A program made the translations under genes and the position numbers. 57,335 bases of DNA from positions 7,977-65,311 of the forward strand of contig NZ_BBPM01000021.1 of the NCBI RefSeq assembly GCF_000787775.1, given 5' to 3'. Within the stretch, counting starts at the first letter, position 1. Every line of letters begins with the position of its first letter. Source of the stretch: Streptacidiphilus carbonis (lineage in GTDB: Bacteria > Actinomycetota > Actinomycetes > Streptomycetales > Streptomycetaceae). The notes under the pieces are model-generated. The model worked only from the letters and a program-made list of their open reading frames with translations, made no database searches and was not told the DNA's origin. Shown one piece after another: positions 1-57,335 of this stretch.

Positions 1-1107
1 GGCGGGGCGGGGGAAGACGGTGCCGTCGAGGAGCTTGCGGGCGGTGCGCACCAGGCTGGAGCGGCGGACCCGGGGCGGTGCGGTGCCGTCACCGGGATCG
101 ACCTCCACCTCCACCTCCACCTCGACGTCCAGTCGGCCGGAGGGGTGCTCGATGCCCAGCGGGGTGCCGGGGGAGGGGAGCCGGGCCAGGTCGCGTCCGA
201 CCGCTCCCTCCAGCAGCAGCGCGGTGGCCAAGGTGACCGCGCCGAGCACGCCGATCGAGGCGTGCGGGCGCAGCGGTATGAAGGTGCGGGTGCAGACGGC
301 GCCCCCGTCCCTGGGCGGCGCGACCAGGGTGGTCTTCGGGACAGGGGCGTCGCTGACGTCGCCCAGGCGCATCAGCCGGCCGGCCTTGAGCCGCAGCGAT
401 TGGATCCGTTCGACGAGCGCGGTGTCGGCGGCGAGTTCGGCGGGGGACTCGTAGCCGGTGACGCCGAGGTCGGCGGCGGCCGCCACGACCACCGGCATGC
501 CGTTGTCGATGCAGGTGACCGGGATGCCGTCGATCAGGTCCCGGAGCCTGCCGGTGGGCAGCAGCCCGTGTCCTGACGATCCCTCGGTATCGGCGAAGTC
601 CAGCAGTACCGCGGCCGCGGTGCCGGGGACGCCGCTGATCGAGGTGGTCCCGGCGTAGTCGACCACGCCGCCGGGGGTGGGGAAGGAGGCGGTGGCCAGG
701 CTGTCGGAGTTGACCATCCGGATCCGGACCCGGGTGTGGCCCTCGGCGGAGGCGTCCGGGTCGACCAGGCCGCGTTCCACCGCGAAGGGTCCCACCCCCG
801 CCAGCAGATTGCCGCAGTTCTGCCGGTCGGAGACGGTCGCCGCGTCCACTCCCACCTGCAGGAACAGGTAGTCGACGTCGGCGTCCGGGCGGTCCGAGCG
901 GGAGACCACGGCGACCTTGCTGGTGAGCGGGTGGGCCCCGCCGATGCCGTCGATCTGCCGGGGATCGGGGCTGCCCATCACCCGCAGCAGCAGCCGGTCC
1001 CGCTCGGCCGGGTCGGCCGGCAGGTCCTCGGCCAGGAAGTAGGCGCCCTTGGAGGTGCCGCCACGCATCAGCATGCACGGCAGGCCCGTTGACGACGAGG
1101 GAGGCAC
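1..1107 (-). CDS. galD: 4-oxalomesaconate tautomerase, PrpF/GalD family (3' end cut by window)
   Basis: The protein begins VPPSSSTGLPCMLMRGGTSKG, and the MRGGTSKG signature is typical of the PrpF/GalD isomerase family, which has a diaminopimelate-epimerase fold. GalD converts the keto and enol forms of 4-oxalomesaconate in the lower gallate and protocatechuate 4,5-cleavage pathway. Later landmarks are the GVGPFAVERG segment and a C-terminal VRTARKLLDGTVFPRPA, which normally lies very near the end of the family, so little is missing. The GTG start at 1107 has a GGAAGG ribosome site 8 bases upstream. It is last in a tight minus-strand operon, 17 bp after galC. The pathway call rests mainly on the galB-galC-galD company, since PrpF homologues also act on methylcitrate products. 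Confidence 0.85.
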   Translation of the reverse strand, partial: MPPSSSTGLPCMLMRGGTSKGAYFLAEDLPADPAERDRLLLRVMGSPDPRQIDGIGGAHPLTSKVAVVSRSDRPDADVDYLFLQVGVDAATVSDRQNCGNLLAGVGPFAVERGLVDPDASAEGHTRVRIRMVNSDSLATASFPTPGGVVDYAGTTSISGVPGTAAAVLLDFADTEGSSGHGLLPTGRLRDLIDGIPVTCIDNGMPVVVAAAADLGVTGYESPAELAADTALVERIQSLRLKAGRLMRLGDVSDAPVPKTTLVAPPRDGGAVCTRTFIPLRPHASIGVLGAVTLATALLLEGAVGRDLARLPSPGTPLGIEHPSGRLDVEVEVEVEVDPGDGTAPPRVRRSSLVRTARKLLDGTVFPRPA

Positions 1108-1123
1108 AACGCCCGCCTTCCGG

Positions 1124-1864
1124 TCAGGAGTCGCCGCGGCGGGCGTACTCGTCGGCGGTCAGGTACTCGATCCCCATGTCCTTGATCTTCTCCCGTAGAC
1201 CGTAGCGGTCCAGGCCCAGTTGCCCCTCACGGAAGGCGGCGCGGGTGGCGTCCTCCTTCTCGGTGCGGGCCTGCGCCGCGGCGACCGCGGCGGCGGCGTC
1301 CAGGCGCGGGACGACCAGCACCCCGTCGTCGTCGGCGACGATCACGTCGCCGGGGCGGACGGTCTGCCCGCCGACGGTGACCGGGACGTTCACCGAGCCG
1401 GGCGTGGCCTTGACCGTGCCCTGCGCGCTGACCGCCGCCGACCAGACCGGGAAGCCCATCGCATGCAGGTCGGCCACGTCGCGCACCCCGGCGGCGGTGA
1501 CCAGGCCGCGTACGCCGCGGTGCTGCAGCGCGGTGGCGAACAGGTCGCCGAACATGCCGTCGGTGCACGGCGAGGTGGTGGACACCACCAGGACGTCCCC
1601 GGGACGGCACTGCTCGACCGCGACATGGATCATCAGGTTGTCGCCGGGCCAGGACAGCACCGTCACCGCCGTTCCGGCGATCCGCGAGCCCAGGTGCACG
1701 GGGCGGATCCCGGGGCCGAGGTAGCCGGTGCGGCCCATGGCCTCGTGCACCGTGGCCACGCCGTACCCGGCGAGGGCGTCCACCTCTGCGGCAGCCGCGC
1801 GCGGCGGGTCGGTGACGACCACGTTCCGGGGCGGGTTCCTGGGCGGGTTCCGCGGGGTGCTCAT
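1124..1864 (-). CDS. galC: 4-carboxy-4-hydroxy-2-oxoadipate aldolase, RraA fold (GalC/LigK-like)
   Basis: A 246-residue RraA-fold protein. The family core GDLFATALQHRGVRGLVTAAGVRD carries the Arg and Asp used for substrate and Mg2+ binding, and PGDVIVADDDGVLVVP follows. Enzymes of this group cleave 4-carboxy-4-hydroxy-2-oxoadipate to pyruvate and oxaloacetate, the last step of the 4,5-cleavage route. RraA proteins as a class are also annotated as RNase E regulators or demethylmenaquinone methyltransferase-like; the galB and galD neighbours and the charged C-terminal tail (about 30 residues after the last strand), typical of LigK/GalC, favour aldolase. The ATG overlaps the stop of the upstream hydratase gene by 4 bases, indicating translational coupling. 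The N-terminus holds a short repeated PRNPPRNPPRN segment. Confidence 0.82.
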   Translation of the reverse strand: MSTPRNPPRNPPRNVVVTDPPRAAAAEVDALAGYGVATVHEAMGRTGYLGPGIRPVHLGSRIAGTAVTVLSWPGDNLMIHVAVEQCRPGDVLVVSTTSPCTDGMFGDLFATALQHRGVRGLVTAAGVRDVADLHAMGFPVWSAAVSAQGTVKATPGSVNVPVTVGGQTVRPGDVIVADDDGVLVVPRLDAAAAVAAAQARTEKEDATRAAFREGQLGLDRYGLREKIKDMGIEYLTADEYARRGDS

Positions 1865-2622
1865 CCCAGCACCGCCGTGGTCTGCGGGTAGACCCGGACG
1901 AAGGCCTCGGCCAGGCAGTCGTGCGGCAGGCCCAGGTTGGGTCCGGCGTTGCGCTTGAGCTGCACACCGCGCCGCTTGGCCAGGTCGGTGTAGTAGTCCC
2001 ACATGTGCTGCTGCGCGGGCAGGCACTCCATCGCCTTGCGCTTGCGGTCGAACACCGGGGTGATGTCCAGCAGGGTGTCCGGTTTGAAGTCGCACTGCTC
2101 GGGCTGGTGCGGCTCGAAGAAGAACACCGGAGGTGCCCCCAGCGGCTCCCCGGGCGCGTCGTAGCCGACGGCCTGGGCCAGGATCCTGGCCTGGACCGCC
2201 ATCCGGGCGGCGGCCGGGTGGTCGCCGTTGTAGGGGTCGGCGAGGGTGTGGGTGAGCACCACGGCCGGATCGACCTCGCGGTGCACATGCACCAGGCGGT
2301 CCACCAACTCCGGTGTCTCCAGCAGCGGGTAGTCGCCGGCGTCGAGGAACTCGATCTCCGCGCCCAGCGCGGCCGCGGCCTGCTCGGCTTCGCTGCGGCG
2401 GACCGTCTTGATCTCGTCCAGGGACTTGCCCTCGCGCCAGGCACGGGCGGACTCACCGCGCTCGCCGTAACTCAGGCAGACCACCTTGGCGCGCTGCCCG
2501 GCGGCTGCGGTGAGGGCTATCGCCCCGCCGGCCCGCCAGACGAAGTCGCCGGCGTGTGCGCTGATCACCAGCAGCGGTCCGGTGGCCGCCGGGACGCCGG
2601 TGGTGGTGCTCGTTGTGTTCAT
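1861..2622 (-). CDS. galB: 4-oxalomesaconate hydratase, PIG-L/LmbE family (GalB-like)
   Basis: A 253-residue member of the PIG-L/LmbE zinc superfamily. The usual HPDD metal motif is replaced by H23-A-G-D26, within SAHAGDFVWRAGG, and a second histidine (H135, in GDHPAAAR) would complete the metal site. This SAHxxDFVWRAGG pattern is what I recall for GalB, the LmbE-type hydratase that makes 4-carboxy-4-hydroxy-2-oxoadipate in gallate degradation, rather than for sugar deacetylases. It is the first gene of the operon and its last bases overlap the galC start. The start at 2622 is backed by a 230-base divergent promoter region shared with the MFS gene. A generic PIG-L deacetylase is the alternative if the neighbours are ignored. 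Confidence 0.82.
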   Translation of the reverse strand: MNTTSTTTGVPAATGPLLVISAHAGDFVWRAGGAIALTAAAGQRAKVVCLSYGERGESARAWREGKSLDEIKTVRRSEAEQAAAALGAEIEFLDAGDYPLLETPELVDRLVHVHREVDPAVVLTHTLADPYNGDHPAAARMAVQARILAQAVGYDAPGEPLGAPPVFFFEPHQPEQCDFKPDTLLDITPVFDRKRKAMECLPAQQHMWDYYTDLAKRRGVQLKRNAGPNLGLPHDCLAEAFVRVYPQTTAVLG

Positions 2623-2686
2623 GTTGCCTTCCCCTGACCAGCCAGCTCCTGTGCCACTGGTGGTTACGCTAAGAGGTGGCTACAAC

Positions 2687-2698
2687 ATTGTCAACAAT
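2687..2698. promoter_or_regulatory. Palindromic operator candidate between galB and the MFS gene
   Basis: ATTGTCAACAAT is a perfect inverted repeat (ATTGT/ACAAT, 2-base spacer) in an AT-rich patch that stands out from the GC-rich surroundings. It lies 65 bases upstream of the galB start and 156 bases upstream of the transporter start. The shape TTGT-N2-ACAA resembles sites of GntR-family (FadR/VanR subgroup) regulators, which often control aromatic-acid genes. No such regulator is in the window, so the binding protein is unknown. Confidence 0.5.
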
Positions 2699-2853
2699 CT
2701 TCGTCTCAACTATTGCGCCACTATCGACAGCGGTCTACAGTCGCCGAAACACGACGCCGGTACCGGTCGAACACGGCACCGAACACGGCGCCACCCCACG
2801 CTGCACCCCACCTGAGAAACGATGAAGTTCTCCATGAACCAGGGGGCCCACCC

Positions 2854-4455
2854 ATGTCCATCCCGCTGTCCGCGACGGGGGGAGCGAGCACCGAACCGCG
2901 CCGTTCGGTCTCGCACACCACGCTCAACACGGCCACCATCGTCGCCGTCGGGCTGGCAGTCTGTCTGGCCCAGATAGGCCTGGCCGTACCGGCCACCCTC
3001 AACGGGACTTTCCAGACCGTCCTGCATCCCACCGGGGCCTCCCAGCTCGACTGGATCTCCGACTGCACCCTGCTCCCGATCGCCGCCCTGGAGCTCACCT
3101 TCGGCGTGCTGGGCGATCTGTTCGGCCGCAAGAAGCTGCTTGTCGGCGGCGCGCTGCTGCTGATGGTCGGTGAGATCATCTCCGGCACCTCGACCGGGGT
3201 CGGCCAGATGTACGTCGGGCAGTTCACCGCCGGACTCGGCTCGGCGGCGCTCTTCCCCACCACCCTGGCCATCATCGCCTCGGGCAGTCACACCCATGCC
3301 GGTCGGGCCCGCATGATCGCGCTCTGGGCGGCGCTGCTCTCCACCGGCAACTTCATCGCGCCCATGCTCGGTGGCCTGACCGCCACCTACGGCAGCTGGC
3401 GGACGGCGTTCTGGATCATCGTGGCGCTGTCCGCAGCCGTCGCCGTGTTCTGCTGGTTCTTCACCACCGACTCGCGTTCCCCCGAAGGCCGTTCGCTGGA
3501 CGTCCCCGGCCAGACCGCCATCGGCCTGGCCCTGTTCGCCCTGCTCTACGCGGTGATCGAGGGTCCGACCGCCGGCTGGGGCAGCGCCACCGTCATCGGC
3601 TGCTTCATCGCGGCGGCAGTGCTGCTGGTCGCCTTCGTGGTGATCGAGACCCGGGTCCCCAACCCGCTGCTGCGGATGGACCTCTTCCGCAACCGGGCCT
3701 TCTCGCTGGCCGCCGCGGTCACGGTGCTGGGGATGTTCTCCTTCCTCGGCACGGCCTACTCCATCAGCATCCGGATGGAGGTCATCCAGCACCAGAGCGC
3801 GATGCGCACCGCCTTCGCCTTCATCCTGCTCAGCGGGCTCACCATCTTCCTGCTGCCGCTGACCTCCTTCATGATGGCCCGCTACCAGCCGCGTTGGATC
3901 CTCGGCGGCGGCTTCCTGCTGATGGCGGTCGGTCAGTTCCTGGCCTCCGGGCTGTCGATCACGGAGACCTCGCTGCCCTCACTGATCCTGCCGATGGGAC
4001 TGGTCGGGGTCGGCTTCTCCTTCGCGGTGTCCTCGGTGACCGCGACCGTGGTCAACACGGTGCCGAGCAAGCTGGCCGGGATGGCCGCCGCCACCACCAG
4101 CATGGTCCGCGACTTCGGTTTCGCCATGGGCCCGGCGCTGATCGGCGCCATCGCCCTGAGCAGGGCCGCGACCAACTTCAACAACGCTCTCGCCGGTGAT
4201 CCCTCACTGTCCGCGGTCAAGGCGGCGGCCGAGGGCGCGGGTGCGGTCGCGACCAACTCCGTTCCGCCCGACGTGCCGTTCAGCAAGGCCGCACCGCTCG
4301 CGGTCAAGGCACTCGACAGCGGCTACTCGCTCGGATTCCTGATCTGCGGAATCGCGGCACTGGTCTGTTGCCTGGTGACGGTCGCCCTGCTGGGTGGAAA
4401 GCAGGAGCAGGAGGCGGAAATCGCAATGATCGAAGCCGAATCCGCCGCCGCCTGA
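2854..4455 (+). CDS. MFS transporter, DHA2 (EmrB/QacA) type, 14 predicted membrane segments
   Basis: A 533-residue major facilitator protein. After a short cytoplasmic start come multiple hydrophobic segments, with the family loop GVLGDLFGRKKLLVGG (motif A, about residue 85) and an RVPNPLLRMDLFRNRAFS central linker. Length and layout fit the 14-TM proton-drug antiporter group. The ATG at 2854 is preceded by AGGGGG with 7-base spacing; the frame stays open upstream but without a better ribosome site. It is transcribed divergently from the gal operon and shares its control region, so I infer it moves an aromatic substrate or intermediate of that pathway, possibly as a detoxifying exporter. Uptake of aromatic acids is more usually done by the AAHS MFS family. 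The C-terminus ends in an acidic EQEAEIAMIEAESAAA tail. Confidence 0.85.
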   Translation: MSIPLSATGGASTEPRRSVSHTTLNTATIVAVGLAVCLAQIGLAVPATLNGTFQTVLHPTGASQLDWISDCTLLPIAALELTFGVLGDLFGRKKLLVGGALLLMVGEIISGTSTGVGQMYVGQFTAGLGSAALFPTTLAIIASGSHTHAGRARMIALWAALLSTGNFIAPMLGGLTATYGSWRTAFWIIVALSAAVAVFCWFFTTDSRSPEGRSLDVPGQTAIGLALFALLYAVIEGPTAGWGSATVIGCFIAAAVLLVAFVVIETRVPNPLLRMDLFRNRAFSLAAAVTVLGMFSFLGTAYSISIRMEVIQHQSAMRTAFAFILLSGLTIFLLPLTSFMMARYQPRWILGGGFLLMAVGQFLASGLSITETSLPSLILPMGLVGVGFSFAVSSVTATVVNTVPSKLAGMAAATTSMVRDFGFAMGPALIGAIALSRAATNFNNALAGDPSLSAVKAAAEGAGAVATNSVPPDVPFSKAAPLAVKALDSGYSLGFLICGIAALVCCLVTVALLGGKQEQEAEIAMIEAESAAA

Positions 4456-4501
4456 CAACTACCTGACGGCCGTCCGGAAACCGGCCGGCAGACGCCCCTG
4501 C

Positions 4502-5422
4502 TCAGCCGTTGACCGTTTTCAGTACCGCGCCGGCCATCCCCTGTTCCCCCCGCGCGTTGGGATGCACGGCCGCCGCCGGCGAGGACGGCACCAGCGGTTC
4601 GATCCACCGGCTGGATTCCGCCGAACACGCGTCGTGTCCCGTCGACGGGCCGAACGTGTCCACGTACCCCGCGCCCGCGGCTTTCGCCTCGCGCTGGAGC
4701 ATCGCGTTGAGATCCTGCTCCTTCTGCCGCAGATAGCTCACGTCACCGGGCGCCAGCCCCAGCGCCCGCGCGCACCCTTCGCCCCCGTCGGGGAGTATCG
4801 CCGGGTAGCCCACCACGTACACCCTGGCCTTCGGCGAGCGCTTCCTGATCTCGGCCAGCGCCGCGGACACCTTGTCCGCGGCCCCGTCGATCCGCTGCTG
4901 CACCTGGTCGGTGCCGTCGGCGACGAACTGCGCACGACAGGGCGCATCCCCGCTGCCGTTCGCGCCGAACCTGACCGCGTAGTACAGCACGCCGGTTTCC
5001 ACGCAGCGGGTGAGCAGCGAGCTGAAGCCGATGTCGTTGCCGCCGATGCCCAGAGTGACCAGCCTGGTCTCGGAGGTCAGTGCGGAGAACTGGGCCGGAT
5101 TGGTCCCGTTGCCGGTGGACTGCTGCCCGGCGAGGTCGGCGGTGGTGGCGCCGCTGCAGGAGCGGTCGGTGATCTGGGCCGGCTGCAGCTTCAACGCGGC
5201 GGCGACCAGGGCCGGGTAGTTCTGGCTGGAACGGTCGCAGCCGAGCGGCGTGCCGTTCTGGTCCGGGATGTCGGGGCCGGAGGTGTAGGAGTCGCCCAGC
5301 GCAACGTAGGGCCCCACCGGGGCCGTGCCGTCGTCCCGGCTGCTCTGGGTCAGGCCGACCGCGGCGACCAGCGCGCCGCAGGCCAGTACGCAGACCACGC
5401 CGGTCCGTAGGTGGTTCCTCAT
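4502..5422 (-). CDS. Secreted SGNH/GDSL esterase
   Basis: A 306-residue SGNH hydrolase. Residues 1-25 form a signal peptide or anchor (MRNHLR then a hydrophobic stretch). The blocks are in order: GDSYTSG with catalytic Ser45; a Gly/Asn oxyanion block in the GIGGNDIGF region; and VHPNARGE with catalytic His287. Paired cysteines (for example CDRSSQNYP, CSGATT, CVETG, CRAQF, CARALG, CSAES) suggest disulfides in the exported enzyme, as in the Streptomyces esterase/phospholipase group. Substrate cannot be told from sequence. The gene converges on the MFS gene, with only 46 bases between the stops. A separate inverted repeat lies just upstream of its start. Confidence 0.87.
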   Translation of the reverse strand: MRNHLRTGVVCVLACGALVAAVGLTQSSRDDGTAPVGPYVALGDSYTSGPDIPDQNGTPLGCDRSSQNYPALVAAALKLQPAQITDRSCSGATTADLAGQQSTGNGTNPAQFSALTSETRLVTLGIGGNDIGFSSLLTRCVETGVLYYAVRFGANGSGDAPCRAQFVADGTDQVQQRIDGAADKVSAALAEIRKRSPKARVYVVGYPAILPDGGEGCARALGLAPGDVSYLRQKEQDLNAMLQREAKAAGAGYVDTFGPSTGHDACSAESSRWIEPLVPSSPAAAVHPNARGEQGMAGAVLKTVNG

Positions 5423-5436
5423 CAGTGCCCTGCTTT

Positions 5437-5457
5437 CGGTATCTGTCTCGGATACCG
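5437..5457. promoter_or_regulatory. Inverted repeat upstream of the GDSL esterase
   Basis: CGGTATC and GATACCG form perfect 7-base arms around a 7-base spacer, 15 to 35 bases upstream of the esterase ATG on the minus strand. The position would overlap a promoter -10 region or the transcription start, as expected for a repressor site. No dedicated regulator is adjacent. Confidence 0.45.
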
Positions 5458-5635
5458 CTCAAGAGTCTCCCGGCAGGGCTTCCGACGTCGTCATGCGCCT
5501 GCTGACTGTCCGAAATACTGTGCTCGCAGTACCGGCATCGGGAAATCTTCCTTCCTGGCCCGCGCGGGCCCTTCGTCCCGGGAGAGGTGACCTTCGGCGG
5601 CTCCTGCGGGCCGCAGCCGGGTGGAGCCTTATGGC

Positions 5636-6007
5636 ATGCGTATGTACAGAAGAGGAATCCGCAGGTCGGCTGTGGTGGCCCTGCTGCTCGGGGCAGCGGC
5701 GGTCCCGCTGGCCGCCTGCGGCGCGAGCGACCGGGCCGAGGACTCCGTGGCACCGGCGACGACTCCCGCCTCGACTCCCGCGACCACCCCGGCCACGACT
5801 CCGTCCGCCGTGCCGTCCACCCCGTCGTCGCCCTCCTCGTCGCCCTCCTCCGCGGCCGCCACCCCGCGCGACGCCGACGAGCGGCGCGGACGGGACCGGG
5901 GGCGCGAGGCCGAGGAACGCGGACGTGAGCGTGGTCGCGAGGCCGAACAGCGGGGGCGGGGGATCGGCGAGCAGTGGCGGCACTACGGCGAGAGCCACCG
6001 CCGCTGA
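5636..6007 (+). CDS. Small lipoprotein with Ser/Thr/Pro stalk and Arg/Glu-rich repeat tail
   Basis: A 123-residue protein with no family I recognise. The start MRMYRRGIRRS leads into a hydrophobic segment and a lipobox (VPLAAC), so it is probably a membrane-anchored lipoprotein. The middle is low complexity (TTPAST, SPSSSPSS), typical of an extracellular stalk. The tail alternates Arg, Gly, Asp and Glu in loose repeats (GRDRGREAEERGRERGREAEQRGRG), which could form a charged helix. GGAG lies 10 bases before the ATG at 5636; an in-frame GTG at 5621 is possible but lacks a ribosome site. It faces away from the esterase gene, sharing a 213-base intergenic region. Confidence 0.6.
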   Translation: MRMYRRGIRRSAVVALLLGAAAVPLAACGASDRAEDSVAPATTPASTPATTPATTPSAVPSTPSSPSSSPSSAAATPRDADERRGRDRGREAEERGRERGREAEQRGRGIGEQWRHYGESHRR

Positions 6008-6366
6008 ACCGCACCGGACCGGACGAAGCGGGATCCGGATCCGCCGCAGCCACAAGGTGGTGGGCGCCGTGCTGGCGCTGGCCCTGGCGGCCGGCGGCGG
6101 TGCGCTGGCCGTCCGCGGCCTGGGCGGCGGCACGGCGGAGGCGGCCCCCGCTGCTGGTGCCGGCCAACACCACCGGTGTCGACGGCGCCCTGGCGACCGC
6201 CGCAGGCCGCGATCGCCAATCCGACCCGCGGCACTGGTTCGCGCCGCCTTGGACTGATCTCTTGACTCACCGTCAGAGCAGGCGGAGCATCGGTGCCGAC
6301 GCTTTTGTTAACGCTCACAGTTGAGGGTGCATCAGATCCACTGACCAGAGGATGCGGGGCGACGTC
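6008..6366 (+). other. Intergenic region with a degraded reading frame
   Basis: This 359-base stretch holds no convincing gene. One plus-strand frame reads RIRRSHKVVGAVLALALAAGGGALAVRGLGGG, which looks like a secretion signal or membrane start, but becomes arginine-rich nonsense and ends at 6257. A second frame picks up LLVPANTTGVDGALATAAGRDRQ at about the point where the first decays. This suggests a frameshifted leftover of a short secreted protein, though GC-rich random frames can look similar. The last 60 bases contain the control region of the ABC operon. Confidence 0.3.
6306..6319. promoter_or_regulatory. LacI-family-type operator before the sugar ABC operon
   Basis: TGTTAACGCTCACA matches 12 of 14 positions of the symmetric TGTTAGCGCTAACA pattern common to actinobacterial LacI-family sugar regulators. 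It is 48 bases upstream of the binding-protein ATG, so repression of the three-gene operon and release by its sugar is the natural reading. No LacI gene is in the window. Confidence 0.55.
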
Positions 6367-7491
6367 ATGAGTGATGCGCAGAACCCGGCGGCGGTACCGT
6401 CGCTGTCCAGACGCAGGGCGCTGGGGCTGGCCGGGACGGGAGGCGGCGTGCTCGCCGCGTCCGCGTTGCTGTCCAGCTGCACCAGCAGCAAGAGCTCCTC
6501 GGGGAACGGTTCGACCGCGGGCGGGACCGGGGACTTCCCCTCCACGCCGAAGTGGAAGTTCGTCTTCGTCAACCACGTCACCACCAACTCCTTCTTCACG
6601 CCCACGCGTTACGGCCTGGCCGACGCCGCGTCGGTGCTGGGTCTGCCGACTCCGCAGTGGACCGGTTCGGAGACCGGCGACGTGTCGCAGATGGTCAGCG
6701 CGATGGACACGGCCATCTCCGGCGGCGCGGACGGCATAGCGATCCCGCTGACCGACAACTCGGCGTTCGTCACCCCCACCAAGAACGCCCTGGCAAAGGG
6801 CATCCCGGTGATCGCCTACAACGCCACCGCGCCGGGCAACTTCCCGCTCACCTACGTCGGCCAGGACCTCTACCAGTCCGGGTTCGAGATGGGCCAGCGG
6901 ATCGCCCAGAACGTGACCTCCGGACAGATCCTGGTGGGTATCTCGCAGCCGGGCGGCAACAATGTGCAGCCGCGGCTGGACGGGCTGAAGGCGGCGCTGA
7001 AGTCGGCCGCTCCGTCGGTGCAGGTCACCTCGATCAACACCGGGGCCGCCCAGGCCGGTGAGCTGAACGCGATGACCGCCGCCTACTCCGGGCACAGCGA
7101 CGCCAAGGGCCTGTACGCGGTGGACGCCGGCAGCACCGCGGCGATCGCCCAGCTGATCACCCAGCGCGGGCTGACCGGCAAGGTGCACGGCGGCGGCTTC
7201 GACACCCTGACCGACACCATCAACGGGGTGAAGTCGGGTGCGCTGGACTTCACCATCGACCAGTCCGCCTACCTGCAGGGTTTCCTGCCGGTGCTCTACC
7301 TCTACCTCTACCGGCTGTCCGGGACGCTGGTGGTGCCGCCGAGCACCGACACCGGCCTGACCTTCGTCACCAAGGACAACGCGGCGCTGTATGTGAGCGC
7401 GAACAGCCGCTTCGAGGGCGGTTCCAACAAGGCTCTGATCACCATGCCCGGCTCCATCCCGCTGCCGCCGGCCTCGACCGCCACCCTGTGA
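6367..7491 (+). CDS. ABC sugar transporter, substrate-binding lipoprotein (RbsB-like, Tat)
   Basis: A 374-residue periplasmic-binding-protein family member. SRRRALGLAG is a twin-arginine signal, followed by LLSSC, whose Cys would be lipidated, so the protein is probably folded before export and anchored outside the membrane. The mature part has the type-1 sugar-binding layout: MVSAMDTAISGGADGIAIPLTD (the family DQ/IS-A segment), KGIPVIAYNA, YVGQDLYQSGFEMGQRI and a late FTIDQSAYLQGFLPVLYLYLY. This is the ribose/xylose/inositol branch. I took ATG 6367 because GGGG precedes it at 7 bases; an in-frame ATG at 6352 has its purine run too close. The stop overlaps an in-frame GTG of the permease gene. 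Confidence 0.88.
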   Translation: MSDAQNPAAVPSLSRRRALGLAGTGGGVLAASALLSSCTSSKSSSGNGSTAGGTGDFPSTPKWKFVFVNHVTTNSFFTPTRYGLADAASVLGLPTPQWTGSETGDVSQMVSAMDTAISGGADGIAIPLTDNSAFVTPTKNALAKGIPVIAYNATAPGNFPLTYVGQDLYQSGFEMGQRIAQNVTSGQILVGISQPGGNNVQPRLDGLKAALKSAAPSVQVTSINTGAAQAGELNAMTAAYSGHSDAKGLYAVDAGSTAAIAQLITQRGLTGKVHGGGFDTLTDTINGVKSGALDFTIDQSAYLQGFLPVLYLYLYRLSGTLVVPPSTDTGLTFVTKDNAALYVSANSRFEGGSNKALITMPGSIPLPPASTATL

Positions 7492-7499
7492 GGGAGCGC

Positions 7500-8474
7500 A
7501 TGGAAGCGAAACAGGTCGCGACCGCCGTCGGGCGCGGGCTGGTCCGTCGGCGCGAGTTGAGCATCTTCGTGGTGTGCGTCGCGGCCGCGATCTACTTCGC
7601 GGTCACCGGGTCGGGCTTCACCACCTCGGAGAACTACCACACCATCGCCCAGTACGTGGCTCCGTGGATCATCATCGGCGCGGGCGAGGTGATGCTGCTG
7701 ATCTGCGGTCAGATCGACCTGTCCGCCGGGTTCGTGTTCACCCTGGCACCGTTCGTGCTGACCTCCTTCACCGGCGACGGCATGCCGCTGCTGCTCGCAC
7801 TGGTCTGCGCGGTGGCGATCAGCGCCCTGGTCGGGGTCGTCAACGGACTCATCCACACTCTGTTCAACCTGGCGTCCTTCATCGTCACCCTCGGGATGGC
7901 CTTCTTCCTGGAGGGCATGTCGCTGATCGCGTCCAACGCCCAGCCGGAGGCGGCCCCGGCCAACGGCTGGGTGGCCCAGGTGTTCGGCCGCGCACGCTGG
8001 TCGGAACTGATCTGGGCGCTGGCGATCGTCGCGGTGATGCAGGCGCTGCTCTCCACCACGAAATTCGGGGTCAATACGCAGGCGGTGGGCAGCAACCCGA
8101 TCGGGGCGGCGGAGGCCGGCATCAGGATCAACCGCATCAAGATCGTCAACTTCGCGCTGTGCAGCGGGCTGGCCGGCCTCGGCGGGATCCTGGACGGCAT
8201 CAGGGTCGGCTCCTTCGACCCGACCAACGGCGGCAACGAGACCATGTTCCTGGCCGTCGCCTCGGCGGTGATCGGCGGCACCGCCCTGCTGGGCGGCTCC
8301 GGCACCATCATCGGCGCCCTGCTGGGCGCGCTGCTGCTGGGCATCGTCTACGACGGGTTCAACCTCACCGGAGTCAACGCCAACGCCTTCGACGTGGTCC
8401 TCGGCATCGCGATCATCGCCGCCATGCTGCTGAACGTGTACCTCGGTGTGCTGCGCAGAAAGGCGAGCCGATGA
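7500..8474 (+). CDS. ABC sugar transporter, permease (RbsC-like)
   Basis: A 324-residue membrane protein of the branched-chain/ribose permease family, with about 8-10 hydrophobic segments. The family loop is near the C-terminus: AVGSNPIGAAEAGIRINRIKIVNFALCSGLAGLGGILDGIRVG, including the EAGI-RxxxxK cytoplasmic coupling region. The ATG at 7500 is preceded by AGGGAG at short spacing; a GTG at 7488 overlapping the previous stop is the other choice. Its end overlaps the ATPase start by 4 bases (ATGA), so the three genes are one operon. Confidence 0.88.
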   Translation: MEAKQVATAVGRGLVRRRELSIFVVCVAAAIYFAVTGSGFTTSENYHTIAQYVAPWIIIGAGEVMLLICGQIDLSAGFVFTLAPFVLTSFTGDGMPLLLALVCAVAISALVGVVNGLIHTLFNLASFIVTLGMAFFLEGMSLIASNAQPEAAPANGWVAQVFGRARWSELIWALAIVAVMQALLSTTKFGVNTQAVGSNPIGAAEAGIRINRIKIVNFALCSGLAGLGGILDGIRVGSFDPTNGGNETMFLAVASAVIGGTALLGGSGTIIGALLGALLLGIVYDGFNLTGVNANAFDVVLGIAIIAAMLLNVYLGVLRRKASR

Positions 8475-9265
8475 CGGCGCAGGAGGAGGGCAGCGTGACG
8501 GCGGGAGGCGCCGAGACGGCGCCGGAGGTGATCCGGGCCGAGCACATCAGCAAGCGGTTCGGCGCGGTCCAGGCGCTCAAGGACGTCAACCTGTACGTCC
8601 GGCGGGGCGAGATCCTGGGGCTGATCGGCGACAACGGCGCCGGCAAGTCCACCCTGATCAAGACCCTGACCGGGTTCCACCGCCCGGACCAGGGCCGGCT
8701 GCTGTTCAACGGGACCGAGACGGCGCTGCGGTCGGTGGTGCACGCGCGGTCGCTGGGCATCGACACCGTGTTCCAGGACCTGGCCATGATCAACGACCTG
8801 CCGGTCTACCTGAACCTCTTCCTCAACCGCGAGCTCACCCACCGCCCGCTGCCCGTCCTGCGCCGCTCCGAGATGCGGCGCCGGGCCCGCGAGGCGCTGG
8901 ACTCGATCGGCATCAGCATCCCCTCGGTGGACACCGAGGTCGGACAGTTGTCCGGCGGCCAGCGCCAGGCCATCGCGGTGGCCCGGTCGGTGTACGCGGA
9001 GTCCACCCAACTGCTGTTGCTGGACGAGCCGTTGGCTGCGATGGGGGCCAAGGAGGGCGGTCAGATCCTGCGGCTGCTGAAGCGGCTGAAGGAGCGCCGG
9101 GACATCGCCATCATCCTGATCGCGCACAACTACGCCCAGATCGTGGACATCTGCGACCGGGTGAACCTGCTGCAGCACGGTGAGATCACCCTGGACCGGG
9201 CGTCCCAGGAGACCTCGGTGAGCGAGCTGCTGGAGCTGGTGCACGCCGAGTACGGGGTCAACTGA
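8471..9265 (+). CDS. ABC sugar transporter, single-domain ATPase
   Basis: A 264-residue ATPase with Walker A GDNGAGKST (53-61), signature LSGGQRQ (161-167), Walker B LLLLDEP (182-188) and the switch His in LIAHNY. Ribose-type systems normally carry a double ATPase of about 500 residues (RbsA); this one has a single cassette, as in FrcA-type transporters, so it must dimerise. It couples ATP hydrolysis to sugar import with the two upstream products. A hairpin follows the stop. Confidence 0.9.
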   Translation: MTAQEEGSVTAGGAETAPEVIRAEHISKRFGAVQALKDVNLYVRRGEILGLIGDNGAGKSTLIKTLTGFHRPDQGRLLFNGTETALRSVVHARSLGIDTVFQDLAMINDLPVYLNLFLNRELTHRPLPVLRRSEMRRRAREALDSIGISIPSVDTEVGQLSGGQRQAIAVARSVYAESTQLLLLDEPLAAMGAKEGGQILRLLKRLKERRDIAIILIAHNYAQIVDICDRVNLLQHGEITLDRASQETSVSELLELVHAEYGVN

Positions 9266-9298
9266 CCGGACCCACCCGGTGAGTTCACGGGGTCAGTT
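9260..9298 (+). terminator. Hairpin after the sugar ABC operon
   Basis: AACTGACC (9260-9267), overlapping the stop codon, pairs perfectly with GGTCAGTT (9291-9298) across a 23-base loop. The element sits between convergent transcripts and has no T-run, as is usual in this group. It could act in both directions. Confidence 0.4.
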
Positions 9299-9532
9299 CA
9301 GCGCCTGCTCGGTCCGGATGGTCTTGCCGGTGGGGGTGTGCCGGGTGCCCCAGCCGGTGGTCATCTGGGCCACCAGCAGCAGGCCCCGGCCGCCCTCGTC
9401 GAAGATCCGGGCCCTGCGCAGGTGCGGGGAGGTGGAACTGCAGGGCAGGTAGCGCTGTTCGATGGCGAAGACCGACAGCGACATCGACGCCTGCCGGAAC
9501 GCCCGCTCCACTCGGTGCGTCCGGCAGGGCAC
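9293..9532 (-). pseudogene. Truncated RsbW-like anti-sigma ATP-binding protein (HATPase remnant)
   Basis: The last 35 residues (SPHLRRARIFDEGGRGLLLVAQ through GWGTRHTPTGKTIRTEQALN) match the C-terminal end of the HATPase_c_2 serine-kinase/anti-sigma proteins so abundant in Streptomyces, where DEGGRGL is the G2 ATP-lid motif. Nothing of the N and G1 boxes is present: only about 40 residues precede it, some of which (SLSVFAIEQRYLP) look like the N-terminus of such a protein. The simplest reading is an internal deletion joining start and end. The frame abuts the TetR gene stop and lacks a good ribosome site. Confidence 0.55.
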
Positions 9533-10138
9533 TCAGTCCCGGCCCGGTGCGATCGCGGCCAGGTGGGCTGCGACGGCGGCGTCGTTGCGGGGGCGGTCGC
9601 CGGTGGCGAGGAGGTCGAGCAGGGCGCCGCGCAGCACGGCCAGCAGCAGGGCGCGTTCGGCCTCAGCGGCAGGGGAGTCGCGGTGGGCCGGGGGCTGTGC
9701 GGCGGCGAGCAGGTCGAGCCAGTCGGTGACGGTGCGTCGGGCGAAGTCGGCCCAGGGGCCCGAGTCGTCGGTGAGGGAGCGCGCATAGCTCTGCACCCAG
9801 AGCGTGTTGAGCCTGAGGTGTTCGGGAGCGGCGAGCCACTCCCAGACCAGGGCGCCGACCCGGGCCAGGTCGTGCTGCCGGCCGTCCTGCTTGCCGTCCT
9901 GGTCGGAACGTACCGCGTCGAGGACCCGCAGTTCGTCCTGGCGGGCCCGTGCCAGCAGCGCCTGGACCAGCGCTTCCTTGCTGCCGAACAGGAAGAGCAG
10001 AACGCGCGGACTGCTGCCGACGGCCTCGGCCAGCGGCCGCAGCGACATGTCCGCGAGTCCGTGGTCGAGGACATAGGCGTAGGCGAGTTCGAGGAGTTGG
10101 CGCTTGCGGGCGGAATCTGCGGTGGCTGATGCGGTCAC
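9533..10138 (-). CDS. TetR-family transcriptional repressor
   Basis: About 201 residues. The N-terminal helix-turn-helix reads RKRQLLELAYAYVLDHGLADMSLRPLAEAVGSSPRVLLFLFGSKEALVQALL, the standard TetR DNA-binding domain, followed by an all-helical ligand domain (WADFARRTVTDWLDLLAA). A GTG 18 bases further upstream (10156) would add six residues but lies inside the palindrome at 10155-10174; I prefer the GTG at 10138, which leaves the operator in the leader. It is divergent from the GNAT gene, with the palindrome between them, so autoregulation plus control of the acetyltransferase is likely. The ligand is unknown. Confidence 0.85.
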   Translation of the reverse strand: MTASATADSARKRQLLELAYAYVLDHGLADMSLRPLAEAVGSSPRVLLFLFGSKEALVQALLARARQDELRVLDAVRSDQDGKQDGRQHDLARVGALVWEWLAAPEHLRLNTLWVQSYARSLTDDSGPWADFARRTVTDWLDLLAAAQPPAHRDSPAAEAERALLLAVLRGALLDLLATGDRPRNDAAVAAHLAAIAPGRD

Positions 10139-10154
10139 GCCGCCATTGTGCTTC

Positions 10155-10174
10155 ACTGAAACAGTTGTTTCAGT
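10155..10174. promoter_or_regulatory. TetR operator, perfect palindrome
   Basis: ACTGAAACAGTTGTTTCAGT has perfect 9-base arms and a 2-base centre. It lies between the TetR start and the ATG of the divergent GNAT gene (20 bases away) and is much more AT-rich than its surroundings. Geometry and position are typical of a self-controlled TetR site that also covers the divergent promoter. Confidence 0.75.
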
Positions 10175-10194
10175 GCACTCGCGGTGGGGATGCC

Positions 10195-10689
10195 ATGCAG
10201 AATCGGGAAGCGGTCATGCGGTCGGTCGGCGAGCCGGGTGACCTGGGGTGGGTGGTGCAGGCCCACGGCGAGCAGTACGCGGCCGAGTACGGTTGGGACG
10301 CGATGAGCATGGAGGGTCTGACGGCCCGTATCGTCGGCGACTTCGCAGCCGCGCAGGACCCGGCCCGCGAGGCCGGCTGGATCGCCGAGCTCGACGGCCG
10401 CCGGGTCGGCTGCGTCTTCTGCGTCAGCGAGGACGACACCACCGCGAAGCTGAGGCTCCTGCTGGTCGACCCGGCCGCCCGCGGCCACCGGCTGGGCACC
10501 CGCCTGGTCGACCAGTGCCTGGAGTTCGCCCGGTCGGCCGGCTACCGGCGGATGCGCCTGTGGACCAACCAGCCCCTGGCCTCCGCCCGCCGCATCTACC
10601 TCGCCGCCGGCTTCCGGCTCGTGCAGGAGCAGCCGCACCGGGACTTCGGTGTGGAGATCCTCGGCCAGGTGTACGAGTTGGATCTCTGA
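10195..10689 (+). CDS. GNAT-family N-acetyltransferase
   Basis: A 164-residue acetyltransferase. The acetyl-CoA motif is in LLLVDPAARGHRLGTRLVDQCLEFARSAGY (the R/Q-x-x-G-x-G/A loop appears as RGHRLGTRL), followed by LWTNQPLASARRIYLAAGFRLVQEQPH. The sequence is close to the acetyltransferase half of MarR-GNAT fusion proteins, but no MarR half is attached. GGTGGGGA precedes the ATG at 10195. It is the probable target of the TetR repressor. The acceptor substrate is unknown. Confidence 0.85.
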   Translation: MQNREAVMRSVGEPGDLGWVVQAHGEQYAAEYGWDAMSMEGLTARIVGDFAAAQDPAREAGWIAELDGRRVGCVFCVSEDDTTAKLRLLLVDPAARGHRLGTRLVDQCLEFARSAGYRRMRLWTNQPLASARRIYLAAGFRLVQEQPHRDFGVEILGQVYELDL

Positions 10690-10692
10690 GCC

Positions 10693-10723
10693 GTGACGCC
10701 GCGGGGGAGGGCGGCGGTAGCAT
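10693..10723 (+). promoter_or_regulatory. Promoter suggesting a leaderless transcript for the PhzF gene
   Basis: GTGACG (10693-10698) and TAGCAT (10718-10723) resemble -35 and -10 hexamers with a 19-base gap. The -10 ends 7 bases before the GTG at 10731, and no ribosome site is near that GTG, so the transcript may start at the initiation codon. Confidence 0.4.
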
Positions 10724-10730
10724 CCTCTCC

Positions 10731-11636
10731 GTGTCCGATACCGCAGCCCTGCGGGGCCTCACCGTCGTGAACGCCTGTCTGCGCGAGGGCCGCGGCGGCA
10801 GCCCGACCGCGGTCCTGGACGAGACGCCGCTGACCGATGCCGAGCGTCGGGGCGTGCCGGTGGCGTCGGGGACCTCGCACGCGGTCTTCGTCTCGCCCGG
10901 GGACGACGGACCCGGCCGTCCCCGTCTCCGTCCCAGGGTCTCGCTCCGCTTCTTCACCTCCGAGGGCGAGCTGCCCGGGTGCGGCCATGGGACCGTCGCC
11001 GCCCTCGCCCTGCTCGCCGAGCGCAGCGGGGAGAAGGAGTACGAGGTCACGCTGCGGGCGTCCGGGCGTGACTTCTCCGGCAGCGCCGTTCGCGAGGGCG
11101 ACCGGTTCCGGGCCTCGTTCGATCCCGGGCCGGTCGAGCTCCGGGAGCCGGCCGCGGCGGAGCTCGCTCCGGTCCTCGGAGCCCTCGGCGTGACCCCCGA
11201 CCTGCTCGCCCCCGGCGCCTGCGTCGCCTCGCTGGGGCGGCCGCGACTGCTCGTCCCGGTGCGCACCCGGGCCGCGCTCGCCGGGCTGACCCCGGATCAG
11301 GACCGGCTGCGCGAGGCCTGCGACGGGCTCGGGCTGCTGGGCTGCTACGTCCACTCGGTGCCGACGGACGACGGCCGGGCCGCGGCTCGGATGTTCGCCC
11401 CCTCGATCGGCGTCCCCGAGGACATCGCCAACGCCAACAGCACCGCCTGCCTGATGGCCCGGCTCGCGGAGGCCGACGGCCGTACCGGTATCACCGTCGA
11501 CATGGGCGACGCCCTCGGCAGCCCCGCGGCCGTCACCGCGACGGCGACGTCGACCGCGAGCGCGAGCGCGCGGCCGGTCCGGTCCGGTCCGCTCGTCCGG
11601 GTCGGCGGTACCGCAGTCGTGACCCGCGTCAACTGA
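10731..11636 (+). CDS. PhzF-family protein lacking the usual catalytic glutamate
   Basis: A 301-residue protein with the PhzF/DapF-like fold: RGGSPTAVLDE near the start, GELPGCGHGTVAALALLAE (PhzF has xxPLCGHATLA) and MFAPSIGVPEDIANANSTACL near the end. In PhzF the catalytic Glu sits in SETTFV; here the aligned segment is GTSHAVFV, so His50 occupies that place. The GTSHAVF form recalls PrpF-type tautomerases and seems to mark an actinobacterial subgroup. An isomerase role is therefore plausible but the classic proton shuttle is absent. It is followed 29 bases later by the acetamidase gene. The C-terminus has an Ala/Thr/Ser-rich insertion before the last strand. Confidence 0.75.
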   Translation: MSDTAALRGLTVVNACLREGRGGSPTAVLDETPLTDAERRGVPVASGTSHAVFVSPGDDGPGRPRLRPRVSLRFFTSEGELPGCGHGTVAALALLAERSGEKEYEVTLRASGRDFSGSAVREGDRFRASFDPGPVELREPAAAELAPVLGALGVTPDLLAPGACVASLGRPRLLVPVRTRAALAGLTPDQDRLREACDGLGLLGCYVHSVPTDDGRAAARMFAPSIGVPEDIANANSTACLMARLAEADGRTGITVDMGDALGSPAAVTATATSTASASARPVRSGPLVRVGGTAVVTRVN

Positions 11637-11665
11637 TCCACCCATCGGCCCCGGAGGACCAAGCC

Positions 11666-12574
11666 ATGCACTTCGCGCGTACCAGCACCCACACCGTCTG
11701 GGACCGGACCCTTCCGCCGCTGGCAGAGCTGGCGCCGGGCCAGGAGGCCGTCGTGGACACGGCCGAGGCCAGCGGCGGCCAGTTGGACGCCGGCTCCGGG
11801 GCACAGGACCTCACCGCCCTCGACTTCTCCCAGCTCAACCCGGTCACCGGACCGTTCAGCATCGCCTCGGCGCGGCCCGGGGACGCCGTGGTGGTGGACA
11901 TCCTGGAGATGAGCGTCGGCAGTTGGGGCTGGACCGCCTGCATCCCGGGGTTCGGGCTGCTGGCGGACGATTTCACCGCGCCGCACCTGCGCATCTCGAA
12001 GATCGGCGACCGGTCCGCCGAACTGCTCCCGGGCCTGGAGATCCCACTGGCGCCGATGCTCGGCACCATCGGCGTCGCACCGCCCGAGCCGGGCCCGCAC
12101 GGCATGATCCCGCCGCGCCGCTGGGGCGGGAACATGGACATCCGCCACATCGGCCCCGGCGCCCGGCTGGTGCTGCCGGTCGGGGTGGACGGCGCGCTGC
12201 TCTCGCTCGGCGACGCCCATGGCGCGATGGGGGACGGCGAGGTCGCCGGAACCGGCATCGAGACGGACGCCACCGTACGGATCCGGGTCGACCTGCTCCG
12301 CGACGCCGCCCCGCCCACCCCCTTCGTCGAGACCGACGCCCGCACCCACCGCACCGGCCGCGCCCTGGCGACCACCGGCATCGGCCCGGACCTGATGCAG
12401 GCCTCCCGGGACGCCGTGCGCGCCCTGGTCGACCAGATCGTCGCCCGCAGCGGGCTCGCCCCCGAGGACGCCTACCTGCTCGCCAGCGTCACCGCGGACC
12501 TGAAGATCTCCGAGATCGTGGACGCCCCGAACTGGGTGGTCACCGCCCACCTCCCGCTCGCCCTGCTCGACTGA
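11666..12574 (+). CDS. Acetamidase/formamidase family protein
   Basis: A 302-residue FmdA/AmdA family enzyme, which hydrolyses short amides to carboxylate and ammonia. Seen landmarks are NPVTGPFSIASARPGDAVVVDIL near residue 55, PRRWGGNMDIRHIGPGARLVLPV, and LSLGDAHGAMGDGEVAGTGIET (the metal-site region of the family with D, H, G-D-G-E). GGAGGA lies 9 bases before the ATG. It forms a likely pair with the PhzF-like gene and is closed by a strong hairpin. The natural amide is unknown. Confidence 0.87.
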   Translation: MHFARTSTHTVWDRTLPPLAELAPGQEAVVDTAEASGGQLDAGSGAQDLTALDFSQLNPVTGPFSIASARPGDAVVVDILEMSVGSWGWTACIPGFGLLADDFTAPHLRISKIGDRSAELLPGLEIPLAPMLGTIGVAPPEPGPHGMIPPRRWGGNMDIRHIGPGARLVLPVGVDGALLSLGDAHGAMGDGEVAGTGIETDATVRIRVDLLRDAAPPTPFVETDARTHRTGRALATTGIGPDLMQASRDAVRALVDQIVARSGLAPEDAYLLASVTADLKISEIVDAPNWVVTAHLPLALLD

Positions 12575-12603
12575 GCGCGGCGCCGGGCGACTCCGTTCGG
12601 GTG

Positions 12604-12643
12604 GCAGCGACACGGGCGCACTCGCGCCCGCCCGTGTCGCTGC
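12604..12643 (+). terminator. Strong 15-bp hairpin after the amidase gene
   Basis: GCAGCGACACGGGCG (12604-12618) and CGCCCGTGTCGCTGC (12629-12643) are perfectly complementary around a 10-base loop, 30 bases after the amidase stop. This is the most stable stem I noticed in the window and fits a T-run-less actinobacterial terminator. A TAGGGT -10-like hexamer (12655-12660) just beyond may start the next transcript. Confidence 0.75.
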
Positions 12644-12706
12644 GGCCCCCGCCGTAGGGTTCGAACTCGTCGCCGACGCGTTGAACAAGGGGCAGGGGCC
12701 GCTGCG

Positions 12707-13705
12707 ATGATGACCACCGCTCACGTGGGCCGCCGCCGCTTCCTGGCCGCCGTCGCGGCGGCCGCGGCGGCGCCGGGGCTCGTGGGAGCGACGAGGGCCG
12801 TGCGCGTCTCGGACCCGCCGGGCAGCCGGATCATCGCCGCCGACCAGGCCTCGCGCAGGGTACTGCTGCTGGACCCGGCCGCCGTGGCGACGCGGTCGCT
12901 GCTCGCACCGCGCTGGTCGTGGGCGCCGGGTGACGGCCTGGCGGACCTGCGGCCGGATCTGACCTGGCGCAACGTCAGCGACGCCAAGTGGGTCGGGCTG
13001 CCCGGGAGCGCGGGCGTGCTGTGCTGCGCCTCGGAGGGGCTGGCCGCCCTGGTTGCCCTCGCTGACGGCGCGGTCCGCTGGGCCGTCGCCGTGCCGCACG
13101 CGAACCTGCATTCGGTGGAGCTGCTTTCGGATGGCAGCGTCGCCGTGTGCGCCAGCACGGCGGGGTGGGTGCGGGTGTACGCGGCGGCGCTGGGGCCCCG
13201 CTGCGGCCAGTACACCGAGTTCGCACTGCCCGGCGCGCACGGCTTGCACTGGGACCAGCGCGGCGGAGTGCTCTGGGCGCTGGGCGACCATGATCTGGTC
13301 GCACTGACGGTCGGCCTGACCGTTGGCGACGTCCGAGGCCTGGCGTCGCTGGCCGCGACTGCCCGCTACCCGCTGCCGGATCCGGGCGGCCACGATCTGG
13401 CGGCCGCCGGACCGGGCAGCGACCGGCTGTGGGTCACCACCAACGCGCACGTCCACCAGTTCTCGACGTCCCAGGCAGTGTTCGTGCCCTACCCGGAGCA
13501 TGGGCTGGTGGACCGGCCCCAGGTGAAGAGCGTGGGCACGGACCCGGTGACCGGACGCATCCTGCTGGCGACCCCGGCGGCCGACAACCCGTGCACCTGG
13601 TGCACGTCCACGGTCGAACTCGTCGGCCCCGCCGGACAGGAGACCGTCCAGGGCTCCAGCCTCTACAAGGCCCGCTGGGCCGTCCCGGCGCACAGCACGG
13701 CGTAA
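12707..13705 (+). CDS. Secreted DUF6528-like protein (Tat signal, propeller-like repeats)
   Basis: A 332-residue protein beginning GRRRFLAAVAAAAAAPG, a twin-arginine signal. The remainder resembles a secreted WD/PQQ-type propeller: repeated strand-turn units such as SRRVLLLDPAAV, AVRWAVAVPHANLHSVELLSDGSVAVCAS, GLHWDQRGGVLWALGDHDLVAL and GSDRLWVTTNAHVHQF. I associate this layout with DUF6528, a family of unknown function in actinobacteria, but that name is from memory. AGGGG is 8 bases before the ATG. The next gene follows after 9 bases, so the two may be cotranscribed. Confidence 0.6.
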   Translation: MMTTAHVGRRRFLAAVAAAAAAPGLVGATRAVRVSDPPGSRIIAADQASRRVLLLDPAAVATRSLLAPRWSWAPGDGLADLRPDLTWRNVSDAKWVGLPGSAGVLCCASEGLAALVALADGAVRWAVAVPHANLHSVELLSDGSVAVCASTAGWVRVYAAALGPRCGQYTEFALPGAHGLHWDQRGGVLWALGDHDLVALTVGLTVGDVRGLASLAATARYPLPDPGGHDLAAAGPGSDRLWVTTNAHVHQFSTSQAVFVPYPEHGLVDRPQVKSVGTDPVTGRILLATPAADNPCTWCTSTVELVGPAGQETVQGSSLYKARWAVPAHSTA

Positions 13706-13714
13706 CCTTCCCGG

Positions 13715-14620
13715 GTGACCATCTCTCCCGCTGCGGCCTGCACGTGCTGTGGGGCGCCGATCGCGGACACCGATCGGATCGACGTCCGCTTCGGCCTCCC
13801 CGACGTCGCCTTCGAACTGCCCGAGAGCGACCGCGAACTGTCCAACGGCGGCGGGCTGCTGCGGCTCGCCGGCGGCGGGACGTACGTCCGCTGCCTGCTC
13901 CCGGTACGCCTGACCGGAGACCTGGAGTTCGTGCTCGGCACCTGGATGCGGATCGACGAGTCCGACTTCGAGCATGCACGGGAGGTGTGGGAGACCCCCG
14001 CGTACGCCGGTCTCGTCGTGGCGGGGACGCTGGCCAACGCGATCAGACCCTGGGGCGACGAGCTGCTCGGCGCACCGGCCACGGCCCTCGTCCGCAGCCG
14101 CGACCAGATCCCCTGGGTGGACTCCTCGGCCTCGGCTGACGGCCTGCTCAACCGCATCCTGCAGGACACCTGGCAGCGCGACGAGGTACTCCGCTGCTTC
14201 GGCCACCCGCTCCCGGTCGCGATCCGGACCCCGCTGGACCGGCAGTGGTCCGTGGAGCGCAGCGCGGGCCTGTCAGGGCGTGTGGTCGACGGCACCTCCG
14301 AGTTCAGCGGACCGGACCGGGCCGTCTACATCGACCGTCTCAACGACGACCGCGACCGAACACCTGAGGAGTTCCTGGCCGCCCTCCTCGAAGGCGCACC
14401 CGAAGTCCCAGCGGCTCAGCGACTGACCGAGCACACCCCGGGCGGGGTGCTGCGTCACGCGTTCTGGCAGTCGGAGACGGTGGACGGCCAGGAACGGCAC
14501 CAGTTCTACGGCTACGCGGTCAGCCCCGGCGCCGCGGTCATGCTCGGCTGTTTCTACGGCGACGCCGAGCTGCTCCCATGGGCCCGACACGTCTGGCGCT
14601 CCGTCACTCTGGAGCGCTGA
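13715..14620 (+). CDS. DUF2199-family protein
   Basis: A 301-residue protein. It opens with a CxxCG knuckle (CTCCGAPI), then PDVAFELPESDRE, TYVRCLLPVRLTGDLEFVLGTWMRIDESDFEHAREVWE and later PLDRQWSVERSAG, the ordered blocks of DUF2199, a family without known function. There is no export signal. The GTG at 13715 has no clear ribosome site, and translation may be coupled to the gene 9 bases upstream. The C-terminal half (from about residue 190: VDGTSEFSGPDRAVYIDRLNDDRD) is outside the DUF and unlike anything I recognise. Confidence 0.65.
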   Translation: MTISPAAACTCCGAPIADTDRIDVRFGLPDVAFELPESDRELSNGGGLLRLAGGGTYVRCLLPVRLTGDLEFVLGTWMRIDESDFEHAREVWETPAYAGLVVAGTLANAIRPWGDELLGAPATALVRSRDQIPWVDSSASADGLLNRILQDTWQRDEVLRCFGHPLPVAIRTPLDRQWSVERSAGLSGRVVDGTSEFSGPDRAVYIDRLNDDRDRTPEEFLAALLEGAPEVPAAQRLTEHTPGGVLRHAFWQSETVDGQERHQFYGYAVSPGAAVMLGCFYGDAELLPWARHVWRSVTLER

Positions 14621-14716
14621 GCGGGTCCAACGGCGACGGCGACGCCTCGCAGTGGCTTTCCGACCGGGTAGCAGCCGCCGCGACAGCGCATGGCGCGCGG
14701 GCGGCGGCTGCCGGTT

Positions 14717-14808
14717 CGGACGGGCGGACGGACGGGCGGACGGGCGGACGGGCGGACGGACGGGCGGACGGGCGGACGGACGGGCGGACGGGCGAACGGG
14801 CGAACGAC
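14717..14808. repeat. CGGN tetranucleotide array
   Basis: About 90 bases made almost only of CGGA and CGGG units (ending in CGAA), with higher-order 8- and 12-base periodicity. It lies between convergent genes, immediately beside the phosphoesterase stop. Such arrays slip during replication, so length is probably variable between strains. Translated, it would give DGRTDGRTGGRADGR, but no start or codon bias supports translation. Confidence 0.8.
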
Positions 14809-14813
14809 AGGCT

Positions 14814-16805
14814 CTAGCCGATCATGAACTGACGGACCGGCAGCGGGCGGTTCACGATGCGGATGTCGCCCAGGGAGCCGTGGAAGACCTGGTTGATCGC
14901 CCCGGCCCAGTCGTAGCCGCCGATCAGGAACGGCTGGTTCAGGGTGGTCAGGCCGACGGCCGGGGTGGACGGGTTGCGGCCCTCCTCACAGCCGTTCACG
15001 TACAGCTTGCTGACCTTGCCGTCGTTCACCACGGCCACGTGCCACCACGCGTCCTTCTGCAGCAGATGGCTCCAGGCGGTCGTGGCCCCGACCAGGTTGA
15101 GCGGGTAAGCGTTCCACTGGATCTCGATCGAGCTGCTCAGGCCGAAGCTGAGGATCGGCTCCTCGGCGGTCGTGGTCGGGCCGCTCTTGCCGGCCTGGCC
15201 GGCGCTGCCGCCGCGGCTGAGCATCGCGGACCAGCCGTTGCGGCCGCCGTCCCAGTCGTCCGGCACCTTGAAGAAGAGCTCGAAGGTGTAGCCGTTGCGG
15301 AAGGTCTCGGCGTTGATCGGCGCCTTGTCGACGGTCTGCAGGTAGGCGCCGCCCACCGGGCCGCCCTCGCCGGCGAAGACCATGCTGCCGTGCCCGGGCT
15401 GGTCGGGGTGGTGGGCGCCGTCCCACTTCAGCGCGTCCGCCGGGGCGCCGGCGACCTGACGGACGATCAGGTCGTTGCCGTGCCCGGTCTGGTCGCGGAC
15501 CACCGCGCCGGTCGACACGTCGCTGCCGGCGGACCCGCCGCCGTCGAACCGCCAGTAGGCCACGGTGCCCGGCACCACCAGCTGCTTCGCCGGACGCGGC
15601 CCCCGCTGCGGGACCGGCGCGAAGCCGGCGAAGCGCTGGTCGAAGTCGATCGACATGGAGAAGTAGTCGACCGGGGAGGTCAGTTCGATCTCCTGGGCGG
15701 CCAGCGGGTTCAGCTCGTCCTTGGCGGCCAGCTCGCGGATCCAGGGCGAGAAGGTCGCCACGTCGACCGCGCCGCGGTCGAGGTCGAAGCGGTAGGAGCG
15801 GATCATTCCGGCGCCGCCGTAGTAGCGGTCCTGGTAGTTGGTGATGTGCAGGTGCACGTCGTTGCCGGCGCTGTTCTTCATCACCGTGCTGCCGGGGGGC
15901 CAGTAGTGGCCGTTCAGGGTGAGGAAGACCTGGTCGTTGTCCTTGATCAGACCGTCCCACAACTGCTGCCCGTAGCCGGAGAGCCCGGCCGTCCCGTCGT
16001 CGTAGGAGCCGACGATCTCATGGGTGGTCACGATCACCGGCAGGGTGGGGTTGGCCTTGATGACGGCGTTGGCCCAGGCGAAGCCCGCCGCCGACATCCG
16101 CCAGTCGAGCGCGAGCACCATCCACCTGCGGCCGCCCGCCCGGAATATGTGGCTGGTGTTGTAGCCGTCCGGGCTGGAGGAGTGGTAGGCGGGGGTCTTC
16201 CTGGCCCGGGCGGTGCTGAAGGTGTCCAGGTAGGGGGTGCTGCCGCGCTGGTCGTCCCCGCTGACGTCGTGGTTCCCGGCCAGCACGCTGTATGCGGCGC
16301 CGGCGCGGTCGAGCAGGTCGAAGACCTTGGTCGCCGCGGCGTACTCCTCGGCCTGGCCGTTGTTGGTGACGTCACCGAGGTGGGACAGGAAGACGATGTT
16401 CTCGTCGTAGCCGCCCGCGCGCCCGGCCGGGTCGAGGACGTACTCGAAGGAGGCCTCCATCGGCCTCGGGTGGATCCGGTCCTCGTCGAACATGTACTGC
16501 GTGTCGGGCATGACGACGACGGTGAAGCGCGGGCTCTCCGGGTCCGGACGCCAGGTTCCCCGCGGCGCGGGGGCCAGCGTGGTCTGTCCGTAGGGATCGC
16601 CCTTTCCGCCCTGCCCGTCGCTGCCGGCCGCCAGGGCCGGCGTGGCACCCAGCAGACCGGCCGCGGCGGCGCCCGCGCTGAGCACACCGGCGCCGCGCAG
16701 GAAGGTACGGCGGCTCGAAGCGGCGTGACCGTCGCCGTCGAGGTCGGCGGTGCGCGGGCAGCCGCAGTCCGCGGACTGCGCGGCGGGGTCGTGGGTGTCG
16801 TGCAT
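14814..16805 (-). CDS. Secreted metallophosphoesterase with C-terminal LamG domain
   Basis: A 663-residue exported protein. A long N-region ending in SSRRTFLRGAGVL is a Tat signal, followed by TPALAA cleavage residues. The calcineurin-like domain (about 85-350) shows MPDTQYM, FLSHLGDVTNN, LAGNHDVSG, VTTHEIVG and TLNGHYW, the metal ligands D, GDxxN, GNHD, H and GHxx in order. From about residue 420 a concanavalin-like LamG domain starts at VPGTVAYWRFDGGG and runs to the end (SHLLQKDAWWHVAVVNDGKVSKLYVNG). It would hydrolyse an extracellular phosphoester while the LamG part binds glycan. GGAGGG precedes the ATG; an in-frame start 36 bases upstream lacks one. Confidence 0.88.
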   Translation of the reverse strand: MHDTHDPAAQSADCGCPRTADLDGDGHAASSRRTFLRGAGVLSAGAAAAGLLGATPALAAGSDGQGGKGDPYGQTTLAPAPRGTWRPDPESPRFTVVVMPDTQYMFDEDRIHPRPMEASFEYVLDPAGRAGGYDENIVFLSHLGDVTNNGQAEEYAAATKVFDLLDRAGAAYSVLAGNHDVSGDDQRGSTPYLDTFSTARARKTPAYHSSSPDGYNTSHIFRAGGRRWMVLALDWRMSAAGFAWANAVIKANPTLPVIVTTHEIVGSYDDGTAGLSGYGQQLWDGLIKDNDQVFLTLNGHYWPPGSTVMKNSAGNDVHLHITNYQDRYYGGAGMIRSYRFDLDRGAVDVATFSPWIRELAAKDELNPLAAQEIELTSPVDYFSMSIDFDQRFAGFAPVPQRGPRPAKQLVVPGTVAYWRFDGGGSAGSDVSTGAVVRDQTGHGNDLIVRQVAGAPADALKWDGAHHPDQPGHGSMVFAGEGGPVGGAYLQTVDKAPINAETFRNGYTFELFFKVPDDWDGGRNGWSAMLSRGGSAGQAGKSGPTTTAEEPILSFGLSSSIEIQWNAYPLNLVGATTAWSHLLQKDAWWHVAVVNDGKVSKLYVNGCEEGRNPSTPAVGLTTLNQPFLIGGYDWAGAINQVFHGSLGDIRIVNRPLPVRQFMIG

Positions 16806-16859
16806 GGGCCCTCCAGGCGTGAGGAATTGAACCCTCCGCATCCAGTCACCGCGGCGCTA

Positions 16860-17090
16860 CTACCGGATTGCGCGGCGGATACCGAGCACCGAACACTGCC
16901 CCAACACCCGCCCCGCCCGGACGTCCTTGAGCGCGTCGGCCTTGCCCTTGAGGGCCCACAGGCCCCGGCGCTCGACCCGGCTGCGGGCCAGCCCAATGGC
17001 GTGCTGGTAGTCCTCCCGGGCCGTGGCGTCGCGGCCGTCCCGTCGTTCCAGGTCGGCTCGGGCGGCCCAGTAGAAGGGGTATGCGGAAAC
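16860..17090 (-). pseudogene. Remnant of an ECF sigma factor C-terminal (DUF6596-like) region
   Basis: The minus frame reads VSAYPFYWAARADLERRDGRDATAREDYQHAIGLARSRVERRGLWALKG. That is a good likeness of the TPR-like tail of DUF6596 ECF sigma factors, where a YxxRAELLRRLGRxxEAAxxYxxALxLAxxxxER pattern is usual. No sigma domains precede it: within 75 bases upstream the DNA belongs to the start of the kinase gene on the other strand. After about 55 residues the match decays and the frame stops at 16860. The rest of this 358-base gene-free stretch shows nothing further. It could be chance, but the tract is long and compositionally gene-like. Confidence 0.4.
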
Positions 17091-17163
17091 GCGCCGAACC
17101 CCTTTGGAACGTGCGGCCGATATCGCGTTGCGGGGCCGGTCCGCCGGAGGCGATGATCGTGCG

Positions 17164-18066
17164 ATGGTTTCGACTGCTCCGGACGGACGGGCCGGTATTG
17201 ACGCCGCCCTGGTGGAACGCCTGATCGCTGCTCAGTTCCCGCAGTGGCGCGGCCTGCCGGTCACGCCGGTGGAGGTCGACGGCTGGGACAACCGCACCTA
17301 CCGGCTGGGCGACGCCATGACGGTCCGGCTGCCCACCGCTGCGGGCTATGTGCCCGCGATCGACAAGGAGAACCGCTGGCTGCCCCGGCTGGCGCCGTCG
17401 CTGCCGGTCGCGATTCCCGCTGTCGTGGGCAGCGGCGTGCCCGGGGAGGGCTACCCGTTCCCCTGGTCCGTGCGCGGCTGGATCGAGGGCGAGACGGTGG
17501 CCCGCGCCGGGGTCGCCGACAGGACGCGGTTCGCGATCTCAGTGGCGGAGTTCATCCTCGCCCTCCAGCGCTGCGACGCCGCCGGCGGGCCGTTGGCAGC
17601 GGAGCACAGCTTCTACCGCGGTGCGTCGCCTGCCCACTACGACGACGAGACCCGGCGGTGCCTGACCGTGCTCAAGGGCCGGGTCGACACCGAGCGGGCG
17701 GCGGAGGTCTGGGAGTCCGCCCTGGCCGCCGAGTGGCGCGGGGCGCCGGTATGGTTCCACGGCGACATCGCCTCCGGAAACCTGCTGGTCGTGGACGGCG
17801 AACTGACCGCCGTCATCGACTTCGGCACGTCGGGCGTCGGCGACCCGGCCTGCGACCTGGTGATCGCCTGGACGTTCTTCGCCGGCGCGGACCGGGAGGC
17901 GTTCCGCGGCGCCGTCGGGCAGGACGGCGCGATGTGGGCGCGGGCCAGGGGCTGGGCGCTGTGGAAGGCGCTGCTGGTGCTGTCCGAGTGCATCGACACC
18001 GACCAGCGGCAGGCCGCGGTGCAGCGGCGGGTGGTCGAAGAAGTGCTGGCCGACCACCGGCGCTGA
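17164..18066 (+). CDS. Phosphotransferase, APH (aminoglycoside/choline kinase-like) family
   Basis: A 300-residue kinase-fold protein. The APH core is WFHGDIASGNLLV (catalytic loop HGDxxxxN) and AVIDFGTSGVGDPACDLVIAW (metal-binding DFG-like segment). The N-lobe has VDGWDNRTYRLGDAMTVRLP in place of a glycine loop, the common form in the Streptomyces macrolide-kinase-like group. It may phosphorylate a small hydroxyl compound or a drug; the substrate cannot be assigned. GGAGG lies 13 bases before the ATG at 17164, a rather wide gap. Confidence 0.87.
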   Translation: MVSTAPDGRAGIDAALVERLIAAQFPQWRGLPVTPVEVDGWDNRTYRLGDAMTVRLPTAAGYVPAIDKENRWLPRLAPSLPVAIPAVVGSGVPGEGYPFPWSVRGWIEGETVARAGVADRTRFAISVAEFILALQRCDAAGGPLAAEHSFYRGASPAHYDDETRRCLTVLKGRVDTERAAEVWESALAAEWRGAPVWFHGDIASGNLLVVDGELTAVIDFGTSGVGDPACDLVIAWTFFAGADREAFRGAVGQDGAMWARARGWALWKALLVLSECIDTDQRQAAVQRRVVEEVLADHRR

Positions 18067-18088
18067 CCCGGCCCGCAGCCGGAGTCCT

Positions 18089-18259
18089 TCAGAGGCCGAG
18101 TAGCCGCCGCTTGGCCGCCGTGAATTCGACGTCGTCGAGGGCGCCCGAGGCACGCAGTGCGGCCAGCCGTTCCAGCTGGTCCAGCAGTTCGGGATCCCCG
18201 GCAGCGGGTTTCGCCAAGGGGTCGGCGACGTCCGGCGGCGCGTTCACGGCTGCCGCCAT
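18089..18259 (-). CDS. Small SHOCT-domain protein
   Basis: A 56-residue product whose second half, DPELLDQLERLAALRASGALDDVEFTAAKRRLLGL, is a textbook SHOCT domain (LxxLxxLRxxGxLTxxEFxxxKxxLL). SHOCT segments usually end longer membrane or PH-like proteins, so this may be a stand-alone copy or the surviving end of a larger gene. The frame continues upstream as arginine-rich sequence with no domain. It converges on the kinase gene, 22 bases apart. Confidence 0.6.
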   Translation of the reverse strand: MAAAVNAPPDVADPLAKPAAGDPELLDQLERLAALRASGALDDVEFTAAKRRLLGL

Positions 18260-18549
18260 CGCGCTGTGCAGCTTCCGGTGAGGGCCACGCTGGGAGCGGT
18301 CCCTCCGTGGATCGCCGGCGCCGCCTGGCTGCTGGTTGTGACCGGCTACGTTTCGGTCGTGTGGGAACGGCCGGTCGGGGACGGGGCTTGGCCCGGTGTC
18401 GCCGCCGGCCCGGGCGGGGGAACCGTTTCGCAAGTCCTTACCCGGGCGTCACTCCCGTTCGAGGGCGGTCGCGGGTTAGGCTGACGGCGCTGGTCCCTCG
18501 CCGGAACCCTCTACGGCGGTGGAGCCCTCCCGGAGGAACAGGGCGGCAC

Positions 18550-20274
18550 GTGCACCTCGACCATTCCAGCCGCGGCAGCTTCGACGACTTCGTCCCGGAC
18601 CTGGCAGCCGCGCTCTCCGCAGCCGGTGGCGACGCTGTGCTGCGGTCCGTCGTGGACGGCACCGGTGCGGGGATCGTCGTCCTGGACCTGAAACTGTGCC
18701 TGACCTTCGCCAACGCGGCCTTCGCCCGGATGCTCGGAACCCGGTCCGGTGACCGGCTGGTCGGTCGGCCGGTGGGGGAGCTGCTGGGTGGCAAGGGGAG
18801 CGGCGGTGCGGAGGGCAGCGCCCCCGACCTGCCGCGCCGGGTGCTGCGGGACGGGCGTCCGCGCGCTGCCACGATCGCCGCGCCGGGCGGAACCGAATCG
18901 TGGCGGGTCATGTACCACCGCCTGGAGATCGACGGCCGGACCGAAGGCGTGGTGGGGGTCGCGGTCCCGACCGGTATCGCGCCCGCGGCGCCGGACGGCG
19001 AGCTCGCACAGGCCCGGGACCGGCTGGCGCTGCTGGACGCCGCCACGCAGCGGGTCGGCACCACCCTGGACCCTGACCTCACCTGCCAGCAGCTGGCCGA
19101 GTTCGCCGTTCCGCAGCTGGCGGACGCGGCACTGGTGGAGCTGGTGCCGACCGGATTCACCCAGCGCGGCCGGCTCGCCTCCGAAGGAATCAGGCTGCGC
19201 AGGGTGGCGCTGGTGACCTCCGCACCGGCGCTGGCGGACGTCCTGACGCCCCTCGAACCGGGCCGGGAGACCGGCTACGGCCCGCGGTCGGCCGTGGTCC
19301 GCTGCCTGGCGACCGGTGAGTGCGTCGAGCAGGAGCTTTCGGCCGGCTCCGAAGGGCTGGCCGCACATGCTGCGGCGGCGGGGTTCGACTCCGTGCTCGC
19401 AGTGCCGCTCCAGGTGCGGGGCCGCCTGGTCGGTGCCCTGACCCTGGGGCGCCCGGGCGGGCGACCGGCCTTCACCGAGCACGACCTCACCGTCGCCACC
19501 GACCTCGCCCGCCGCTCCGCCGTCGCCGTCGACAACGCGGTCCGCTACTCGCGCTCGCAGACCACGGCCATGCAGCTGCAGCGCGCGCTGCTCTCCGAGC
19601 CGGGCAGTCCGCATGTGAGCGTGGAACTGGCCTCGCGCCACGCGCCGTCCGGCACCAGCACAGTGGTCGGCGGCGACTGGTCCGAGGCCGTGCGGCTGGC
19701 CTACGGACGCACCCTGCTGGTGATCGGTGACGTGATGGGCCACGGCGTCGAGGCGGCCGTGGACATGAGCGGCTACCGCTCGCTCATCCGCTACCTGGCC
19801 GGCAGCGACCTGCCCCCGCACCGCATCCTGCGGCAGGTGGACACGATGATCACCGAGGCCGACTCCGGGCGCCCGGCGACCTGCCTGCTCGCCCTGCTCG
19901 ACCCGGCGCGCGGCCGGATAACCTTCGCCAGCGCGGGCCATCTGCCGCCCGCGCTGTTCAGCGCCGACGGTCCCGGTGAGCTCGTCGACCTGCCGGTCGG
20001 GCCGCCGCTGGGCACCGGGTTCGGCGGCTACGAGTCGTCGAGCGTGCCGTTTCGTCCCGGCCAGGTGCTGCTGATGTACACCGACGGCCTGGTCGAACGC
20101 CGAGGCGAGGACATCGACGACTCGCTCGGCCGCCTCGCCGCGCTAAGCCCGCCGGTGGCGGGCAGCCTCGAAACGCTGCTCGACACCCTGATGGCCCGGC
20201 TGGTGACCGAGGAGCCCGAGGACGACATCGCCGTCCTCGCCGCCAGGATCCACCCCCGGCAGCCGCAGCTCTGA
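18550..20274 (+). CDS. PAS-GAF-PP2C (SpoIIE-type) sensor phosphatase
   Basis: A 574-residue regulator. A PAS-like domain (about 30-130; VDGTGAGIVVLDLKLCLTFANAAFARMLG) is followed by a GAF-type domain (about 165-335; FDSVLAVPLQVRGRLVGALTLGR) and a PP2C/SpoIIE phosphatase (about 350-570) with VGGDWSEA, LLVIGDVMGHGVEAA, FASAGHLPPALF, LLMYTDGLVERRGEDID and DDIAVL, which supply the metal-binding acids. Such enzymes dephosphorylate STAS anti-anti-sigma proteins and so release sigma factors of the SigB type. No anti-sigma partner is next to it. GTG 18550 is preceded by GGAGG at 13 bases. The 290 bases upstream show no clear gene. Confidence 0.85.
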   Translation: MHLDHSSRGSFDDFVPDLAAALSAAGGDAVLRSVVDGTGAGIVVLDLKLCLTFANAAFARMLGTRSGDRLVGRPVGELLGGKGSGGAEGSAPDLPRRVLRDGRPRAATIAAPGGTESWRVMYHRLEIDGRTEGVVGVAVPTGIAPAAPDGELAQARDRLALLDAATQRVGTTLDPDLTCQQLAEFAVPQLADAALVELVPTGFTQRGRLASEGIRLRRVALVTSAPALADVLTPLEPGRETGYGPRSAVVRCLATGECVEQELSAGSEGLAAHAAAAGFDSVLAVPLQVRGRLVGALTLGRPGGRPAFTEHDLTVATDLARRSAVAVDNAVRYSRSQTTAMQLQRALLSEPGSPHVSVELASRHAPSGTSTVVGGDWSEAVRLAYGRTLLVIGDVMGHGVEAAVDMSGYRSLIRYLAGSDLPPHRILRQVDTMITEADSGRPATCLLALLDPARGRITFASAGHLPPALFSADGPGELVDLPVGPPLGTGFGGYESSSVPFRPGQVLLMYTDGLVERRGEDIDDSLGRLAALSPPVAGSLETLLDTLMARLVTEEPEDDIAVLAARIHPRQPQL

Positions 20275-20340
20275 TCCCCCGCTTCGGCGGCCGCCGGGCC
20301 CGCACGCCACCGCCTGCGTCGGAGTACACGGGCGTGCTCG

Positions 20341-20817
20341 CTACTGTTCCGGTCCGAGGCGTCGGTCGTCCCGCCGGGCGGCCCGGTCCGCGCCGACGAG
20401 GCGGGTGAGCAGCCGGGTGAGCTCGTCAAGGTCCTCGGGCGGAAGCGAACTGAATGCCTGCGGCGGGCGCAGCAGGATGGCGTCGGCTGTTTCGATGGCC
20501 TGCCGCCCGGCGGCGGTGAGAGCGACCAGCTTGCGCCGGCGGTCGTCGGGGTGCGGTCGGCGCTCCACCAGCCCGTGCGCTTCGAGCTTGTCCACCACGA
20601 GGGTGGTGTAGGGGGCGTCAGCGCCGAGGAACTCCGCGAGTTGACTGAGGGTCAGCGGTTCGTGGCGCAGCCGGAAGAGGATCTTGCCCCGTCCAGCGCC
20701 GAGGCGGAACCCGAGTGCTTCGGCGAGATCACCGCGACGGCTGTTGGCCTCGACGAACGCGTACATCAGGGACCAGACATGTTCGACGGGGCCGGTCGTC
20801 GGCGGGGGGCTCACCAT
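20341..20817 (-). CDS. MarR-family transcriptional regulator
   Basis: A 158-residue winged-helix protein: LTLSQLAEFLGADAPYTTLVVDKLEAHGLVERRPHPDDRRRKLVALTAAGRQAIE gives the recognition helix and the DxRRR wing. Its ATG overlaps the end of the upstream SDR gene by 7 bases, so they form an operon and the regulator probably responds to the oxidoreductase's substrate. The ligand is unknown. Confidence 0.87.
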   Translation of the reverse strand: MVSPPPTTGPVEHVWSLMYAFVEANSRRGDLAEALGFRLGAGRGKILFRLRHEPLTLSQLAEFLGADAPYTTLVVDKLEAHGLVERRPHPDDRRRKLVALTAAGRQAIETADAILLRPPQAFSSLPPEDLDELTRLLTRLVGADRAARRDDRRLGPEQ

Positions 20818-21521
20818 GCGACGGTCCGGCCGAGGTAGTCGACGTAGTGGAGTCCGGTGCGGCCCTGGAGCGAGTCGAGCGTCTTGACGACGCCAGGGAT
20901 GCTCTCGTCGATGCCCAGCCGGGCACCGGGTCCGCCCATGTCGGTGCGTACCCAGCCGGGGGCGATCAGCGCGAGCGTGCGCTGATCGTCGCGGTGGCGC
21001 GCCGCGTAGCTGCGCATGAAGGTGTTCAGGGCCGCCTTGCTGCCCCGGTACACCTCGTGTCCGCCGTTCTCGTTGTCGGCCACACTGCCCTGGCCCGAGG
21101 ACATCACCCCGATCGTGCCCGTCGGCGTGACCAGGTCCTGCAGCGCCTCGACGACCCGCAGCGGGCTGAGCGCGTTGGTGACCATGACCCGGACGAACTC
21201 CTCGGTCGACGTCTCGGCCACGGTGCCCTCGGGCTGGTTGGTGACGCCGGCGTTGACGAAGAGGAGATCGAAGCTGCGCGACGCCAGGCGCTCGCGGAGC
21301 GCCGCGATCTGCGCGGGCTCGGTGACGTCGAGGGCCTCGATCCCGACGCGGTCGCCGTGCGCCTCGGCCAGCTCATGCAGGCCGGTACGCCCTTGGCCGC
21401 GCACGGTCGCCACCACGTCCCACCCGCTCGACAGCCACTCCTGCGCCAATGCCAGTCCGAGGCCGCGGGACGCGCCGATCAGCAGGACACGCCTGCCGGA
21501 CTCCTGATTGATTGTAGTCAT
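20811..21521 (-). CDS. Short-chain dehydrogenase/reductase
   Basis: A 236-residue classical SDR. The Rossmann nucleotide motif is GASRGLG (about 16-22), followed by LFVNAG, VMSSGQGS with the catalytic Ser, YRGSK (YxxxK), and APGWVRTDMGG. Arg residues after the second strand (TVRGQGR) favour NADP(H). The minus-strand leader is AT-rich (ACAATAGTTATC immediately before the ATG) with no ribosome site, so the mRNA may be leaderless and the MarR product may bind there. Substrate unknown. Confidence 0.87.
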   Translation of the reverse strand: MTTINQESGRRVLLIGASRGLGLALAQEWLSSGWDVVATVRGQGRTGLHELAEAHGDRVGIEALDVTEPAQIAALRERLASRSFDLLFVNAGVTNQPEGTVAETSTEEFVRVMVTNALSPLRVVEALQDLVTPTGTIGVMSSGQGSVADNENGGHEVYRGSKAALNTFMRSYAARHRDDQRTLALIAPGWVRTDMGGPGARLGIDESIPGVVKTLDSLQGRTGLHYVDYLGRTVAW

Positions 21522-21576
21522 GATAACTATTGTGTGATGTACAAGTATCTACGTCAAGCAGCGGACCCGGTGGCTG

Positions 21577-24500
21577 TCAGCAGTCGTGGCGGTAGGGGAC
21601 GTCCGGAATGTAGGCCTTCCATTCGGCCTTGGTCAGCGCGCCGGACTCGGTGCAGAGGGAGTGGGCGAGGGCGGTCGGGGCGAGCGGGTAGGCGTAGAAC
21701 CTGCCGTACTTGTCCACCGCGGTCAGCGTCGCACCGTCCGGGGAGAAGGCGACGGCCTCGATGTCGCCGGTGGGTCCGATGAGCGGGACGCCGAGCTGGG
21801 TCCGGTCGCGGGTGTCCCACAGGGCGAACTGGAAGTCGGTTCCCTGCTGCTGCGCCGTGGCCAGCAGGCGCCCGTCGGGGGAGACGGCGTTGTCCCAGAC
21901 CGGATTGAACAACGGTTCGTTCAGCGTGCCGGTGTACAGGTCGTCTCCCTGCGGACGCAGGGTCGCCGCGTTCCAGGTCTGGAGGGACGGCCGGGAGGCG
22001 TGCGGGTAGGAGTAGAGGGTGGTGCCGTCGGTGCTGATCGCGTCGAACTGCACGTCCGAGGAGCCGGCGAGAAGGGTCTGTCCGGAGGGGAAGGCGACCT
22101 TGCCGAACTCGGGTGAGACCACGGACCGGCCGTCGGGGGCGAAGAGCAGCGATCCCGGGTTGCCGGGATTGCCGAGGTGGGCGCTCACCGAGTGGATCTG
22201 CTTCATGGTGCGCAGGTTCCAGAAGGTGAGCGTGTCGGTCCCGTCCGTCGTGGTGACGAAGGCCGCGAGCGAGCTGCCGTCGGGGGAGAAGGCCAAGGAC
22301 GTGACCGCGTTGCTGACCCTGGTCGGGTCGATGAACGGGAAGGTGCCCAGCAGGGCACCGTCCTTCTTCGCCGGCTCCCAGATTTCGATACCGGTACCGC
22401 GCAGCACCGCTGCCAGCTGCCCGCCAGGGCCGATCTGGATCTTGTCCGGCGTCGAGGTCGGAGGGTCGGTCTTCGCCAGCGCCTCCACACTGAGACGGCT
22501 GGTCCGCGACTGCGCCGACCAGATCTCCAGCCTGTTCTGGTGGAGCAGCGCGAAGGCGGAGCGGTCGGGGCTCACCGCGGCCTGGTCGACGTTGCCGTCG
22601 GTTTCCCATCCGGGCGGTGCGGTGAAGGCGCTGACATCGAGGGAGCGGATGAATCCGTCGATCCCCACGCACTCCAACGCCTTGTCGTCGGCCGTGAAGC
22701 GGTAGAACGTGCCTGCGGAGCAGTCGGTCCGGGTGGTGGGGTGCGTCAGGACGGGATCGAGTTTCGGGGTGGTGGCCTCGGCGTCCCAGACGGTCGCGCC
22801 CTGGGCCAGGTACCGGCTGTTGTGGCTGAAGGTGAGCGGGTAGGGCGAGAACTGGTCGGCGCCGGTGAGGGTATCGGACGCCCCGTCCTGCGTCCGGGCG
22901 AACAGGCTGACGGTGTTGCTGAGCGTGGCCACGGCTGCCGACTTGCCGTCAGGGCTGAACGCCACCGCGCCGGTGACGTTCTTGGCCTGGACGTTCATGA
23001 CCGGGACCGGCAGGTGCCTGCCGGTGTGAAGGTCGATCCAGGTGAAGGGCTGACCGCCGCTCGGGACGGGAAGGGAGAGGACGCCCTCGTCCGGGGAGAA
23101 CGATGTGTCCAAGATGGGGGTCGAGGAACCCCCCGCGTCGAGGCTTGCGACGGCGCGACCGGTGTGGATGTCACGGACGGTCATCGTGGACCTGGTGTCA
23201 CTGGTCTCGACGACCAGGAAGCCGCCGTGCGGGCTGAGTTGCAGAGCCGGCCAGTTCCCCTGGGAGCTCTTCGGGGCACTCAGGGCGGGGGCGACCTGAG
23301 CCATGGCGCCGTTCTTGGCGGCGGTCACCCCGACGAATCGGACGACACCGTCGTCGCCGACGACGGCCGCCACAGTGCCGTCCTGGGAGAGGATGACGTT
23401 GCGGACCTTCGCGGGTGCGGTGTAGCTGCCGGTCCTGGCGCGGGTCCGGACGTTCCAGAAGTCCACGCGGGCACCTGCGGCGACGGCGAAGGTCTGTCCG
23501 GTGCCGTCGAGGTCGTCGGCGCCGGCGGTCGTCGGGGCCTCCAGTTTGAAGGCGTCGTGCTCCAGTTGGTAGCGCACGGCGAGCAGGGCCGACCAGGCCT
23601 GCGGTGTGTCGCCCAACTGCGCTGCGGCGACCGCCAGGCGCCGGGCGAGCTGGGGGTCGGTGACCCGGAGCGAGAGTGCGAGGGCGGCCACCTGGCCGGA
23701 GGCCGCCTGGTCGCGCTGGGCGACCGTGGTCCGCCACTGGTCGAATGCGACCGCTGCGCCGCCGACCGCGACGACCAGTAGGAACGCCAGCACGGCACTG
23801 AGCAGCATGCGCAGTCGACCGCGTCGTCGGCCCAGCTCGGCGGCGGCCTCCAGGAAGGCCTGTTCCGCCAGGTTCAGCGCGAGGTGGCGCCGTCCGGTCG
23901 CGGACCAGTCGCGCATCCGGTCCAGCGTGCTTCCCTGGACCAGGTCGTTCCTGCGGCGGCCGTGCTCGGTCCAGGTCCTGGCCCCCTCGGTCAGACGCTG
24001 ATGGGTGCTCAGGCCTGAGCGCTCGGCTTCCACCCAGTCGTGCAGGCGCGGCCATGACCGCAGCAGCGCGGCGGAGGAGAGCGTGGCCGTGTAGCCCTGC
24101 CATACCAGGATCCCGGCCTCGGTGAAGGCGCGCAGCACCCAGTCCAGGACGTGCTCGGGGGTCCGGCCGTCGGAGAACTCGCCCCGGTGGGCCGAACGGA
24201 GGGTGTCCTCGGCACGTTCCCCCGCCGCGACCAGACGCAGCAGCACCGCCGGGACGGCGTCCTGGGCAGCGGCGTTCAGCCGGGAGAAGACCGCCTCCGC
24301 CACCTCGCCGCGGGACGGGCCGACGGAGTCGGCCGGGACGTCCTTGACGGGACCGCCGGCGCCCGCCTCCCGGACCGCCGAGGCCAGATCCGCGCGGCCG
24401 ACCAGCGTCAGCAGCAACTGCTCGGCGCTGGGCCGCTCCGCCGGGTCGTGCGAGAGCGCGGACCGGACCAGTGAACGGAGCGGTTCCTCCAGGCCGGAGA

Positions 24501-25179
24501 CGTCCGGCCGGTGGGTGGCGACCCGGTAGGCGATCTCCGCAAGGTTCTCGCCGCCGAAGGCGTCCTGGCCCGTCGCGGCGAACAGGACGAGTGCGCCCCA
24601 GCCCCAGACGTCGACCTTGCCGTCCCCGGGCAGTCCCCGGTAGCGCTCGGGCGGCATGTAGCGCAGGGTGCCCATGGGCAGACCGGTGGTGGCGGTGCCC
24701 TCCACGACCCGGGCGATACCGAAGTCGATCACGCGCGGGCCGTCCGGGCCGAGCAGGATGTTCTCGGGCTTCAGGTCCCGGTGGACCACCCCCGCCCGGT
24801 GGACGGCCACCAGGGCCGCCGCCATGCCGACGGCCAGTCGCCGCAGCTCCTGCGGCGCGTGGGGTCCGGCGGCGCGGATCGCCTGCCGCAGATTGGGTCC
24901 GGCCACGTACTCGCTGACCACGAAGGGGATCGGCCCGGCGAGGTCGGTGTACAGCAGGCGCGCGGTGCAGAAGGGCTCCACCAGCTGCCAGGCGCGCAGC
25001 TCCCGGCGCAGCATCCCGCGGCTCTCGGCGTCCACCTCGTGCAGGACCTTGACGGCGACGCGCCTGCCGTCGGGGGCGTAGCCCTCGAAGACGGCGCCCT
25101 GGCCGCCTGCGCCGAGCCTGCCGTCGAGGTAGAAGTCCCCCAACTGCCGAGGATCCCCTGGGAGAAGAGGTCCCCCCAT
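21577..25179 (-). CDS. Ser/Thr kinase - nSTAND-type helical region - TM - WD40 repeat protein
   Basis: A 1200-residue protein. A Hanks-type kinase domain (about 15-265) has a GAGGQG loop, VAVKVL Lys44, HRDLKPEN and DFGIARV. Residues about 285-455 (AAAQDAVPAVLLRLVAAGE..., SSAALLRSWPRLHDWVEAERSGLSTHQRLTEGARTWTEHGR...) match the winged-helix/helical segment that follows the NTPase in nSTAND1 proteins. The NTPase itself is absent. One membrane helix follows (about 457-480), then roughly 700 residues of WD40-like blades (FSPDG motifs). So the kinase is inside and the propeller outside or at the membrane. I chose ATG 25179 (GGGGG at 7 bases) over ATG 25224, which lacks a ribosome site. Confidence 0.85.
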   Translation of the reverse strand: MGGPLLPGDPRQLGDFYLDGRLGAGGQGAVFEGYAPDGRRVAVKVLHEVDAESRGMLRRELRAWQLVEPFCTARLLYTDLAGPIPFVVSEYVAGPNLRQAIRAAGPHAPQELRRLAVGMAAALVAVHRAGVVHRDLKPENILLGPDGPRVIDFGIARVVEGTATTGLPMGTLRYMPPERYRGLPGDGKVDVWGWGALVLFAATGQDAFGGENLAEIAYRVATHRPDVSGLEEPLRSLVRSALSHDPAERPSAEQLLLTLVGRADLASAVREAGAGGPVKDVPADSVGPSRGEVAEAVFSRLNAAAQDAVPAVLLRLVAAGERAEDTLRSAHRGEFSDGRTPEHVLDWVLRAFTEAGILVWQGYTATLSSAALLRSWPRLHDWVEAERSGLSTHQRLTEGARTWTEHGRRRNDLVQGSTLDRMRDWSATGRRHLALNLAEQAFLEAAAELGRRRGRLRMLLSAVLAFLLVVAVGGAAVAFDQWRTTVAQRDQAASGQVAALALSLRVTDPQLARRLAVAAAQLGDTPQAWSALLAVRYQLEHDAFKLEAPTTAGADDLDGTGQTFAVAAGARVDFWNVRTRARTGSYTAPAKVRNVILSQDGTVAAVVGDDGVVRFVGVTAAKNGAMAQVAPALSAPKSSQGNWPALQLSPHGGFLVVETSDTRSTMTVRDIHTGRAVASLDAGGSSTPILDTSFSPDEGVLSLPVPSGGQPFTWIDLHTGRHLPVPVMNVQAKNVTGAVAFSPDGKSAAVATLSNTVSLFARTQDGASDTLTGADQFSPYPLTFSHNSRYLAQGATVWDAEATTPKLDPVLTHPTTRTDCSAGTFYRFTADDKALECVGIDGFIRSLDVSAFTAPPGWETDGNVDQAAVSPDRSAFALLHQNRLEIWSAQSRTSRLSVEALAKTDPPTSTPDKIQIGPGGQLAAVLRGTGIEIWEPAKKDGALLGTFPFIDPTRVSNAVTSLAFSPDGSSLAAFVTTTDGTDTLTFWNLRTMKQIHSVSAHLGNPGNPGSLLFAPDGRSVVSPEFGKVAFPSGQTLLAGSSDVQFDAISTDGTTLYSYPHASRPSLQTWNAATLRPQGDDLYTGTLNEPLFNPVWDNAVSPDGRLLATAQQQGTDFQFALWDTRDRTQLGVPLIGPTGDIEAVAFSPDGATLTAVDKYGRFYAYPLAPTALAHSLCTESGALTKAEWKAYIPDVPYRHDC

Positions 25180-25291
25180 GTCGTAGCCCCCACATCTGTC
25201 ACGCCTGATCCATTCCTGCTCCATTCTGACGAGTTCACGTCGTCCATGGTTCCGGTGCGCACCTGTGGGTCGGGTGGGAACAGCGAGACGG

Positions 25292-25318
25292 CCGCCGCTG
25301 ACCGGGCGTCAGCGGCGG
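25292..25318 (-). terminator. Hairpin containing the SDR stop codon
   Basis: CCGCCGCTGAC and GTCAGCGGCGG form a perfect 11-bp stem with a 5-base loop. On the minus strand the stop codon of the SDR gene lies in the first arm, so the end of translation and the terminator overlap. Confidence 0.6.
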
Positions 25319-26337
25319 GCCGCGCGGATGCCGGCGACGGCGCCGCCGGCCGCGGCGGCGGTCAGGGCTGCCGCTACGGCGCCGTGGTGCTGGGAGGCCC
25401 AGAGCAGGTAGCTGCGGGAGCTGGAGCGGTCGTCGAAGCGGCCGTGGGCGCCCTCGTCGACGTCGGCGTCCACCGGCTGCCAGAGGTTCTCCGGGGCGTC
25501 GGGGTCGGCCTTGCCCTGGTCCTGCTGCGAGGAGTAGCCGGTGCGGGCCAGGTAGCGGTCAAGGATCCCGGGGGCGACCGCGTTGGCGAGCAGGGTGCCG
25601 ACGGTGCTGCCGCCCACCCAGTACTCGCGCCGGTCGGGGTGGTCCGCCGCGTACAGCACGGCGCGGGCGGCGACCTCGGGCTGGTAGATCGGCGGGACGG
25701 GTTGCGCCCGGCGCGGCAGCCGGGAGAGCACCCAGTCGAACTGGGGAGTGTTCACGGCCGGCATCTGCACCATGGTGACGTTCACCCCGGAGCCGTCGTG
25801 CAGCAGCTCGCAGCGCAGCGCCTCGTGCCAGCCCTGGATGGCGTGCTTGGCGCCGCTGTAGGCGCTCTGCAGCGGGATGCCCCGGTAGGCCAGCGCCGAG
25901 CCGACCTGGACCACGGTGCCCCGTCCGCGCGGCAGCATCCGGGCCAGGGCGGCCCTGGTGGCGTAGACGTAGCCGAGGTAGGTGACCTCGGTGACCCGTC
26001 GGAACTCGTCCGGCGAGGTCTCCATGAACGGCGCGAAGACCGAGGTGAAGGCGTCGTTGACCCAGATGTCGATCGGACCCAGCTGCTTCTCGGCCTCCTC
26101 CGCCGCGGCGTCCACCGCGTCGGCGTCGGCGACGTCCACCTCCACGGCCACGGCCTCGGGCGCGCCCAGTTTCAGCGCGTCGAGCCTGGCCGCCTCCAGC
26201 CCGGTGTCGCCGCGGGCCAGCAGCGCGACCCGGTCGCCCCTGGTCGCGAACGCGCGGGCGACGGCGCGGCCGATGCCACCGGAGGCTCCGGTGACGACGA
26301 CGTTCCGGGTGGTCGGCGGGATCTCGTGGTCGGACAT
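25309..26337 (-). CDS. SDR oxidoreductase with C-terminal hydrophobic tail
   Basis: A 342-residue SDR. VTGASGGIG is the nucleotide motif, VNDAF replaces the usual NNAG, and VGSALAYRGIPLQSAYSGAKHAIQGWHEALRCEL carries Ser and YxxxK. After the catalytic domain (about 250 residues) there is an extra 90-residue tail, ending AAALTAAAAGGAVAGIRAARR, that may attach it to the membrane. GGAGGA precedes the ATG, and a SigB-like box lies 42 bases upstream. It is the last gene of the minus-strand stress cluster. Substrate unknown; similar long SDRs are often annotated as stress-linked. Confidence 0.85.
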   Translation of the reverse strand: MSDHEIPPTTRNVVVTGASGGIGRAVARAFATRGDRVALLARGDTGLEAARLDALKLGAPEAVAVEVDVADADAVDAAAEEAEKQLGPIDIWVNDAFTSVFAPFMETSPDEFRRVTEVTYLGYVYATRAALARMLPRGRGTVVQVGSALAYRGIPLQSAYSGAKHAIQGWHEALRCELLHDGSGVNVTMVQMPAVNTPQFDWVLSRLPRRAQPVPPIYQPEVAARAVLYAADHPDRREYWVGGSTVGTLLANAVAPGILDRYLARTGYSSQQDQGKADPDAPENLWQPVDADVDEGAHGRFDDRSSSRSYLLWASQHHGAVAAALTAAAAGGAVAGIRAARR

Positions 26338-26378
26338 GGCGGATCCTCCAAGTCGGTCGGGACGCTCTGTCCAAGCGC

Positions 26379-26402
26379 CTACCCGCCACCGGGCGGCTAT
26401 TC
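26379..26402 (-). promoter_or_regulatory. SigB-like promoter box before the SDR gene
   Basis: On the minus strand GAAT, 14 bases, GGGTAG. It fits the published Streptomyces SigB form GNNT-N14-16-GGGTA. The predicted leader is about 35 bases. The -35 overlaps the end of the GH13 gene. Confidence 0.5.
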
Positions 26403-28049
26403 CGTTCTTCGGCTGAGGCGTATCCAGCGGAAGCCGTGTCCGGCCAGTTCCAGGCCGGTCAGGCCGGGCTCCGGCTCCTCGTAGCGGCGGTCGCCGAACA
26501 CCTCGCCGAAGTCGGGGCCGGTGCCCTCCTGCTCGCCCAGGTCGACGGTGACCGCGCGGTCGCCGAGGTTGTGCACGAAGAGCACGGCGCCGGTGGGGGA
26601 GTCGGCGCGGTGGACCAGCACCGGGGGCGGCACCTCGGCGTCCACGACCCGGCAGCTGCCCCGGCCCACTTCGGGGCACTCGCGCAGCATCCGGATCGCC
26701 CGCTCCAGGAAGGCGAGCAGCGAGTCCGGGTTGCGCCGCTGCTCGGTGACGTTGACCTCGCGGTAGTCGTACGGTCCGGACTTGATCAGCTGCGCGGCGC
26801 GGCCGCGGCGCGGGGCGGTGCTGAAGCCGCCGCCGGGATGGCCGGACCACTGCATCGGGGTGCGGATGGACTCCCGTCCGGGCAGCCGCAGGTCGTCGCC
26901 CATGCCGATCTCGTCGCCGTAGCGGATCACCGGGGTGCCGCGCAGCGAGAGCAGCAGCGAGTAGGCGAGGCGCAGCCGCTGCCGGTCGCCGCCCAGCATC
27001 GGGGCCGGCCGGCGGCGGATGCCGCGGCCGTACAGCCGCATGTCCTGGTCGGGGGCGAAGGCGGCGAAGACCGCCTCGCGCTGGGAGGGTTCGAGCCGGC
27101 TGAGGTCGGCCTCGTCGTGCAGCCGCAGGAAGGACGCCCACTGGGCCGGCTCCGGCAGCCGCGGGCTGTTCCTGAGCAGTTCGGTGACCGGCGCGGCGTC
27201 GCCGGTGGCCAGGGCCAGCAGCAGACGGCCGTTGAGGGGGAAGTCGAACAGCAGGTGCATCCGGTCGTCGGAGCCGCCCGCGTCGGCGAAGAAGTCGGTG
27301 AGGCGGTCCGGCTCGACATTGGCCTCGGCGAGCAGGACGGCGTCGCCGCGGATCCAGGACAGGTGCTCGCGCAGCTCGGTGAGGAAGCCCCAGTCCTCCT
27401 CGGGGTCCGGGACGTCGGGCCGGGTCAGCTCGATCACGAAGGGCGCGGCGTCCACCCGGAAGCCGGCCACCCCGAGCTGGGTCCAGAAGCCGATGATCCG
27501 TTTGATCTCCTCGCGGACGGCCGGGTTGGCGATGTCCAGGTCGGGCTCGAAGTCGTAGAAGCGGTGGTAGTACCAGGCCCCGGCCTCCTCCTGCCAGGTC
27601 CAGGTCTCGTCCTGCTCGCCCGGGAAGACGATGCCCTGCCTGCGGTCGGCGGGCTCCTTCCCGGACCAGACGTACCAGTCCCGGTAGGGCGATTCCGGGT
27701 CCGAGACCGCCGAGCGGAACCACGGGTGGCGGTCCGAGGTGTGGTTGACCACCAGGTCGATCACCACCCGGATGCCGCGGTCGTCGCAGGCCCGGAGCAG
27801 GTCGGCGAAGTCGCCGAGCGTGCCCAGCCGCGGGTGCACGTTGTAGAAGTCGGTGACGTCGTAGCCGCCGTCGCGCATCGGCGAGGGGTGGATCGGGTTG
27901 AGCCACAGGCAGGTCGCGCCCAGCCGGGCGATGTAGTCCAGCCTGCTGATCAGGCCCCGTAAGTCGCCGACCCCGTCGCCGTCGGAGTCCTGGAAGGAGT
28001 CGACGTCGACGCAGTACACGACGGCCTGCTTGTACCAGTGCCCGATCAT
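26397..28049 (-). CDS. GH13 alpha-amylase family enzyme, trehalose-synthase-like
   Basis: A 550-residue GH13 enzyme. It begins WYKQAVVYCVDVDSFQDSDGDGVGDLRGL, the trehalose synthase/maltogenic opening, and has VVNHTSDRHPWF, GFRVDAAPFV (nucleophile Asp), LLAEANVEP (acid Glu) and FLRLHDEADL (transition-state Asp). Trehalose synthase (GH13_16) interconverts maltose and trehalose; the sequence fits that branch better than sucrose phosphorylase or amylase, but it lacks the fused maltokinase seen in some actinobacteria. Trehalose as an osmoprotectant agrees with the stress setting. GGAGG precedes the ATG at 28049, which overlaps the stop of the upstream transporter gene (ATGA). Confidence 0.82.
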   Translation of the reverse strand: MIGHWYKQAVVYCVDVDSFQDSDGDGVGDLRGLISRLDYIARLGATCLWLNPIHPSPMRDGGYDVTDFYNVHPRLGTLGDFADLLRACDDRGIRVVIDLVVNHTSDRHPWFRSAVSDPESPYRDWYVWSGKEPADRRQGIVFPGEQDETWTWQEEAGAWYYHRFYDFEPDLDIANPAVREEIKRIIGFWTQLGVAGFRVDAAPFVIELTRPDVPDPEEDWGFLTELREHLSWIRGDAVLLAEANVEPDRLTDFFADAGGSDDRMHLLFDFPLNGRLLLALATGDAAPVTELLRNSPRLPEPAQWASFLRLHDEADLSRLEPSQREAVFAAFAPDQDMRLYGRGIRRRPAPMLGGDRQRLRLAYSLLLSLRGTPVIRYGDEIGMGDDLRLPGRESIRTPMQWSGHPGGGFSTAPRRGRAAQLIKSGPYDYREVNVTEQRRNPDSLLAFLERAIRMLRECPEVGRGSCRVVDAEVPPPVLVHRADSPTGAVLFVHNLGDRAVTVDLGEQEGTGPDFGEVFGDRRYEEPEPGLTGLELAGHGFRWIRLSRRTE

Positions 28050-29083
28050 TCCGCCTCCGATTCGGTTGCAGTGGCCTGGAGGCCGTTGCGGGGGCCGCCG
28101 TGCAGGCGGTTCAGCTCGCCCTCGGCGCGCCTGCGCTGCTCCGGGGACGCGTCGGTGATGTCCAGGAAGATCTGGTCCAGTTGCGGCCAGCGGTCCCGCA
28201 TCGCCTTTCTGATGCGCATGCAGATCTCCTCGACCTCCTCGCTGTCGCGGCCGGCGTGGATGTCCAGCCGGGCCGCCAGCAGGGTGGAGTCCGGGCCGAG
28301 CTGCATGGTGAGCAGGTCGGCCACGGTGTCGACGTCGGGCTCCCGGTCCAGGAAGGCGCGCAGCTCGCCCTGCAGCTCCGGGTCGACGGCCCGGCCGATC
28401 AGCTCGTGCTCGGCCTGGCGTCCCAGCCGGTAGGCCACGAACACCAGCAGCAGGCCGATGCACAGTGACGCGCCGGCCTCCCAGCGACCGTCGCCGGTCA
28501 GCCCGTGCAGCCCCAGACCGGCCGCGGCCAGCAGCACGCCGACCACCGCGGTCGCGTCCTCGGCGAGCACCGTACGGAGGGCCGGGTCGCCGGCGGCCCG
28601 CAGCACCGACGACGGGCCGCGTCCGCGGCGTACCGCCGGGGCCTGGAACAGCGCCCTGGCCAGTGAACCGCCCTCGGCCAGCAGGGCGACGCCCAGGACC
28701 ACGAAGGAGACCAGGTAGCCGGTGTGCGTCTCGCTCTCGGGGTGGCGCCAGGCCTGCAGCCCCTGGAAGAACGAGAAGCAGCCGCCGGTGACGAAGATGC
28801 CCACGGCGGCCAGCAGCGACCAGAAGAAGCGCTCCTTGCCGTAGCCGAAGGGGTGTTCGCGGTCCGGGGCGCGCCTGCTGCGCCGCAGCGAGGCGATCAG
28901 GAACACCTCGTTGAGGCTGTCCGCGACCGAGTGGGCCGCCTCGGAGAGCATGGCCGGGGACGAGGCGATCAGGCCGGCCGCTGTCTTCGCCACGGCGATC
29001 ACCAGGTTCGCCGCCAGCGCGACGCCGACGGTGACCAGGGTGCTGCGCTGCCGTGCGGGGGCTGCGGCGCGGTGATCGCTCAT
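28046..29083 (-). CDS. Cation diffusion facilitator (divalent metal efflux)
   Basis: A 345-residue CDF exporter with about six membrane helices. The metal site motif in helix II is SEAAHSVADSLNE (HxxxD); in helix V it is LAEDATAVVGV, the E/D form seen in the ZNT9-like branch rather than HxxxD. A C-terminal cytoplasmic domain (IHAGRDSEEVEEICMRIRKAMRDRWPQ) follows. HPFGYGKERFFWSLLAA is the family loop. The substrate (Zn, Fe or Mn) cannot be decided. A GGGTAG (-10-like) lies 10-15 bases upstream of the start, but no matching -35 is seen. Confidence 0.87.
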   Translation of the reverse strand: MSDHRAAAPARQRSTLVTVGVALAANLVIAVAKTAAGLIASSPAMLSEAAHSVADSLNEVFLIASLRRSRRAPDREHPFGYGKERFFWSLLAAVGIFVTGGCFSFFQGLQAWRHPESETHTGYLVSFVVLGVALLAEGGSLARALFQAPAVRRGRGPSSVLRAAGDPALRTVLAEDATAVVGVLLAAAGLGLHGLTGDGRWEAGASLCIGLLLVFVAYRLGRQAEHELIGRAVDPELQGELRAFLDREPDVDTVADLLTMQLGPDSTLLAARLDIHAGRDSEEVEEICMRIRKAMRDRWPQLDQIFLDITDASPEQRRRAEGELNRLHGGPRNGLQATATESEAE

Positions 29084-29126
29084 GTGCTGCGGCTACCCGC
29101 GCGGCGAAGCGGTATGTGGGGCGATT

Positions 29127-29708
29127 TCAGCCCTCGCCGTGACCGGTCGGGCCGGATGGGCCGGTCGGATCGGACGGACCGGTCGGCCCGGGACGGTGGG
29201 TCCTCTCCGCCCGTTCGGCGCGGCGCAGCACCGTGTACGGCAGCAGCAGCCAGGCGACGGCGAACCAGGCCGACACCGCCGCCGCCAGCACGGCGGCCAG
29301 CGCCGGATTGCCGGTGGCGGTCCGCAGCAGCAGGAGCAGGGCCGTGCCGATGGTCAGGGCCAGCAGCGCCAGCCCGACGGCCATCAACCGGACGGCGACA
29401 TGGATGAGCTGCGGTTTGAGGTCGTGCCCTGACAGGAACCGGTGGAAGGCCACCGGGGCGATCAGCGCCCCGGTCGCACAGGCGCCCAGCACCACGGTGA
29501 CCACGTAGAGGTACGTGTCGAAGGTGCCGAGGGCGGCGAACCGCGGTGTGAAGGCGACGCTCAGCAGGAAGCCGAACAGAATCTGCGCTCCGGTCTGCGA
29601 GACCCGCACCTCCTGGAGCAGTTCGTTCCACATCCGGTCGGCGCGCTGCTCGGGCGTCTCCGACCGCCCGGGGCCGCCGCCGTGCGGTCCTCCGCTCGTT
29701 TCGCGCAT
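29127..29708 (-). CDS. DUF6328-type four-helix membrane protein
   Basis: A 193-residue membrane protein with four hydrophobic segments. The opening RADRMWNELLQEVRVSQTGAQILFGFLLSVAFTPRF is the hallmark of a small actinobacterial family I know as DUF6328, of unknown role. The C-terminus is Gly/Pro/Thr-rich (RPGPTGPSDPTGPSGPTG), encoded by repetitive CGGTC-type DNA. GGGAAGG lies upstream of the ATG. It sits 40 bases after the hemerythrin gene, in the same minus-strand run. Confidence 0.72.
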   Translation of the reverse strand: MRETSGGPHGGGPGRSETPEQRADRMWNELLQEVRVSQTGAQILFGFLLSVAFTPRFAALGTFDTYLYVVTVVLGACATGALIAPVAFHRFLSGHDLKPQLIHVAVRLMAVGLALLALTIGTALLLLLRTATGNPALAAVLAAAVSAWFAVAWLLLPYTVLRRAERAERTHRPGPTGPSDPTGPSGPTGHGEG

Positions 29709-29748
29709 GGTCCGGCGCCCTGCCCTTCCCGGCCACCTGCCGTCCGGG

Positions 29749-30375
29749 CTACTCGTTCCCTTCGCGGTCCGGGTGCACCGGGTCCTCGCGGTATTTCACG
29801 GTGTCGGCCGAGTAGCCGGGCCGCTGTCCGGAGCCGGCAGGGCTGAACAGGTCGCGCACCCGCTGACGGACGCCGCGCTCCGCCGGCGGCAGGTCGTCGC
29901 GGGGCTGGGCCGAGACGGTCTCCGGGCGGGGTGCGGTCGAGCCGTGCCGGCGGATGGCCTGGGCCCGCTCTCCGGCCTCGGCGAGATCGCGGTAGCCGAG
30001 TCCTTCGCGCAGCGCCGGGAAGAACTGGGCCTCCTCGTGATTGGCGTGGCCGGTGGCCCGCTCGACCAGTTGGGCGACCAGGCGGTCGAAGCCGGGGCTG
30101 TCCTGGTCGCTGCGGCCGAGTTCCAGCAGCAGGGCCTCGATCTCGGCGTTCTCCGCCCTGGCCTGCTCGATCGGGTACCCGCTGTCGGGCAGTTCGCGGG
30201 CCAGCGGGTACAGCAGGCCCGTCTCGATCCGCATGTCGTGCATCAGCAGGGCCGTCGCCCGGTCGACCAGTTCCTTGCGCTCGGGGTCGTGGAACGGCAG
30301 CCCGGTGTAGGCGCTGAAGATGCGGCGCAGTTCCGTGTGGTCGGACTCCAGGTCGTCGAGGATGTCGGTGCTCAT
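29749..30375 (-). CDS. Hemerythrin HHE-domain protein
   Basis: A 208-residue protein. The helical bundle carries LESDHTELR, LLMHDMRIETGLLYPLA and ATGHANHEEAQFFPAL, giving the His/Glu ligands of a di-iron hemerythrin-type centre. A 60-residue Pro/Arg-rich tail follows. Such proteins sense or scavenge oxygen, NO or peroxide. GGAGG is 6 bases from the second of two ATGs, so I start at 30375. It belongs to the minus-strand stress cluster between the 90-residue protein and the DUF6328 gene. Confidence 0.85.
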   Translation of the reverse strand: MSTDILDDLESDHTELRRIFSAYTGLPFHDPERKELVDRATALLMHDMRIETGLLYPLARELPDSGYPIEQARAENAEIEALLLELGRSDQDSPGFDRLVAQLVERATGHANHEEAQFFPALREGLGYRDLAEAGERAQAIRRHGSTAPRPETVSAQPRDDLPPAERGVRQRVRDLFSPAGSGQRPGYSADTVKYREDPVHPDREGNE

Positions 30376-30403
30376 CATGTCCCTCCGTACGTCAGGTCCG
30401 AGG

Positions 30404-30427
30404 GTCGAGGTCGTGGTCGAGGTTGTG
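30404..30427. repeat. 12-bp tandem duplication in the hemerythrin leader
   Basis: GTCGAGGTCGTG followed by GTCGAGGTTGTG, then a partial third copy. It lies between the preceding stop and the hemerythrin ribosome site. Confidence 0.6.
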
Positions 30428-30445
30428 GGTCGACGAGGTCGTGGC

Positions 30446-30718
30446 TCAGGACGCCGCAGCCAGCCGCCTGTCGAGGTCGGGGACGAAGTCCGGGTAGCCG
30501 GCGGCGATGTCGTCGAGGTCCAGCATCGGCGGCAGGTCCGCCGCCGACTGCCGTTCCAGCAGCCACTGGACCGTCAGGTCGACCACCCGGGGCTCGTCGG
30601 TGACGGCGGCCGAGATCCGGCGCAGCACGTCCGGGGTGACCTGGATCCGGGTCTCGGCGTCGTCCAGGCGGACCAGGTACTCGTGGTCGCCCTGCGGTTC
30701 GATCTCCGTGTCGGTCAT
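30446..30718 (-). CDS. Hypothetical 90-residue protein
   Basis: A soluble, acidic protein with no family I recognise: TEIEPQGDHEYLVRLDDAETRIQVTPDVLRRIS, then VVDLTVQWLLERQSAADLPPMLDLDDIAAGYPDF. The pattern of strands followed by helices suggests a small alpha-beta fold. Its ATG overlaps the stop of the PfpI gene by 4 bases, so the two are translationally coupled and may interact. Confidence 0.7.
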   Translation of the reverse strand: MTDTEIEPQGDHEYLVRLDDAETRIQVTPDVLRRISAAVTDEPRVVDLTVQWLLERQSAADLPPMLDLDDIAAGYPDFVPDLDRRLAAAS

Positions 30719-31284
30719 GCCGCTCGCCCCTCGGCCCGGGCGAACTCGGTGACCATGGCCTCGTCGAAGGAGGGGAGGTCGTCCGGTTTGCGGCTGGTGA
30801 TCAGGGTGTTCGGGCCGGCGGTGCAGACCTCGACCCGCTCGTCGACCCAGTGGGCGCCGGCGTTGATCAGGTCGGTGCGCAGGCTGGGCCAGGAGGTGAG
30901 GGTGCGGCCGCTGACCACGCCGCCCTCGATCAGGGTCCAGGGGCCGTGGCAGATCGCCGCGACGGGCTTGCCGGCCTCGAAGAAGTCCCGGGCGAAGGCG
31001 ACGGCCTCGGGGTCCTGCCGCAGGGCGTCGGGGCTGGCGACGCCGCCTGGCAGTACCAGGGCGTCGTAGTCGGCCGCGGACACCTTGCCGACGACGTCGT
31101 CGACCTCGAAGGTGTCGGCGCGGTCCAGGTGGTTGAACGCCCGCACCTGGCCGGACCGGGTGGAGACCAGGCGCGGGGTGCCGCCGGCTTCGAGCACGGC
31201 CTGCCACGGGTCCGTCAGCTCGACCTGCTCGGCACCTTCCGGGGCGACGAGGAAGGCGACGGTCCGTCCCTGCAGGGTGACCAT
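30715..31284 (-). CDS. PfpI/DJ-1 family protein (type 1 glutamine amidotransferase-like)
   Basis: A 189-residue DJ-1/PfpI protein. The nucleophile elbow is AAICHGPW, with Cys followed by His, and VLPGG supplies the oxyanion region. Members act as proteases, glyoxalase III or protein deglycases in stress. GAGAGGAACG precedes the ATG. It heads the run PfpI - 90-aa protein - hemerythrin - DUF6328. Confidence 0.88.
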   Translation of the reverse strand: MVTLQGRTVAFLVAPEGAEQVELTDPWQAVLEAGGTPRLVSTRSGQVRAFNHLDRADTFEVDDVVGKVSAADYDALVLPGGVASPDALRQDPEAVAFARDFFEAGKPVAAICHGPWTLIEGGVVSGRTLTSWPSLRTDLINAGAHWVDERVEVCTAGPNTLITSRKPDDLPSFDEAMVTEFARAEGRAA

Positions 31285-31299
31285 GGGAATCGTTCCTCT

Positions 31300-31327
31300 C
31301 AGTGGGCTCTCGTCAGTGGGCTCTCGT
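31300..31327. repeat. Perfect 14-bp tandem duplication in the PfpI leader
   Basis: Two identical adjacent copies of CAGTGGGCTCTCGT, 16 bases upstream of the PfpI start codon. A GGGTAC lies beside it (31335-31340, minus strand), without a clear -35. Confidence 0.7.
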
Positions 31328-31412
31328 ACCGCGCGTACCCCTCCCGCCTTGCCGCTGTCGGCCCGGGCAAACCGGGCGAACCGGGACTGGGCGGCACTGG
31401 ACGGGACCGCTC

Positions 31413-32579
31413 TCAGGCGACCCGGTAGGCCACGGCGCGCTCCTCGACCAGGCTGAGGCCGTGCCCGGGACGGCCGTCGGCGCCGGGCGTCAGCACACCG
31501 CCGCGGGGGTCGAGGGTGCCGTCGAAGAACAGGTTCTCGATCCGGACGTGGTCGTGGAACCACTCCAGGTGCCGGAACGCGGGGGCGGCGGCCGCCGCGT
31601 GGGCGTGGACGTGTGGGGCGCAATGGCCGGACAGCTGCAGCCCGAGGCCCTCGGCGACCGCCGCGGCGCGCAGCCAGACGGTGATGCCGCCGCAGCGGGT
31701 GGCGTCGGCCTGCAGGCAGTCGACGGCCCCGGCGGCGGCCATCCGGGTGAGATAGGGCAGGTCGTAGCCGTACTCCCCGGCCGCGACGTCGGGCAGCACG
31801 GCCTCGCGGACCGCGCGCAGCCCGGGCAGGTCGTCGGAGGAGACCGGCTCCTCGAACCAGCGGACGTCCTGGTCGGCGAAGGCCGCGGCGACCCGGACCG
31901 CCTGCTTGCCGGTGTAGCCGCCGTTGGCGTCGACATAGAGCTCGCAGTCCGGGCCGACGGCCTCGCGGGCCCGGCGGATCCGGTCCAGGTCGCGGCGCTC
32001 GCAGCCGCCCCAGGACTCGCCGACCTTGATCTTCACCCGGGGTATGCCCTGCCCGTCCGCCCAGCCGCGGAGTTGACGGTCCATCATGGAGTCGTCGTAG
32101 CTGGTGAACCCGCCGCTTCCGTAGACCGCGACCTGTTCGCGGGCCGCGCCCAGCAGCCGCACCAGGGGCAGACCGAGCAGTCGGGCCTTGAGGTCCCACA
32201 AGGCGATGTCCACCGCCGAGACGGCGCCGGCCACCAGTCCGGGCGCGCCGGCGTTGCGGACCGAACGGTGCATGGCCTCGTTGGCGGCCGGGACGTCCAG
32301 CGCGGAGCGGCCCAGCAGCAGCGGGGCCAGTTCGCCGCCGACCACCTCGCGGGTGGCCGGCGCGCCGTAGGTCCAGCCCAGTCCGGCCGTGCCCCCACTC
32401 ACCGCCTGGACCAGGACCATGGTGGTGCTGGTCCAGGCGATGGTGCCGTCGGCCTCCGGGGCGTCGGTGGGGACGGTGTAGACGGCGACGTCGATCCGGT
32501 CGATCGCCGGATCCGGCTTCCCGGTGCGGACCTTGTCCGCGCCGGCGGTGTGCGCGCCGGTGCCGTTCAGGCCGGTCAC
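31413..32579 (-). CDS. Mandelate racemase/muconate lactonising enzyme family (enolase superfamily)
   Basis: A 388-residue enolase-superfamily enzyme. PRVKIKVGE has the KxK base, YVDANGGY, FEEPVSSDD and AAGEYGYD give the three Mg2+ ligands (D, E, E), and LSGHCAPHVHAHAA carries a possible His partner near the C-terminus, the mandelate racemase arrangement. It abstracts a proton alpha to a carboxylate; sugar-acid dehydratase is a likely role, but the substrate is unknown. The GTG start overlaps the stop of the TPP enzyme gene (GTGA), so the two are cotranscribed. AGAAGGA precedes the GTG. Confidence 0.87.
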   Translation of the reverse strand: MTGLNGTGAHTAGADKVRTGKPDPAIDRIDVAVYTVPTDAPEADGTIAWTSTTMVLVQAVSGGTAGLGWTYGAPATREVVGGELAPLLLGRSALDVPAANEAMHRSVRNAGAPGLVAGAVSAVDIALWDLKARLLGLPLVRLLGAAREQVAVYGSGGFTSYDDSMMDRQLRGWADGQGIPRVKIKVGESWGGCERRDLDRIRRAREAVGPDCELYVDANGGYTGKQAVRVAAAFADQDVRWFEEPVSSDDLPGLRAVREAVLPDVAAGEYGYDLPYLTRMAAAGAVDCLQADATRCGGITVWLRAAAVAEGLGLQLSGHCAPHVHAHAAAAAPAFRHLEWFHDHVRIENLFFDGTLDPRGGVLTPGADGRPGHGLSLVEERAVAYRVA

Positions 32580-34432
32580 TGCCCGTCGTCCTTCTGGTCG
32601 GCGTCCTTCCCCCTGCCGTTCCCGGGCAGGAACTCCTGCAGCTTCGCCTTGACGCCCTGCTTGACCATCCCGGCGCGGTCGCTGTCGCCGTGCAGGATGG
32701 AGGAGGCGGTGGCCAGTGCCTGGTCCCAGTCGGCGTGCGGCGGGATCGGCGGGACGGCCGGGTCGGTGCGGAACTCGACGACGCAGGGCCGGTCGGCGGC
32801 CAGGGCCCGCCGCCAGGCGGCCTCGACCTGGTCGGGCTTGTCCACGCTGATGCCCAGCAGCCCGAAGTTCTCGGCGATCCGGGCGTAGGGGACGTCGGGG
32901 ATCTGCTGCGAGGGCAGGAACTGCGGGGCGCCCTCCATGGCCCGCATCTCCCAGCTGACCTGGTTGAGGTCGCGGTTGTTGAGCACGGCGACGACCAGCC
33001 GGGGGTCGTCCCAGTCCTGGTAGTACTTGGCGGCGGTGATCAGCTCGGCCAGCCCGTTCATCTGCATGGCGCCGTCGCCGACGATGGCGATCGCCGGGCG
33101 GTCCGGGTGGGCGAACTTGGCGCCGATGGCGTACGGGACGCCGGGGCCCATGGTGGCCAGCGTGCCGGACAGCGAGCCGCGCATGTCGCCGCGCAGCCGC
33201 AGGTGCCGGGCGTACCAGTTGGCGGAGGAACCCGAGTCGGCGCTGAGCATCACGTTCTCGGGCAGCAGTTCGTCCAGGGCGTGGACCACGTGCTCCGGGT
33301 TGACCGGGTCGGCCTCCAGAGCAGCGCGCCGCTCCATCACCTCCCACCAGCGGGCTGCGTTCTTCTCCACCGTGCTGCGCCAGGCGCGGTCCTCCTTGTG
33401 CTCCAGCAGCGGCACCAGCCGGTCCAGCGTCGCCGCCGAGTCGCCGACCAGGTTCACCTCGAAGGGGTAGCGCAGGCCGACCATGAACGGGTCGATGTCG
33501 ATCTGCACCGCCCTGGCCTGCCCGAACTCCGGCAGGAACTGGGTGTACGGGAAGCTGGAGCCGATCACCAGCAGGGTGTCGCAGTCCCGCATCAGCTCGT
33601 AGGAGGGGCGGGTGCCCAGCAGCCCGATGGAGCCGGTGACGAACGGCAGGGTGTCCGGCAGCACGTCCTTGCCGAGCAGCGCCTTGGCCACGCCCGCGCC
33701 CAGCAGTTCGGCGACCTGCTCGACCTGCGGCCGGGCCCGCCTGGCGCCCTGGCCCAGCAGGATCGCGACCTTCTCACCGGCGTTCAGCACCTCGGCGGCC
33801 CGCTGCAGGTCCTGCTCGTCGGGGACCGGGGTGTAGTGCGGGTGGCCCAGGCTGGAGGGGACCATCTTGAAGGCGTGGGCGGGGGCCTCGTAGTCCAGCT
33901 CCTGCACGTCCGCCGGGATGATCACCGCGGTGACGGTGCGCTTGGCGTAGGCGGTACGCATCGCCCGGTCCAGCACATTGGGCAGCTGCTCCGGGACGGT
34001 CACCATCTCGCAGTACTCGGAGGCGACGTCCTTGTACAGGCTCAGCAGGTCGACCTCCTGCTGGTAGGAGCCGCCCATCGCGCTGCGGTTGGTCTGACCC
34101 ACGATCGCCACCACCGGCACATGGTCGAGCTTGGCGTCGTAGAGGCCGTTGAGCAGGTGGATCGCGCCGGGCCCGGAGGTCGCGGCGCAGACGCCGACCC
34201 TGCCGGAGAACTTGGCGTACCCCACGGCCTCGAAGGCGGCCATCTCCTCGTGCCGGGCCTGGATGAAGCGCGGCCGGTCCTCGGCCCGGCCCCAGGCGGC
34301 CAGCAGGCCGTTGATCCCGTCCCCCGCGTAGGCGAAGACCTGCTCCACGCCCCAGTCCCGCAGTCGGTCCAGTACCTGGTCGGACACTTTCTCTGCCACG
34401 GCAGACTCCACTTCGCTCGGACATGTCGACAT
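32576..34432 (-). CDS. poxB: Pyruvate-oxidase-type thiamine pyrophosphate enzyme
   Basis: A 618-residue TPP enzyme. ARHEEMAAFEAVGYAK contains the cofactor-activating Glu, the centre is the Rossmann-like domain typical of the family, and GDGAMQMNGLAELITAAKYY...VVAVLNN is the TPP motif. The closest types are pyruvate dehydrogenase (quinone)/pyruvate oxidase, with acetolactate synthase-like enzymes as the alternative. PoxB in other bacteria is a stress and stationary-phase enzyme. The C-terminus has a short Lys/Asp/Gln tail. The ATG at 34432 sits in a 12-bp palindrome (34422-34433); the ribosome site is weak. A SigB-like box lies 17 bases upstream. Confidence 0.82.
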   Translation of the reverse strand: MSTCPSEVESAVAEKVSDQVLDRLRDWGVEQVFAYAGDGINGLLAAWGRAEDRPRFIQARHEEMAAFEAVGYAKFSGRVGVCAATSGPGAIHLLNGLYDAKLDHVPVVAIVGQTNRSAMGGSYQQEVDLLSLYKDVASEYCEMVTVPEQLPNVLDRAMRTAYAKRTVTAVIIPADVQELDYEAPAHAFKMVPSSLGHPHYTPVPDEQDLQRAAEVLNAGEKVAILLGQGARRARPQVEQVAELLGAGVAKALLGKDVLPDTLPFVTGSIGLLGTRPSYELMRDCDTLLVIGSSFPYTQFLPEFGQARAVQIDIDPFMVGLRYPFEVNLVGDSAATLDRLVPLLEHKEDRAWRSTVEKNAARWWEVMERRAALEADPVNPEHVVHALDELLPENVMLSADSGSSANWYARHLRLRGDMRGSLSGTLATMGPGVPYAIGAKFAHPDRPAIAIVGDGAMQMNGLAELITAAKYYQDWDDPRLVVAVLNNRDLNQVSWEMRAMEGAPQFLPSQQIPDVPYARIAENFGLLGISVDKPDQVEAAWRRALAADRPCVVEFRTDPAVPPIPPHADWDQALATASSILHGDSDRAGMVKQGVKAKLQEFLPGNGRGKDADQKDDGQ

Positions 34433-34448
34433 GGACTCAACTGATCGC

Positions 34449-34473
34449 CTAGCCGCAGTCGGGAAGACGAAAC
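34449..34473 (-). promoter_or_regulatory. SigB-like promoter box before the TPP enzyme gene
   Basis: GTTT, 15 bases, GGCTAG on the minus strand. The -10 has C instead of G at the third position. It leaves a leader of about 10 bases. Confidence 0.5.
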
Positions 34474-34515
34474 CCCGGTTCCGGGGAGGAACTGTCAGTG
34501 GCTCAGGACGGCGGC

Positions 34516-35475
34516 TCAGGCCGCGGTGAGCCGGGGCAGCACCCGGTCCCGGTAGAAGTCGAAGAAGCCGTGGTAGTCCTGGCCGATCTGGCCGACGAAG
34601 ACCTCGTCGAAACCGGCGTCCACGTACTCCCGCACGGCGGAGACATGCTGCTCGGCGTCGTCGCCGCACACCACCGCGTCGGCCACCTGCTCCTCGGTCA
34701 CCAGCTGCGAGGCCTGTTCGAAGTGCTCAGGCGTCGGCAGCACCTGGGCCAGCTCGCCGGGCAGCAGTTCGGTCGGCCACAGCCGGTGCACGGTCTTCAC
34801 CGCCGTGTCGCGGTCCGGGTTCCAGCACACCTTCAGCCCGCCGAGCACCGGCTTGCCCGTGCCGCCGCCCTCGCGGAACGCGCCGACCAGGTCGGTGTCG
34901 GGCTGCATGGTGACGAAGCCGTCGCCGATCCGCCCGGCCAGTTCGGCGCTGCTCGGGCCGAAGCCGGAGACATGGACGGGCACCGGCCGGCTGGGCGCGG
35001 TGTAGAGCCGGGCGTCCTCGACGGTGTAGTGCCGGCCGTGGTGGCTGATGCGCTCGCCGCTGAACAGGGCGCGCATCACCTCGACGGCCTCCTCCAGCAT
35101 CTCGGCGCGGACGTCGTACTCGGGCCAGCGGTCGCCGAGGATGTGCTCGTTGAGCGCCTCACCGGTTCCGACACCGAGCGCGAACCTTCCCCGGGTGAGC
35201 ACGCTCGACGTGGCCGCCGCCTGGGCGGTCACCGCGGGGTGCAGCCGCACGGTGGGGCAGGTCACCAGGGTGGTCACCGGCAGGTCCGTGGCCTGCGAGA
35301 GGGCCCCGATCATGGACCAGACGAAGGGGCTGCTGCCCTGCTCGTCGTTCCAGGGATGGAAGTGGTCGGAGACCGCCAGGCCGGTGAACCCGGCCTGCTC
35401 GGCCAGCCGGGCCTGTTCCAGCAGCTGGTAGGGGGTGAACTCCTCGCAGGAGAGAAAGAATCCGAAGGAAGTCAT
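34516..35475 (-). CDS. LLM-class F420-dependent oxidoreductase (TIGR03557-like)
   Basis: A 319-residue luciferase-fold enzyme: FFLSCEEFTPYQLLEQARLAEQAGFTGLAVSDHFHPW, FVWSMIGALSQAT, VGTGEALNEHILGDRWPE and VPVHVSGFGPSSAELAGRIGDGFV are typical of the F420 glucose-6-phosphate dehydrogenase-like group, which uses deazaflavin F420 and a conserved His. The substrate is not known; the group is often stress-linked in actinobacteria. GAGAGG lies 7 bases before the ATG. A SigB-like box is upstream. Confidence 0.87.
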   Translation of the reverse strand: MTSFGFFLSCEEFTPYQLLEQARLAEQAGFTGLAVSDHFHPWNDEQGSSPFVWSMIGALSQATDLPVTTLVTCPTVRLHPAVTAQAAATSSVLTRGRFALGVGTGEALNEHILGDRWPEYDVRAEMLEEAVEVMRALFSGERISHHGRHYTVEDARLYTAPSRPVPVHVSGFGPSSAELAGRIGDGFVTMQPDTDLVGAFREGGGTGKPVLGGLKVCWNPDRDTAVKTVHRLWPTELLPGELAQVLPTPEHFEQASQLVTEEQVADAVVCGDDAEQHVSAVREYVDAGFDEVFVGQIGQDYHGFFDFYRDRVLPRLTAA

Positions 35476-35515
35476 CGCAGCACCTCTCACTCGGCCCACA
35501 GCCTTCACGGATCGG

Positions 35516-35541
35516 CTAGCCGCGATCCGGCCCGCGGAAAC
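35516..35541 (-). promoter_or_regulatory. SigB-like promoter box before the F420 oxidoreductase gene
   Basis: GTTT, 16 bases, GGCTAG on the minus strand, 41 bases upstream of the ATG. It repeats the GGCTAG variant seen before the TPP enzyme. Confidence 0.5.
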
Positions 35542-35542
35542 C

Positions 35543-35830
35543 TCACCGGCCGTGAGGGGCTTCGCCCGGAGTGCCGGGCGGGGCGGCCCAGGAGCCGGAG
35601 TCCGGGGCGGCACGGTCCGCGGTCGCTTCCGGGTCGGTCGCCGACGGCGATTCGCCGAGGTCGCGTGCGACGGGGAGCGGCGCGGGCTCGCGCTCACGCC
35701 GGCGGGAGCCCCACACGAACGCGCCGATCAGAATGACAACGACGACGATTCCGATGATCAGGGCGATGATCCCGCCGGAACCGCTGGTGGAGGCTGCAAG
35801 GACGGCGTCTGCACTCATGGCGGTGTTCAT
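35543..35830 (-). CDS. Small single-pass membrane protein (DUF6479-like)
   Basis: A 95-residue protein with a short outer N-terminus, one strong membrane helix (GGIIALIIGIVVVVILIGAFVWG), a stop-transfer RRRERE and a Pro/Ala/Asp-rich cytoplasmic tail. I associate this shape with DUF6479, of unknown role. There are two possible starts, 35830 and 35818, neither with a clear ribosome site. A SigB-like box sits just upstream. Confidence 0.65.
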   Translation of the reverse strand: MNTAMSADAVLAASTSGSGGIIALIIGIVVVVILIGAFVWGSRRREREPAPLPVARDLGESPSATDPEATADRAAPDSGSWAAPPGTPGEAPHGR

Positions 35831-35839
35831 GGTCGGCGT

Positions 35840-35863
35840 CTACCCCGCGCAGCCGCGCGAACC
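35840..35863 (-). promoter_or_regulatory. SigB-like promoter box before the small membrane protein gene
   Basis: GGTT, 14 bases, GGGTAG on the minus strand, 10 bases upstream of the first ATG, so the leader would be very short. Confidence 0.5.
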
Positions 35864-35912
35864 ATGGTCCGTTCGGGTGCATCGGACGGGTCGGATCGGG
35901 CACGCGCCGCCC

Positions 35913-36743
35913 ATGGGCATCATTCTGGTGGGCACCGCCGGCTGGGCGGACCGTGAGCTGACCGCGTCGGGCTGGTACCCGCCGGGGACCCGGACCCCGG
36001 CGCAGCGGCTGGCCCACTACGCGAGCCGCTTCGGCCTGGTGGAGGCCGACTCGCCGTACTACGCCATCCCCACGCCCGCCGTGGTCCAGCGCTGGGCCGA
36101 CAGCACCCCCGACGGGTTCGTGATGGACGTCAAGGCGTTCTCGGCGCTCACCGGCCATCCGGGCCGGGTGCATCCGCGCGACCCCGAGCTCGCCTGGCAG
36201 CGGTTCCACGAGGCGCTGGCGCCGTTGCGGACGGCCGGCAGGATGGGCCGGGTGCTGCTCCAGTTCCCGCCCTGGTGCACCGCGGGACCGCACTGGGAGC
36301 AGCGGGTGGGAGAGGCCCTGGACCGCTGTCGTCCGCTGCCCGCCGCCGTCGAGTTCCGCCACCCGTCCTGGTTCGCGGACCCGCAGCGCCGGGGCAGGAC
36401 GCTCGAGTACCTGCGGTCGCGGGACGCAGCCCATGTCTGCGTCGACATGCCGAAGGGGCATCCGGGAGCGGTCCCGCCGCTCCTCGCAGCGACCTCGTCG
36501 ACGGCCGTGGTCCGACTGCACGGGCACAGCGAGGACTGGATCGGCGGGAGCAAGGAGGACCGGTTCCGCTACACCTACTCGGACCGGGAACTCGCGCTCT
36601 GGGCCGACCGGCTCTCGGAACTGGCGGCGCAGGCCGACGAGGTCCACGCGGTGCTCAACACCTGCTGCGCGGGCGAGGCGCAGCGCGCCGCGGAGGCCCT
36701 GCGACGGCTGCTGCCCGCCCATGGATCGGCGTCGGCAGGGTAG
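35913..36743 (+). CDS. DUF72-family protein
   Basis: A 276-residue TIM-barrel-like DUF72 protein: VGTAGWADRELTASGWYPPG, RLAHYASRFGLVEADSPYYAIPT, VEFRHPSWF and VVRLHG are the family landmarks in order. The biochemical role is unknown; it is often near stress or iron genes. It is divergent from the small membrane protein, with 82 bases between starts. Confidence 0.85.
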   Translation: MGIILVGTAGWADRELTASGWYPPGTRTPAQRLAHYASRFGLVEADSPYYAIPTPAVVQRWADSTPDGFVMDVKAFSALTGHPGRVHPRDPELAWQRFHEALAPLRTAGRMGRVLLQFPPWCTAGPHWEQRVGEALDRCRPLPAAVEFRHPSWFADPQRRGRTLEYLRSRDAAHVCVDMPKGHPGAVPPLLAATSSTAVVRLHGHSEDWIGGSKEDRFRYTYSDRELALWADRLSELAAQADEVHAVLNTCCAGEAQRAAEALRRLLPAHGSASAG

Positions 36744-36784
36744 GCGTCGGTGGCATACAGCTCCGACAGTGGAGGATGAGGGCA

Positions 36785-36967
36785 GTGACGCGGGAGAACC
36801 CCTCAGCGGGTGAGGAAGTCGTCGTACACCGCGAGTCGGCCGAGCGGGCCGCGGAACGCGGCACCGTGGTGGGGGTGCGGAGGGACGGGCGGTTGCGGGT
36901 GCGATTCGCCGACGGTCACTGCGGCACCTGCGACGCGCGCGACGTGGCATCGCTGCGCGCGGCCTGA
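36785..36967 (+). CDS. Small SH3-like hypothetical protein
   Basis: A 60-residue product, VTRENPSAGEEVVVHRESAERAAERGTVVGVRRDGRLRVRFADGHCGTCD..., with the alternating strands of a small beta-barrel, similar in style to DUF1918 proteins but not a clear member. GGAGG lies 9 bases before the GTG; an ATG at 36776 directly touches the purine run and is unlikely. It follows the DUF72 gene by 41 bases and may be cotranscribed. Confidence 0.55.
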   Translation: MTRENPSAGEEVVVHRESAERAAERGTVVGVRRDGRLRVRFADGHCGTCDARDVASLRAA

Positions 36968-36984
36968 TCGGCGCCGACGCCCGG

Positions 36985-37029
36985 TCACAGCTTGACGTCT
37001 CACAGCCTGACGCCTCACAGCTTGACTTC
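36985..37029. repeat. Three 15-bp tandem copies spanning the isochorismatase stop codon
   Basis: Contiguous copies TCACAGCTTGACGTC, TCACAGCCTGACGCC and TCACAGCTTGACTTC. On the minus strand each copy encodes three or four residues then TGA; the first copy read is the real end (EVKL-stop), and the next two lie after the stop in the same frame. Confidence 0.85.
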
Positions 37030-37554
37030 CGAGGCCGTCTCCAGGCGGGCGTCCATGTTGCGTTCCATCATCCGCAGGGCGGCGTCGGCCAGGTCGGCGT
37101 GGATGTGGGCCACGGCGTCCCGCACCACGGTCACCTCGTAGTGGCGGATGTGCGCGTCCAGGGCCGAGTAGAGCACGCACTGCTCGGTGACCTGTCCGCA
37201 CATCACCAGACGGTGGATGCCGTTCTGCTGCAGGAGGTAGTCCAGCGGGGTCTGGAAGAAGATCGAGTGGCGGGCCTTGACCACGAACAGCGACTGCTCG
37301 TCCGGGCGCACCGGTTCCACCAGGTCGGCGTGGCGGCCGTGGAGGGCGGGCTCCAGGATCTCGTCGTGCTGCGAACGCCAGCGGCCGAAGTTGTCGTTGA
37401 CGTAGATGACGTCCACGCCGCTGTGCCGGGCCCGCCGGATCAGCGTGCGGACGTTGGGCAGGACCTCGCGGACCGAGGGGACCAGGGCTTCGGCGTCGGC
37501 GTGTTCATACGTGTTGATCATGTCGATGACGATGACGGCGGTGTCCTGGTGCAC
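37015..37554 (-). CDS. Isochorismatase-family cysteine hydrolase
   Basis: A 179-residue protein. IVIDMIN (Asp11), VVKARHSIFF (Lys) and VTEQCV (Cys) form the Asp-Lys-Cys triad of the nicotinamidase/isochorismatase superfamily. The amide substrate cannot be told. The GTG at 37554 is 7 bases from the HAD stop, with GAGGG 12 bases upstream, so the three genes Dps-HAD-isochorismatase form an operon. Its 3' end is repeated twice more in tandem. Confidence 0.87.
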   Translation of the reverse strand: MHQDTAVIVIDMINTYEHADAEALVPSVREVLPNVRTLIRRARHSGVDVIYVNDNFGRWRSQHDEILEPALHGRHADLVEPVRPDEQSLFVVKARHSIFFQTPLDYLLQQNGIHRLVMCGQVTEQCVLYSALDAHIRHYEVTVVRDAVAHIHADLADAALRMMERNMDARLETASEVKL

Positions 37555-37561
37555 AGGGACA

Positions 37562-38254
37562 CTATCCCTCGGCGGGACCGAGCGCGCTCGCGTCCAGGCG
37601 GGCCGCCAGTTCGGCCGGGTCCTGGTAGACCTCGTCGGCTCCCGCCTCCAGCAGTTCGGCCCGGCTGACGCCGCCGGTGAGCACGCCGACGCAGCGGACC
37701 CCGCTGCGGTGCGCCGCCTCCACGTCCCACGGCGTGTCGCCGACGAACACCGCGCGGCCGGCCGGCACCCCGGCCTTGGCGAGGGCCTGCTCGACCAGGT
37801 CGGGTGCCGGCTTGGCGGTGTCCACGTCGTCGGCGTTCACCGCGTCGGCGATGGCGTCGTCCGCGTCCAGCACCTTGCGCAGGACCTGCAGCTCCTCCTG
37901 CTTCGCCGAGGTCGCCAGCACCACGGTCCAGCCCCGCTCGGCGCAGGCCCGCAGCAGCCGGGCCGCACCGGGCAGCGGCTGCAGCGAGGGCCAGTAGGCG
38001 GCGTAGAGGGCGCTGTGGGCGTCGGACAGGGCGGTGTCGCGGTCCTTGTCCCGTTCCTCGCCCAGCAGCCGGTCCAACAGCTGCTCGGTGCCCAGGCCCA
38101 CCGCCCGGTGCACCCGGGCCATCGGGACGACGTGCCCGGCCTGGCGCAGCGCCTCCCACCAGGTGACCGCGTGCAGGTAGGAGGTGTCCACCAGGGTGCC
38201 GTCCACGTCGAGGAGGACGGCGCGGTCGCGCCCTCCGGACGCCGCCCCGGTCAC
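37562..38254 (-). CDS. HAD-family phosphatase
   Basis: A 230-residue HAD hydrolase of the beta-phosphoglucomutase/phosphoglycolate type: LLDVDGTLVDTSYLH (DxDGT), VVLATSAKQ (motif II), KPAPDL (motif III Lys) and FVGDTPWDVEAA (motif IV). The helical cap lies between motif I and II. Substrate unknown. The GTG overlaps the Dps stop (GTGA). Confidence 0.88.
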   Translation of the reverse strand: MTGAASGGRDRAVLLDVDGTLVDTSYLHAVTWWEALRQAGHVVPMARVHRAVGLGTEQLLDRLLGEERDKDRDTALSDAHSALYAAYWPSLQPLPGAARLLRACAERGWTVVLATSAKQEELQVLRKVLDADDAIADAVNADDVDTAKPAPDLVEQALAKAGVPAGRAVFVGDTPWDVEAAHRSGVRCVGVLTGGVSRAELLEAGADEVYQDPAELAARLDASALGPAEG

Positions 38255-38817
38255 TTCTTGCGGCCCTTCGAGGCCGTCGTCGTCCGCTTCGCCGCCGGGG
38301 GGTTCTTCGCCGGGGCGTCCGTCAGGGCGCCGCCGGCCGTCTCGTGGTGGGCGCGGACGAACCAGTGGAACTGTTCGAGGCCGTGCAGCTGGCCGATGAG
38401 CATGTCCTGGGTGACCGGGTCGGCGGACCCGGTTGCCTCGGCGGCCCTGCGGTGGTCCTGGATGATGCCGTTGTAGACGTGGTCGAGCGCCACCAGGTGC
38501 TCCTGGGCGTCGGCGCGGCCCAGCTTGTAGTTGTCCCAGGTCCGCTCGGCGACCAGGGTGCCGGGGGTGCCGTCGGGGGAGCCGCCCAGGGTGGCGATGC
38601 GCTCCGCGGTCTCGTCGACCATCGCGCGCACGGCCTCGACCTGCGGGTCGATCATCGTGTGGACCGCGATGAAGTGCGGCCCCACCACGTTCCAGTGCAC
38701 ATGCTTCAGGGTCAGCGCCAGGTCGTTGAGCGCGTGCAGCCGCTGCTGCAGCCGGTCGATGACCTGGCCGGCGTCGGCGGGAGTGATACCGGGGACGGTG
38801 TACCGGGGAGTGCTCAT
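38251..38817 (-). CDS. dps: Dps-type DNA-protecting ferritin-like protein
   Basis: A 188-residue Dps: LTLKHVHWNVVGPHFIAVHTMIDPQ and AVRAMVDETAERIATLG contain the inter-subunit ferroxidase His/Asp/Glu residues (H-x11-H-x3-D, DETAER). The C-terminus is long and basic (KRTTTASKGRKK), probably for DNA binding. It sequesters iron and protects DNA during oxidative stress. It heads an operon with the HAD and isochorismatase genes, and a GGAT-N15-GGGAAG box lies about 45 bases upstream. Confidence 0.9.
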   Translation of the reverse strand: MSTPRYTVPGITPADAGQVIDRLQQRLHALNDLALTLKHVHWNVVGPHFIAVHTMIDPQVEAVRAMVDETAERIATLGGSPDGTPGTLVAERTWDNYKLGRADAQEHLVALDHVYNGIIQDHRRAAEATGSADPVTQDMLIGQLHGLEQFHWFVRAHHETAGGALTDAPAKNPPAAKRTTTASKGRKK

Positions 38818-38859
38818 CTCGCTTCGCTCTCTGTGCGGTGAAGGTCCTGTCGCGGTCGC

Positions 38860-38884
38860 CTTCCCGGTTTCACCGGAAGCATCC
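38860..38884 (-). promoter_or_regulatory. SigB-like promoter box before dps
   Basis: GGAT, 15 bases, GGGAAG on the minus strand. The -10 uses the GGGAAG variant also seen before the antiporter operon and aconitase gene. Confidence 0.45.
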
Positions 38885-38970
38885 CGACTCCTCCGTATGG
38901 CCGAAGTCCGGGGCGACACTGTGCGGCTGCGCGGCCGACCGGTCGCGGTCCGTTAGCTTCATGCTGCGGC

Positions 38971-38994
38971 GTTTGGTTCCGGGGCGCGGGGAAG
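38971..38994 (+). promoter_or_regulatory. SigB-like promoter box before the Mrp operon
   Basis: GTTT, 14 bases, GGGAAG. The bases GGGAAGACGCATCC recur at 43444-43457 before the aconitase gene. Confidence 0.5.
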
Positions 38995-39043
38995 ACGCAT
39001 CCCGCCCGCACCGCCGGGAAGGGGCGCACCGAGGAGGGAACCG

Positions 39044-39532
39044 ATGCCGAGAACGGGGCCGCGTGTGCTCGTCGAACTGCTCTCCTGGTGGGCCCTGCTG
39101 TTCGCGCTGTACCTGGTGTTCATCAGTACGGTGTCCGTCCTCGAACTGGCCGTCGGCGCCGGGGGCTCCGGACTGGCGGCGGTCGGCGCGTGGGCGGTGC
39201 ACCGTGCGGCGCGGCCGGTAGCCGGACCCGCCGCGCAGTGCGGCGCCGCGCTGTGGACCTGGCCCGGGACGCTGGTGGTCGAGACCGTGCGGCTGGCCGG
39301 CCTGACCGTGGCCGCTCTGCGCGGACGGGACGCCGCGGGCCGGTTCCGGACCGTCCGGCTGCGTCCGGGAGTGGGGGCCGCCTGGGCCTGCGCGCTGGTG
39401 TCGGGAACGCCGGGCGGCTGTGTGGTCGAGGTGGAGGGAACCGACGGCGCGCCGCCGCTGGTGCGGATCCACGCGCTGTTCCCGGGGCGCTCGCGGCTGG
39501 AGGACGTGCTCACCGAGGAGGACGGCGCATGA
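39044..39532 (+). CDS. mrpE: Na+/H+ antiporter subunit E (MrpE/MbhA-like)
   Basis: A 162-residue MnhE-family protein with two N-terminal membrane helices (WWALLFALYLVFISTVSVLELAVG) and a cytoplasmic domain that ends in HALFPGRSRLEDVL. It is the first gene of the antiporter operon. GGAGGG precedes the ATG, which overlaps nothing upstream; its own end overlaps mrpF (ATGA). Confidence 0.85.
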   Translation: MPRTGPRVLVELLSWWALLFALYLVFISTVSVLELAVGAGGSGLAAVGAWAVHRAARPVAGPAAQCGAALWTWPGTLVVETVRLAGLTVAALRGRDAAGRFRTVRLRPGVGAAWACALVSGTPGGCVVEVEGTDGAPPLVRIHALFPGRSRLEDVLTEEDGA

Positions 39533-39795
39533 ACGCCTGGCTGGTCGCTGCCGCGGTGCTGATCCCCGGGGGCCTGGCCCCCTGCGTCTGGGCGGCCTGC
39601 CGGGGGCCGGCCGTGCGGCGGCTGGTCGGCGCCAACCTTGCCTCGGTGCTGACCTGCGTCTTGTTCCTGCTACTGGCCCAGGGCTTCGGCCGTTCCTCCT
39701 CGTACACCGACCTCGCGCTGGTGCTGGCCGTGCTCGGCCCGGTCGGCACGCTGGTGTTCACCCGGCTGCTGGCCCCCGAACCCGGGGAGGGCTGA
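39529..39795 (+). CDS. mrpF: Na+/H+ antiporter subunit F (MrpF/MbhB-like)
   Basis: An 88-residue protein with three hydrophobic helices; GRSSSYTDLALVLAVLGPVGTLVFTRLL is the conserved third-helix region (YxDxALVxAxLxFxGTxxF) of the MrpF family. It starts in a 4-base overlap with mrpE and ends 1 base before mrpG. Confidence 0.82.
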   Translation: MNAWLVAAAVLIPGGLAPCVWAACRGPAVRRLVGANLASVLTCVLFLLLAQGFGRSSSYTDLALVLAVLGPVGTLVFTRLLAPEPGEG

Positions 39796-39796
39796 G

Positions 39797-40123
39797 ATGG
39801 GTCCGCGGCACGTCGTCGCCCTGGTGCTGCTGGCCCTCGGCGCAGCGGCACTGGTGGTCTCCGCCGTCGCGCTGGTCGTCCTGCCCGCGCCGTTCGCCCG
39901 GCTGCACGCGCTCGCTCCGGCGACCTCGCTGGGCGCGCCGCTGATCGCACTGGCCCTCGCGGTGGACACCGGCCCGGGGCGTGCGGCCGTGAAGCTGCTG
40001 TTCATCGGTGGCCTGCTGGCCGTGGCCGGACCGGTCACCACGATGGCCGTCGCCCGGGTCGCCGCGGCCACCGGCGGCACCGCGGCCACCGGCGAAGGCG
40101 CGAACGAGGAGGCCGACGGATGA
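39797..40123 (+). CDS. mrpG: Na+/H+ antiporter subunit G (MrpG/MbhC-like)
   Basis: A 108-residue, three-helix protein with FARLHALAPATSLGAPLIALAL, the PxxxLHxxxxxxxxG signature of MnhG/PhaG. An Ala/Glu-rich cytoplasmic tail closes it. Its stop overlaps the start of the DUF4040 gene (ATGA). Confidence 0.85.
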   Translation: MGPRHVVALVLLALGAAALVVSAVALVVLPAPFARLHALAPATSLGAPLIALALAVDTGPGRAAVKLLFIGGLLAVAGPVTTMAVARVAAATGGTAATGEGANEEADG

Positions 40124-40422
40124 ATCCCGATGTCACCGAGGTACTGGCGCTGGTGGTGCTGCTGGTGGTCGCGGTCGTGGCCACGGTCGCCGTGCTCACC
40201 CGCGACCCGGCCCGCCAGGCCGTGGTGCTGGCCGTGCTCGGGCTGACGCTGGCGCTGCTCTTCACCGTGCTGCAGGCCCCCGACGTGGCCCTGTCCCAGT
40301 TGGGGGTCGGCACGGCGATCACGCCGCTGCTCATCATGCTGACGCTGCGTCGGATCAGGCGCGGGGACGCCCCCGACGAGACCGGCACGAAGGAGTCGGC
40401 GCCCGAGGGGGAGGACCGTTGA
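40120..40422 (+). CDS. MbhD-like DUF4040 subunit
   Basis: A 100-residue membrane protein with three helices; VLTRDPARQAVVLAVLGLTLALLFTVLQAPDVALSQLGVG is the DUF4040/MbhD signature, found fused to the end of MrpA in standard Mrp systems and free-standing in archaeal Mbh. Here it is free-standing. A charged tail follows, and a TTGA overlap joins it to the next gene. Confidence 0.85.
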   Translation: MNPDVTEVLALVVLLVVAVVATVAVLTRDPARQAVVLAVLGLTLALLFTVLQAPDVALSQLGVGTAITPLLIMLTLRRIRRGDAPDETGTKESAPEGEDR

Positions 40423-41174
40423 GCCGCAGCGCACGGGTGCGGCTGTTCCTCGGCGCGGCTGCGGCGATCGCCGTGTTCTATGTGCTCGCCTGCACCGGGC
40501 TGCCGCACTTCGGCACGGCTGCCCATCCCTACGGTGACCGCGCGGTCGCCGCCACGCTGCGGCAGCACACCGCCAACACCGTCTCCTCGATCAACTTCGA
40601 CCAGCGGGCCTTCGACACCCTGGGGGAGGAGTCGATCCTGCTCGGCTCGGTCCTCGGTGCCACCGCGCTGCTGCGCCGTACCGACGACGAACAGGAGTTC
40701 ACACCCGGTCAGGTCCGGGTGCTGCCGTCCACCCGGCTGTTCGGCACCCTGCTGCTCCCGGTCGCGCTGCTGACCGGCGTCTACATCGTCGCCCACGGGC
40801 AGCTCAGCCCCGGCGGCGGGTTCCAGGGCGGGGTGGTGCTGGCCAGTGCCCTGCACCTGGCCTATGTGGCCGCCGACTACCGGTCGCTGAAGGAGATCCG
40901 GCCCAGGGAACTGCTGGACGGCGTCGACGCCGTGGCCGCCGGCGCGTTCACCACCCTGGGCCTGGCCGGACTGATCACCGGAGCGGCCTACCTGCAGAAC
41001 GTGCTGCCGCTGGGCACCTTCAACACGCTCTCGTCCGGGGGCCTGGTCCCGGTCATCAACGCGGCCGTGGGCGTCGAGGTGGCCTCGGGGGTCATCGTGC
41101 TGCTGGCCCACTTCCTGGACCAGGCCCTGGCGACCAGGGGAGAGCGGACGACGACGGAGAGAGGGTCCTCATGA
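40419..41174 (+). CDS. mrpB: MbhE-MrpB fusion subunit
   Basis: A 251-residue protein. The first ~85 residues (one helix, then NTVSSINFDQRAFDTLGEESILLGSVLGATALLRR) match MbhE, the last part of MrpA; the remainder (LFGTLLLPVALLTGVYIVAHGQLSPGGGFQGGVVLASAL...) is MnhB/MrpB, with four helices and the GHxxPGGGFQGG motif. TTG 40419 is chosen because GGGGGAGGA precedes it and TTGA overlap occurs elsewhere; GTG 40437 is the alternative. It is a natural fusion linking two Mbh subunits. Confidence 0.82.
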   Translation: MSRSARVRLFLGAAAAIAVFYVLACTGLPHFGTAAHPYGDRAVAATLRQHTANTVSSINFDQRAFDTLGEESILLGSVLGATALLRRTDDEQEFTPGQVRVLPSTRLFGTLLLPVALLTGVYIVAHGQLSPGGGFQGGVVLASALHLAYVAADYRSLKEIRPRELLDGVDAVAAGAFTTLGLAGLITGAAYLQNVLPLGTFNTLSSGGLVPVINAAVGVEVASGVIVLLAHFLDQALATRGERTTTERGSS

Positions 41175-41527
41175 GCGGGCTGTTCGGACTGGTGCCCCAC
41201 CTGGTCGCCGGGTGGATCCTGCTGGTCGGCATGTACGGGCTGGTGACCAGCCGCAATCTGGTCCATGCGGTCGGCTGCCTGGCGGTGGCCCAGTCCGCCA
41301 CCTACGTCCTGCTGCTGTCGGTCGGCTTCCGCCGCGGCGGCACCGCGCCGGTGTTCTCCGACGCCTCGCCGCACTCCGTGGTCGTCGACCCGGTCGTCCA
41401 GGCGCTCACCCTCACCGACATCGTGGTGGGCGCCACGGTCACCGCGTTGCTGCTGGCCCTGGTGATGCAGCTCCACAAGCGCCACGCCACCGTCGACCCC
41501 GACCGGCTGAACAGCCTGCGCGGATAG
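41171..41527 (+). CDS. mrpC: Na+/H+ antiporter subunit C (MrpC/NuoK-like)
   Basis: A 118-residue NuoK-fold protein with three helices; LVGMYGLVTSRNLVHAVGCLAVAQSATYVLLLSVG and DPVVQALTLTDIVVGATVTALLLAL are family marks. It overlaps the end of the previous gene (ATGA). Confidence 0.87.
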   Translation: MSGLFGLVPHLVAGWILLVGMYGLVTSRNLVHAVGCLAVAQSATYVLLLSVGFRRGGTAPVFSDASPHSVVVDPVVQALTLTDIVVGATVTALLLALVMQLHKRHATVDPDRLNSLRG

Positions 41528-41542
41528 CGGAACGGATCCTTG

Positions 41543-43405
41543 ATGACCGCACCCGACCTGCTTCCGCTGGCCGTCGCCGTCCCGCTGCTGGGGGCGGCGC
41601 TGTTCGCCGCCGTCGGACGGCTGCTGCCCAGGCGCGCCTGCGACGTCCTGGTCACCGTCTGGGCGTTGGCCGACGTGGTGCTGCTGGCCGCGCTCTGGCG
41701 TGCGGCCAACCGGGGTCCGTTCGCCTCCTGGGTCGGCGGCTGGCGGCCCAGGAACGGCGAGAGCGTGGGCATCGTGCTGGTCGGCGACCCGCTCGGGGTC
41801 GGGCTGGCGCTGCTGGTGTCGCTGCTGGTGCTGGCCGCGGTGGTGTACGCGTGGCGCTACTTCGCCGAGCCGCCGACCAGGAGTCCGGGCACGTTCCCCG
41901 CGCTGGTGCTGCTCTTCGAGGCGGGCATGTGCGGGTTCGCGCTCACCGGCGACCTCTTCAACGCCTTCGTCTTCTTCGAGCTGATGGGCGCGGTCGCCTA
42001 CGCCCTCACCGGCTACCGGGTGGAGGACCCCCGCCCGCTGCAGGGCGCGTTGACCTTCGGCGTCGTCAACTCCCTGGCCGCGTACTGCTCGCTGATGGGC
42101 ATCGCGCTGCTCTACGCCCGCACCGGCGAGCTGGGCATGGCGCAGATCGGGCGGCACCTGGCCGCCCACCGCACCGACACGCTCACCGTCACGGCGTTCG
42201 TGCTGGTCCTGACCGGGCTGCTGACCAAGGCCGCGATGGTCCCCTTCCACCTCTGGCTGCCCGACGCGCACGCGGTCGCACCGACGCCCGTGTGCATGCT
42301 GCTGTCGGGGGTCATGGTCGAGCTCGGCGTCTACGGAGCGGCGCGGGTCTACTGGACGGTCTTCGCCGGCCCCGGCGGGATCCCGGCCGGGGCCGTACGC
42401 GGCGTCCTGGTCGCCGCCGGGGTGCTCACCGCGCTGCTGGGCGCGCTGATGTGCTGGCAGCAGCGGCACATCAAACGGATGCTCGCCTTCTCCACCATCA
42501 GCCATGTCGGACTGTTCCTGGTCGGGACCGCCCTCCTGGACGCCCACGGCGCCGCCGCGACCGCCCTCTACGTGCTCGGGCACGCGGGCGCCAAGGCGGC
42601 GCTGTTCGGCCTCACCGGCGTGCTGCTGGACCAGTACGGCTCGGTGGACGAGCACGGGCTGTACGGCAGGGCCCGGGAGCTGCGGTGGAGCGCCGGTGTG
42701 ATGTTCGCCCTCGGCGGCCTGGCCGTGGCCGGGCTGCCGCCGTTCGGCGCGGGGCTGGGCAAGGCCCTGTCCGAGCACGCGGCGGGAGACTTCCTCGGCT
42801 GGCTGCCCGCGGTCTTCGTGGTCACCTCGGCGGTCACCGGCGGTGCGGTGCTGCGCACGGCGGCCCGGGTCTTCGCCGGCGCCGGGGCCGTCCCGCACGA
42901 CAGCCACCAGGCCGAGACCCGGGGCGACGACGAGGAGCCCGAGGTACGCGACCCGGGGCGACCCGTCCCGCGGCCGATGCTGGCGGTTCCCGCCGCGCTG
43001 CTCGCCGCGTGCCTGGCGAGCGGCGTACTGCCGGGCCTGACCGCGGGGCTGGCCCGGGCCGGGACGCTGTTCACCAGCAGGGCGGACTACTTCGCCGCGG
43101 CCGGCCAGGGCCCGCCGACGGCGTTCCCGCCGCTGAGCGCCCCGTCCCTGGCCGGGTGGACCGGCGAGGGCGCGCTGCTGGGCCTGGTCTCCACCCTGGT
43201 CGCGCTCGCCCTGGCGGCGACGGCGCTGTGGGGGCCGCTGCTCGGCGGCCGGGGCGCCCGCAGGCTGCGCGACCTGGCCGCGACCGGATCGCACCGGCTG
43301 GTGCTGCCGCTGCGCCGACTGCACTCCGGACGGCTCGGCGACAACGTCGCCTGGCTGGCCACCGGCGTCGGAGTGCTGCTGGTCGTGTTCACCGCACTCA
43401 GGTGA
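41543..43405 (+). CDS. mrpD: Na+/H+ antiporter subunit D (MrpD, NuoN-like)
   Basis: A 620-residue membrane protein with 14 or more helices, in the proton-pumping NuoL/M/N superfamily. ALTGDLFNAFVFFELMGAVAYALTGY contains the conserved Glu, LLTKAAMVPFHLWLPDAHAVAPTPVCMLLSG contains the Lys and HxWLPDAH motif, and RHIKRMLAFSTISHVGLFL is the family Lys helix. It is the only large antiporter subunit in the operon; the N-terminal NuoL-like part of MrpA has no gene here. A Glu/Asp-rich loop (TRGDDEEPEVRDPGRP) interrupts the later helices. Confidence 0.87.
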   Translation: MTAPDLLPLAVAVPLLGAALFAAVGRLLPRRACDVLVTVWALADVVLLAALWRAANRGPFASWVGGWRPRNGESVGIVLVGDPLGVGLALLVSLLVLAAVVYAWRYFAEPPTRSPGTFPALVLLFEAGMCGFALTGDLFNAFVFFELMGAVAYALTGYRVEDPRPLQGALTFGVVNSLAAYCSLMGIALLYARTGELGMAQIGRHLAAHRTDTLTVTAFVLVLTGLLTKAAMVPFHLWLPDAHAVAPTPVCMLLSGVMVELGVYGAARVYWTVFAGPGGIPAGAVRGVLVAAGVLTALLGALMCWQQRHIKRMLAFSTISHVGLFLVGTALLDAHGAAATALYVLGHAGAKAALFGLTGVLLDQYGSVDEHGLYGRARELRWSAGVMFALGGLAVAGLPPFGAGLGKALSEHAAGDFLGWLPAVFVVTSAVTGGAVLRTAARVFAGAGAVPHDSHQAETRGDDEEPEVRDPGRPVPRPMLAVPAALLAACLASGVLPGLTAGLARAGTLFTSRADYFAAAGQGPPTAFPPLSAPSLAGWTGEGALLGLVSTLVALALAATALWGPLLGGRGARRLRDLAATGSHRLVLPLRRLHSGRLGDNVAWLATGVGVLLVVFTALR

Positions 43406-43424
43406 CCCGGCTTCCGCCGACGGC

Positions 43425-43449
43425 GTTAGCGGGCGACCAGGGCGGGAAG
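43425..43449 (+). promoter_or_regulatory. SigB-like promoter box before the aconitase gene
   Basis: GTTA, 15 bases, GGGAAG, 45 bases before the ATG. The GGGAAGACGCATCC that starts here is shared with the antiporter promoter. Confidence 0.5.
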
Positions 43450-43493
43450 ACGCATCCGACGGCAGCGTGTGCGAGAGCGCGGAGGTGGACCTC

Positions 43494-45500
43494 ATGAGCG
43501 GCGGCCCGATGTCGGTGGCGCAGCGCCTGATCGCGGAGCACCTGGTCGACGGCCGGACGGTGCCGGGGGAGGAGATCGCCCTGCGGGTGGACCAGACCCT
43601 CACCCAGGACGCCACCGGCACCCTGGTCATGCAGGAGCTGGAGGCCCTGGGCCTGGACCGGGTCAGGACCGAGGTCAGCGTCCAGTACGTGGACCACAAC
43701 ATCCTGCAGGCCGACGAGCGCAACGCCGAGGACCACGCCTTCCTGCGTTCCGCCGCCCGCCGGTTCGGACTCTGGTACTCCAAGCCGGGCAACGGGGTCT
43801 CGCACCCCACCCATATGCAGCACTTCGGCAGGCCGGGACGGACCCTGGTCGGCTCCGACTCGCACACCTGCGCCGCCGGGGCGCTGGGCATGCTGGCCAT
43901 CGGCACCGGCGGCCTGGACGTGGCGCTGGCCATGGCCGGGGAACCACTGCATCTGACGATGCCCCAGCTGTGGGGCGTCCGGCTGACCGGCACCCTGCCG
44001 CCCTGGGTGAGCGCCAAGGACGTAATCCTGGAACTGCTGCGCCGGCACGGGGTCAAGGGCGGCGTGAACCGCATCCTGGAGTACCACGGCCCCGGCCTCG
44101 GCGGGCTGAGCGCCATGGATCGGCATGTGATCGCCAATATGGGCGCCGAACTCGGCGCCACCGCCAGCGTGTTCCCCGCCGACGAGGCGGTGCGGGACTT
44201 CCTCCGGGCCCAGGGCCGGGAGCAGGACTTCCACCGCATCGTCGCGGACGACGGCGCCGGCTACGACGTGGCCGAGGAGATCGACCTCTCCGCGCTGGAG
44301 CCGCTGATCGCCCGACCGCACTCGCCGGGCGACGTCGTACCGGTGCGCGAGGCAGCGGGGACTCCGATCGGGCAGGCGGTCATCGGCTCCTCGGCCAACC
44401 CGGGCCTGCGCGACTTCGCCGTCGCCGCGGCGATGGCGGCTGGGCGGCAGAGCGCGCCCGGGGTGAGCCTGGACATCAACCCCAGCTCCCGGGAGATCCT
44501 GCAGGACCTCACCCGGCTGGGCGGCACCTTCCAGCTGATCGCGGCCGGAGCCCGGATCCACCAGGCCGGCTGCCTGGGCTGCATCGGCATGGGCCAGGCC
44601 CCGGCGAGCGGCCAGCACTCGCTGCGGACCTTCCCGCGCAACTTCCCCGGGCGCTCCGGCACCGCCGACGACTCGGTCTGGCTGTGCTCGCCGGAGACCG
44701 CGACCGCCTCGGCGCTGACCGGCGCGATCACCGACCCGCGGGACTGGGCCGCGGGGGAGCGGATGGAGCCGCCCCGGCTGGACCTCCCCGCGCGGGCCAG
44801 CGTCAACGACGCCATGCTCGAAGCGCCGTTGCCGCCGGAGCAGGCCGCCGAGGTGGAGCTGGTCCGCGGCGCCAACATCTCGGCCCTGCCCGACCTCGAC
44901 CCGCTGCCCGACACCGTGAGCGGACCCGTCCTGCTCACCATGGGTGACAATGTGTCCACCGACGAGATCTCCCCTGCCGGGGCGCGGGCGCTGCCGTACC
45001 GGTCCAACCTGCCGAAGCTGGCCGACTTCACCCTGACGCGCATCGACCCCGAGTACCCCGACCGGGCGCGGAAAGCGGGGACGCATCTCCTGGTCGCCGG
45101 AGAGAACTACGGCCAGGGCTCCTCGCGGGAGCACGCGGCCATCACCCCGCGGCTGCTGGGGCTGCGGGTGGTCCTGGCCAAGTCCTTCGCCAGGATCCAC
45201 TGGCAGAACCTGGCCAACTTCGGGGTGCTGGCCCTGGAGTTCGCCGATCCGGAGGACCACGGGCGGATCAGCCGGGGTGACGAGCTGTGTCTGGAACACC
45301 TGCACGAGCAGCTCGGCGCGGACCGCGACAGCCGGGAACTCGTCGTCCACAACACCACGACCGGGGACGACTACCCGGTCAGGCACCGCCTCTCACCGCG
45401 GCAGCGCGCCAACGTCCTGGCCGGCGGGGTCATCCCGGCCCTGGCGGGACAGCCCTCGCGGGGGCAGGGGACCTCGGCTCAGGGGACCTCGCGCAGGTAG
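43494..45500 (+). CDS. acn: Aconitate hydratase
   Basis: A 668-residue aconitase, the size of the bacterial/mitochondrial type lacking the long linker of AcnA (about 900). VGSDSHTCAAG and GCLGCIG hold the three iron-sulfur cysteines, the GDNVSTDEI segment opens the swivel domain, and YGQGSSREHAA has the substrate Arg/Ser loop. It isomerises citrate to isocitrate through a [4Fe-4S] centre, which is oxygen-labile and often stress-regulated. A second, housekeeping aconitase may exist elsewhere. GGAGG lies 9 bases before the ATG. The 3' end overlaps the next minus-strand gene by 22 bases. Confidence 0.88.
   Translation: MSGGPMSVAQRLIAEHLVDGRTVPGEEIALRVDQTLTQDATGTLVMQELEALGLDRVRTEVSVQYVDHNILQADERNAEDHAFLRSAARRFGLWYSKPGNGVSHPTHMQHFGRPGRTLVGSDSHTCAAGALGMLAIGTGGLDVALAMAGEPLHLTMPQLWGVRLTGTLPPWVSAKDVILELLRRHGVKGGVNRILEYHGPGLGGLSAMDRHVIANMGAELGATASVFPADEAVRDFLRAQGREQDFHRIVADDGAGYDVAEEIDLSALEPLIARPHSPGDVVPVREAAGTPIGQAVIGSSANPGLRDFAVAAAMAAGRQSAPGVSLDINPSSREILQDLTRLGGTFQLIAAGARIHQAGCLGCIGMGQAPASGQHSLRTFPRNFPGRSGTADDSVWLCSPETATASALTGAITDPRDWAAGERMEPPRLDLPARASVNDAMLEAPLPPEQAAEVELVRGANISALPDLDPLPDTVSGPVLLTMGDNVSTDEISPAGARALPYRSNLPKLADFTLTRIDPEYPDRARKAGTHLLVAGENYGQGSSREHAAITPRLLGLRVVLAKSFARIHWQNLANFGVLALEFADPEDHGRISRGDELCLEHLHEQLGADRDSRELVVHNTTTGDDYPVRHRLSPRQRANVLAGGVIPALAGQPSRGQGTSAQGTSRR
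45465..45494. repeat. Two 15-bp copies at the shared 3' end of aconitase and zinc-ribbon genes
   Basis: CAGGGGACCTCGGCT followed by CAGGGGACCTCGCGC. The stop of the minus-strand gene (TCA at 45479-45481) lies at the junction of the two copies. Confidence 0.7.
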
Positions 45501-45691
45501 ATGGCGCCGCAGGTGTGGCAGAACTTCTCCTCGGTGTGCCCCCAGGCCAGGTCGGACATCTTCTCCGCGGCCGGGTCCGTGTCGTACCCGCACAGAGCCG
45601 TGATGCCGTTGTCCTTGATCATGTGCCACTGGCCGATCCGCCGGCCGGCCGGTCCCGTCACGTACTCGGCACGCATCTCGTAGATCCGCAT
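45479..45691 (-). CDS. Small zinc-ribbon-like protein
   Basis: A 70-residue protein. Cys34 (ALCGYD), Cys58 and Cys61 (CHTCG) with nearby His (GHTEEKF) suggest a metal-binding knuckle. The start MRIYEMRAEYVTG is well formed. No family assigned. A perfect GTTT-N14-GGGTAG box lies about 75 bases upstream, so it is probably stress-induced. Confidence 0.65.
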   Translation of the reverse strand: MRIYEMRAEYVTGPAGRRIGQWHMIKDNGITALCGYDTDPAAEKMSDLAWGHTEEKFCHTCGAIYLREVP

Positions 45692-45762
45692 GACAGCGCC
45701 TCCTCTGCCTCGGCCGGCGGGTCAGCGAGCGCTGACGTGACGCCCCGGCCGGGAAGATTCGC

Positions 45763-45786
45763 CTACCCCTCGGTTCTGCCCGAAAC
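45763..45786 (-). promoter_or_regulatory. SigB-like promoter box before the zinc-ribbon gene
   Basis: GTTT, 14 bases, GGGTAG on the minus strand. One of the best fits in the window. Confidence 0.6.
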
Positions 45787-45813
45787 GCCCCTTCCCCACC
45801 CCTGTAGGGCTGG

Positions 45814-46203
45814 TCAGCGGCGTCCGACGTGGCTGGTGGGGCGGACCCGCATGCCGGACCAGGTGTCGTCCAAAGAGATCAGGGTGACGCCGGTCAGCCC
45901 GTGCCCGGCGAGCCGGGCCTGCAGGATGTCGCGGTTGAGATCGGTGCCCGCCTCGGCCCCGCCCTTGCGGTAGGCCACCCAGAGCAGCCCGTCCAGGGGG
46001 AGGGCGGCCACCGCCGTCCCGATCCCGGCGTCGACGGCCGCGGTGTCGGAGGCGAAGAGAACGGCCAGATCCGGGCCGTCCGCGTCATCGGCCAGCACGG
46101 CGCCGACGGGCAGCGGTCCCGGCGACCACCCCTGCGGCGCCCCGATCAGCAGGAGCGCCGAGCCTTCCCTGACGCCCAGCTTCTCAGCGGTGGTCTTTGC
46201 CAT
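45814..46203 (-). CDS. Hypothetical protein, DUF3052-like
   Basis: A 129-residue protein: MAKTTAEKLGVREGSALLLIGAPQGW, ADDADGPDLAVLFASDTAAVDAGIGTAVAALPLDGLLWVAYRKGG and DTWSGMRVRP. The opening and the 'probability' style of alternating strand-helix resembles DUF3052 or similar proteins. No catalytic residues stand out. It is divergent from the WhiB gene across a 192-base region. Confidence 0.55.
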   Translation of the reverse strand: MAKTTAEKLGVREGSALLLIGAPQGWSPGPLPVGAVLADDADGPDLAVLFASDTAAVDAGIGTAVAALPLDGLLWVAYRKGGAEAGTDLNRDILQARLAGHGLTGVTLISLDDTWSGMRVRPTSHVGRR

Positions 46204-46337
46204 GCGGCTGATCGTAACCCGGTCGCACCGCCGTCGCCGGGGTCGACGGCACGGAGTCGTTTGCGTTTCGGCGGACCGGTCATACGGGGGTTGAACGGCA
46301 CCCGTGCCACCGGACCCGACCCTAGGGGGCGACCCGA

Positions 46338-46391
46338 ATGCTCGACGACGAACGCCACGGACACACCCGCGGCCGTGGAACGGGGGGCTGA
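46338..46391 (+). CDS. Possible 17-codon leader ORF before whiB
   Basis: ATG at 46338 with AGGGGGCGA upstream opens MLDDERHGHTRGRGTGG and stops at 46389-46391, 4 bases before the GTG of the WhiB gene. The spacing would allow translational coupling. A run this short can arise by chance. Confidence 0.3.
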   Translation: MLDDERHGHTRGRGTGG

Positions 46392-46395
46392 GCCG

Positions 46396-46836
46396 GTGGG
46401 CCGGGCCAGGTTCCGGCGCACGGTTCCGCCGACCGGCGCACGCCAGGGCTGGTGGTGGGACGCCGCCTGCGCCGACCTCGACCCCGAACTCTTCTTCCCG
46501 CTCACCGGGACCGGGCCCGCCGCCGTTCAGGAGGCCAGGGCCAAGGCGGTGTGCGCACGCTGCCCGGTGGCGGCGGACTGCCTGGACTGGGCGCTGCGCA
46601 CCGGCCAGGAGTCGGGCATCTGGGGCGGCCGGGACGAAGTCGAGCGGCGGCAGATCCAGCGGCGGGCACAGATCCAGCGGCGGACGGAGCGGCGCGACAG
46701 CCGCGGCGGCCTCGACGGGAGGGACGGGAGGGACGGCAGGGACGGCAGGGACGGCAGGCAGGCTGGTGACCGGGACCGGCACCGGGGCGCGACGGCGGGT
46801 CGTTCCAGCGGGCCGGCGGGTACGCGTCCGAGTTGA
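46396..46836 (+). CDS. WhiB-family iron-sulfur transcription factor
   Basis: A 146-residue WhiB-like protein. Cys25 (DAACAD), Cys53-x2-Cys56 (CARC) and Cys62 (DCLDWA) bind a [4Fe-4S] or [2Fe-2S] centre; GIWGG (75-79) is the turn before the DNA/sigma-binding region, which reads RDEVERRQIQRR. The C-terminal 50 residues are low complexity: RRAQIQRR then DGRDGRDGRDGRDGR, encoded by GACGG repeats. WhiB proteins act with the principal sigma factor and respond to oxygen, NO or redox state. GGGGGG lies 8 bases before GTG 46396. Confidence 0.82.
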   Translation: MGRARFRRTVPPTGARQGWWWDAACADLDPELFFPLTGTGPAAVQEARAKAVCARCPVAADCLDWALRTGQESGIWGGRDEVERRQIQRRAQIQRRTERRDSRGGLDGRDGRDGRDGRDGRQAGDRDRHRGATAGRSSGPAGTRPS

Positions 46837-46842
46837 TCGAGG

Positions 46843-46867
46843 GTTTGTACCCGCAGGTCGCGGGTAG
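46843..46867 (+). promoter_or_regulatory. SigB-like promoter box before the PRC-barrel gene
   Basis: GTTT, 15 bases, GGGTAG, 36 bases before the ATG and directly after the WhiB stop. A perfect match to the form GTTT-N15-GGGTA. Confidence 0.6.
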
Positions 46868-46902
46868 CCGATCGAACGCTGAGTGAGCGAGAGGACATCG
46901 CC

Positions 46903-47601
46903 ATGACCGAAGCCCAGGCAACCGTGAAGTACGCCATCGGAACCGAGGTCCACTGCGCGAACGGCACCTGCGGGCGGTTGGACCGAGTGGTGGTCGACCC
47001 GGTGGCCCGGACCCTCACCCACCTGGTGGTGGACCCCGGCAGCGGCACCCGGCGACTCGTGCCGCTCGACCTGGTGGAGAGCCCGGTCCAGGGCCGGGGC
47101 CACGACGCCGGCGTCATCGTGCTGCGGTGCGACACCGCCGCCTTCGAGGCGCTGGAACCGGCCGAGGAGACCGAGTTCCTGTCCGGCTACGACGACGACC
47201 GGTTCGGCTACGGAACCGAGCAGCTGATCGCCTGGCCGTACTTCGGCCTGGGCGTCAGCGGCACCGGCGGCATCGCGGGTGCCCCCGGGATCCTGCCGAC
47301 CGGAGTCGGCGAGCCGAGAGAGCAGACCTACGAGCGGGTGCCCAGCGGCGAGGTGCAGATCCGCAGGGGCGAGCGGGTCGAGGCGAACGACGGCGAGATC
47401 GGCCGGGTCCAGGGTCTGGTGATCGACCCGGCGGACCACGGGGTCACCCATGTGCTGCTGCAGGAGGGGCACTTCTGGGGTAAGAAGACCGTGGCCATCC
47501 CGATCCGTGCGGTCACCCGGGTGGGCGGCGGCTCGGTACGGGTGCAGCTGTCCAAGGCGCAGGTGGGAGACCTCCCACCGGTCGACCTCGACCATCCGTG
47601 A
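46903..47601 (+). CDS. PRC-barrel domain protein
   Basis: A 232-residue protein with two PRC-barrel-like units: first VHCANGTCGRLDRVVVDPVARTLTHLVVDPGSGTRRLVPLDLV (about 15-60), second RRGERVEANDGEIGRVQGLVIDPADHGVTHVLLQEGHFWGKKTVAIPIRAV (about 150-205), joined by an aromatic-rich, Gly-containing linker. PRC barrels bind nucleic acid or protein partners; small stress-induced PRC proteins are common in bacteria. It has its own SigB-like promoter and is followed 60 bases later by transketolase. Confidence 0.82.
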   Translation: MTEAQATVKYAIGTEVHCANGTCGRLDRVVVDPVARTLTHLVVDPGSGTRRLVPLDLVESPVQGRGHDAGVIVLRCDTAAFEALEPAEETEFLSGYDDDRFGYGTEQLIAWPYFGLGVSGTGGIAGAPGILPTGVGEPREQTYERVPSGEVQIRRGERVEANDGEIGRVQGLVIDPADHGVTHVLLQEGHFWGKKTVAIPIRAVTRVGGGSVRVQLSKAQVGDLPPVDLDHP

Positions 47602-47617
47602 CCCGGAACGACCTGAC

Positions 47618-47656
47618 CGGACCTGAAGAGCGGACCTGAAGACCGGACCTGGAGGA
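47618..47656. repeat. Three 13-bp tandem copies in the transketolase leader
   Basis: CGGACCTGAAGAG, CGGACCTGAAGAC and CGGACCTGGAGGA in succession; the last copy supplies the ribosome site of the transketolase gene. Confidence 0.75.
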
Positions 47657-47661
47657 GGACC

Positions 47662-49569
47662 ATGACCGCCGCACCGACCCCCGGCACCCCCGGCACCGTG
47701 ATCGGCCCCGACTCGGACCTGGCGGACGTCTTCGAACTCGCGCAGCAGTTGCGGGTGGACTCGGTCCGGGCCAGCACCGCCGCGGGATCCGGGCATCCGA
47801 CGTCCAGCATGTCGGCCGCCGACCTGGCGGCCGTGCTGATGGCCCGTCATCTCCGGTACGACTGGCAGGATCCGGGCAATCCGGCCAATGACCACCTGGT
47901 CCTCTCCAAGGGGCACGCCTCGCCGCTGCTCTACTCGATGTTCGCCGCGGCCGGCGCCGTCGACGAGAAGGAACTGCTCACCGGCTACCGCCGCGCGGGC
48001 TCCCGGCTGCAGGGCCACCCGACGCCGGCGCTGCCCTGGGTGGACGTCGCCACCGGGTCGCTGGGCCAGGGCATCGCCTACGGGGTCGGCCTGGCGCTGG
48101 CCGGGCGCGACCTGGAGCACCAGGACTACCGGGTCTGGGTGCTCTGCGGCGACAGCGAGATGGCGGAGGGCTCGGTCTGGGAGGCCCTGGACAAGGCGGG
48201 AAAGCACCGGCTCGGCAACTTCGTGGTCCTGGTCGACGTCAACCGGCTCGGGCAGAGCGGGCCCACCGAGTTCGGCTGGGACACCGACGCCTATGTGCGC
48301 CGCGCCGAGGCCTTCGGCTGCCGCGCCCTGGCCGTCGACGGCCACAACCTCGACGCCGTGGACCAGGTGCTGCGTACCGCGGCCGACGGGCAGCAGCCCA
48401 CGGTGGTGGTGGCCAGGACCGTCAAGGGCAAGGGCGTCGGCGAGGTGGAGGACGCCGAGGGCTGGCACGGCAAGCCGCTGCCCCAGGACCTGGCCGACCG
48501 GGCGGTCCAGGAGCTGGGCGGGGTGCGGCATCTGACGGTCCGTGGGCCGCAGCCGCGGCTGGCCGCCGCCGGACCGAGGACGGAGGCCGCCGGGCCGGTG
48601 CAGCCGCCCCGGTTCGAGGTGGGTGAGTCCGTGGCCACCCGCTCCGCCTTCGGCAAGGCGCTGGCGGCGCTGGGCGCGCGCCCGGAGGTCGTGGTGCTGG
48701 ACGCCGAGGTGGGCAACTCCACCCACACCGAGGACTTCGGCAAGGAGTTCCCGGACCGGTTCTTCCAGATGTACATCGCCGAGCAGCAGATGGTGGCCAC
48801 CGCCGTCGGCATGGCGGTGCGCGGCTTCCGCCCCTATGCCACCACCTTCGCCGCCTTCCTCACCCGGGCCCACGACTTCATCCGGATGGCGGCCGTCTCC
48901 CAGGTCTCGATGGCCCTGTGCGGAACGCACTGCGGAGTGGAGATCGGCGCGGACGGCCCCTCCCAGATGGGCCTGGAGGACCTGGCGATGATGCGCTCGG
49001 TGCACGGCTCCACCGTGCTCTACCCGAGCGACGCCGCCTCCGCCGCCGCACTCACCCTGGCCATGGCGGACCTGGACGGCATCTCCTACCTGCGCACCAC
49101 CCGCGGTGGCTACCCGGTGCTCTACGACGCCGACGAGCAGTTCCCGGTCGGCGGGTCGAAGACGCTGCGCACCAGCGCCGAGGGCGACCGGGTCACCCTG
49201 GTCGGGGCGGGGGTCACCCTCCACGAATGCCTCAGGGCGGCCGACGAGTTGGCCGCGCAGGGCGTCCCCGCACGGGTGATCGACCTCTACTCGGTCAAGC
49301 CGCTGGACGCGGTGACACTGCTGCGGGCGGCCCGGGAGACCGGCGGGCTGGTCGTCGTCGAGGACCACCACCCGGAGGGCGGCATCGGCGAGGCCGTGCT
49401 GTCCGGACTCGCCGCCCTCGGCGAGGTTCCCCCCTTCGCCCACCTCGCGGTACGCAACCTCCCCGGCTCCGGTGCCCCGGCCGAACTGCTGGCTGCGGCG
49501 GGCATCTCCAGCGACAGCATCGTGCACGCCGCCCGGGGGATCCTCGACGCGGCCCGAACGGCGGGGTAG
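47662..49569 (+). CDS. tkt: Transketolase
   Basis: A 635-residue transketolase, the short animal/archaea-like type. GSGHPTSSMSAADL and KGHASPLLYSMFAA open it; WVLCGDSEMAEGSVWEALDKA...VVLVDVNRLGQ is the TPP motif; the pyrimidine domain has FFQMYIAEQQMVATAVGMA, with the activating Glu. It exchanges two-carbon units in the pentose phosphate pathway, which supplies NADPH in oxidative stress. GGAGGAGGA precedes the ATG. A housekeeping tkt-tal-zwf cluster would be expected elsewhere, so this may be a second, stress-specific copy. Confidence 0.87.
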   Translation: MTAAPTPGTPGTVIGPDSDLADVFELAQQLRVDSVRASTAAGSGHPTSSMSAADLAAVLMARHLRYDWQDPGNPANDHLVLSKGHASPLLYSMFAAAGAVDEKELLTGYRRAGSRLQGHPTPALPWVDVATGSLGQGIAYGVGLALAGRDLEHQDYRVWVLCGDSEMAEGSVWEALDKAGKHRLGNFVVLVDVNRLGQSGPTEFGWDTDAYVRRAEAFGCRALAVDGHNLDAVDQVLRTAADGQQPTVVVARTVKGKGVGEVEDAEGWHGKPLPQDLADRAVQELGGVRHLTVRGPQPRLAAAGPRTEAAGPVQPPRFEVGESVATRSAFGKALAALGARPEVVVLDAEVGNSTHTEDFGKEFPDRFFQMYIAEQQMVATAVGMAVRGFRPYATTFAAFLTRAHDFIRMAAVSQVSMALCGTHCGVEIGADGPSQMGLEDLAMMRSVHGSTVLYPSDAASAAALTLAMADLDGISYLRTTRGGYPVLYDADEQFPVGGSKTLRTSAEGDRVTLVGAGVTLHECLRAADELAAQGVPARVIDLYSVKPLDAVTLLRAARETGGLVVVEDHHPEGGIGEAVLSGLAALGEVPPFAHLAVRNLPGSGAPAELLAAAGISSDSIVHAARGILDAARTAG

Positions 49570-49573
49570 CCGC

Positions 49574-49615
49574 AGGGTCATGCCTCAAGGGTCATGCCGC
49601 AGAGGTCATGCCTCA
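49574..49615. repeat. Three 14-bp tandem copies spanning the PP2C stop codon
   Basis: AGGGTCATGCCTCA, AGGGTCATGCCGCA and GAGGTCATGCCTCA. The stop of the minus-strand phosphatase gene (49606-49608) is inside the third copy, and two further copies of the gene end follow downstream. Confidence 0.8.
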
Positions 49616-51285
49616 GGGGTGCGCAGCGCCAGCAGGGCGACGTCGTCGGAGTTGTCGTGCGGTCGCGCCCGCTCCAGGAGCAGGTCGCAGAAGGCGTCCA
49701 GGGGTCGGTGGGCCAGGGCGGCGGCGTGGCGGCGCAGCAGGGCCATCCCCGGGTCGGTTCCGTGCGCCGGGGACTCGATCAGCCCGTCGGTGTAGAGCAG
49801 CAGGGTGGCGCCGGGGGGCAGCGGCTCGGTGGTGTCGCCGCGGGTGAAGGCCGTGCCGGTGCCGAGCAGCAGGACCTTGCCGGAGTCCAGGTAGCGGGCC
49901 CGGCCGTCGTGGGTGACCAGCAGCGGCGGCGGGTGCCCCGCGTTGGTCCAGCGCAGCCGCCAGGTGCCGTCGTCGCCGCGTTGGACCCTGGCCAGGATGA
50001 GCGTGGCCATGGTGGCGTCGGAGATGTGGGTCATCGCCCGGTCCAGCCGGTCCACGATGGCCCCGGGCGGCTCCTGGTGCGACCAGGCCAGCGCGCGGAG
50101 CATGTTGCGGACCTGGGCCATGCCGGCCGCCGCGTCCAGGTCGTGCCCGGCCACGTCGCCGATGACCAGGGCGGTGCTGCGGTCCGGCAGCGTGAAAGCG
50201 TCGTACCAGTCGCCGCCCACCTGCGAGGCGTGCGGGGCGGCGAGGTAGCGGACGGCCATCTGCAGGCCGGGGATCCTGGGCAGTTGCGGCAGCAGGTGCC
50301 GCTGCATGGTCTCGGCGACCCGGCGCTGCTGCTGGTAGAGCCGTGAGTTCGACAGGGCCAGCCCGGCCCGGCGGGTGATGTCCTCAAGCAGCGACAGGTC
50401 GCGGACGTCGAACCGGGCGTCGGCGGCGGTGCGGCCCAGCGTCAGCGCGCCCAGGACCTCGCGGGGGCCGCGGATGGGGGCTATCGCGGCGGAGCGCATC
50501 CCGGTGGCGGCGAACAGCTCGCGCTGGACCACGGCGATGCCCGAGTCCGGCGCACCCTCGTAGACCTCGGGACCGGTCACCGAGGCCGCGGTGCCGCGCA
50601 GGGCGCGCGACAGCGGCATCTGCGACCGCGGGGACACCGGAGGCATCGGCCCCTCCAGGTCGTCCCGGTGCACCAGCCGGCCCTCCTGGTGCTGCACGAC
50701 GGCGGTGCGCCAGATCTCGCCCTGTTCGTCGGCGAGGTCGACCACCACCCAGTCGGCCAGCCGCGGCACCACCAGTTCGACGAGCCGGGCGACGCACTCC
50801 TGTTCGTTCAGCGTCGAGGTGAGGGTGGAGGTGGTCTCCGCGAGCAGGGCCAGCCGCTCCAACTCGGCAAGTGACGGCGACGGACGTCCGACCTGCTCCG
50901 CCGCGGCCTCGTGGAAGATCACCGTCATCCCTGCGGTACCGGGCTCCCAGACGCACGGGGCCGCGGTCCAGGCGACCGGCAGCAGCGTGCCGTCGCCGCG
51001 TTCGAACCAGACGGTGCCGCCCTGGACCGGACGGTCGGAGAGCAGCGCGTGCATGATCGGGCACCGGGCGCGGGGCAGGGCGCCGCCGTCCTCGGCGCGG
51101 TGCAGCAGTTCGTGCTGGTCCTGGCCGAGGACGTCGATCTCGTCGCGCCGCACCAGCTCCAGCGCGCGGGCGTTCGCGGCGAGGATGTGGCCGCCGTCGT
51201 CCACCGCGAGCACGCCGAGGTCGGCGTGGTCGGGCCATTCGCCCAGCCGCTCCAGGGCCGGGCCGGACGGAGAGCCGATGGTCAT
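49606..51285 (-). CDS. PAS-GAF-PP2C (SpoIIE-type) phosphatase
   Basis: A 559-residue regulator. PAS domain about 15-130 (HADLGVLAVDDGGHILAANARALELVRR), GAF about 140-325 (MRSAAIAPIRGPREVLGALTLGR), phosphatase about 340-555 with QVGGDWYDAF, ALVIGDVAGHDLDAA, TNAGHPPPLL, LLLYTDGLIE and DDVALLAL giving the metal-binding acids. It would dephosphorylate an STAS protein such as the one encoded 0.3 kb away, an arrangement like the RsbU/RsbP-RsbV partner switch. No anti-sigma kinase gene is adjacent. The start at 51285 lies at MTIGSPSG. Confidence 0.87.
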   Translation of the reverse strand: MTIGSPSGPALERLGEWPDHADLGVLAVDDGGHILAANARALELVRRDEIDVLGQDQHELLHRAEDGGALPRARCPIMHALLSDRPVQGGTVWFERGDGTLLPVAWTAAPCVWEPGTAGMTVIFHEAAAEQVGRPSPSLAELERLALLAETTSTLTSTLNEQECVARLVELVVPRLADWVVVDLADEQGEIWRTAVVQHQEGRLVHRDDLEGPMPPVSPRSQMPLSRALRGTAASVTGPEVYEGAPDSGIAVVQRELFAATGMRSAAIAPIRGPREVLGALTLGRTAADARFDVRDLSLLEDITRRAGLALSNSRLYQQQRRVAETMQRHLLPQLPRIPGLQMAVRYLAAPHASQVGGDWYDAFTLPDRSTALVIGDVAGHDLDAAAGMAQVRNMLRALAWSHQEPPGAIVDRLDRAMTHISDATMATLILARVQRGDDGTWRLRWTNAGHPPPLLVTHDGRARYLDSGKVLLLGTGTAFTRGDTTEPLPPGATLLLYTDGLIESPAHGTDPGMALLRRHAAALAHRPLDAFCDLLLERARPHDNSDDVALLALRTPEA

Positions 51286-51399
51286 CCGAGCCCTCTCGTC
51301 CGACGGGTGTCGACCTGCTACGTCTGCAGGATACGCATCAGCCGGGCGGGTGGCGTCCGAAACGGGTCACGGTCTGCGGCCGAGGACCCGCCCGCGCGG

Positions 51400-51552
51400 T
51401 CAGTGCTGCCGGTGGCCGCGCCGGACCAGTCGGCGCCGGAGCCGGATACCCACCGCGCTCGCCCGCGCCGTCAGGTAGCGCACCAGGTGCGGCGTGGAAC
51501 AGTTCACCTCGCTGTACACCAGTGAGCGTGCACGCGTCGGAGAAGTCGACAT
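51400..51552 (-). CDS. Small basic hypothetical protein
   Basis: A 50-residue candidate (MSTSPTRARSLVYSEVNCSTPHLVRYLTARASAVGIRLRRRLVRRGHRQH). GGAG lies 7 bases upstream of the ATG, and a SigB-like box sits just over 50 bases upstream. Low similarity to anything I know; it is a weak call between the STAS and phosphatase genes. Confidence 0.4.
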   Translation of the reverse strand: MSTSPTRARSLVYSEVNCSTPHLVRYLTARASAVGIRLRRRLVRRGHRQH

Positions 51553-51607
51553 CCACAGACTCCATTTCACCCGGGCAGAGGGTCGACCCATCGGGCCGAA
51601 GTCCCGG

Positions 51608-51632
51608 CTACCCGCGATCGCCCCGACTATGC
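51608..51632 (-). promoter_or_regulatory. SigB-like promoter box over the STAS stop codon
   Basis: GCAT, 15 bases, GGGTAG on the minus strand. TAG of the -10 is also the stop of the STAS gene, so this match could be coincidental. Confidence 0.35.
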
Positions 51633-52081
51633 CGAAACCCGCCCAGGAGGGTTCCGGATCCCGGACCGGGCCCTCTGCCGTCGGGTCGGCCGTCGGGCCG
51701 GCCGTCAGCACGGCGCCCGTCGGGACGGCGCCCGTCGGGACGGCTGCCGGCCAGCGCGGCGGGCACGGTGGCGTGGACGGCGCCGGGGTCGAGGCCCATC
51801 GCCCCCAGCAGTCGGCGCTGCGCCGGGGTGGGCGCTACCACCAGGACCTCGATGCCCAGGTCGGCGCCCAGTCGACGGGCCCGGGAGATCAGGGCCAGCC
51901 CCGGGGTGTCGATGAACTGCACCGGTGACAGGTCGAGCACCACCCGGCCGGGTCGCGGGTCGCGGTTCAGCACCTGCTCCCGTAAGGGCGCGGTGAGCTG
52001 GCCGATATGGACGCTGTCGAACTCGGGCGGCAGCCCGACGAGCAGACCGCCCTCGATCGGGTCGATACGCAGCGCGACCAT
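51608..52081 (-). CDS. STAS-domain anti-anti-sigma factor with repetitive tail
   Basis: A 157-residue protein. The first ~110 residues are a STAS domain (VVLDLSPVQFIDTPGLALISRARRLG). In classic RsbV-like proteins the phosphorylated residue is Ser after Asp; here Asp58 is followed by Thr59, so phosphorylation would be on Thr, or control is different. The C-terminus is a repetitive RPDGRRPDGRRADGRPDGRPDGRG tract made of GACGG-type DNA (about 51650-51760). GAGGAGA precedes the ATG. With the nearby PP2C phosphatase it forms a partner-switch pair. Confidence 0.82.
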   Translation of the reverse strand: MVALRIDPIEGGLLVGLPPEFDSVHIGQLTAPLREQVLNRDPRPGRVVLDLSPVQFIDTPGLALISRARRLGADLGIEVLVVAPTPAQRRLLGAMGLDPGAVHATVPAALAGSRPDGRRPDGRRADGRPDGRPDGRGPGPGSGTLLGGFRHSRGDRG

Positions 52082-52304
52082 GGTCGATCTCCTCGGACGA
52101 CGGCGACCCGGACGGCACCGACGCCCCTGCCGCCTGCGCCTTGTCCCAAGCATCGACCAACGAACGCCGTTCCGGTCCGGCGAACCGGTGACGATCCCTC
52201 GAACGGGTGAAGCGCGGTGCGGCTCGGACGACTTTTGCGCGCCCCCTCCCGGGGGCAGGCGAACAATTGGCGACACCCCGAGGAAGAAGAGGAGAGGATT
52301 CGCC

Positions 52305-52484
52305 ATGCAGTCCACGACACATACGCCCACGACCCAGACCAGCGCCGCCCCGCAGGTGAGGACCGCGCCGCGGACACAGCAGCGCCCGGCCCCCACGCGC
52401 CTGTCCGAGCCCGAGTTCGGCGCGGAGACGGGCGGCGACCGGGTGCCTCCGATCGCCGACAACATCATCCTGGGCGAGGACTGA
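52305..52484 (+). CDS. 59-residue peptide of unknown function (RiPP-precursor-like)
   Basis: MQSTTHTPTTQTSAAPQVRTAPRTQQRPAPTRLSEPEFGAETGGDRVPPIADNIILGED. The first half is Thr/Pro/Gln/Arg-rich and disordered; the second is acidic, ending in a hydrophobic-polar motif (RVPPIADNIILGED). GGAGAGG lies 8 bases before the ATG, one of the best ribosome sites in the window. Shape and size recall precursor peptides of ribosomal natural products, but no modifying enzyme is adjacent. It is divergent from the STAS gene across 223 bases. Confidence 0.65.
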   Translation: MQSTTHTPTTQTSAAPQVRTAPRTQQRPAPTRLSEPEFGAETGGDRVPPIADNIILGED

Positions 52485-52539
52485 CGCAGCGACGTACCGG
52501 CGGGCCGTGGACGTGACCCGGTCCGGCCGGGATCGGGCG

Positions 52540-52563
52540 GGTTCGACCGGGGATTCCGGGTAG
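52540..52563 (+). promoter_or_regulatory. SigB-like promoter box before the GDSL hydrolase gene
   Basis: GGTT, 14 bases, GGGTAG, 49 bases before the GTG start. Confidence 0.5.
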
Positions 52564-52612
52564 GGGCCGGACTTGGTGGAGGAGAGACGCCGAGGCCGGA
52601 GGTGTTCCGAGG

Positions 52613-54124
52613 GTGGGTTGGTTGCGCTGGTTGCGGGCCCGGTCAGCGATACGGATACGGCCGGGGAGGGTGGCCGGAGTGCTCCTGGCCCTGGTGGCGC
52701 TGCTGGTGGTCTGTGCCGGGTCGATCTGGCTGGCCGTGCGGATCACGCCGGTGCAGACGGTCACCGTCGCCGGGCAGAGCATGCAGGTGGGGGCGGTGCA
52801 GCCGGGGCTGAGCCTGTCCGGCCCCGGTGAGCTGGACCTGTTCGGGCAGGCGATGCCGACCGAGCCGCACTTCCAGGGGCCGATCCGGCCGCGGCTGAGA
52901 CTCAGCCGGATCACCATCGACTCGCAGGTCGACCAGATCGTACGGTCCGAAGGGCACGACACCCTCGAACTGACGGTCAGTCGGCGGCTGGCCGGTGGCT
53001 GGACCCGCTACTGCGCCTGGGAGACGGTGATAGCGGCGGGTTGCACCGCCGTGATCGTGGTGGCCGTCGCCGGGGTGCGCCGCTCCAGCAGGCGCACCCT
53101 GCTGAAGATGCTCGCCGTCGGCGTGGTGACGGTCGTCGCCCTCGACGCGGTCGGGATCTATCTGCTGGCCTCCGGCACGCCGCGGGCGCTGCAGCAGGTG
53201 AGCAGCATCGACGACCTGGTGGGGATCGCGCCGTTCGAGCCGGTGCCCGCCGCGAAGGGGCCCGACCTGTCCGGGGTGCGGGTGGTGGTGCTGGGAGACT
53301 CCACCGCGGCCGGGCTGGGTAACCGGCCGGTGGCCCATGCCGACGCCCTGGACAAGGCCTGCGGGCGCAGCGCCGACGCCTACGCCGCCGACCTGGCGAC
53401 GGCGAACGGCTGGAACGTGCTCAACCTGGCCTGCCAGGGTGCGACCATGGGCAACGGCATCCTGGGCGTGCAGATCCGCGGTGAGCAGGTCGCGCCACCG
53501 CAGTTGGCCACGGCGAAGCGGGCCGCCGAGGCGAAGGCGTTCATCGTCAGCATCGGCGCCAACGACATGAACTGGTCCGTGCTGACCGGGCTCTGCGCCG
53601 CGGCCCCGGTCTGCGACGACAAGGCCAGCACTGCCTACTTCCAGGAGCTGCTGGGGACCTTCACTCAGAACTATTTCGACCTGCTGCAGCAGTTGGCGGC
53701 GCTGCCGGAGCACCCGGCCGTGCTGATCAACGACTACTTCGAGCCCTTCGGCGCCAACACCGACTGCCTGAAGCAGGACGGGCTGACCACGGCCAAGACC
53801 GCGGTGCTCCGCTCTCGGCTGGCGACGCTGAACTCGGTGCTGAACCAGGGGGCGCAGACCTTCCACTTCGTCTCGGTGCAGCCCCGGTTCGACGGCCATG
53901 AGCTCTGCACCGAGCAGCCCTTCGTGCAGAACACCGCGGACCAGGCCCCGCTGCACCCGACGGCGGCGGGCGAACTGGCCATCGCCCTGGCCGACCAGCG
54001 GGTCCTGGACTCCCTCCCCACCCCGACCCCCACGCCGTCGCCCTCGGGTTCGGCCCCCGCCTCCGCACCGCCCTCTGGCTCCGCGCCGGCCCGGGCTTCG
54101 ACGAGCCCGGCGCCGGCCCGCTGA
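52613..54124 (+). CDS. Membrane-anchored SGNH/GDSL hydrolase
   Basis: A 503-residue protein. The N-terminal part has three membrane segments (VAGVLLALVALLVVCAGSIWLAV; VIAAGCTAVIVVAVAG; MLAVGVVTVVALDAVGIYLLA). The SGNH domain (about 215-465) has VVVLGDSTAAGLGNR (Ser), SIGANDMNW and LHPTAAGE (His). The C-terminus is a Pro/Ser/Ala stalk. Exported esterases of this kind act on acylated polysaccharides or lipids. GTG 52613 has GGAGG 11 bases upstream, and a SigB-like box precedes it. Confidence 0.85.
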   Translation: MGWLRWLRARSAIRIRPGRVAGVLLALVALLVVCAGSIWLAVRITPVQTVTVAGQSMQVGAVQPGLSLSGPGELDLFGQAMPTEPHFQGPIRPRLRLSRITIDSQVDQIVRSEGHDTLELTVSRRLAGGWTRYCAWETVIAAGCTAVIVVAVAGVRRSSRRTLLKMLAVGVVTVVALDAVGIYLLASGTPRALQQVSSIDDLVGIAPFEPVPAAKGPDLSGVRVVVLGDSTAAGLGNRPVAHADALDKACGRSADAYAADLATANGWNVLNLACQGATMGNGILGVQIRGEQVAPPQLATAKRAAEAKAFIVSIGANDMNWSVLTGLCAAAPVCDDKASTAYFQELLGTFTQNYFDLLQQLAALPEHPAVLINDYFEPFGANTDCLKQDGLTTAKTAVLRSRLATLNSVLNQGAQTFHFVSVQPRFDGHELCTEQPFVQNTADQAPLHPTAAGELAIALADQRVLDSLPTPTPTPSPSGSAPASAPPSGSAPARASTSPAPAR

Positions 54125-54182
54125 TCGTCACCGATTGGACCAGCGGCTCCACGTCTTCGGGGTGTTCGACTATCTTGCTCCC

Positions 54183-54344
54183 GTGGACCAGTTGATCAAT
54201 GGAGATCCGACGACCATCGCATTCACCGCCACGCTCTGGTGGGCGGTCGGCAGCCTTCTGCTCGCGGCTCTGGTCGCCGGTCTGACGATCGCGTCCGGAA
54301 CCCCCGGGGGCACCGCCCGGGAGGCACCCGCGGCACTCCGGTGA
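54183..54344 (+). CDS. Possible small single-pass membrane protein
   Basis: A 53-residue candidate from GTG 54183 with one good helix (TLWWAVGSLLLAALVAGLTIA). TATCTT lies 6 bases before the start, so the mRNA would be leaderless; there is no ribosome site. The call rests only on the helix and the promoter-like hexamer. Confidence 0.35.
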   Translation: MDQLINGDPTTIAFTATLWWAVGSLLLAALVAGLTIASGTPGGTAREAPAALR

Positions 54345-54413
54345 CCTGCCAGGTCAGCGCGGCCTCTAGGGTATGCGGGGCAGTACTGACCACCGGGGAG
54401 TTGAAGCAGAGAT

Positions 54414-55733
54414 ATGTGTGCCGCCTGCGGGATAGCCACGCACGTGCCCGAGGCGGTGACGGAGGGGGAGACCGCCGTCGCGCCGCGGCGGTTCGCCGCG
54501 CTGCACAACCGGGACTGCCGTCCCTATCTGTTCGGCGCGGCGCTGTCGATGATGGGGGACAACATCGAGCACGTCATCACCTACTGGGTGCTCTGGCAGA
54601 AGTTCCACTCACCGGCGCTGACCGGGTTCGAGGTGATCAGCCACTGGCTGCCGTTCCTGTTCTTCTCCGTCTGGTTCGGCGGGCTCGCCGACCGGTACGA
54701 CTGCCGGCGGGTGATCCAGGCGGCGCAGGGGCTGTTCATGCTGGTGTCCGCGGCCTGGGGAGTGCTGATCCTCACCGGGAGCCTGCAGATCTGGGAGGCC
54801 TGCCTGCTGCTGGTGCTGCACGGCGTGGCCGGTTCGCTGTGGGGGCCCGGCGAGCAGCTGATGCTGCACGACTTCGTCGGCCCGTCCGAACTGCCCAGCG
54901 CGGTGCGCCTGAACGCGACCTTCCGCAGCCTGGGTGTGCTGTTCGGCCCGGTGGTCGGCTCGGCGCTGCTGCTGGGCCTGGGCCCGACCGCCGGGATCTT
55001 CGTCAACGTCGCCTTCTACCTGCCGCTGACGTTCTTCCTCTTCCGGACCCGCTTCACCGGCCACACCCGCGACGGCGCGGTGGTCCGGCCCCGGGTGGGG
55101 GCGCTGGCATCGATCCGGGTCATCCGCGAGGTGGGCGCCGACCGCACCCTGGTCAGCATGATCGTGCTGGGCGGGCTGGCGTCGTTCTTCGTCGGCGCCT
55201 CGCTGCAGTCGGCGATGCCGGTCTTCGCCCACGACCTGGGGGCGTCCGGTGCCGGTACCGCGTACGGGGTGCTGCTGTTCGCCAACGGGGCCGGCGGCGT
55301 GCTCGGCGGCATCGTGCTGGAGGCCACCGGGTGGATCCGGCCGAGTGTGGCGGCCGCCGTGGTGAGCACCGCGGTCTTCGGCGCCACCAGCCTGTTCTTC
55401 GCCATCTCGACCAGCTATCCGTTGGCACTGCTGATGCTGGTGGTCGGCGGAGTCGCCAATCTGGCGGCGATGTCGATCGGGCAGACCGTTGTGCAGCTGC
55501 TGGCCCCGGCGGCGGACCGGGGCCGGGTCGTGGGCGTCTTCGGCATGTCGGTGAACGGGCTCCGGGCCGGCAGCGGCTTCACGGTGGGCCTGCTGGGGGC
55601 GGCGATCGGGGTGCACTGGTCGCTCGGCCTCAGCTCGGCCGCCCTGTGCCTGGGCACCGCGGTGGCCGGCTGGTACGCGCTGCGCGCCCCGCGGGAGGCC
55701 CGAAGGAGTCATGACGACGGTGCTGCGACATGA
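54414..55733 (+). CDS. MFS transporter, EntS/MFS_3-like
   Basis: A 439-residue transporter with about 12 helices: NRDCRPYLFGAALSMMGDNIEHVITYWVLWQ and WFGGLADRYDCRRVIQ (motif A) in the first half. It resembles siderophore/drug exporters of the EntS group and the MFS_3 domain. The N-terminus has Cys pairs (MCAACG) that are unusual for the family. GGGAG is about 13 bases upstream of ATG 54414. A classic -10 TAGGGT is about 45 bases upstream. Confidence 0.85.
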   Translation: MCAACGIATHVPEAVTEGETAVAPRRFAALHNRDCRPYLFGAALSMMGDNIEHVITYWVLWQKFHSPALTGFEVISHWLPFLFFSVWFGGLADRYDCRRVIQAAQGLFMLVSAAWGVLILTGSLQIWEACLLLVLHGVAGSLWGPGEQLMLHDFVGPSELPSAVRLNATFRSLGVLFGPVVGSALLLGLGPTAGIFVNVAFYLPLTFFLFRTRFTGHTRDGAVVRPRVGALASIRVIREVGADRTLVSMIVLGGLASFFVGASLQSAMPVFAHDLGASGAGTAYGVLLFANGAGGVLGGIVLEATGWIRPSVAAAVVSTAVFGATSLFFAISTSYPLALLMLVVGGVANLAAMSIGQTVVQLLAPAADRGRVVGVFGMSVNGLRAGSGFTVGLLGAAIGVHWSLGLSSAALCLGTAVAGWYALRAPREARRSHDDGAAT

Positions 55734-55803
55734 TGGGTTGACAGCGACACTTTGTATCGCAAAACTGCGGCAAGTGAGTAGTCCTCGACACCCGGAGGCC
55801 AAC

Positions 55804-56190
55804 ATGCACCGTCCGCCCTCTCACGCCGCCGCAATCGCGCGACACGTCCGCGCCGCCTTCGGCAGGCCGCGCACGGGCGCGAAGCCGGTGGGGGAGTACC
55901 GCTGCCGCGCCCGGGTCCGCACCGAGCGGAGCGAGCGCTACGCCAAGCAGTTGTGCAGCCATGCCGCCCGGATGACGTCCGAGGCCCACTGGACCCCGCC
56001 CAGCGGCGTGATCGAGTTCCCGGACGGCGGGGGCGCCTGCCGCATCACCGCGGAACCCGACTGCCTGCTGCTCGCGCTCGAAGCGGCGAGCCCGGACGGT
56101 CTCGCGCGCCTGCGGCGGATCGTCGCGGCCGATGTCGAGCGCTTCGGCGTCCGCGAGGGCCTCACGGTGACCTGGCAGGACGGCGACTGA
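55804..56190 (+). CDS. DUF2218-family protein
   Basis: A 128-residue protein. ARVRTERSERYAKQLCSHAARM, GVIEFPDGGGACRITAEPDCLLLALEA and DVERFGVREGLTVTWQ are the blocks of DUF2218, a small alpha-beta family that is often near iron or siderophore transport genes. A 45-residue basic N-terminal extension precedes it. GGAGG lies 6 bases before the ATG. It could form a unit with the upstream MFS gene, though 70 bases with a TTGACA-like element separate them. Confidence 0.8.
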   Translation: MHRPPSHAAAIARHVRAAFGRPRTGAKPVGEYRCRARVRTERSERYAKQLCSHAARMTSEAHWTPPSGVIEFPDGGGACRITAEPDCLLLALEAASPDGLARLRRIVAADVERFGVREGLTVTWQDGD

Positions 56191-56207
56191 CGGCCGGTCG
56201 GGTTATT

Positions 56208-56257
56208 TGGTCTAGTCCTCTTGACGGGAGCGGCCCGAGGTTGTTTGGTACATACCA
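56208..56257. promoter_or_regulatory. DasR-like operator pair before the chitinase gene
   Basis: TGGTACATACCA (56246-56257) has the TGGT-N4-ACCA geometry of the DasR site, and TGGTCTAGTCCT (56208-56219) has the left half TGGTCTAG exact. DasR is the GntR-family regulator of chitin and N-acetylglucosamine genes in Streptomyces. TTGACG (56221-56226) between them may be the -35. Confidence 0.55.
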
Positions 56258-56258
56258 G

Positions 56259-56272
56259 ACTCAGGCCTGAGT
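56259..56272. promoter_or_regulatory. 14-bp perfect palindrome in the chitinase leader
   Basis: ACTCAGGCCTGAGT is fully self-complementary and lies 2 bases after the second DasR-like site, 59 bases upstream of the chitinase ATG. It may be another operator or a 5' leader hairpin. Confidence 0.4.
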
Positions 56273-56330
56273 GGCGCACCACCCCCACATCCCCCACGCC
56301 CGACGGGCATCCCCGAAAGGGGCAACTGTC

Positions 56331-57335
56331 ATGCACGTGGCAAGACTCGCCGCCTCGACCTGCGCACTCGCGCTGGTCACCGCCGGAGCCGTCGGCACGC
56401 TGGCCCCCACCAGTGCCGCCGCCGTGACCAGCGTCTACTCCGTGGCCCCCTATGTCGACATGTCGAACGGTCAGGAGGGCATGCTCGACACCGCCGTCAC
56501 CGGGCACAGGCTGAAGGCCTACACGGCCGCCTTCGTGCTCGGCGAGGGCTGCTCCCAGATCTGGGGCGACACCCTCCCGATCGGCGCGGACTCCTACACC
56601 GATCCCGAGATCGCCAAGGCCAAGTCCGAGGGCGCCTCGGTGATCATCTCCTCCGGCGGCGCCAGCGGCCTGGCACTCGCCTGGACCTGTTCCACCCAGA
56701 GCAGCATCGACGCCGGCTACCAGGCCCTGATCAACGACTACGGCGTCACCCAGCTGGACTTCGACATCGAGGGCGCCGCGATCGCGGACACCGCAGCGGC
56801 CGCACGCCAGATGCAGGCGATGAAGGACCTCAAGGCGTCCAACCCCAACCTGCAGTTCTCGATGACCCTGCCGGTCGTGGCCAGCGGTCTGACCAACGAC
56901 GGCGTCAACATCCTGAAGGCCGCCAAGAACGCGGGCATCCGGATCGACGTGGTCAACATCATGACCATGGACTACTACGCGGGCACCGGCACCGAGATGG
57001 GCCAGGGCTCGGTCGCCGCCGCCCAGGCGACGATGGCTCAGATGCAGTCCGTCGACTCCGGCTACACCTACGCCAACCTCGGCATCACGCCGATGATCGG
57101 CAAGAACGACGACGGTTCCACCTTCACCCTCGCCGACGCGCAGACCGTCGAGTCCTTCGCGGCCTCGCACGGCGTCGGCCGACTGGCGTTCTGGTCCGTC
57201 GACCGGGACCAGGCCTGCAGCGGCTCCGCCAACTCGCTGTCCACCTGCAGTGAGATCAGCCAGAACCCGCTGGCCTTCACCGACGCCTTCGTTCCCTATG
57301 AGGGCAGTTCGGGCGGCGGTGGGGGCGGGGGCGGG
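56331..57335 (+). CDS. Secreted GH18 chitinase (3' end cut by window)
   Basis: At least 335 residues. A signal peptide (MHVARLAASTCALALVTAGAVGTLAPTSAAA) precedes a GH18 barrel with QLDFDIEG (DxDxE: Asp143, Asp145, Glu147, catalytic), IMTMDYYAG and LAFWSVDRDQAC. The barrel ends near residue 315 and a Gly-rich linker (GSSGGGGGGGG) follows at the right edge, so a chitin-binding domain is expected beyond the window. AAGGGG precedes the ATG. DasR-like elements sit upstream. Confidence 0.87.
   Translation, partial: MHVARLAASTCALALVTAGAVGTLAPTSAAAVTSVYSVAPYVDMSNGQEGMLDTAVTGHRLKAYTAAFVLGEGCSQIWGDTLPIGADSYTDPEIAKAKSEGASVIISSGGASGLALAWTCSTQSSIDAGYQALINDYGVTQLDFDIEGAAIADTAAAARQMQAMKDLKASNPNLQFSMTLPVVASGLTNDGVNILKAAKNAGIRIDVVNIMTMDYYAGTGTEMGQGSVAAAQATMAQMQSVDSGYTYANLGITPMIGKNDDGSTFTLADAQTVESFAASHGVGRLAFWSVDRDQACSGSANSLSTCSEISQNPLAFTDAFVPYEGSSGGGGGGGG

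Follow-up and report, generated by a model that had tools for sequence, protein, structure and literature searches.

Boxes and genes at the locus

Between 26 and 53 kb, the window (the whole analysed stretch of Streptacidiphilus carbonis DNA, 57,335 nucleotides long) holds an Mrp-type antiporter operon together with separate genes for stress-related enzymes and small proteins, many of them preceded by a two-part, promoter-like box. The host is a soil actinomycete related to Streptomyces. An earlier note had described 11 such boxes as a SigB-type promoter island in front of stress genes. All 11 box strings are present at their coordinates, and one further box (31348-31373, minus strand) had been overlooked. 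The boxes share the orientation of their genes, and their -10 elements end 8-72 nt 5′ of the called start codons. The window gave no match in scans for Rfam families or tRNAs. The features are listed below; scores in bits given for boxes come from an independent matrix built from 24 mapped S. coelicolor promoters.

26379..26402, minus: weak box GAATAG..GGGTAG, 5′ of an SDR gene (start 26337)
30715..31284, minus: DJ-1/PfpI family protein (Pfam PF01965, 2.6e-46); gene start chosen by eye
31348..31373, minus: SigB-family box GGTTTGCCC..GGCAAG, 5′ of the DJ-1/PfpI gene; below 9.5 bits
32576..34432, minus: thiamine-pyrophosphate enzyme, pyruvate-oxidase-like (NF006129, 1010.5 bits); start 34432 or 34399
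34449..34474, minus: SigB-family box GGTTTCGTC..GGCTAG, 5′ of the pyruvate-oxidase-like gene; below 9.5 bits
34516..35475, minus: F420-dependent LLM oxidoreductase (TIGR03557, 479.7 bits)
35516..35542, minus: SigB-family box GGTTTCCGC..GGCTAG, 5′ of the F420 oxidoreductase gene
35543..35830, minus: small DUF6479 protein, 95 aa (PF20087, 6.8e-13)
35840..35863, minus: box GGTTCG..GGGTAG; -10 end 10 nt 5′ of the DUF6479 gene ATG
38251..38817, minus: Dps-like ferritin (PF00210, 5.6e-24)
38860..38884, minus: weak box GGATGC..GGGAAG, 5′ of Dps
38971..38994, plus: SigB-family box GTTTGG..GGGAAG, 5′ of the Mrp antiporter operon; 14.07 bits
39044..43405, plus: Mrp-type antiporter operon: MnhE-like (39044-39532; weak match, 0.027), MnhG (39797-40123), MnhB (within 40008-41174), MnhC (41171-41527) and MnhD (41543-43405)
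43425..43449, plus: weak box GTTAGC..GGGAAG, 5′ of aconitase; 11.26 bits
43467..45500, plus: aconitate hydratase (NF005558, 901.6 bits); start probably 43509
45479..45691, minus: conserved 70-aa protein, no Pfam match
45763..45786, minus: box GTTTCG..GGGTAG, 5′ of the 70-aa gene; 15.0 bits
46259..46283, plus: box GTTTGC..GGTCAT, 5′ of a WhiB-like gene (start uncertain); 12.89 bits
46842..46867, plus: SigB-family box GGTTTGTAC..GGGTAG, 5′ of the PRC-barrel gene; 13.3 bits
46903..47601, plus: PRC-barrel protein (PF05239, 7.9e-09)
49606..51285: PP2C gene
51608..51632, minus: probable chance box; its GGGTAG includes the STAS stop codon, and the PP2C start is about 320 nt away
51608..52081: STAS gene
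52540..52563, plus: box GGTTCG..GGGTAG, 5′ of the GDSL hydrolase gene
52613..54124, plus: GDSL hydrolase (PF13472, 1e-16)

The 11 boxes differ in quality. Four are well supported (34449, 35516, 38971 and 46843), three are candidates on motif and position only (35840, 45763 and 52540), three are weak (26379, 38860 and 43425), and that at 51608 is probably a chance match. Judging by the position of box 35840, the transcript of the DUF6479 gene would be leaderless.

The published consensus GNNT-N14-16-GGGTA, which had been said to describe the boxes, with GGCTAG and GGGAAG as variants, fits six of the 11 but not the other five, and two further matches in the window were absent from the earlier list. 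Six boxes fit GTTT-N14-17-GG(G/C)(T/A)AG, in line with the SigB-family pattern of a GTTT-like -35 and a GGNNA -10 with 12-15 nt between the hexamers. In the accessible text on the nine SigB homologues of S. coelicolor (PMC8346170), SigB-family promoters likewise have in common a GTTT -35, 12-15 nt between the hexamers and a -10 that starts with GG and carries A as its fifth base, and three mapped promoters end in GGGTAG. Compared with the promoters in that text, six of the seven non-coding GTTT boxes in the window end in AG (GGGTAG, GGCTAG, GGGAAG or GGCAAG) and one in AT, and several candidate promoters here share one neighbourhood. The strict form GTTT-N14-17-GGGTAY, with the -10 of the S. 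coelicolor SigB regulon, has no match in the window and eight in the genome. Mycobacterial SigF promoters carry GGTTT at -35 and GGGTA at -10, the same elements by consensus, in another order of actinobacteria.

Density of boxes in the window and the genome

How strongly the boxes cluster depends on the form that is counted. The published consensus GNNT-N14-16-GGGTA occurs seven times in 26-53 kb against 2.55 expected (Poisson P 0.016), and one of 80 background 20-kb segments contains six; the enrichment suggested for it thus amounts to a weak excess, and the consensus is a poor marker. The form GTTT-N14-17-GGN(A/T/C)A is found eight times in 26-53 kb (once within a coding region) against 0.59 expected, with at most two in each of the 80 background segments and none in the rest of the window. 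GTTT-N14-17-GG(G/C)(T/A)AG, a form derived from the window itself, has six matches in 26-53 kb and none in the first 26 kb. Over 1.6 Mb of genome background it likewise occurs six times, and the six in 26-53 kb belong to a total of 28 across 8.46 Mb. With the forms that were scanned, the first 25 kb are indeed free of boxes, as the earlier note had remarked after a non-exhaustive look. Across the genome, there are 97 rows for GTTT-N14-17-GGNWA, or 90 distinct places, six of them here within 15.6 kb, and any other 15.6 kb of the genome has at most three.

Position relative to genes points the same way. A box upstream on the correct strand is found for six of 27 island genes, one of the six being false (inside a coding region), versus one of 664 background genes; with a larger background, the counts are 5/26 and 6/1265. 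Of the other candidate clusters in the genome, C77 and C87 (9.6 kb with three matches) were rejected, as none of their boxes has a called start on the same strand 160 nt away or closer.

Homologues and mrp loci of relatives

Homologues in other genomes offer the best support for the boxes as putative promoters. Boxes precede nine of 16 pyruvate-oxidase-like homologues (shuffle mean 0.08), 12 of 24 F420 LLM oxidoreductase homologues (shuffle mean 0.18 for all 24) and 13 of 26 PRC-barrel homologues (shuffle mean 0.22), and a GTTT box precedes six of 17 SDR homologues; for all four families, the shuffle means are at most 0.22. Seven of the 12 LLM boxes lie in front of a paralogue: the box is present in 5/14 homologues at 60% identity or more and in 7/10 below 60%. 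For the PRC-barrel gene, it occurs in one of five homologues from the same genus and 12 of 21 elsewhere. When the -10 was defined more narrowly, the counts had been 5/16 for pyruvate oxidase, 5/18 for LLM, 6/17 for SDR, 2/9 for CDF, 3/26 for PRC-barrel and 2/21 for MnhE; the control regions of that footprint, 350 nt inside genes, gave none save CDF (2/9).

Other genes retain the box rarely or in none of the homologues compared. It precedes two of ten DJ-1 homologues and none of those of cation efflux (0/10), HAD (0/7) or the 70-aa gene (0/12), the protein of which has matches in all 14 genomes of the genus, its own genome counted. For the Mrp operon, the signal in front of MnhE is weak (1/21), the box at 38971 is retained in Actinacidiphila oryziradicis, where the mrp locus also has the pyruvate-oxidase box, and the operon-internal genes have none (MnhB 0/58, MnhC 0/60). 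Matches on the opposite strand are not rare (PRC-barrel 4, pyruvate oxidase 2, MnhE 2, and 21 of 1186 genes in mrp loci); some of them may be divergent promoters. Dps had been placed under a stress box, and the box string is indeed there, but a GTTT box is kept in none of five homologues. In the accessible text on S. coelicolor dpsA (PMC3184153), the Dps gene likewise has a SigB-like box upstream, a mapped promoter, whereas the -35 here is GGAT.

The same genes recur around mrp in relatives. Among the 53 mrp loci with full flanks, 39 have at least one member gene and 21 at least two, in 18 arrangements (50% identity); the genome's own background for this neighbourhood count is 0/80, a control biased low. 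When genes of mrp loci in other genomes were called without orthology, 46 of 1186 were boxed versus six in the reversed-sequence control. A de novo count of six-base words after GTTT in 64 mrp loci placed GGTTAG 7th and GGCTAG 15th at gap 15; the top words were set aside, as they look like repeated or homologous sequence.

Candidate sigma factor and possible joint regulation

Density, position and conservation in relatives support a putative SigB-family promoter neighbourhood in front of separate stress genes. This part of the proposed SigB-type island is borne out, but the factor need not be SigB. The best explanation of the whole, considered likely, is that a SigB-family factor, more probably of the SigH, SigF or SigN kind than SigB itself, would read the boxes and jointly switch on the clustered genes under osmotic or oxidative stress or during development. 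The preference among factors comes from the -35 element. According to the available part of PMC8346170, promoters of SigF, SigH and SigN keep GTTT, whereas a looser GNNT marks those of SigB, SigL and SigM taken together. Here, GTTT is present in the best boxes, which would favour a factor other than SigB. As some GTTT promoters are also read by SigB, and SigB homologues cross-recognise promoters (PMC8346170, same part), this argument is a lean and not a test.

A special case of this explanation, in which SigB proper, the master factor of osmotic stress, reads the boxes and is controlled through partner switching by the STAS and PP2C proteins of the window, is doubtful. Six boxes do fit the published consensus, both regulatory genes are real, and two of the three mapped GGGTAG promoters are SigB or SigB/SigL dependent in the text available (PMC8346170). 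Set against this are the GTTT of the best boxes and the distribution of STAS and PP2C, each found in 0 of 53 full-flank mrp loci at 50% identity. Nothing ties the pair to the boxes as their controllers, as had been proposed, and no partner-switching module, with sigma factor, anti-sigma kinase, STAS antagonist and PP2C encoded side by side, is seen here: none of the six SigB-family factors above the family cut-off in the genome is encoded in the window.

It is unlikely that the clustering is a chance product of picking the pattern after reading the window, with few boxes being real promoters and no island. In keeping with chance, and weighing also against the SigB-family explanation, the window ranks 5th of 41 segments when the pattern is left free (64 four-base words), and genome-wide counts do not exceed reversed controls (28 vs 34 for GTTT-N14-17-GG(G/C)(T/A)AG; 97 vs 104 for GTTT-N14-17-GGNWA). 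The S. coelicolor matrix likewise finds no clear excess in 26-53 kb (16 vs 10.4 expected at 10 bits, P 0.06; 8 vs 4.9 at 11 bits, P 0.13). With this matrix, seven of the 11 listed boxes reach 9.5 bits, those at 26379, 34449, 38860 and 51608 falling short. However, the window ranks 1st of 41 once GTTT is fixed, conservation in relatives is independent of density in the window, and the gene calls made without orthology are likewise in excess in mrp loci. That the boxes are repressor or activator sites is highly improbable given their two-part motif with a 14-17 gap, their placement and orientation before start codons, and their match to mapped S. coelicolor promoters (PMC8346170, in part).

Stress sigma regulons are usually described as spread across the chromosome. 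On balance, it seems that Streptomycetaceae hold a stress regulon together spatially: the Mrp antiporter would be accompanied by a changing set of stress genes, transcribed separately from one another (pyruvate-oxidase-like, F420 oxidoreductase, SDR, DUF6328, DJ-1 and cation efflux, with PRC-barrel or hemerythrin in some loci), many with their own SigB-family promoter, reshuffled in order and strand between species. Because many of the same genes lie together in relatives in a different order, they seem to be held by shared regulation and not by one operon, as members that keep their own promoters through such changes would suggest. Uber-operons comprise genes that stay together without forming one operon, as here; in this case, the common feature would be the type of sigma-factor promoter, with order scrambled. 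No description of such a neighbourhood was found in the literature covered, in which subscription journals are mostly not included.

For working out which of the several SigB homologues does what, the neighbourhood offers a small set of target genes, and it suggests a role in stress response for DUF6479, DUF6328 and the 70-aa protein, all of unknown function. Some species would carry a SigB-family sigma gene inside the neighbourhood, itself behind such a box: nine SigB-family genes lie in six of the 64 mrp loci of relatives, and two of them (95% alike) sit behind a box of this type.

Predicted promoter boxes at 26-53 kb

The genome carrying the window comprises 8.46 Mb in 139 contigs, the window occupying 7977-65311 of contig C119. 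According to Pfam and NCBIfam, the 26-53 kb region encodes the following families:

SDR, GH13 (trehalose-synthase-like), CDF (cation efflux), DUF6328, hemerythrin, DJ-1/PfpI, POX (pyruvate-oxidase-like), LLM (F420-dependent oxidoreductase), DUF6479
DUF72, isochorismatase, HAD, Dps, Mrp-type antiporter operon, aconitase, WhiB
PRC-barrel, transketolase, PAS-GAF-SpoIIE phosphatase, STAS, GDSL

The Mrp operon (39044-43405) consists of MnhE-like and MnhG genes, a stretch weakly matching MbhE, and MnhB, C and D, in this order; no full-length MrpA was found within it. Judged by MnhD, the closest named relatives are Actinacidiphila oryziradicis, at 79% identity, and Streptacidiphilus jiangxiensis, at 74%, in a search that excluded records very close to the window. 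G007, a genome assigned to the same genus, shows no difference from Streptacidiphilus neutrinimicus along 3.6 kb (L220 against L076), which places the host in Streptomycetaceae and probably in Streptacidiphilus. Before the 26-53 kb region, 21577-25224 (minus strand) encodes a 1215-aa protein combining a kinase domain with WD40-type repeats.

All 11 SigB-type boxes that an earlier note had placed before stress genes are present as strings. The published consensus to which they were assigned, GNNT-N14-16-GGGTA, is matched by six and leaves the other five outside. It is also a weak marker: it occurs seven times at 26-53 kb, where 80 background segments of 20 kb from the same genome predict 2.55 (P 0.016), and one of those segments contains six. 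Tighter forms with a GTTT -35 element are more concentrated. GTTT-N14-17-GGN(A/T/C)A occurs eight times against 0.59 expected (maximum of two in any of the 80 segments), one match (34589) lying inside the LLM coding region, and GTTT-N14-17-GG(G/C)(T/A)AG occurs six times against 0.10 expected (maximum of one). Elsewhere in the window these tight forms are absent, in agreement with the boxes having gone unseen in the first 25 kb. Genome-wide, the region holds six of the 28 GTTT-N14-17-GG(G/C)(T/A)AG matches. GTTT-N14-17-GGNWA yields 97 rows, representing 90 distinct places, six of them inside the window, in a span of 15.6 kb; every other 15.6-kb stretch has at most three, and 8.0e-5 such clusters are expected.

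Density alone is nevertheless insufficient for the claim. The tight GTTT forms were picked after the window had been seen. When the pattern was left free (64 four-base words, every -10 pattern having two two-fold positions), the window ranked fifth of 41 segments, though first of 41 once the -35 was set to GTTT in line with the literature. A matrix from 24 mapped Streptomyces coelicolor promoters, independent of the window, found 16 sites at 26-53 kb with a 10-bit threshold, where 10.4 were expected (P 0.06), and eight with an 11-bit threshold, where 4.9 were expected (P 0.13); seven of the 11 boxes reach 9.5 bits, while 26379 (SDR), 34449 (POX), 38860 (Dps), 51608 and an added box at 31348 (DJ-1) fall below. 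Finally, the tight forms are no commoner genome-wide than their reversed controls, with 28 against 34 for GG(G/C)(T/A)AG and 97 against 104 for GGNWA.

Conservation and neighbourhood in other genomes

Homologues in other genomes were searched for GTTT-N14-17-GGN(A/T/C)A within 150 nt upstream. Rows were dropped for identity below 38%, an alignment starting after residue 40, less than 150 nt of upstream sequence, or repeated last 60 bases (zero to four rows per gene in nine genes recounted). A box precedes 9/16 POX, 12/24 LLM, 13/26 PRC-barrel and 6/17 SDR homologues, and 2/13 for DUF6328, 2/10 for DJ-1 and 1/21 for MnhE; dinucleotide shuffles of these seven average 0.05 to 0.22. None was found upstream of homologues of Dps (0/5), the 70-aa gene (0/12), CDF (0/10), HAD (0/7), or the operon-internal MnhB (0/58) and MnhC (0/60). 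Reversed sequence gave one match in total (LLM), and the opposite strand gave four for PRC-barrel, two each for POX and MnhE, and one each for LLM, SDR and HAD.

All 16 POX homologues exceed 60% identity, and a single set of similar sequences contributes four of the nine boxes. LLM boxes occur in 5/14 homologues at 60% identity or more and in 7/10 below, the latter representing a paralogue (~45%). PRC-barrel boxes occur in 1/5 homologues from the same genus and 12/21 elsewhere, all below 60%. In A. oryziradicis, both GTTT and GGGAAGACG are kept upstream of MnhE, as are GGTTTC and GGCTAG upstream of POX, with differing spacers. G013, a one-contig genome of the same genus, has a GTTT-boxed DJ-1 homologue (77%) next to its Dps homologue.

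The neighbourhood itself recurs in reshuffled form. Leaving out Mnh genes, 39 of 53 other MnhD loci with full flanks hold at least one window gene at 50% identity or more, and 21 hold at least two, in 18 arrangements differing in order and strand. Chance would give some 1 to 2% per locus by our own arithmetic (20 kb of 8.5 Mb, some six single-copy genes). No background segment (0/80) holds any, a zero biased low because these segments come from the same genome as the window, and that genome has its copies of the genes in the window itself. The most frequent neighbours are SDR (16 of 53), POX (12), DUF6328 (11), CDF (9), LLM (8), DJ-1 (7) and HAD (5); at this identity Dps, aconitase, PRC-barrel, transketolase, STAS and PP2C occur in 0/53. 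In G013 the homologues of LLM, PRC-barrel, Dps and the 70-aa gene are widely separated, and clustering is therefore not universal.

At POX, LLM, PRC-barrel and the Mrp operon, a SigB-family neighbourhood of predicted promoters has good support. A predicted promoter of this family is probable at DJ-1, possible at DUF6479, the 70-aa gene, WhiB and GDSL, and doubtful at SDR, aconitase and Dps. Box 51608 was rejected as such a promoter.

Boxes before automatically called genes

Without recourse to orthology, boxes precede 46 of 1186 automatically called genes in 64 loci around MnhD, against 6 of 1265 in the own-genome background. Since the two gene sets stem from different genomes, the reversed-sequence control (6 and 3, respectively) is the fairer comparison; opposite-strand counts are 21 and 6. 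Fifteen of the 46 genes were submitted to Pfam, and the boxed genes include hemerythrin, PRC-barrel, DUF3140, DUF2795, DUF5709, SsgA, a Rieske protein, a Polyketide_cyc protein, a SigB-family sigma factor and MnhE (weak, 1.5e-05). Relatives have boxed genes resembling two of the six boxed background genes, one judged by eye to encode a membrane protein, the other a Polyketide_cyc protein:

L303 (background segment), 17836-18450
L314 (background segment), 12758-13357

Candidate sigma factors

Six SigB/F/G-family genes exceed the family cut-off in the genome, none (0/6) within the window. According to PMC8346170, GTTT is kept by SigF, SigH and SigN promoters and GNNT by those of SigB, SigL and SigM, with wide cross-recognition and some SigB promoters carrying GTTT. 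On these descriptions, the GTTT form of the boxes leans towards a reader from the SigF/SigH/SigN group. The factor on contig C103 carries an extended N-terminal region, and the protein encoded ahead of it matches HATPase weakly (0.0007, under the Pfam cut-off), an arrangement like the ushX-sigH operon as described there (PMC8346170). On contig C97, a GGTTTTGTC..GGGGGTAG box lies immediately upstream of the second gene's called start in a tandem SigB-family pair (L063, 6998-8975). Judging by arrangement, the C103 and C97 factors are putative orthologues of SigH and SigF/SigN, respectively.

Among 64 Mrp loci of relatives, six contain SigB-family genes, nine in all; two of these genes (L078 and L086, 95% alike) lie behind a GTTT box, with one confirmed over the family cut-off. 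The own background segments contain none against about one expected from six per genome, so this zero is little informative. At 15009-17237 in L078 (Streptomyces sp. ICBB 8177), genes for a SigB-family sigma factor and an SsgA-family protein, each boxed, lie within 6 kb of MnhD. In the window's genome, a GTTTCACC..GGGGAA box (L058, 12143-12166) precedes by ~170 nt a sigma gene (C137:72738) below the SigBFG cut-off.

The DUF6479 gene (35543-35830, minus strand) starts 10 nt past the -10 element of box 35840, a distance that suggests a leaderless transcript. Boxes of LLM paralogues (L219, L220, L078, L086) likewise end ~10 nt before the ATG, again as in leaderless transcripts.
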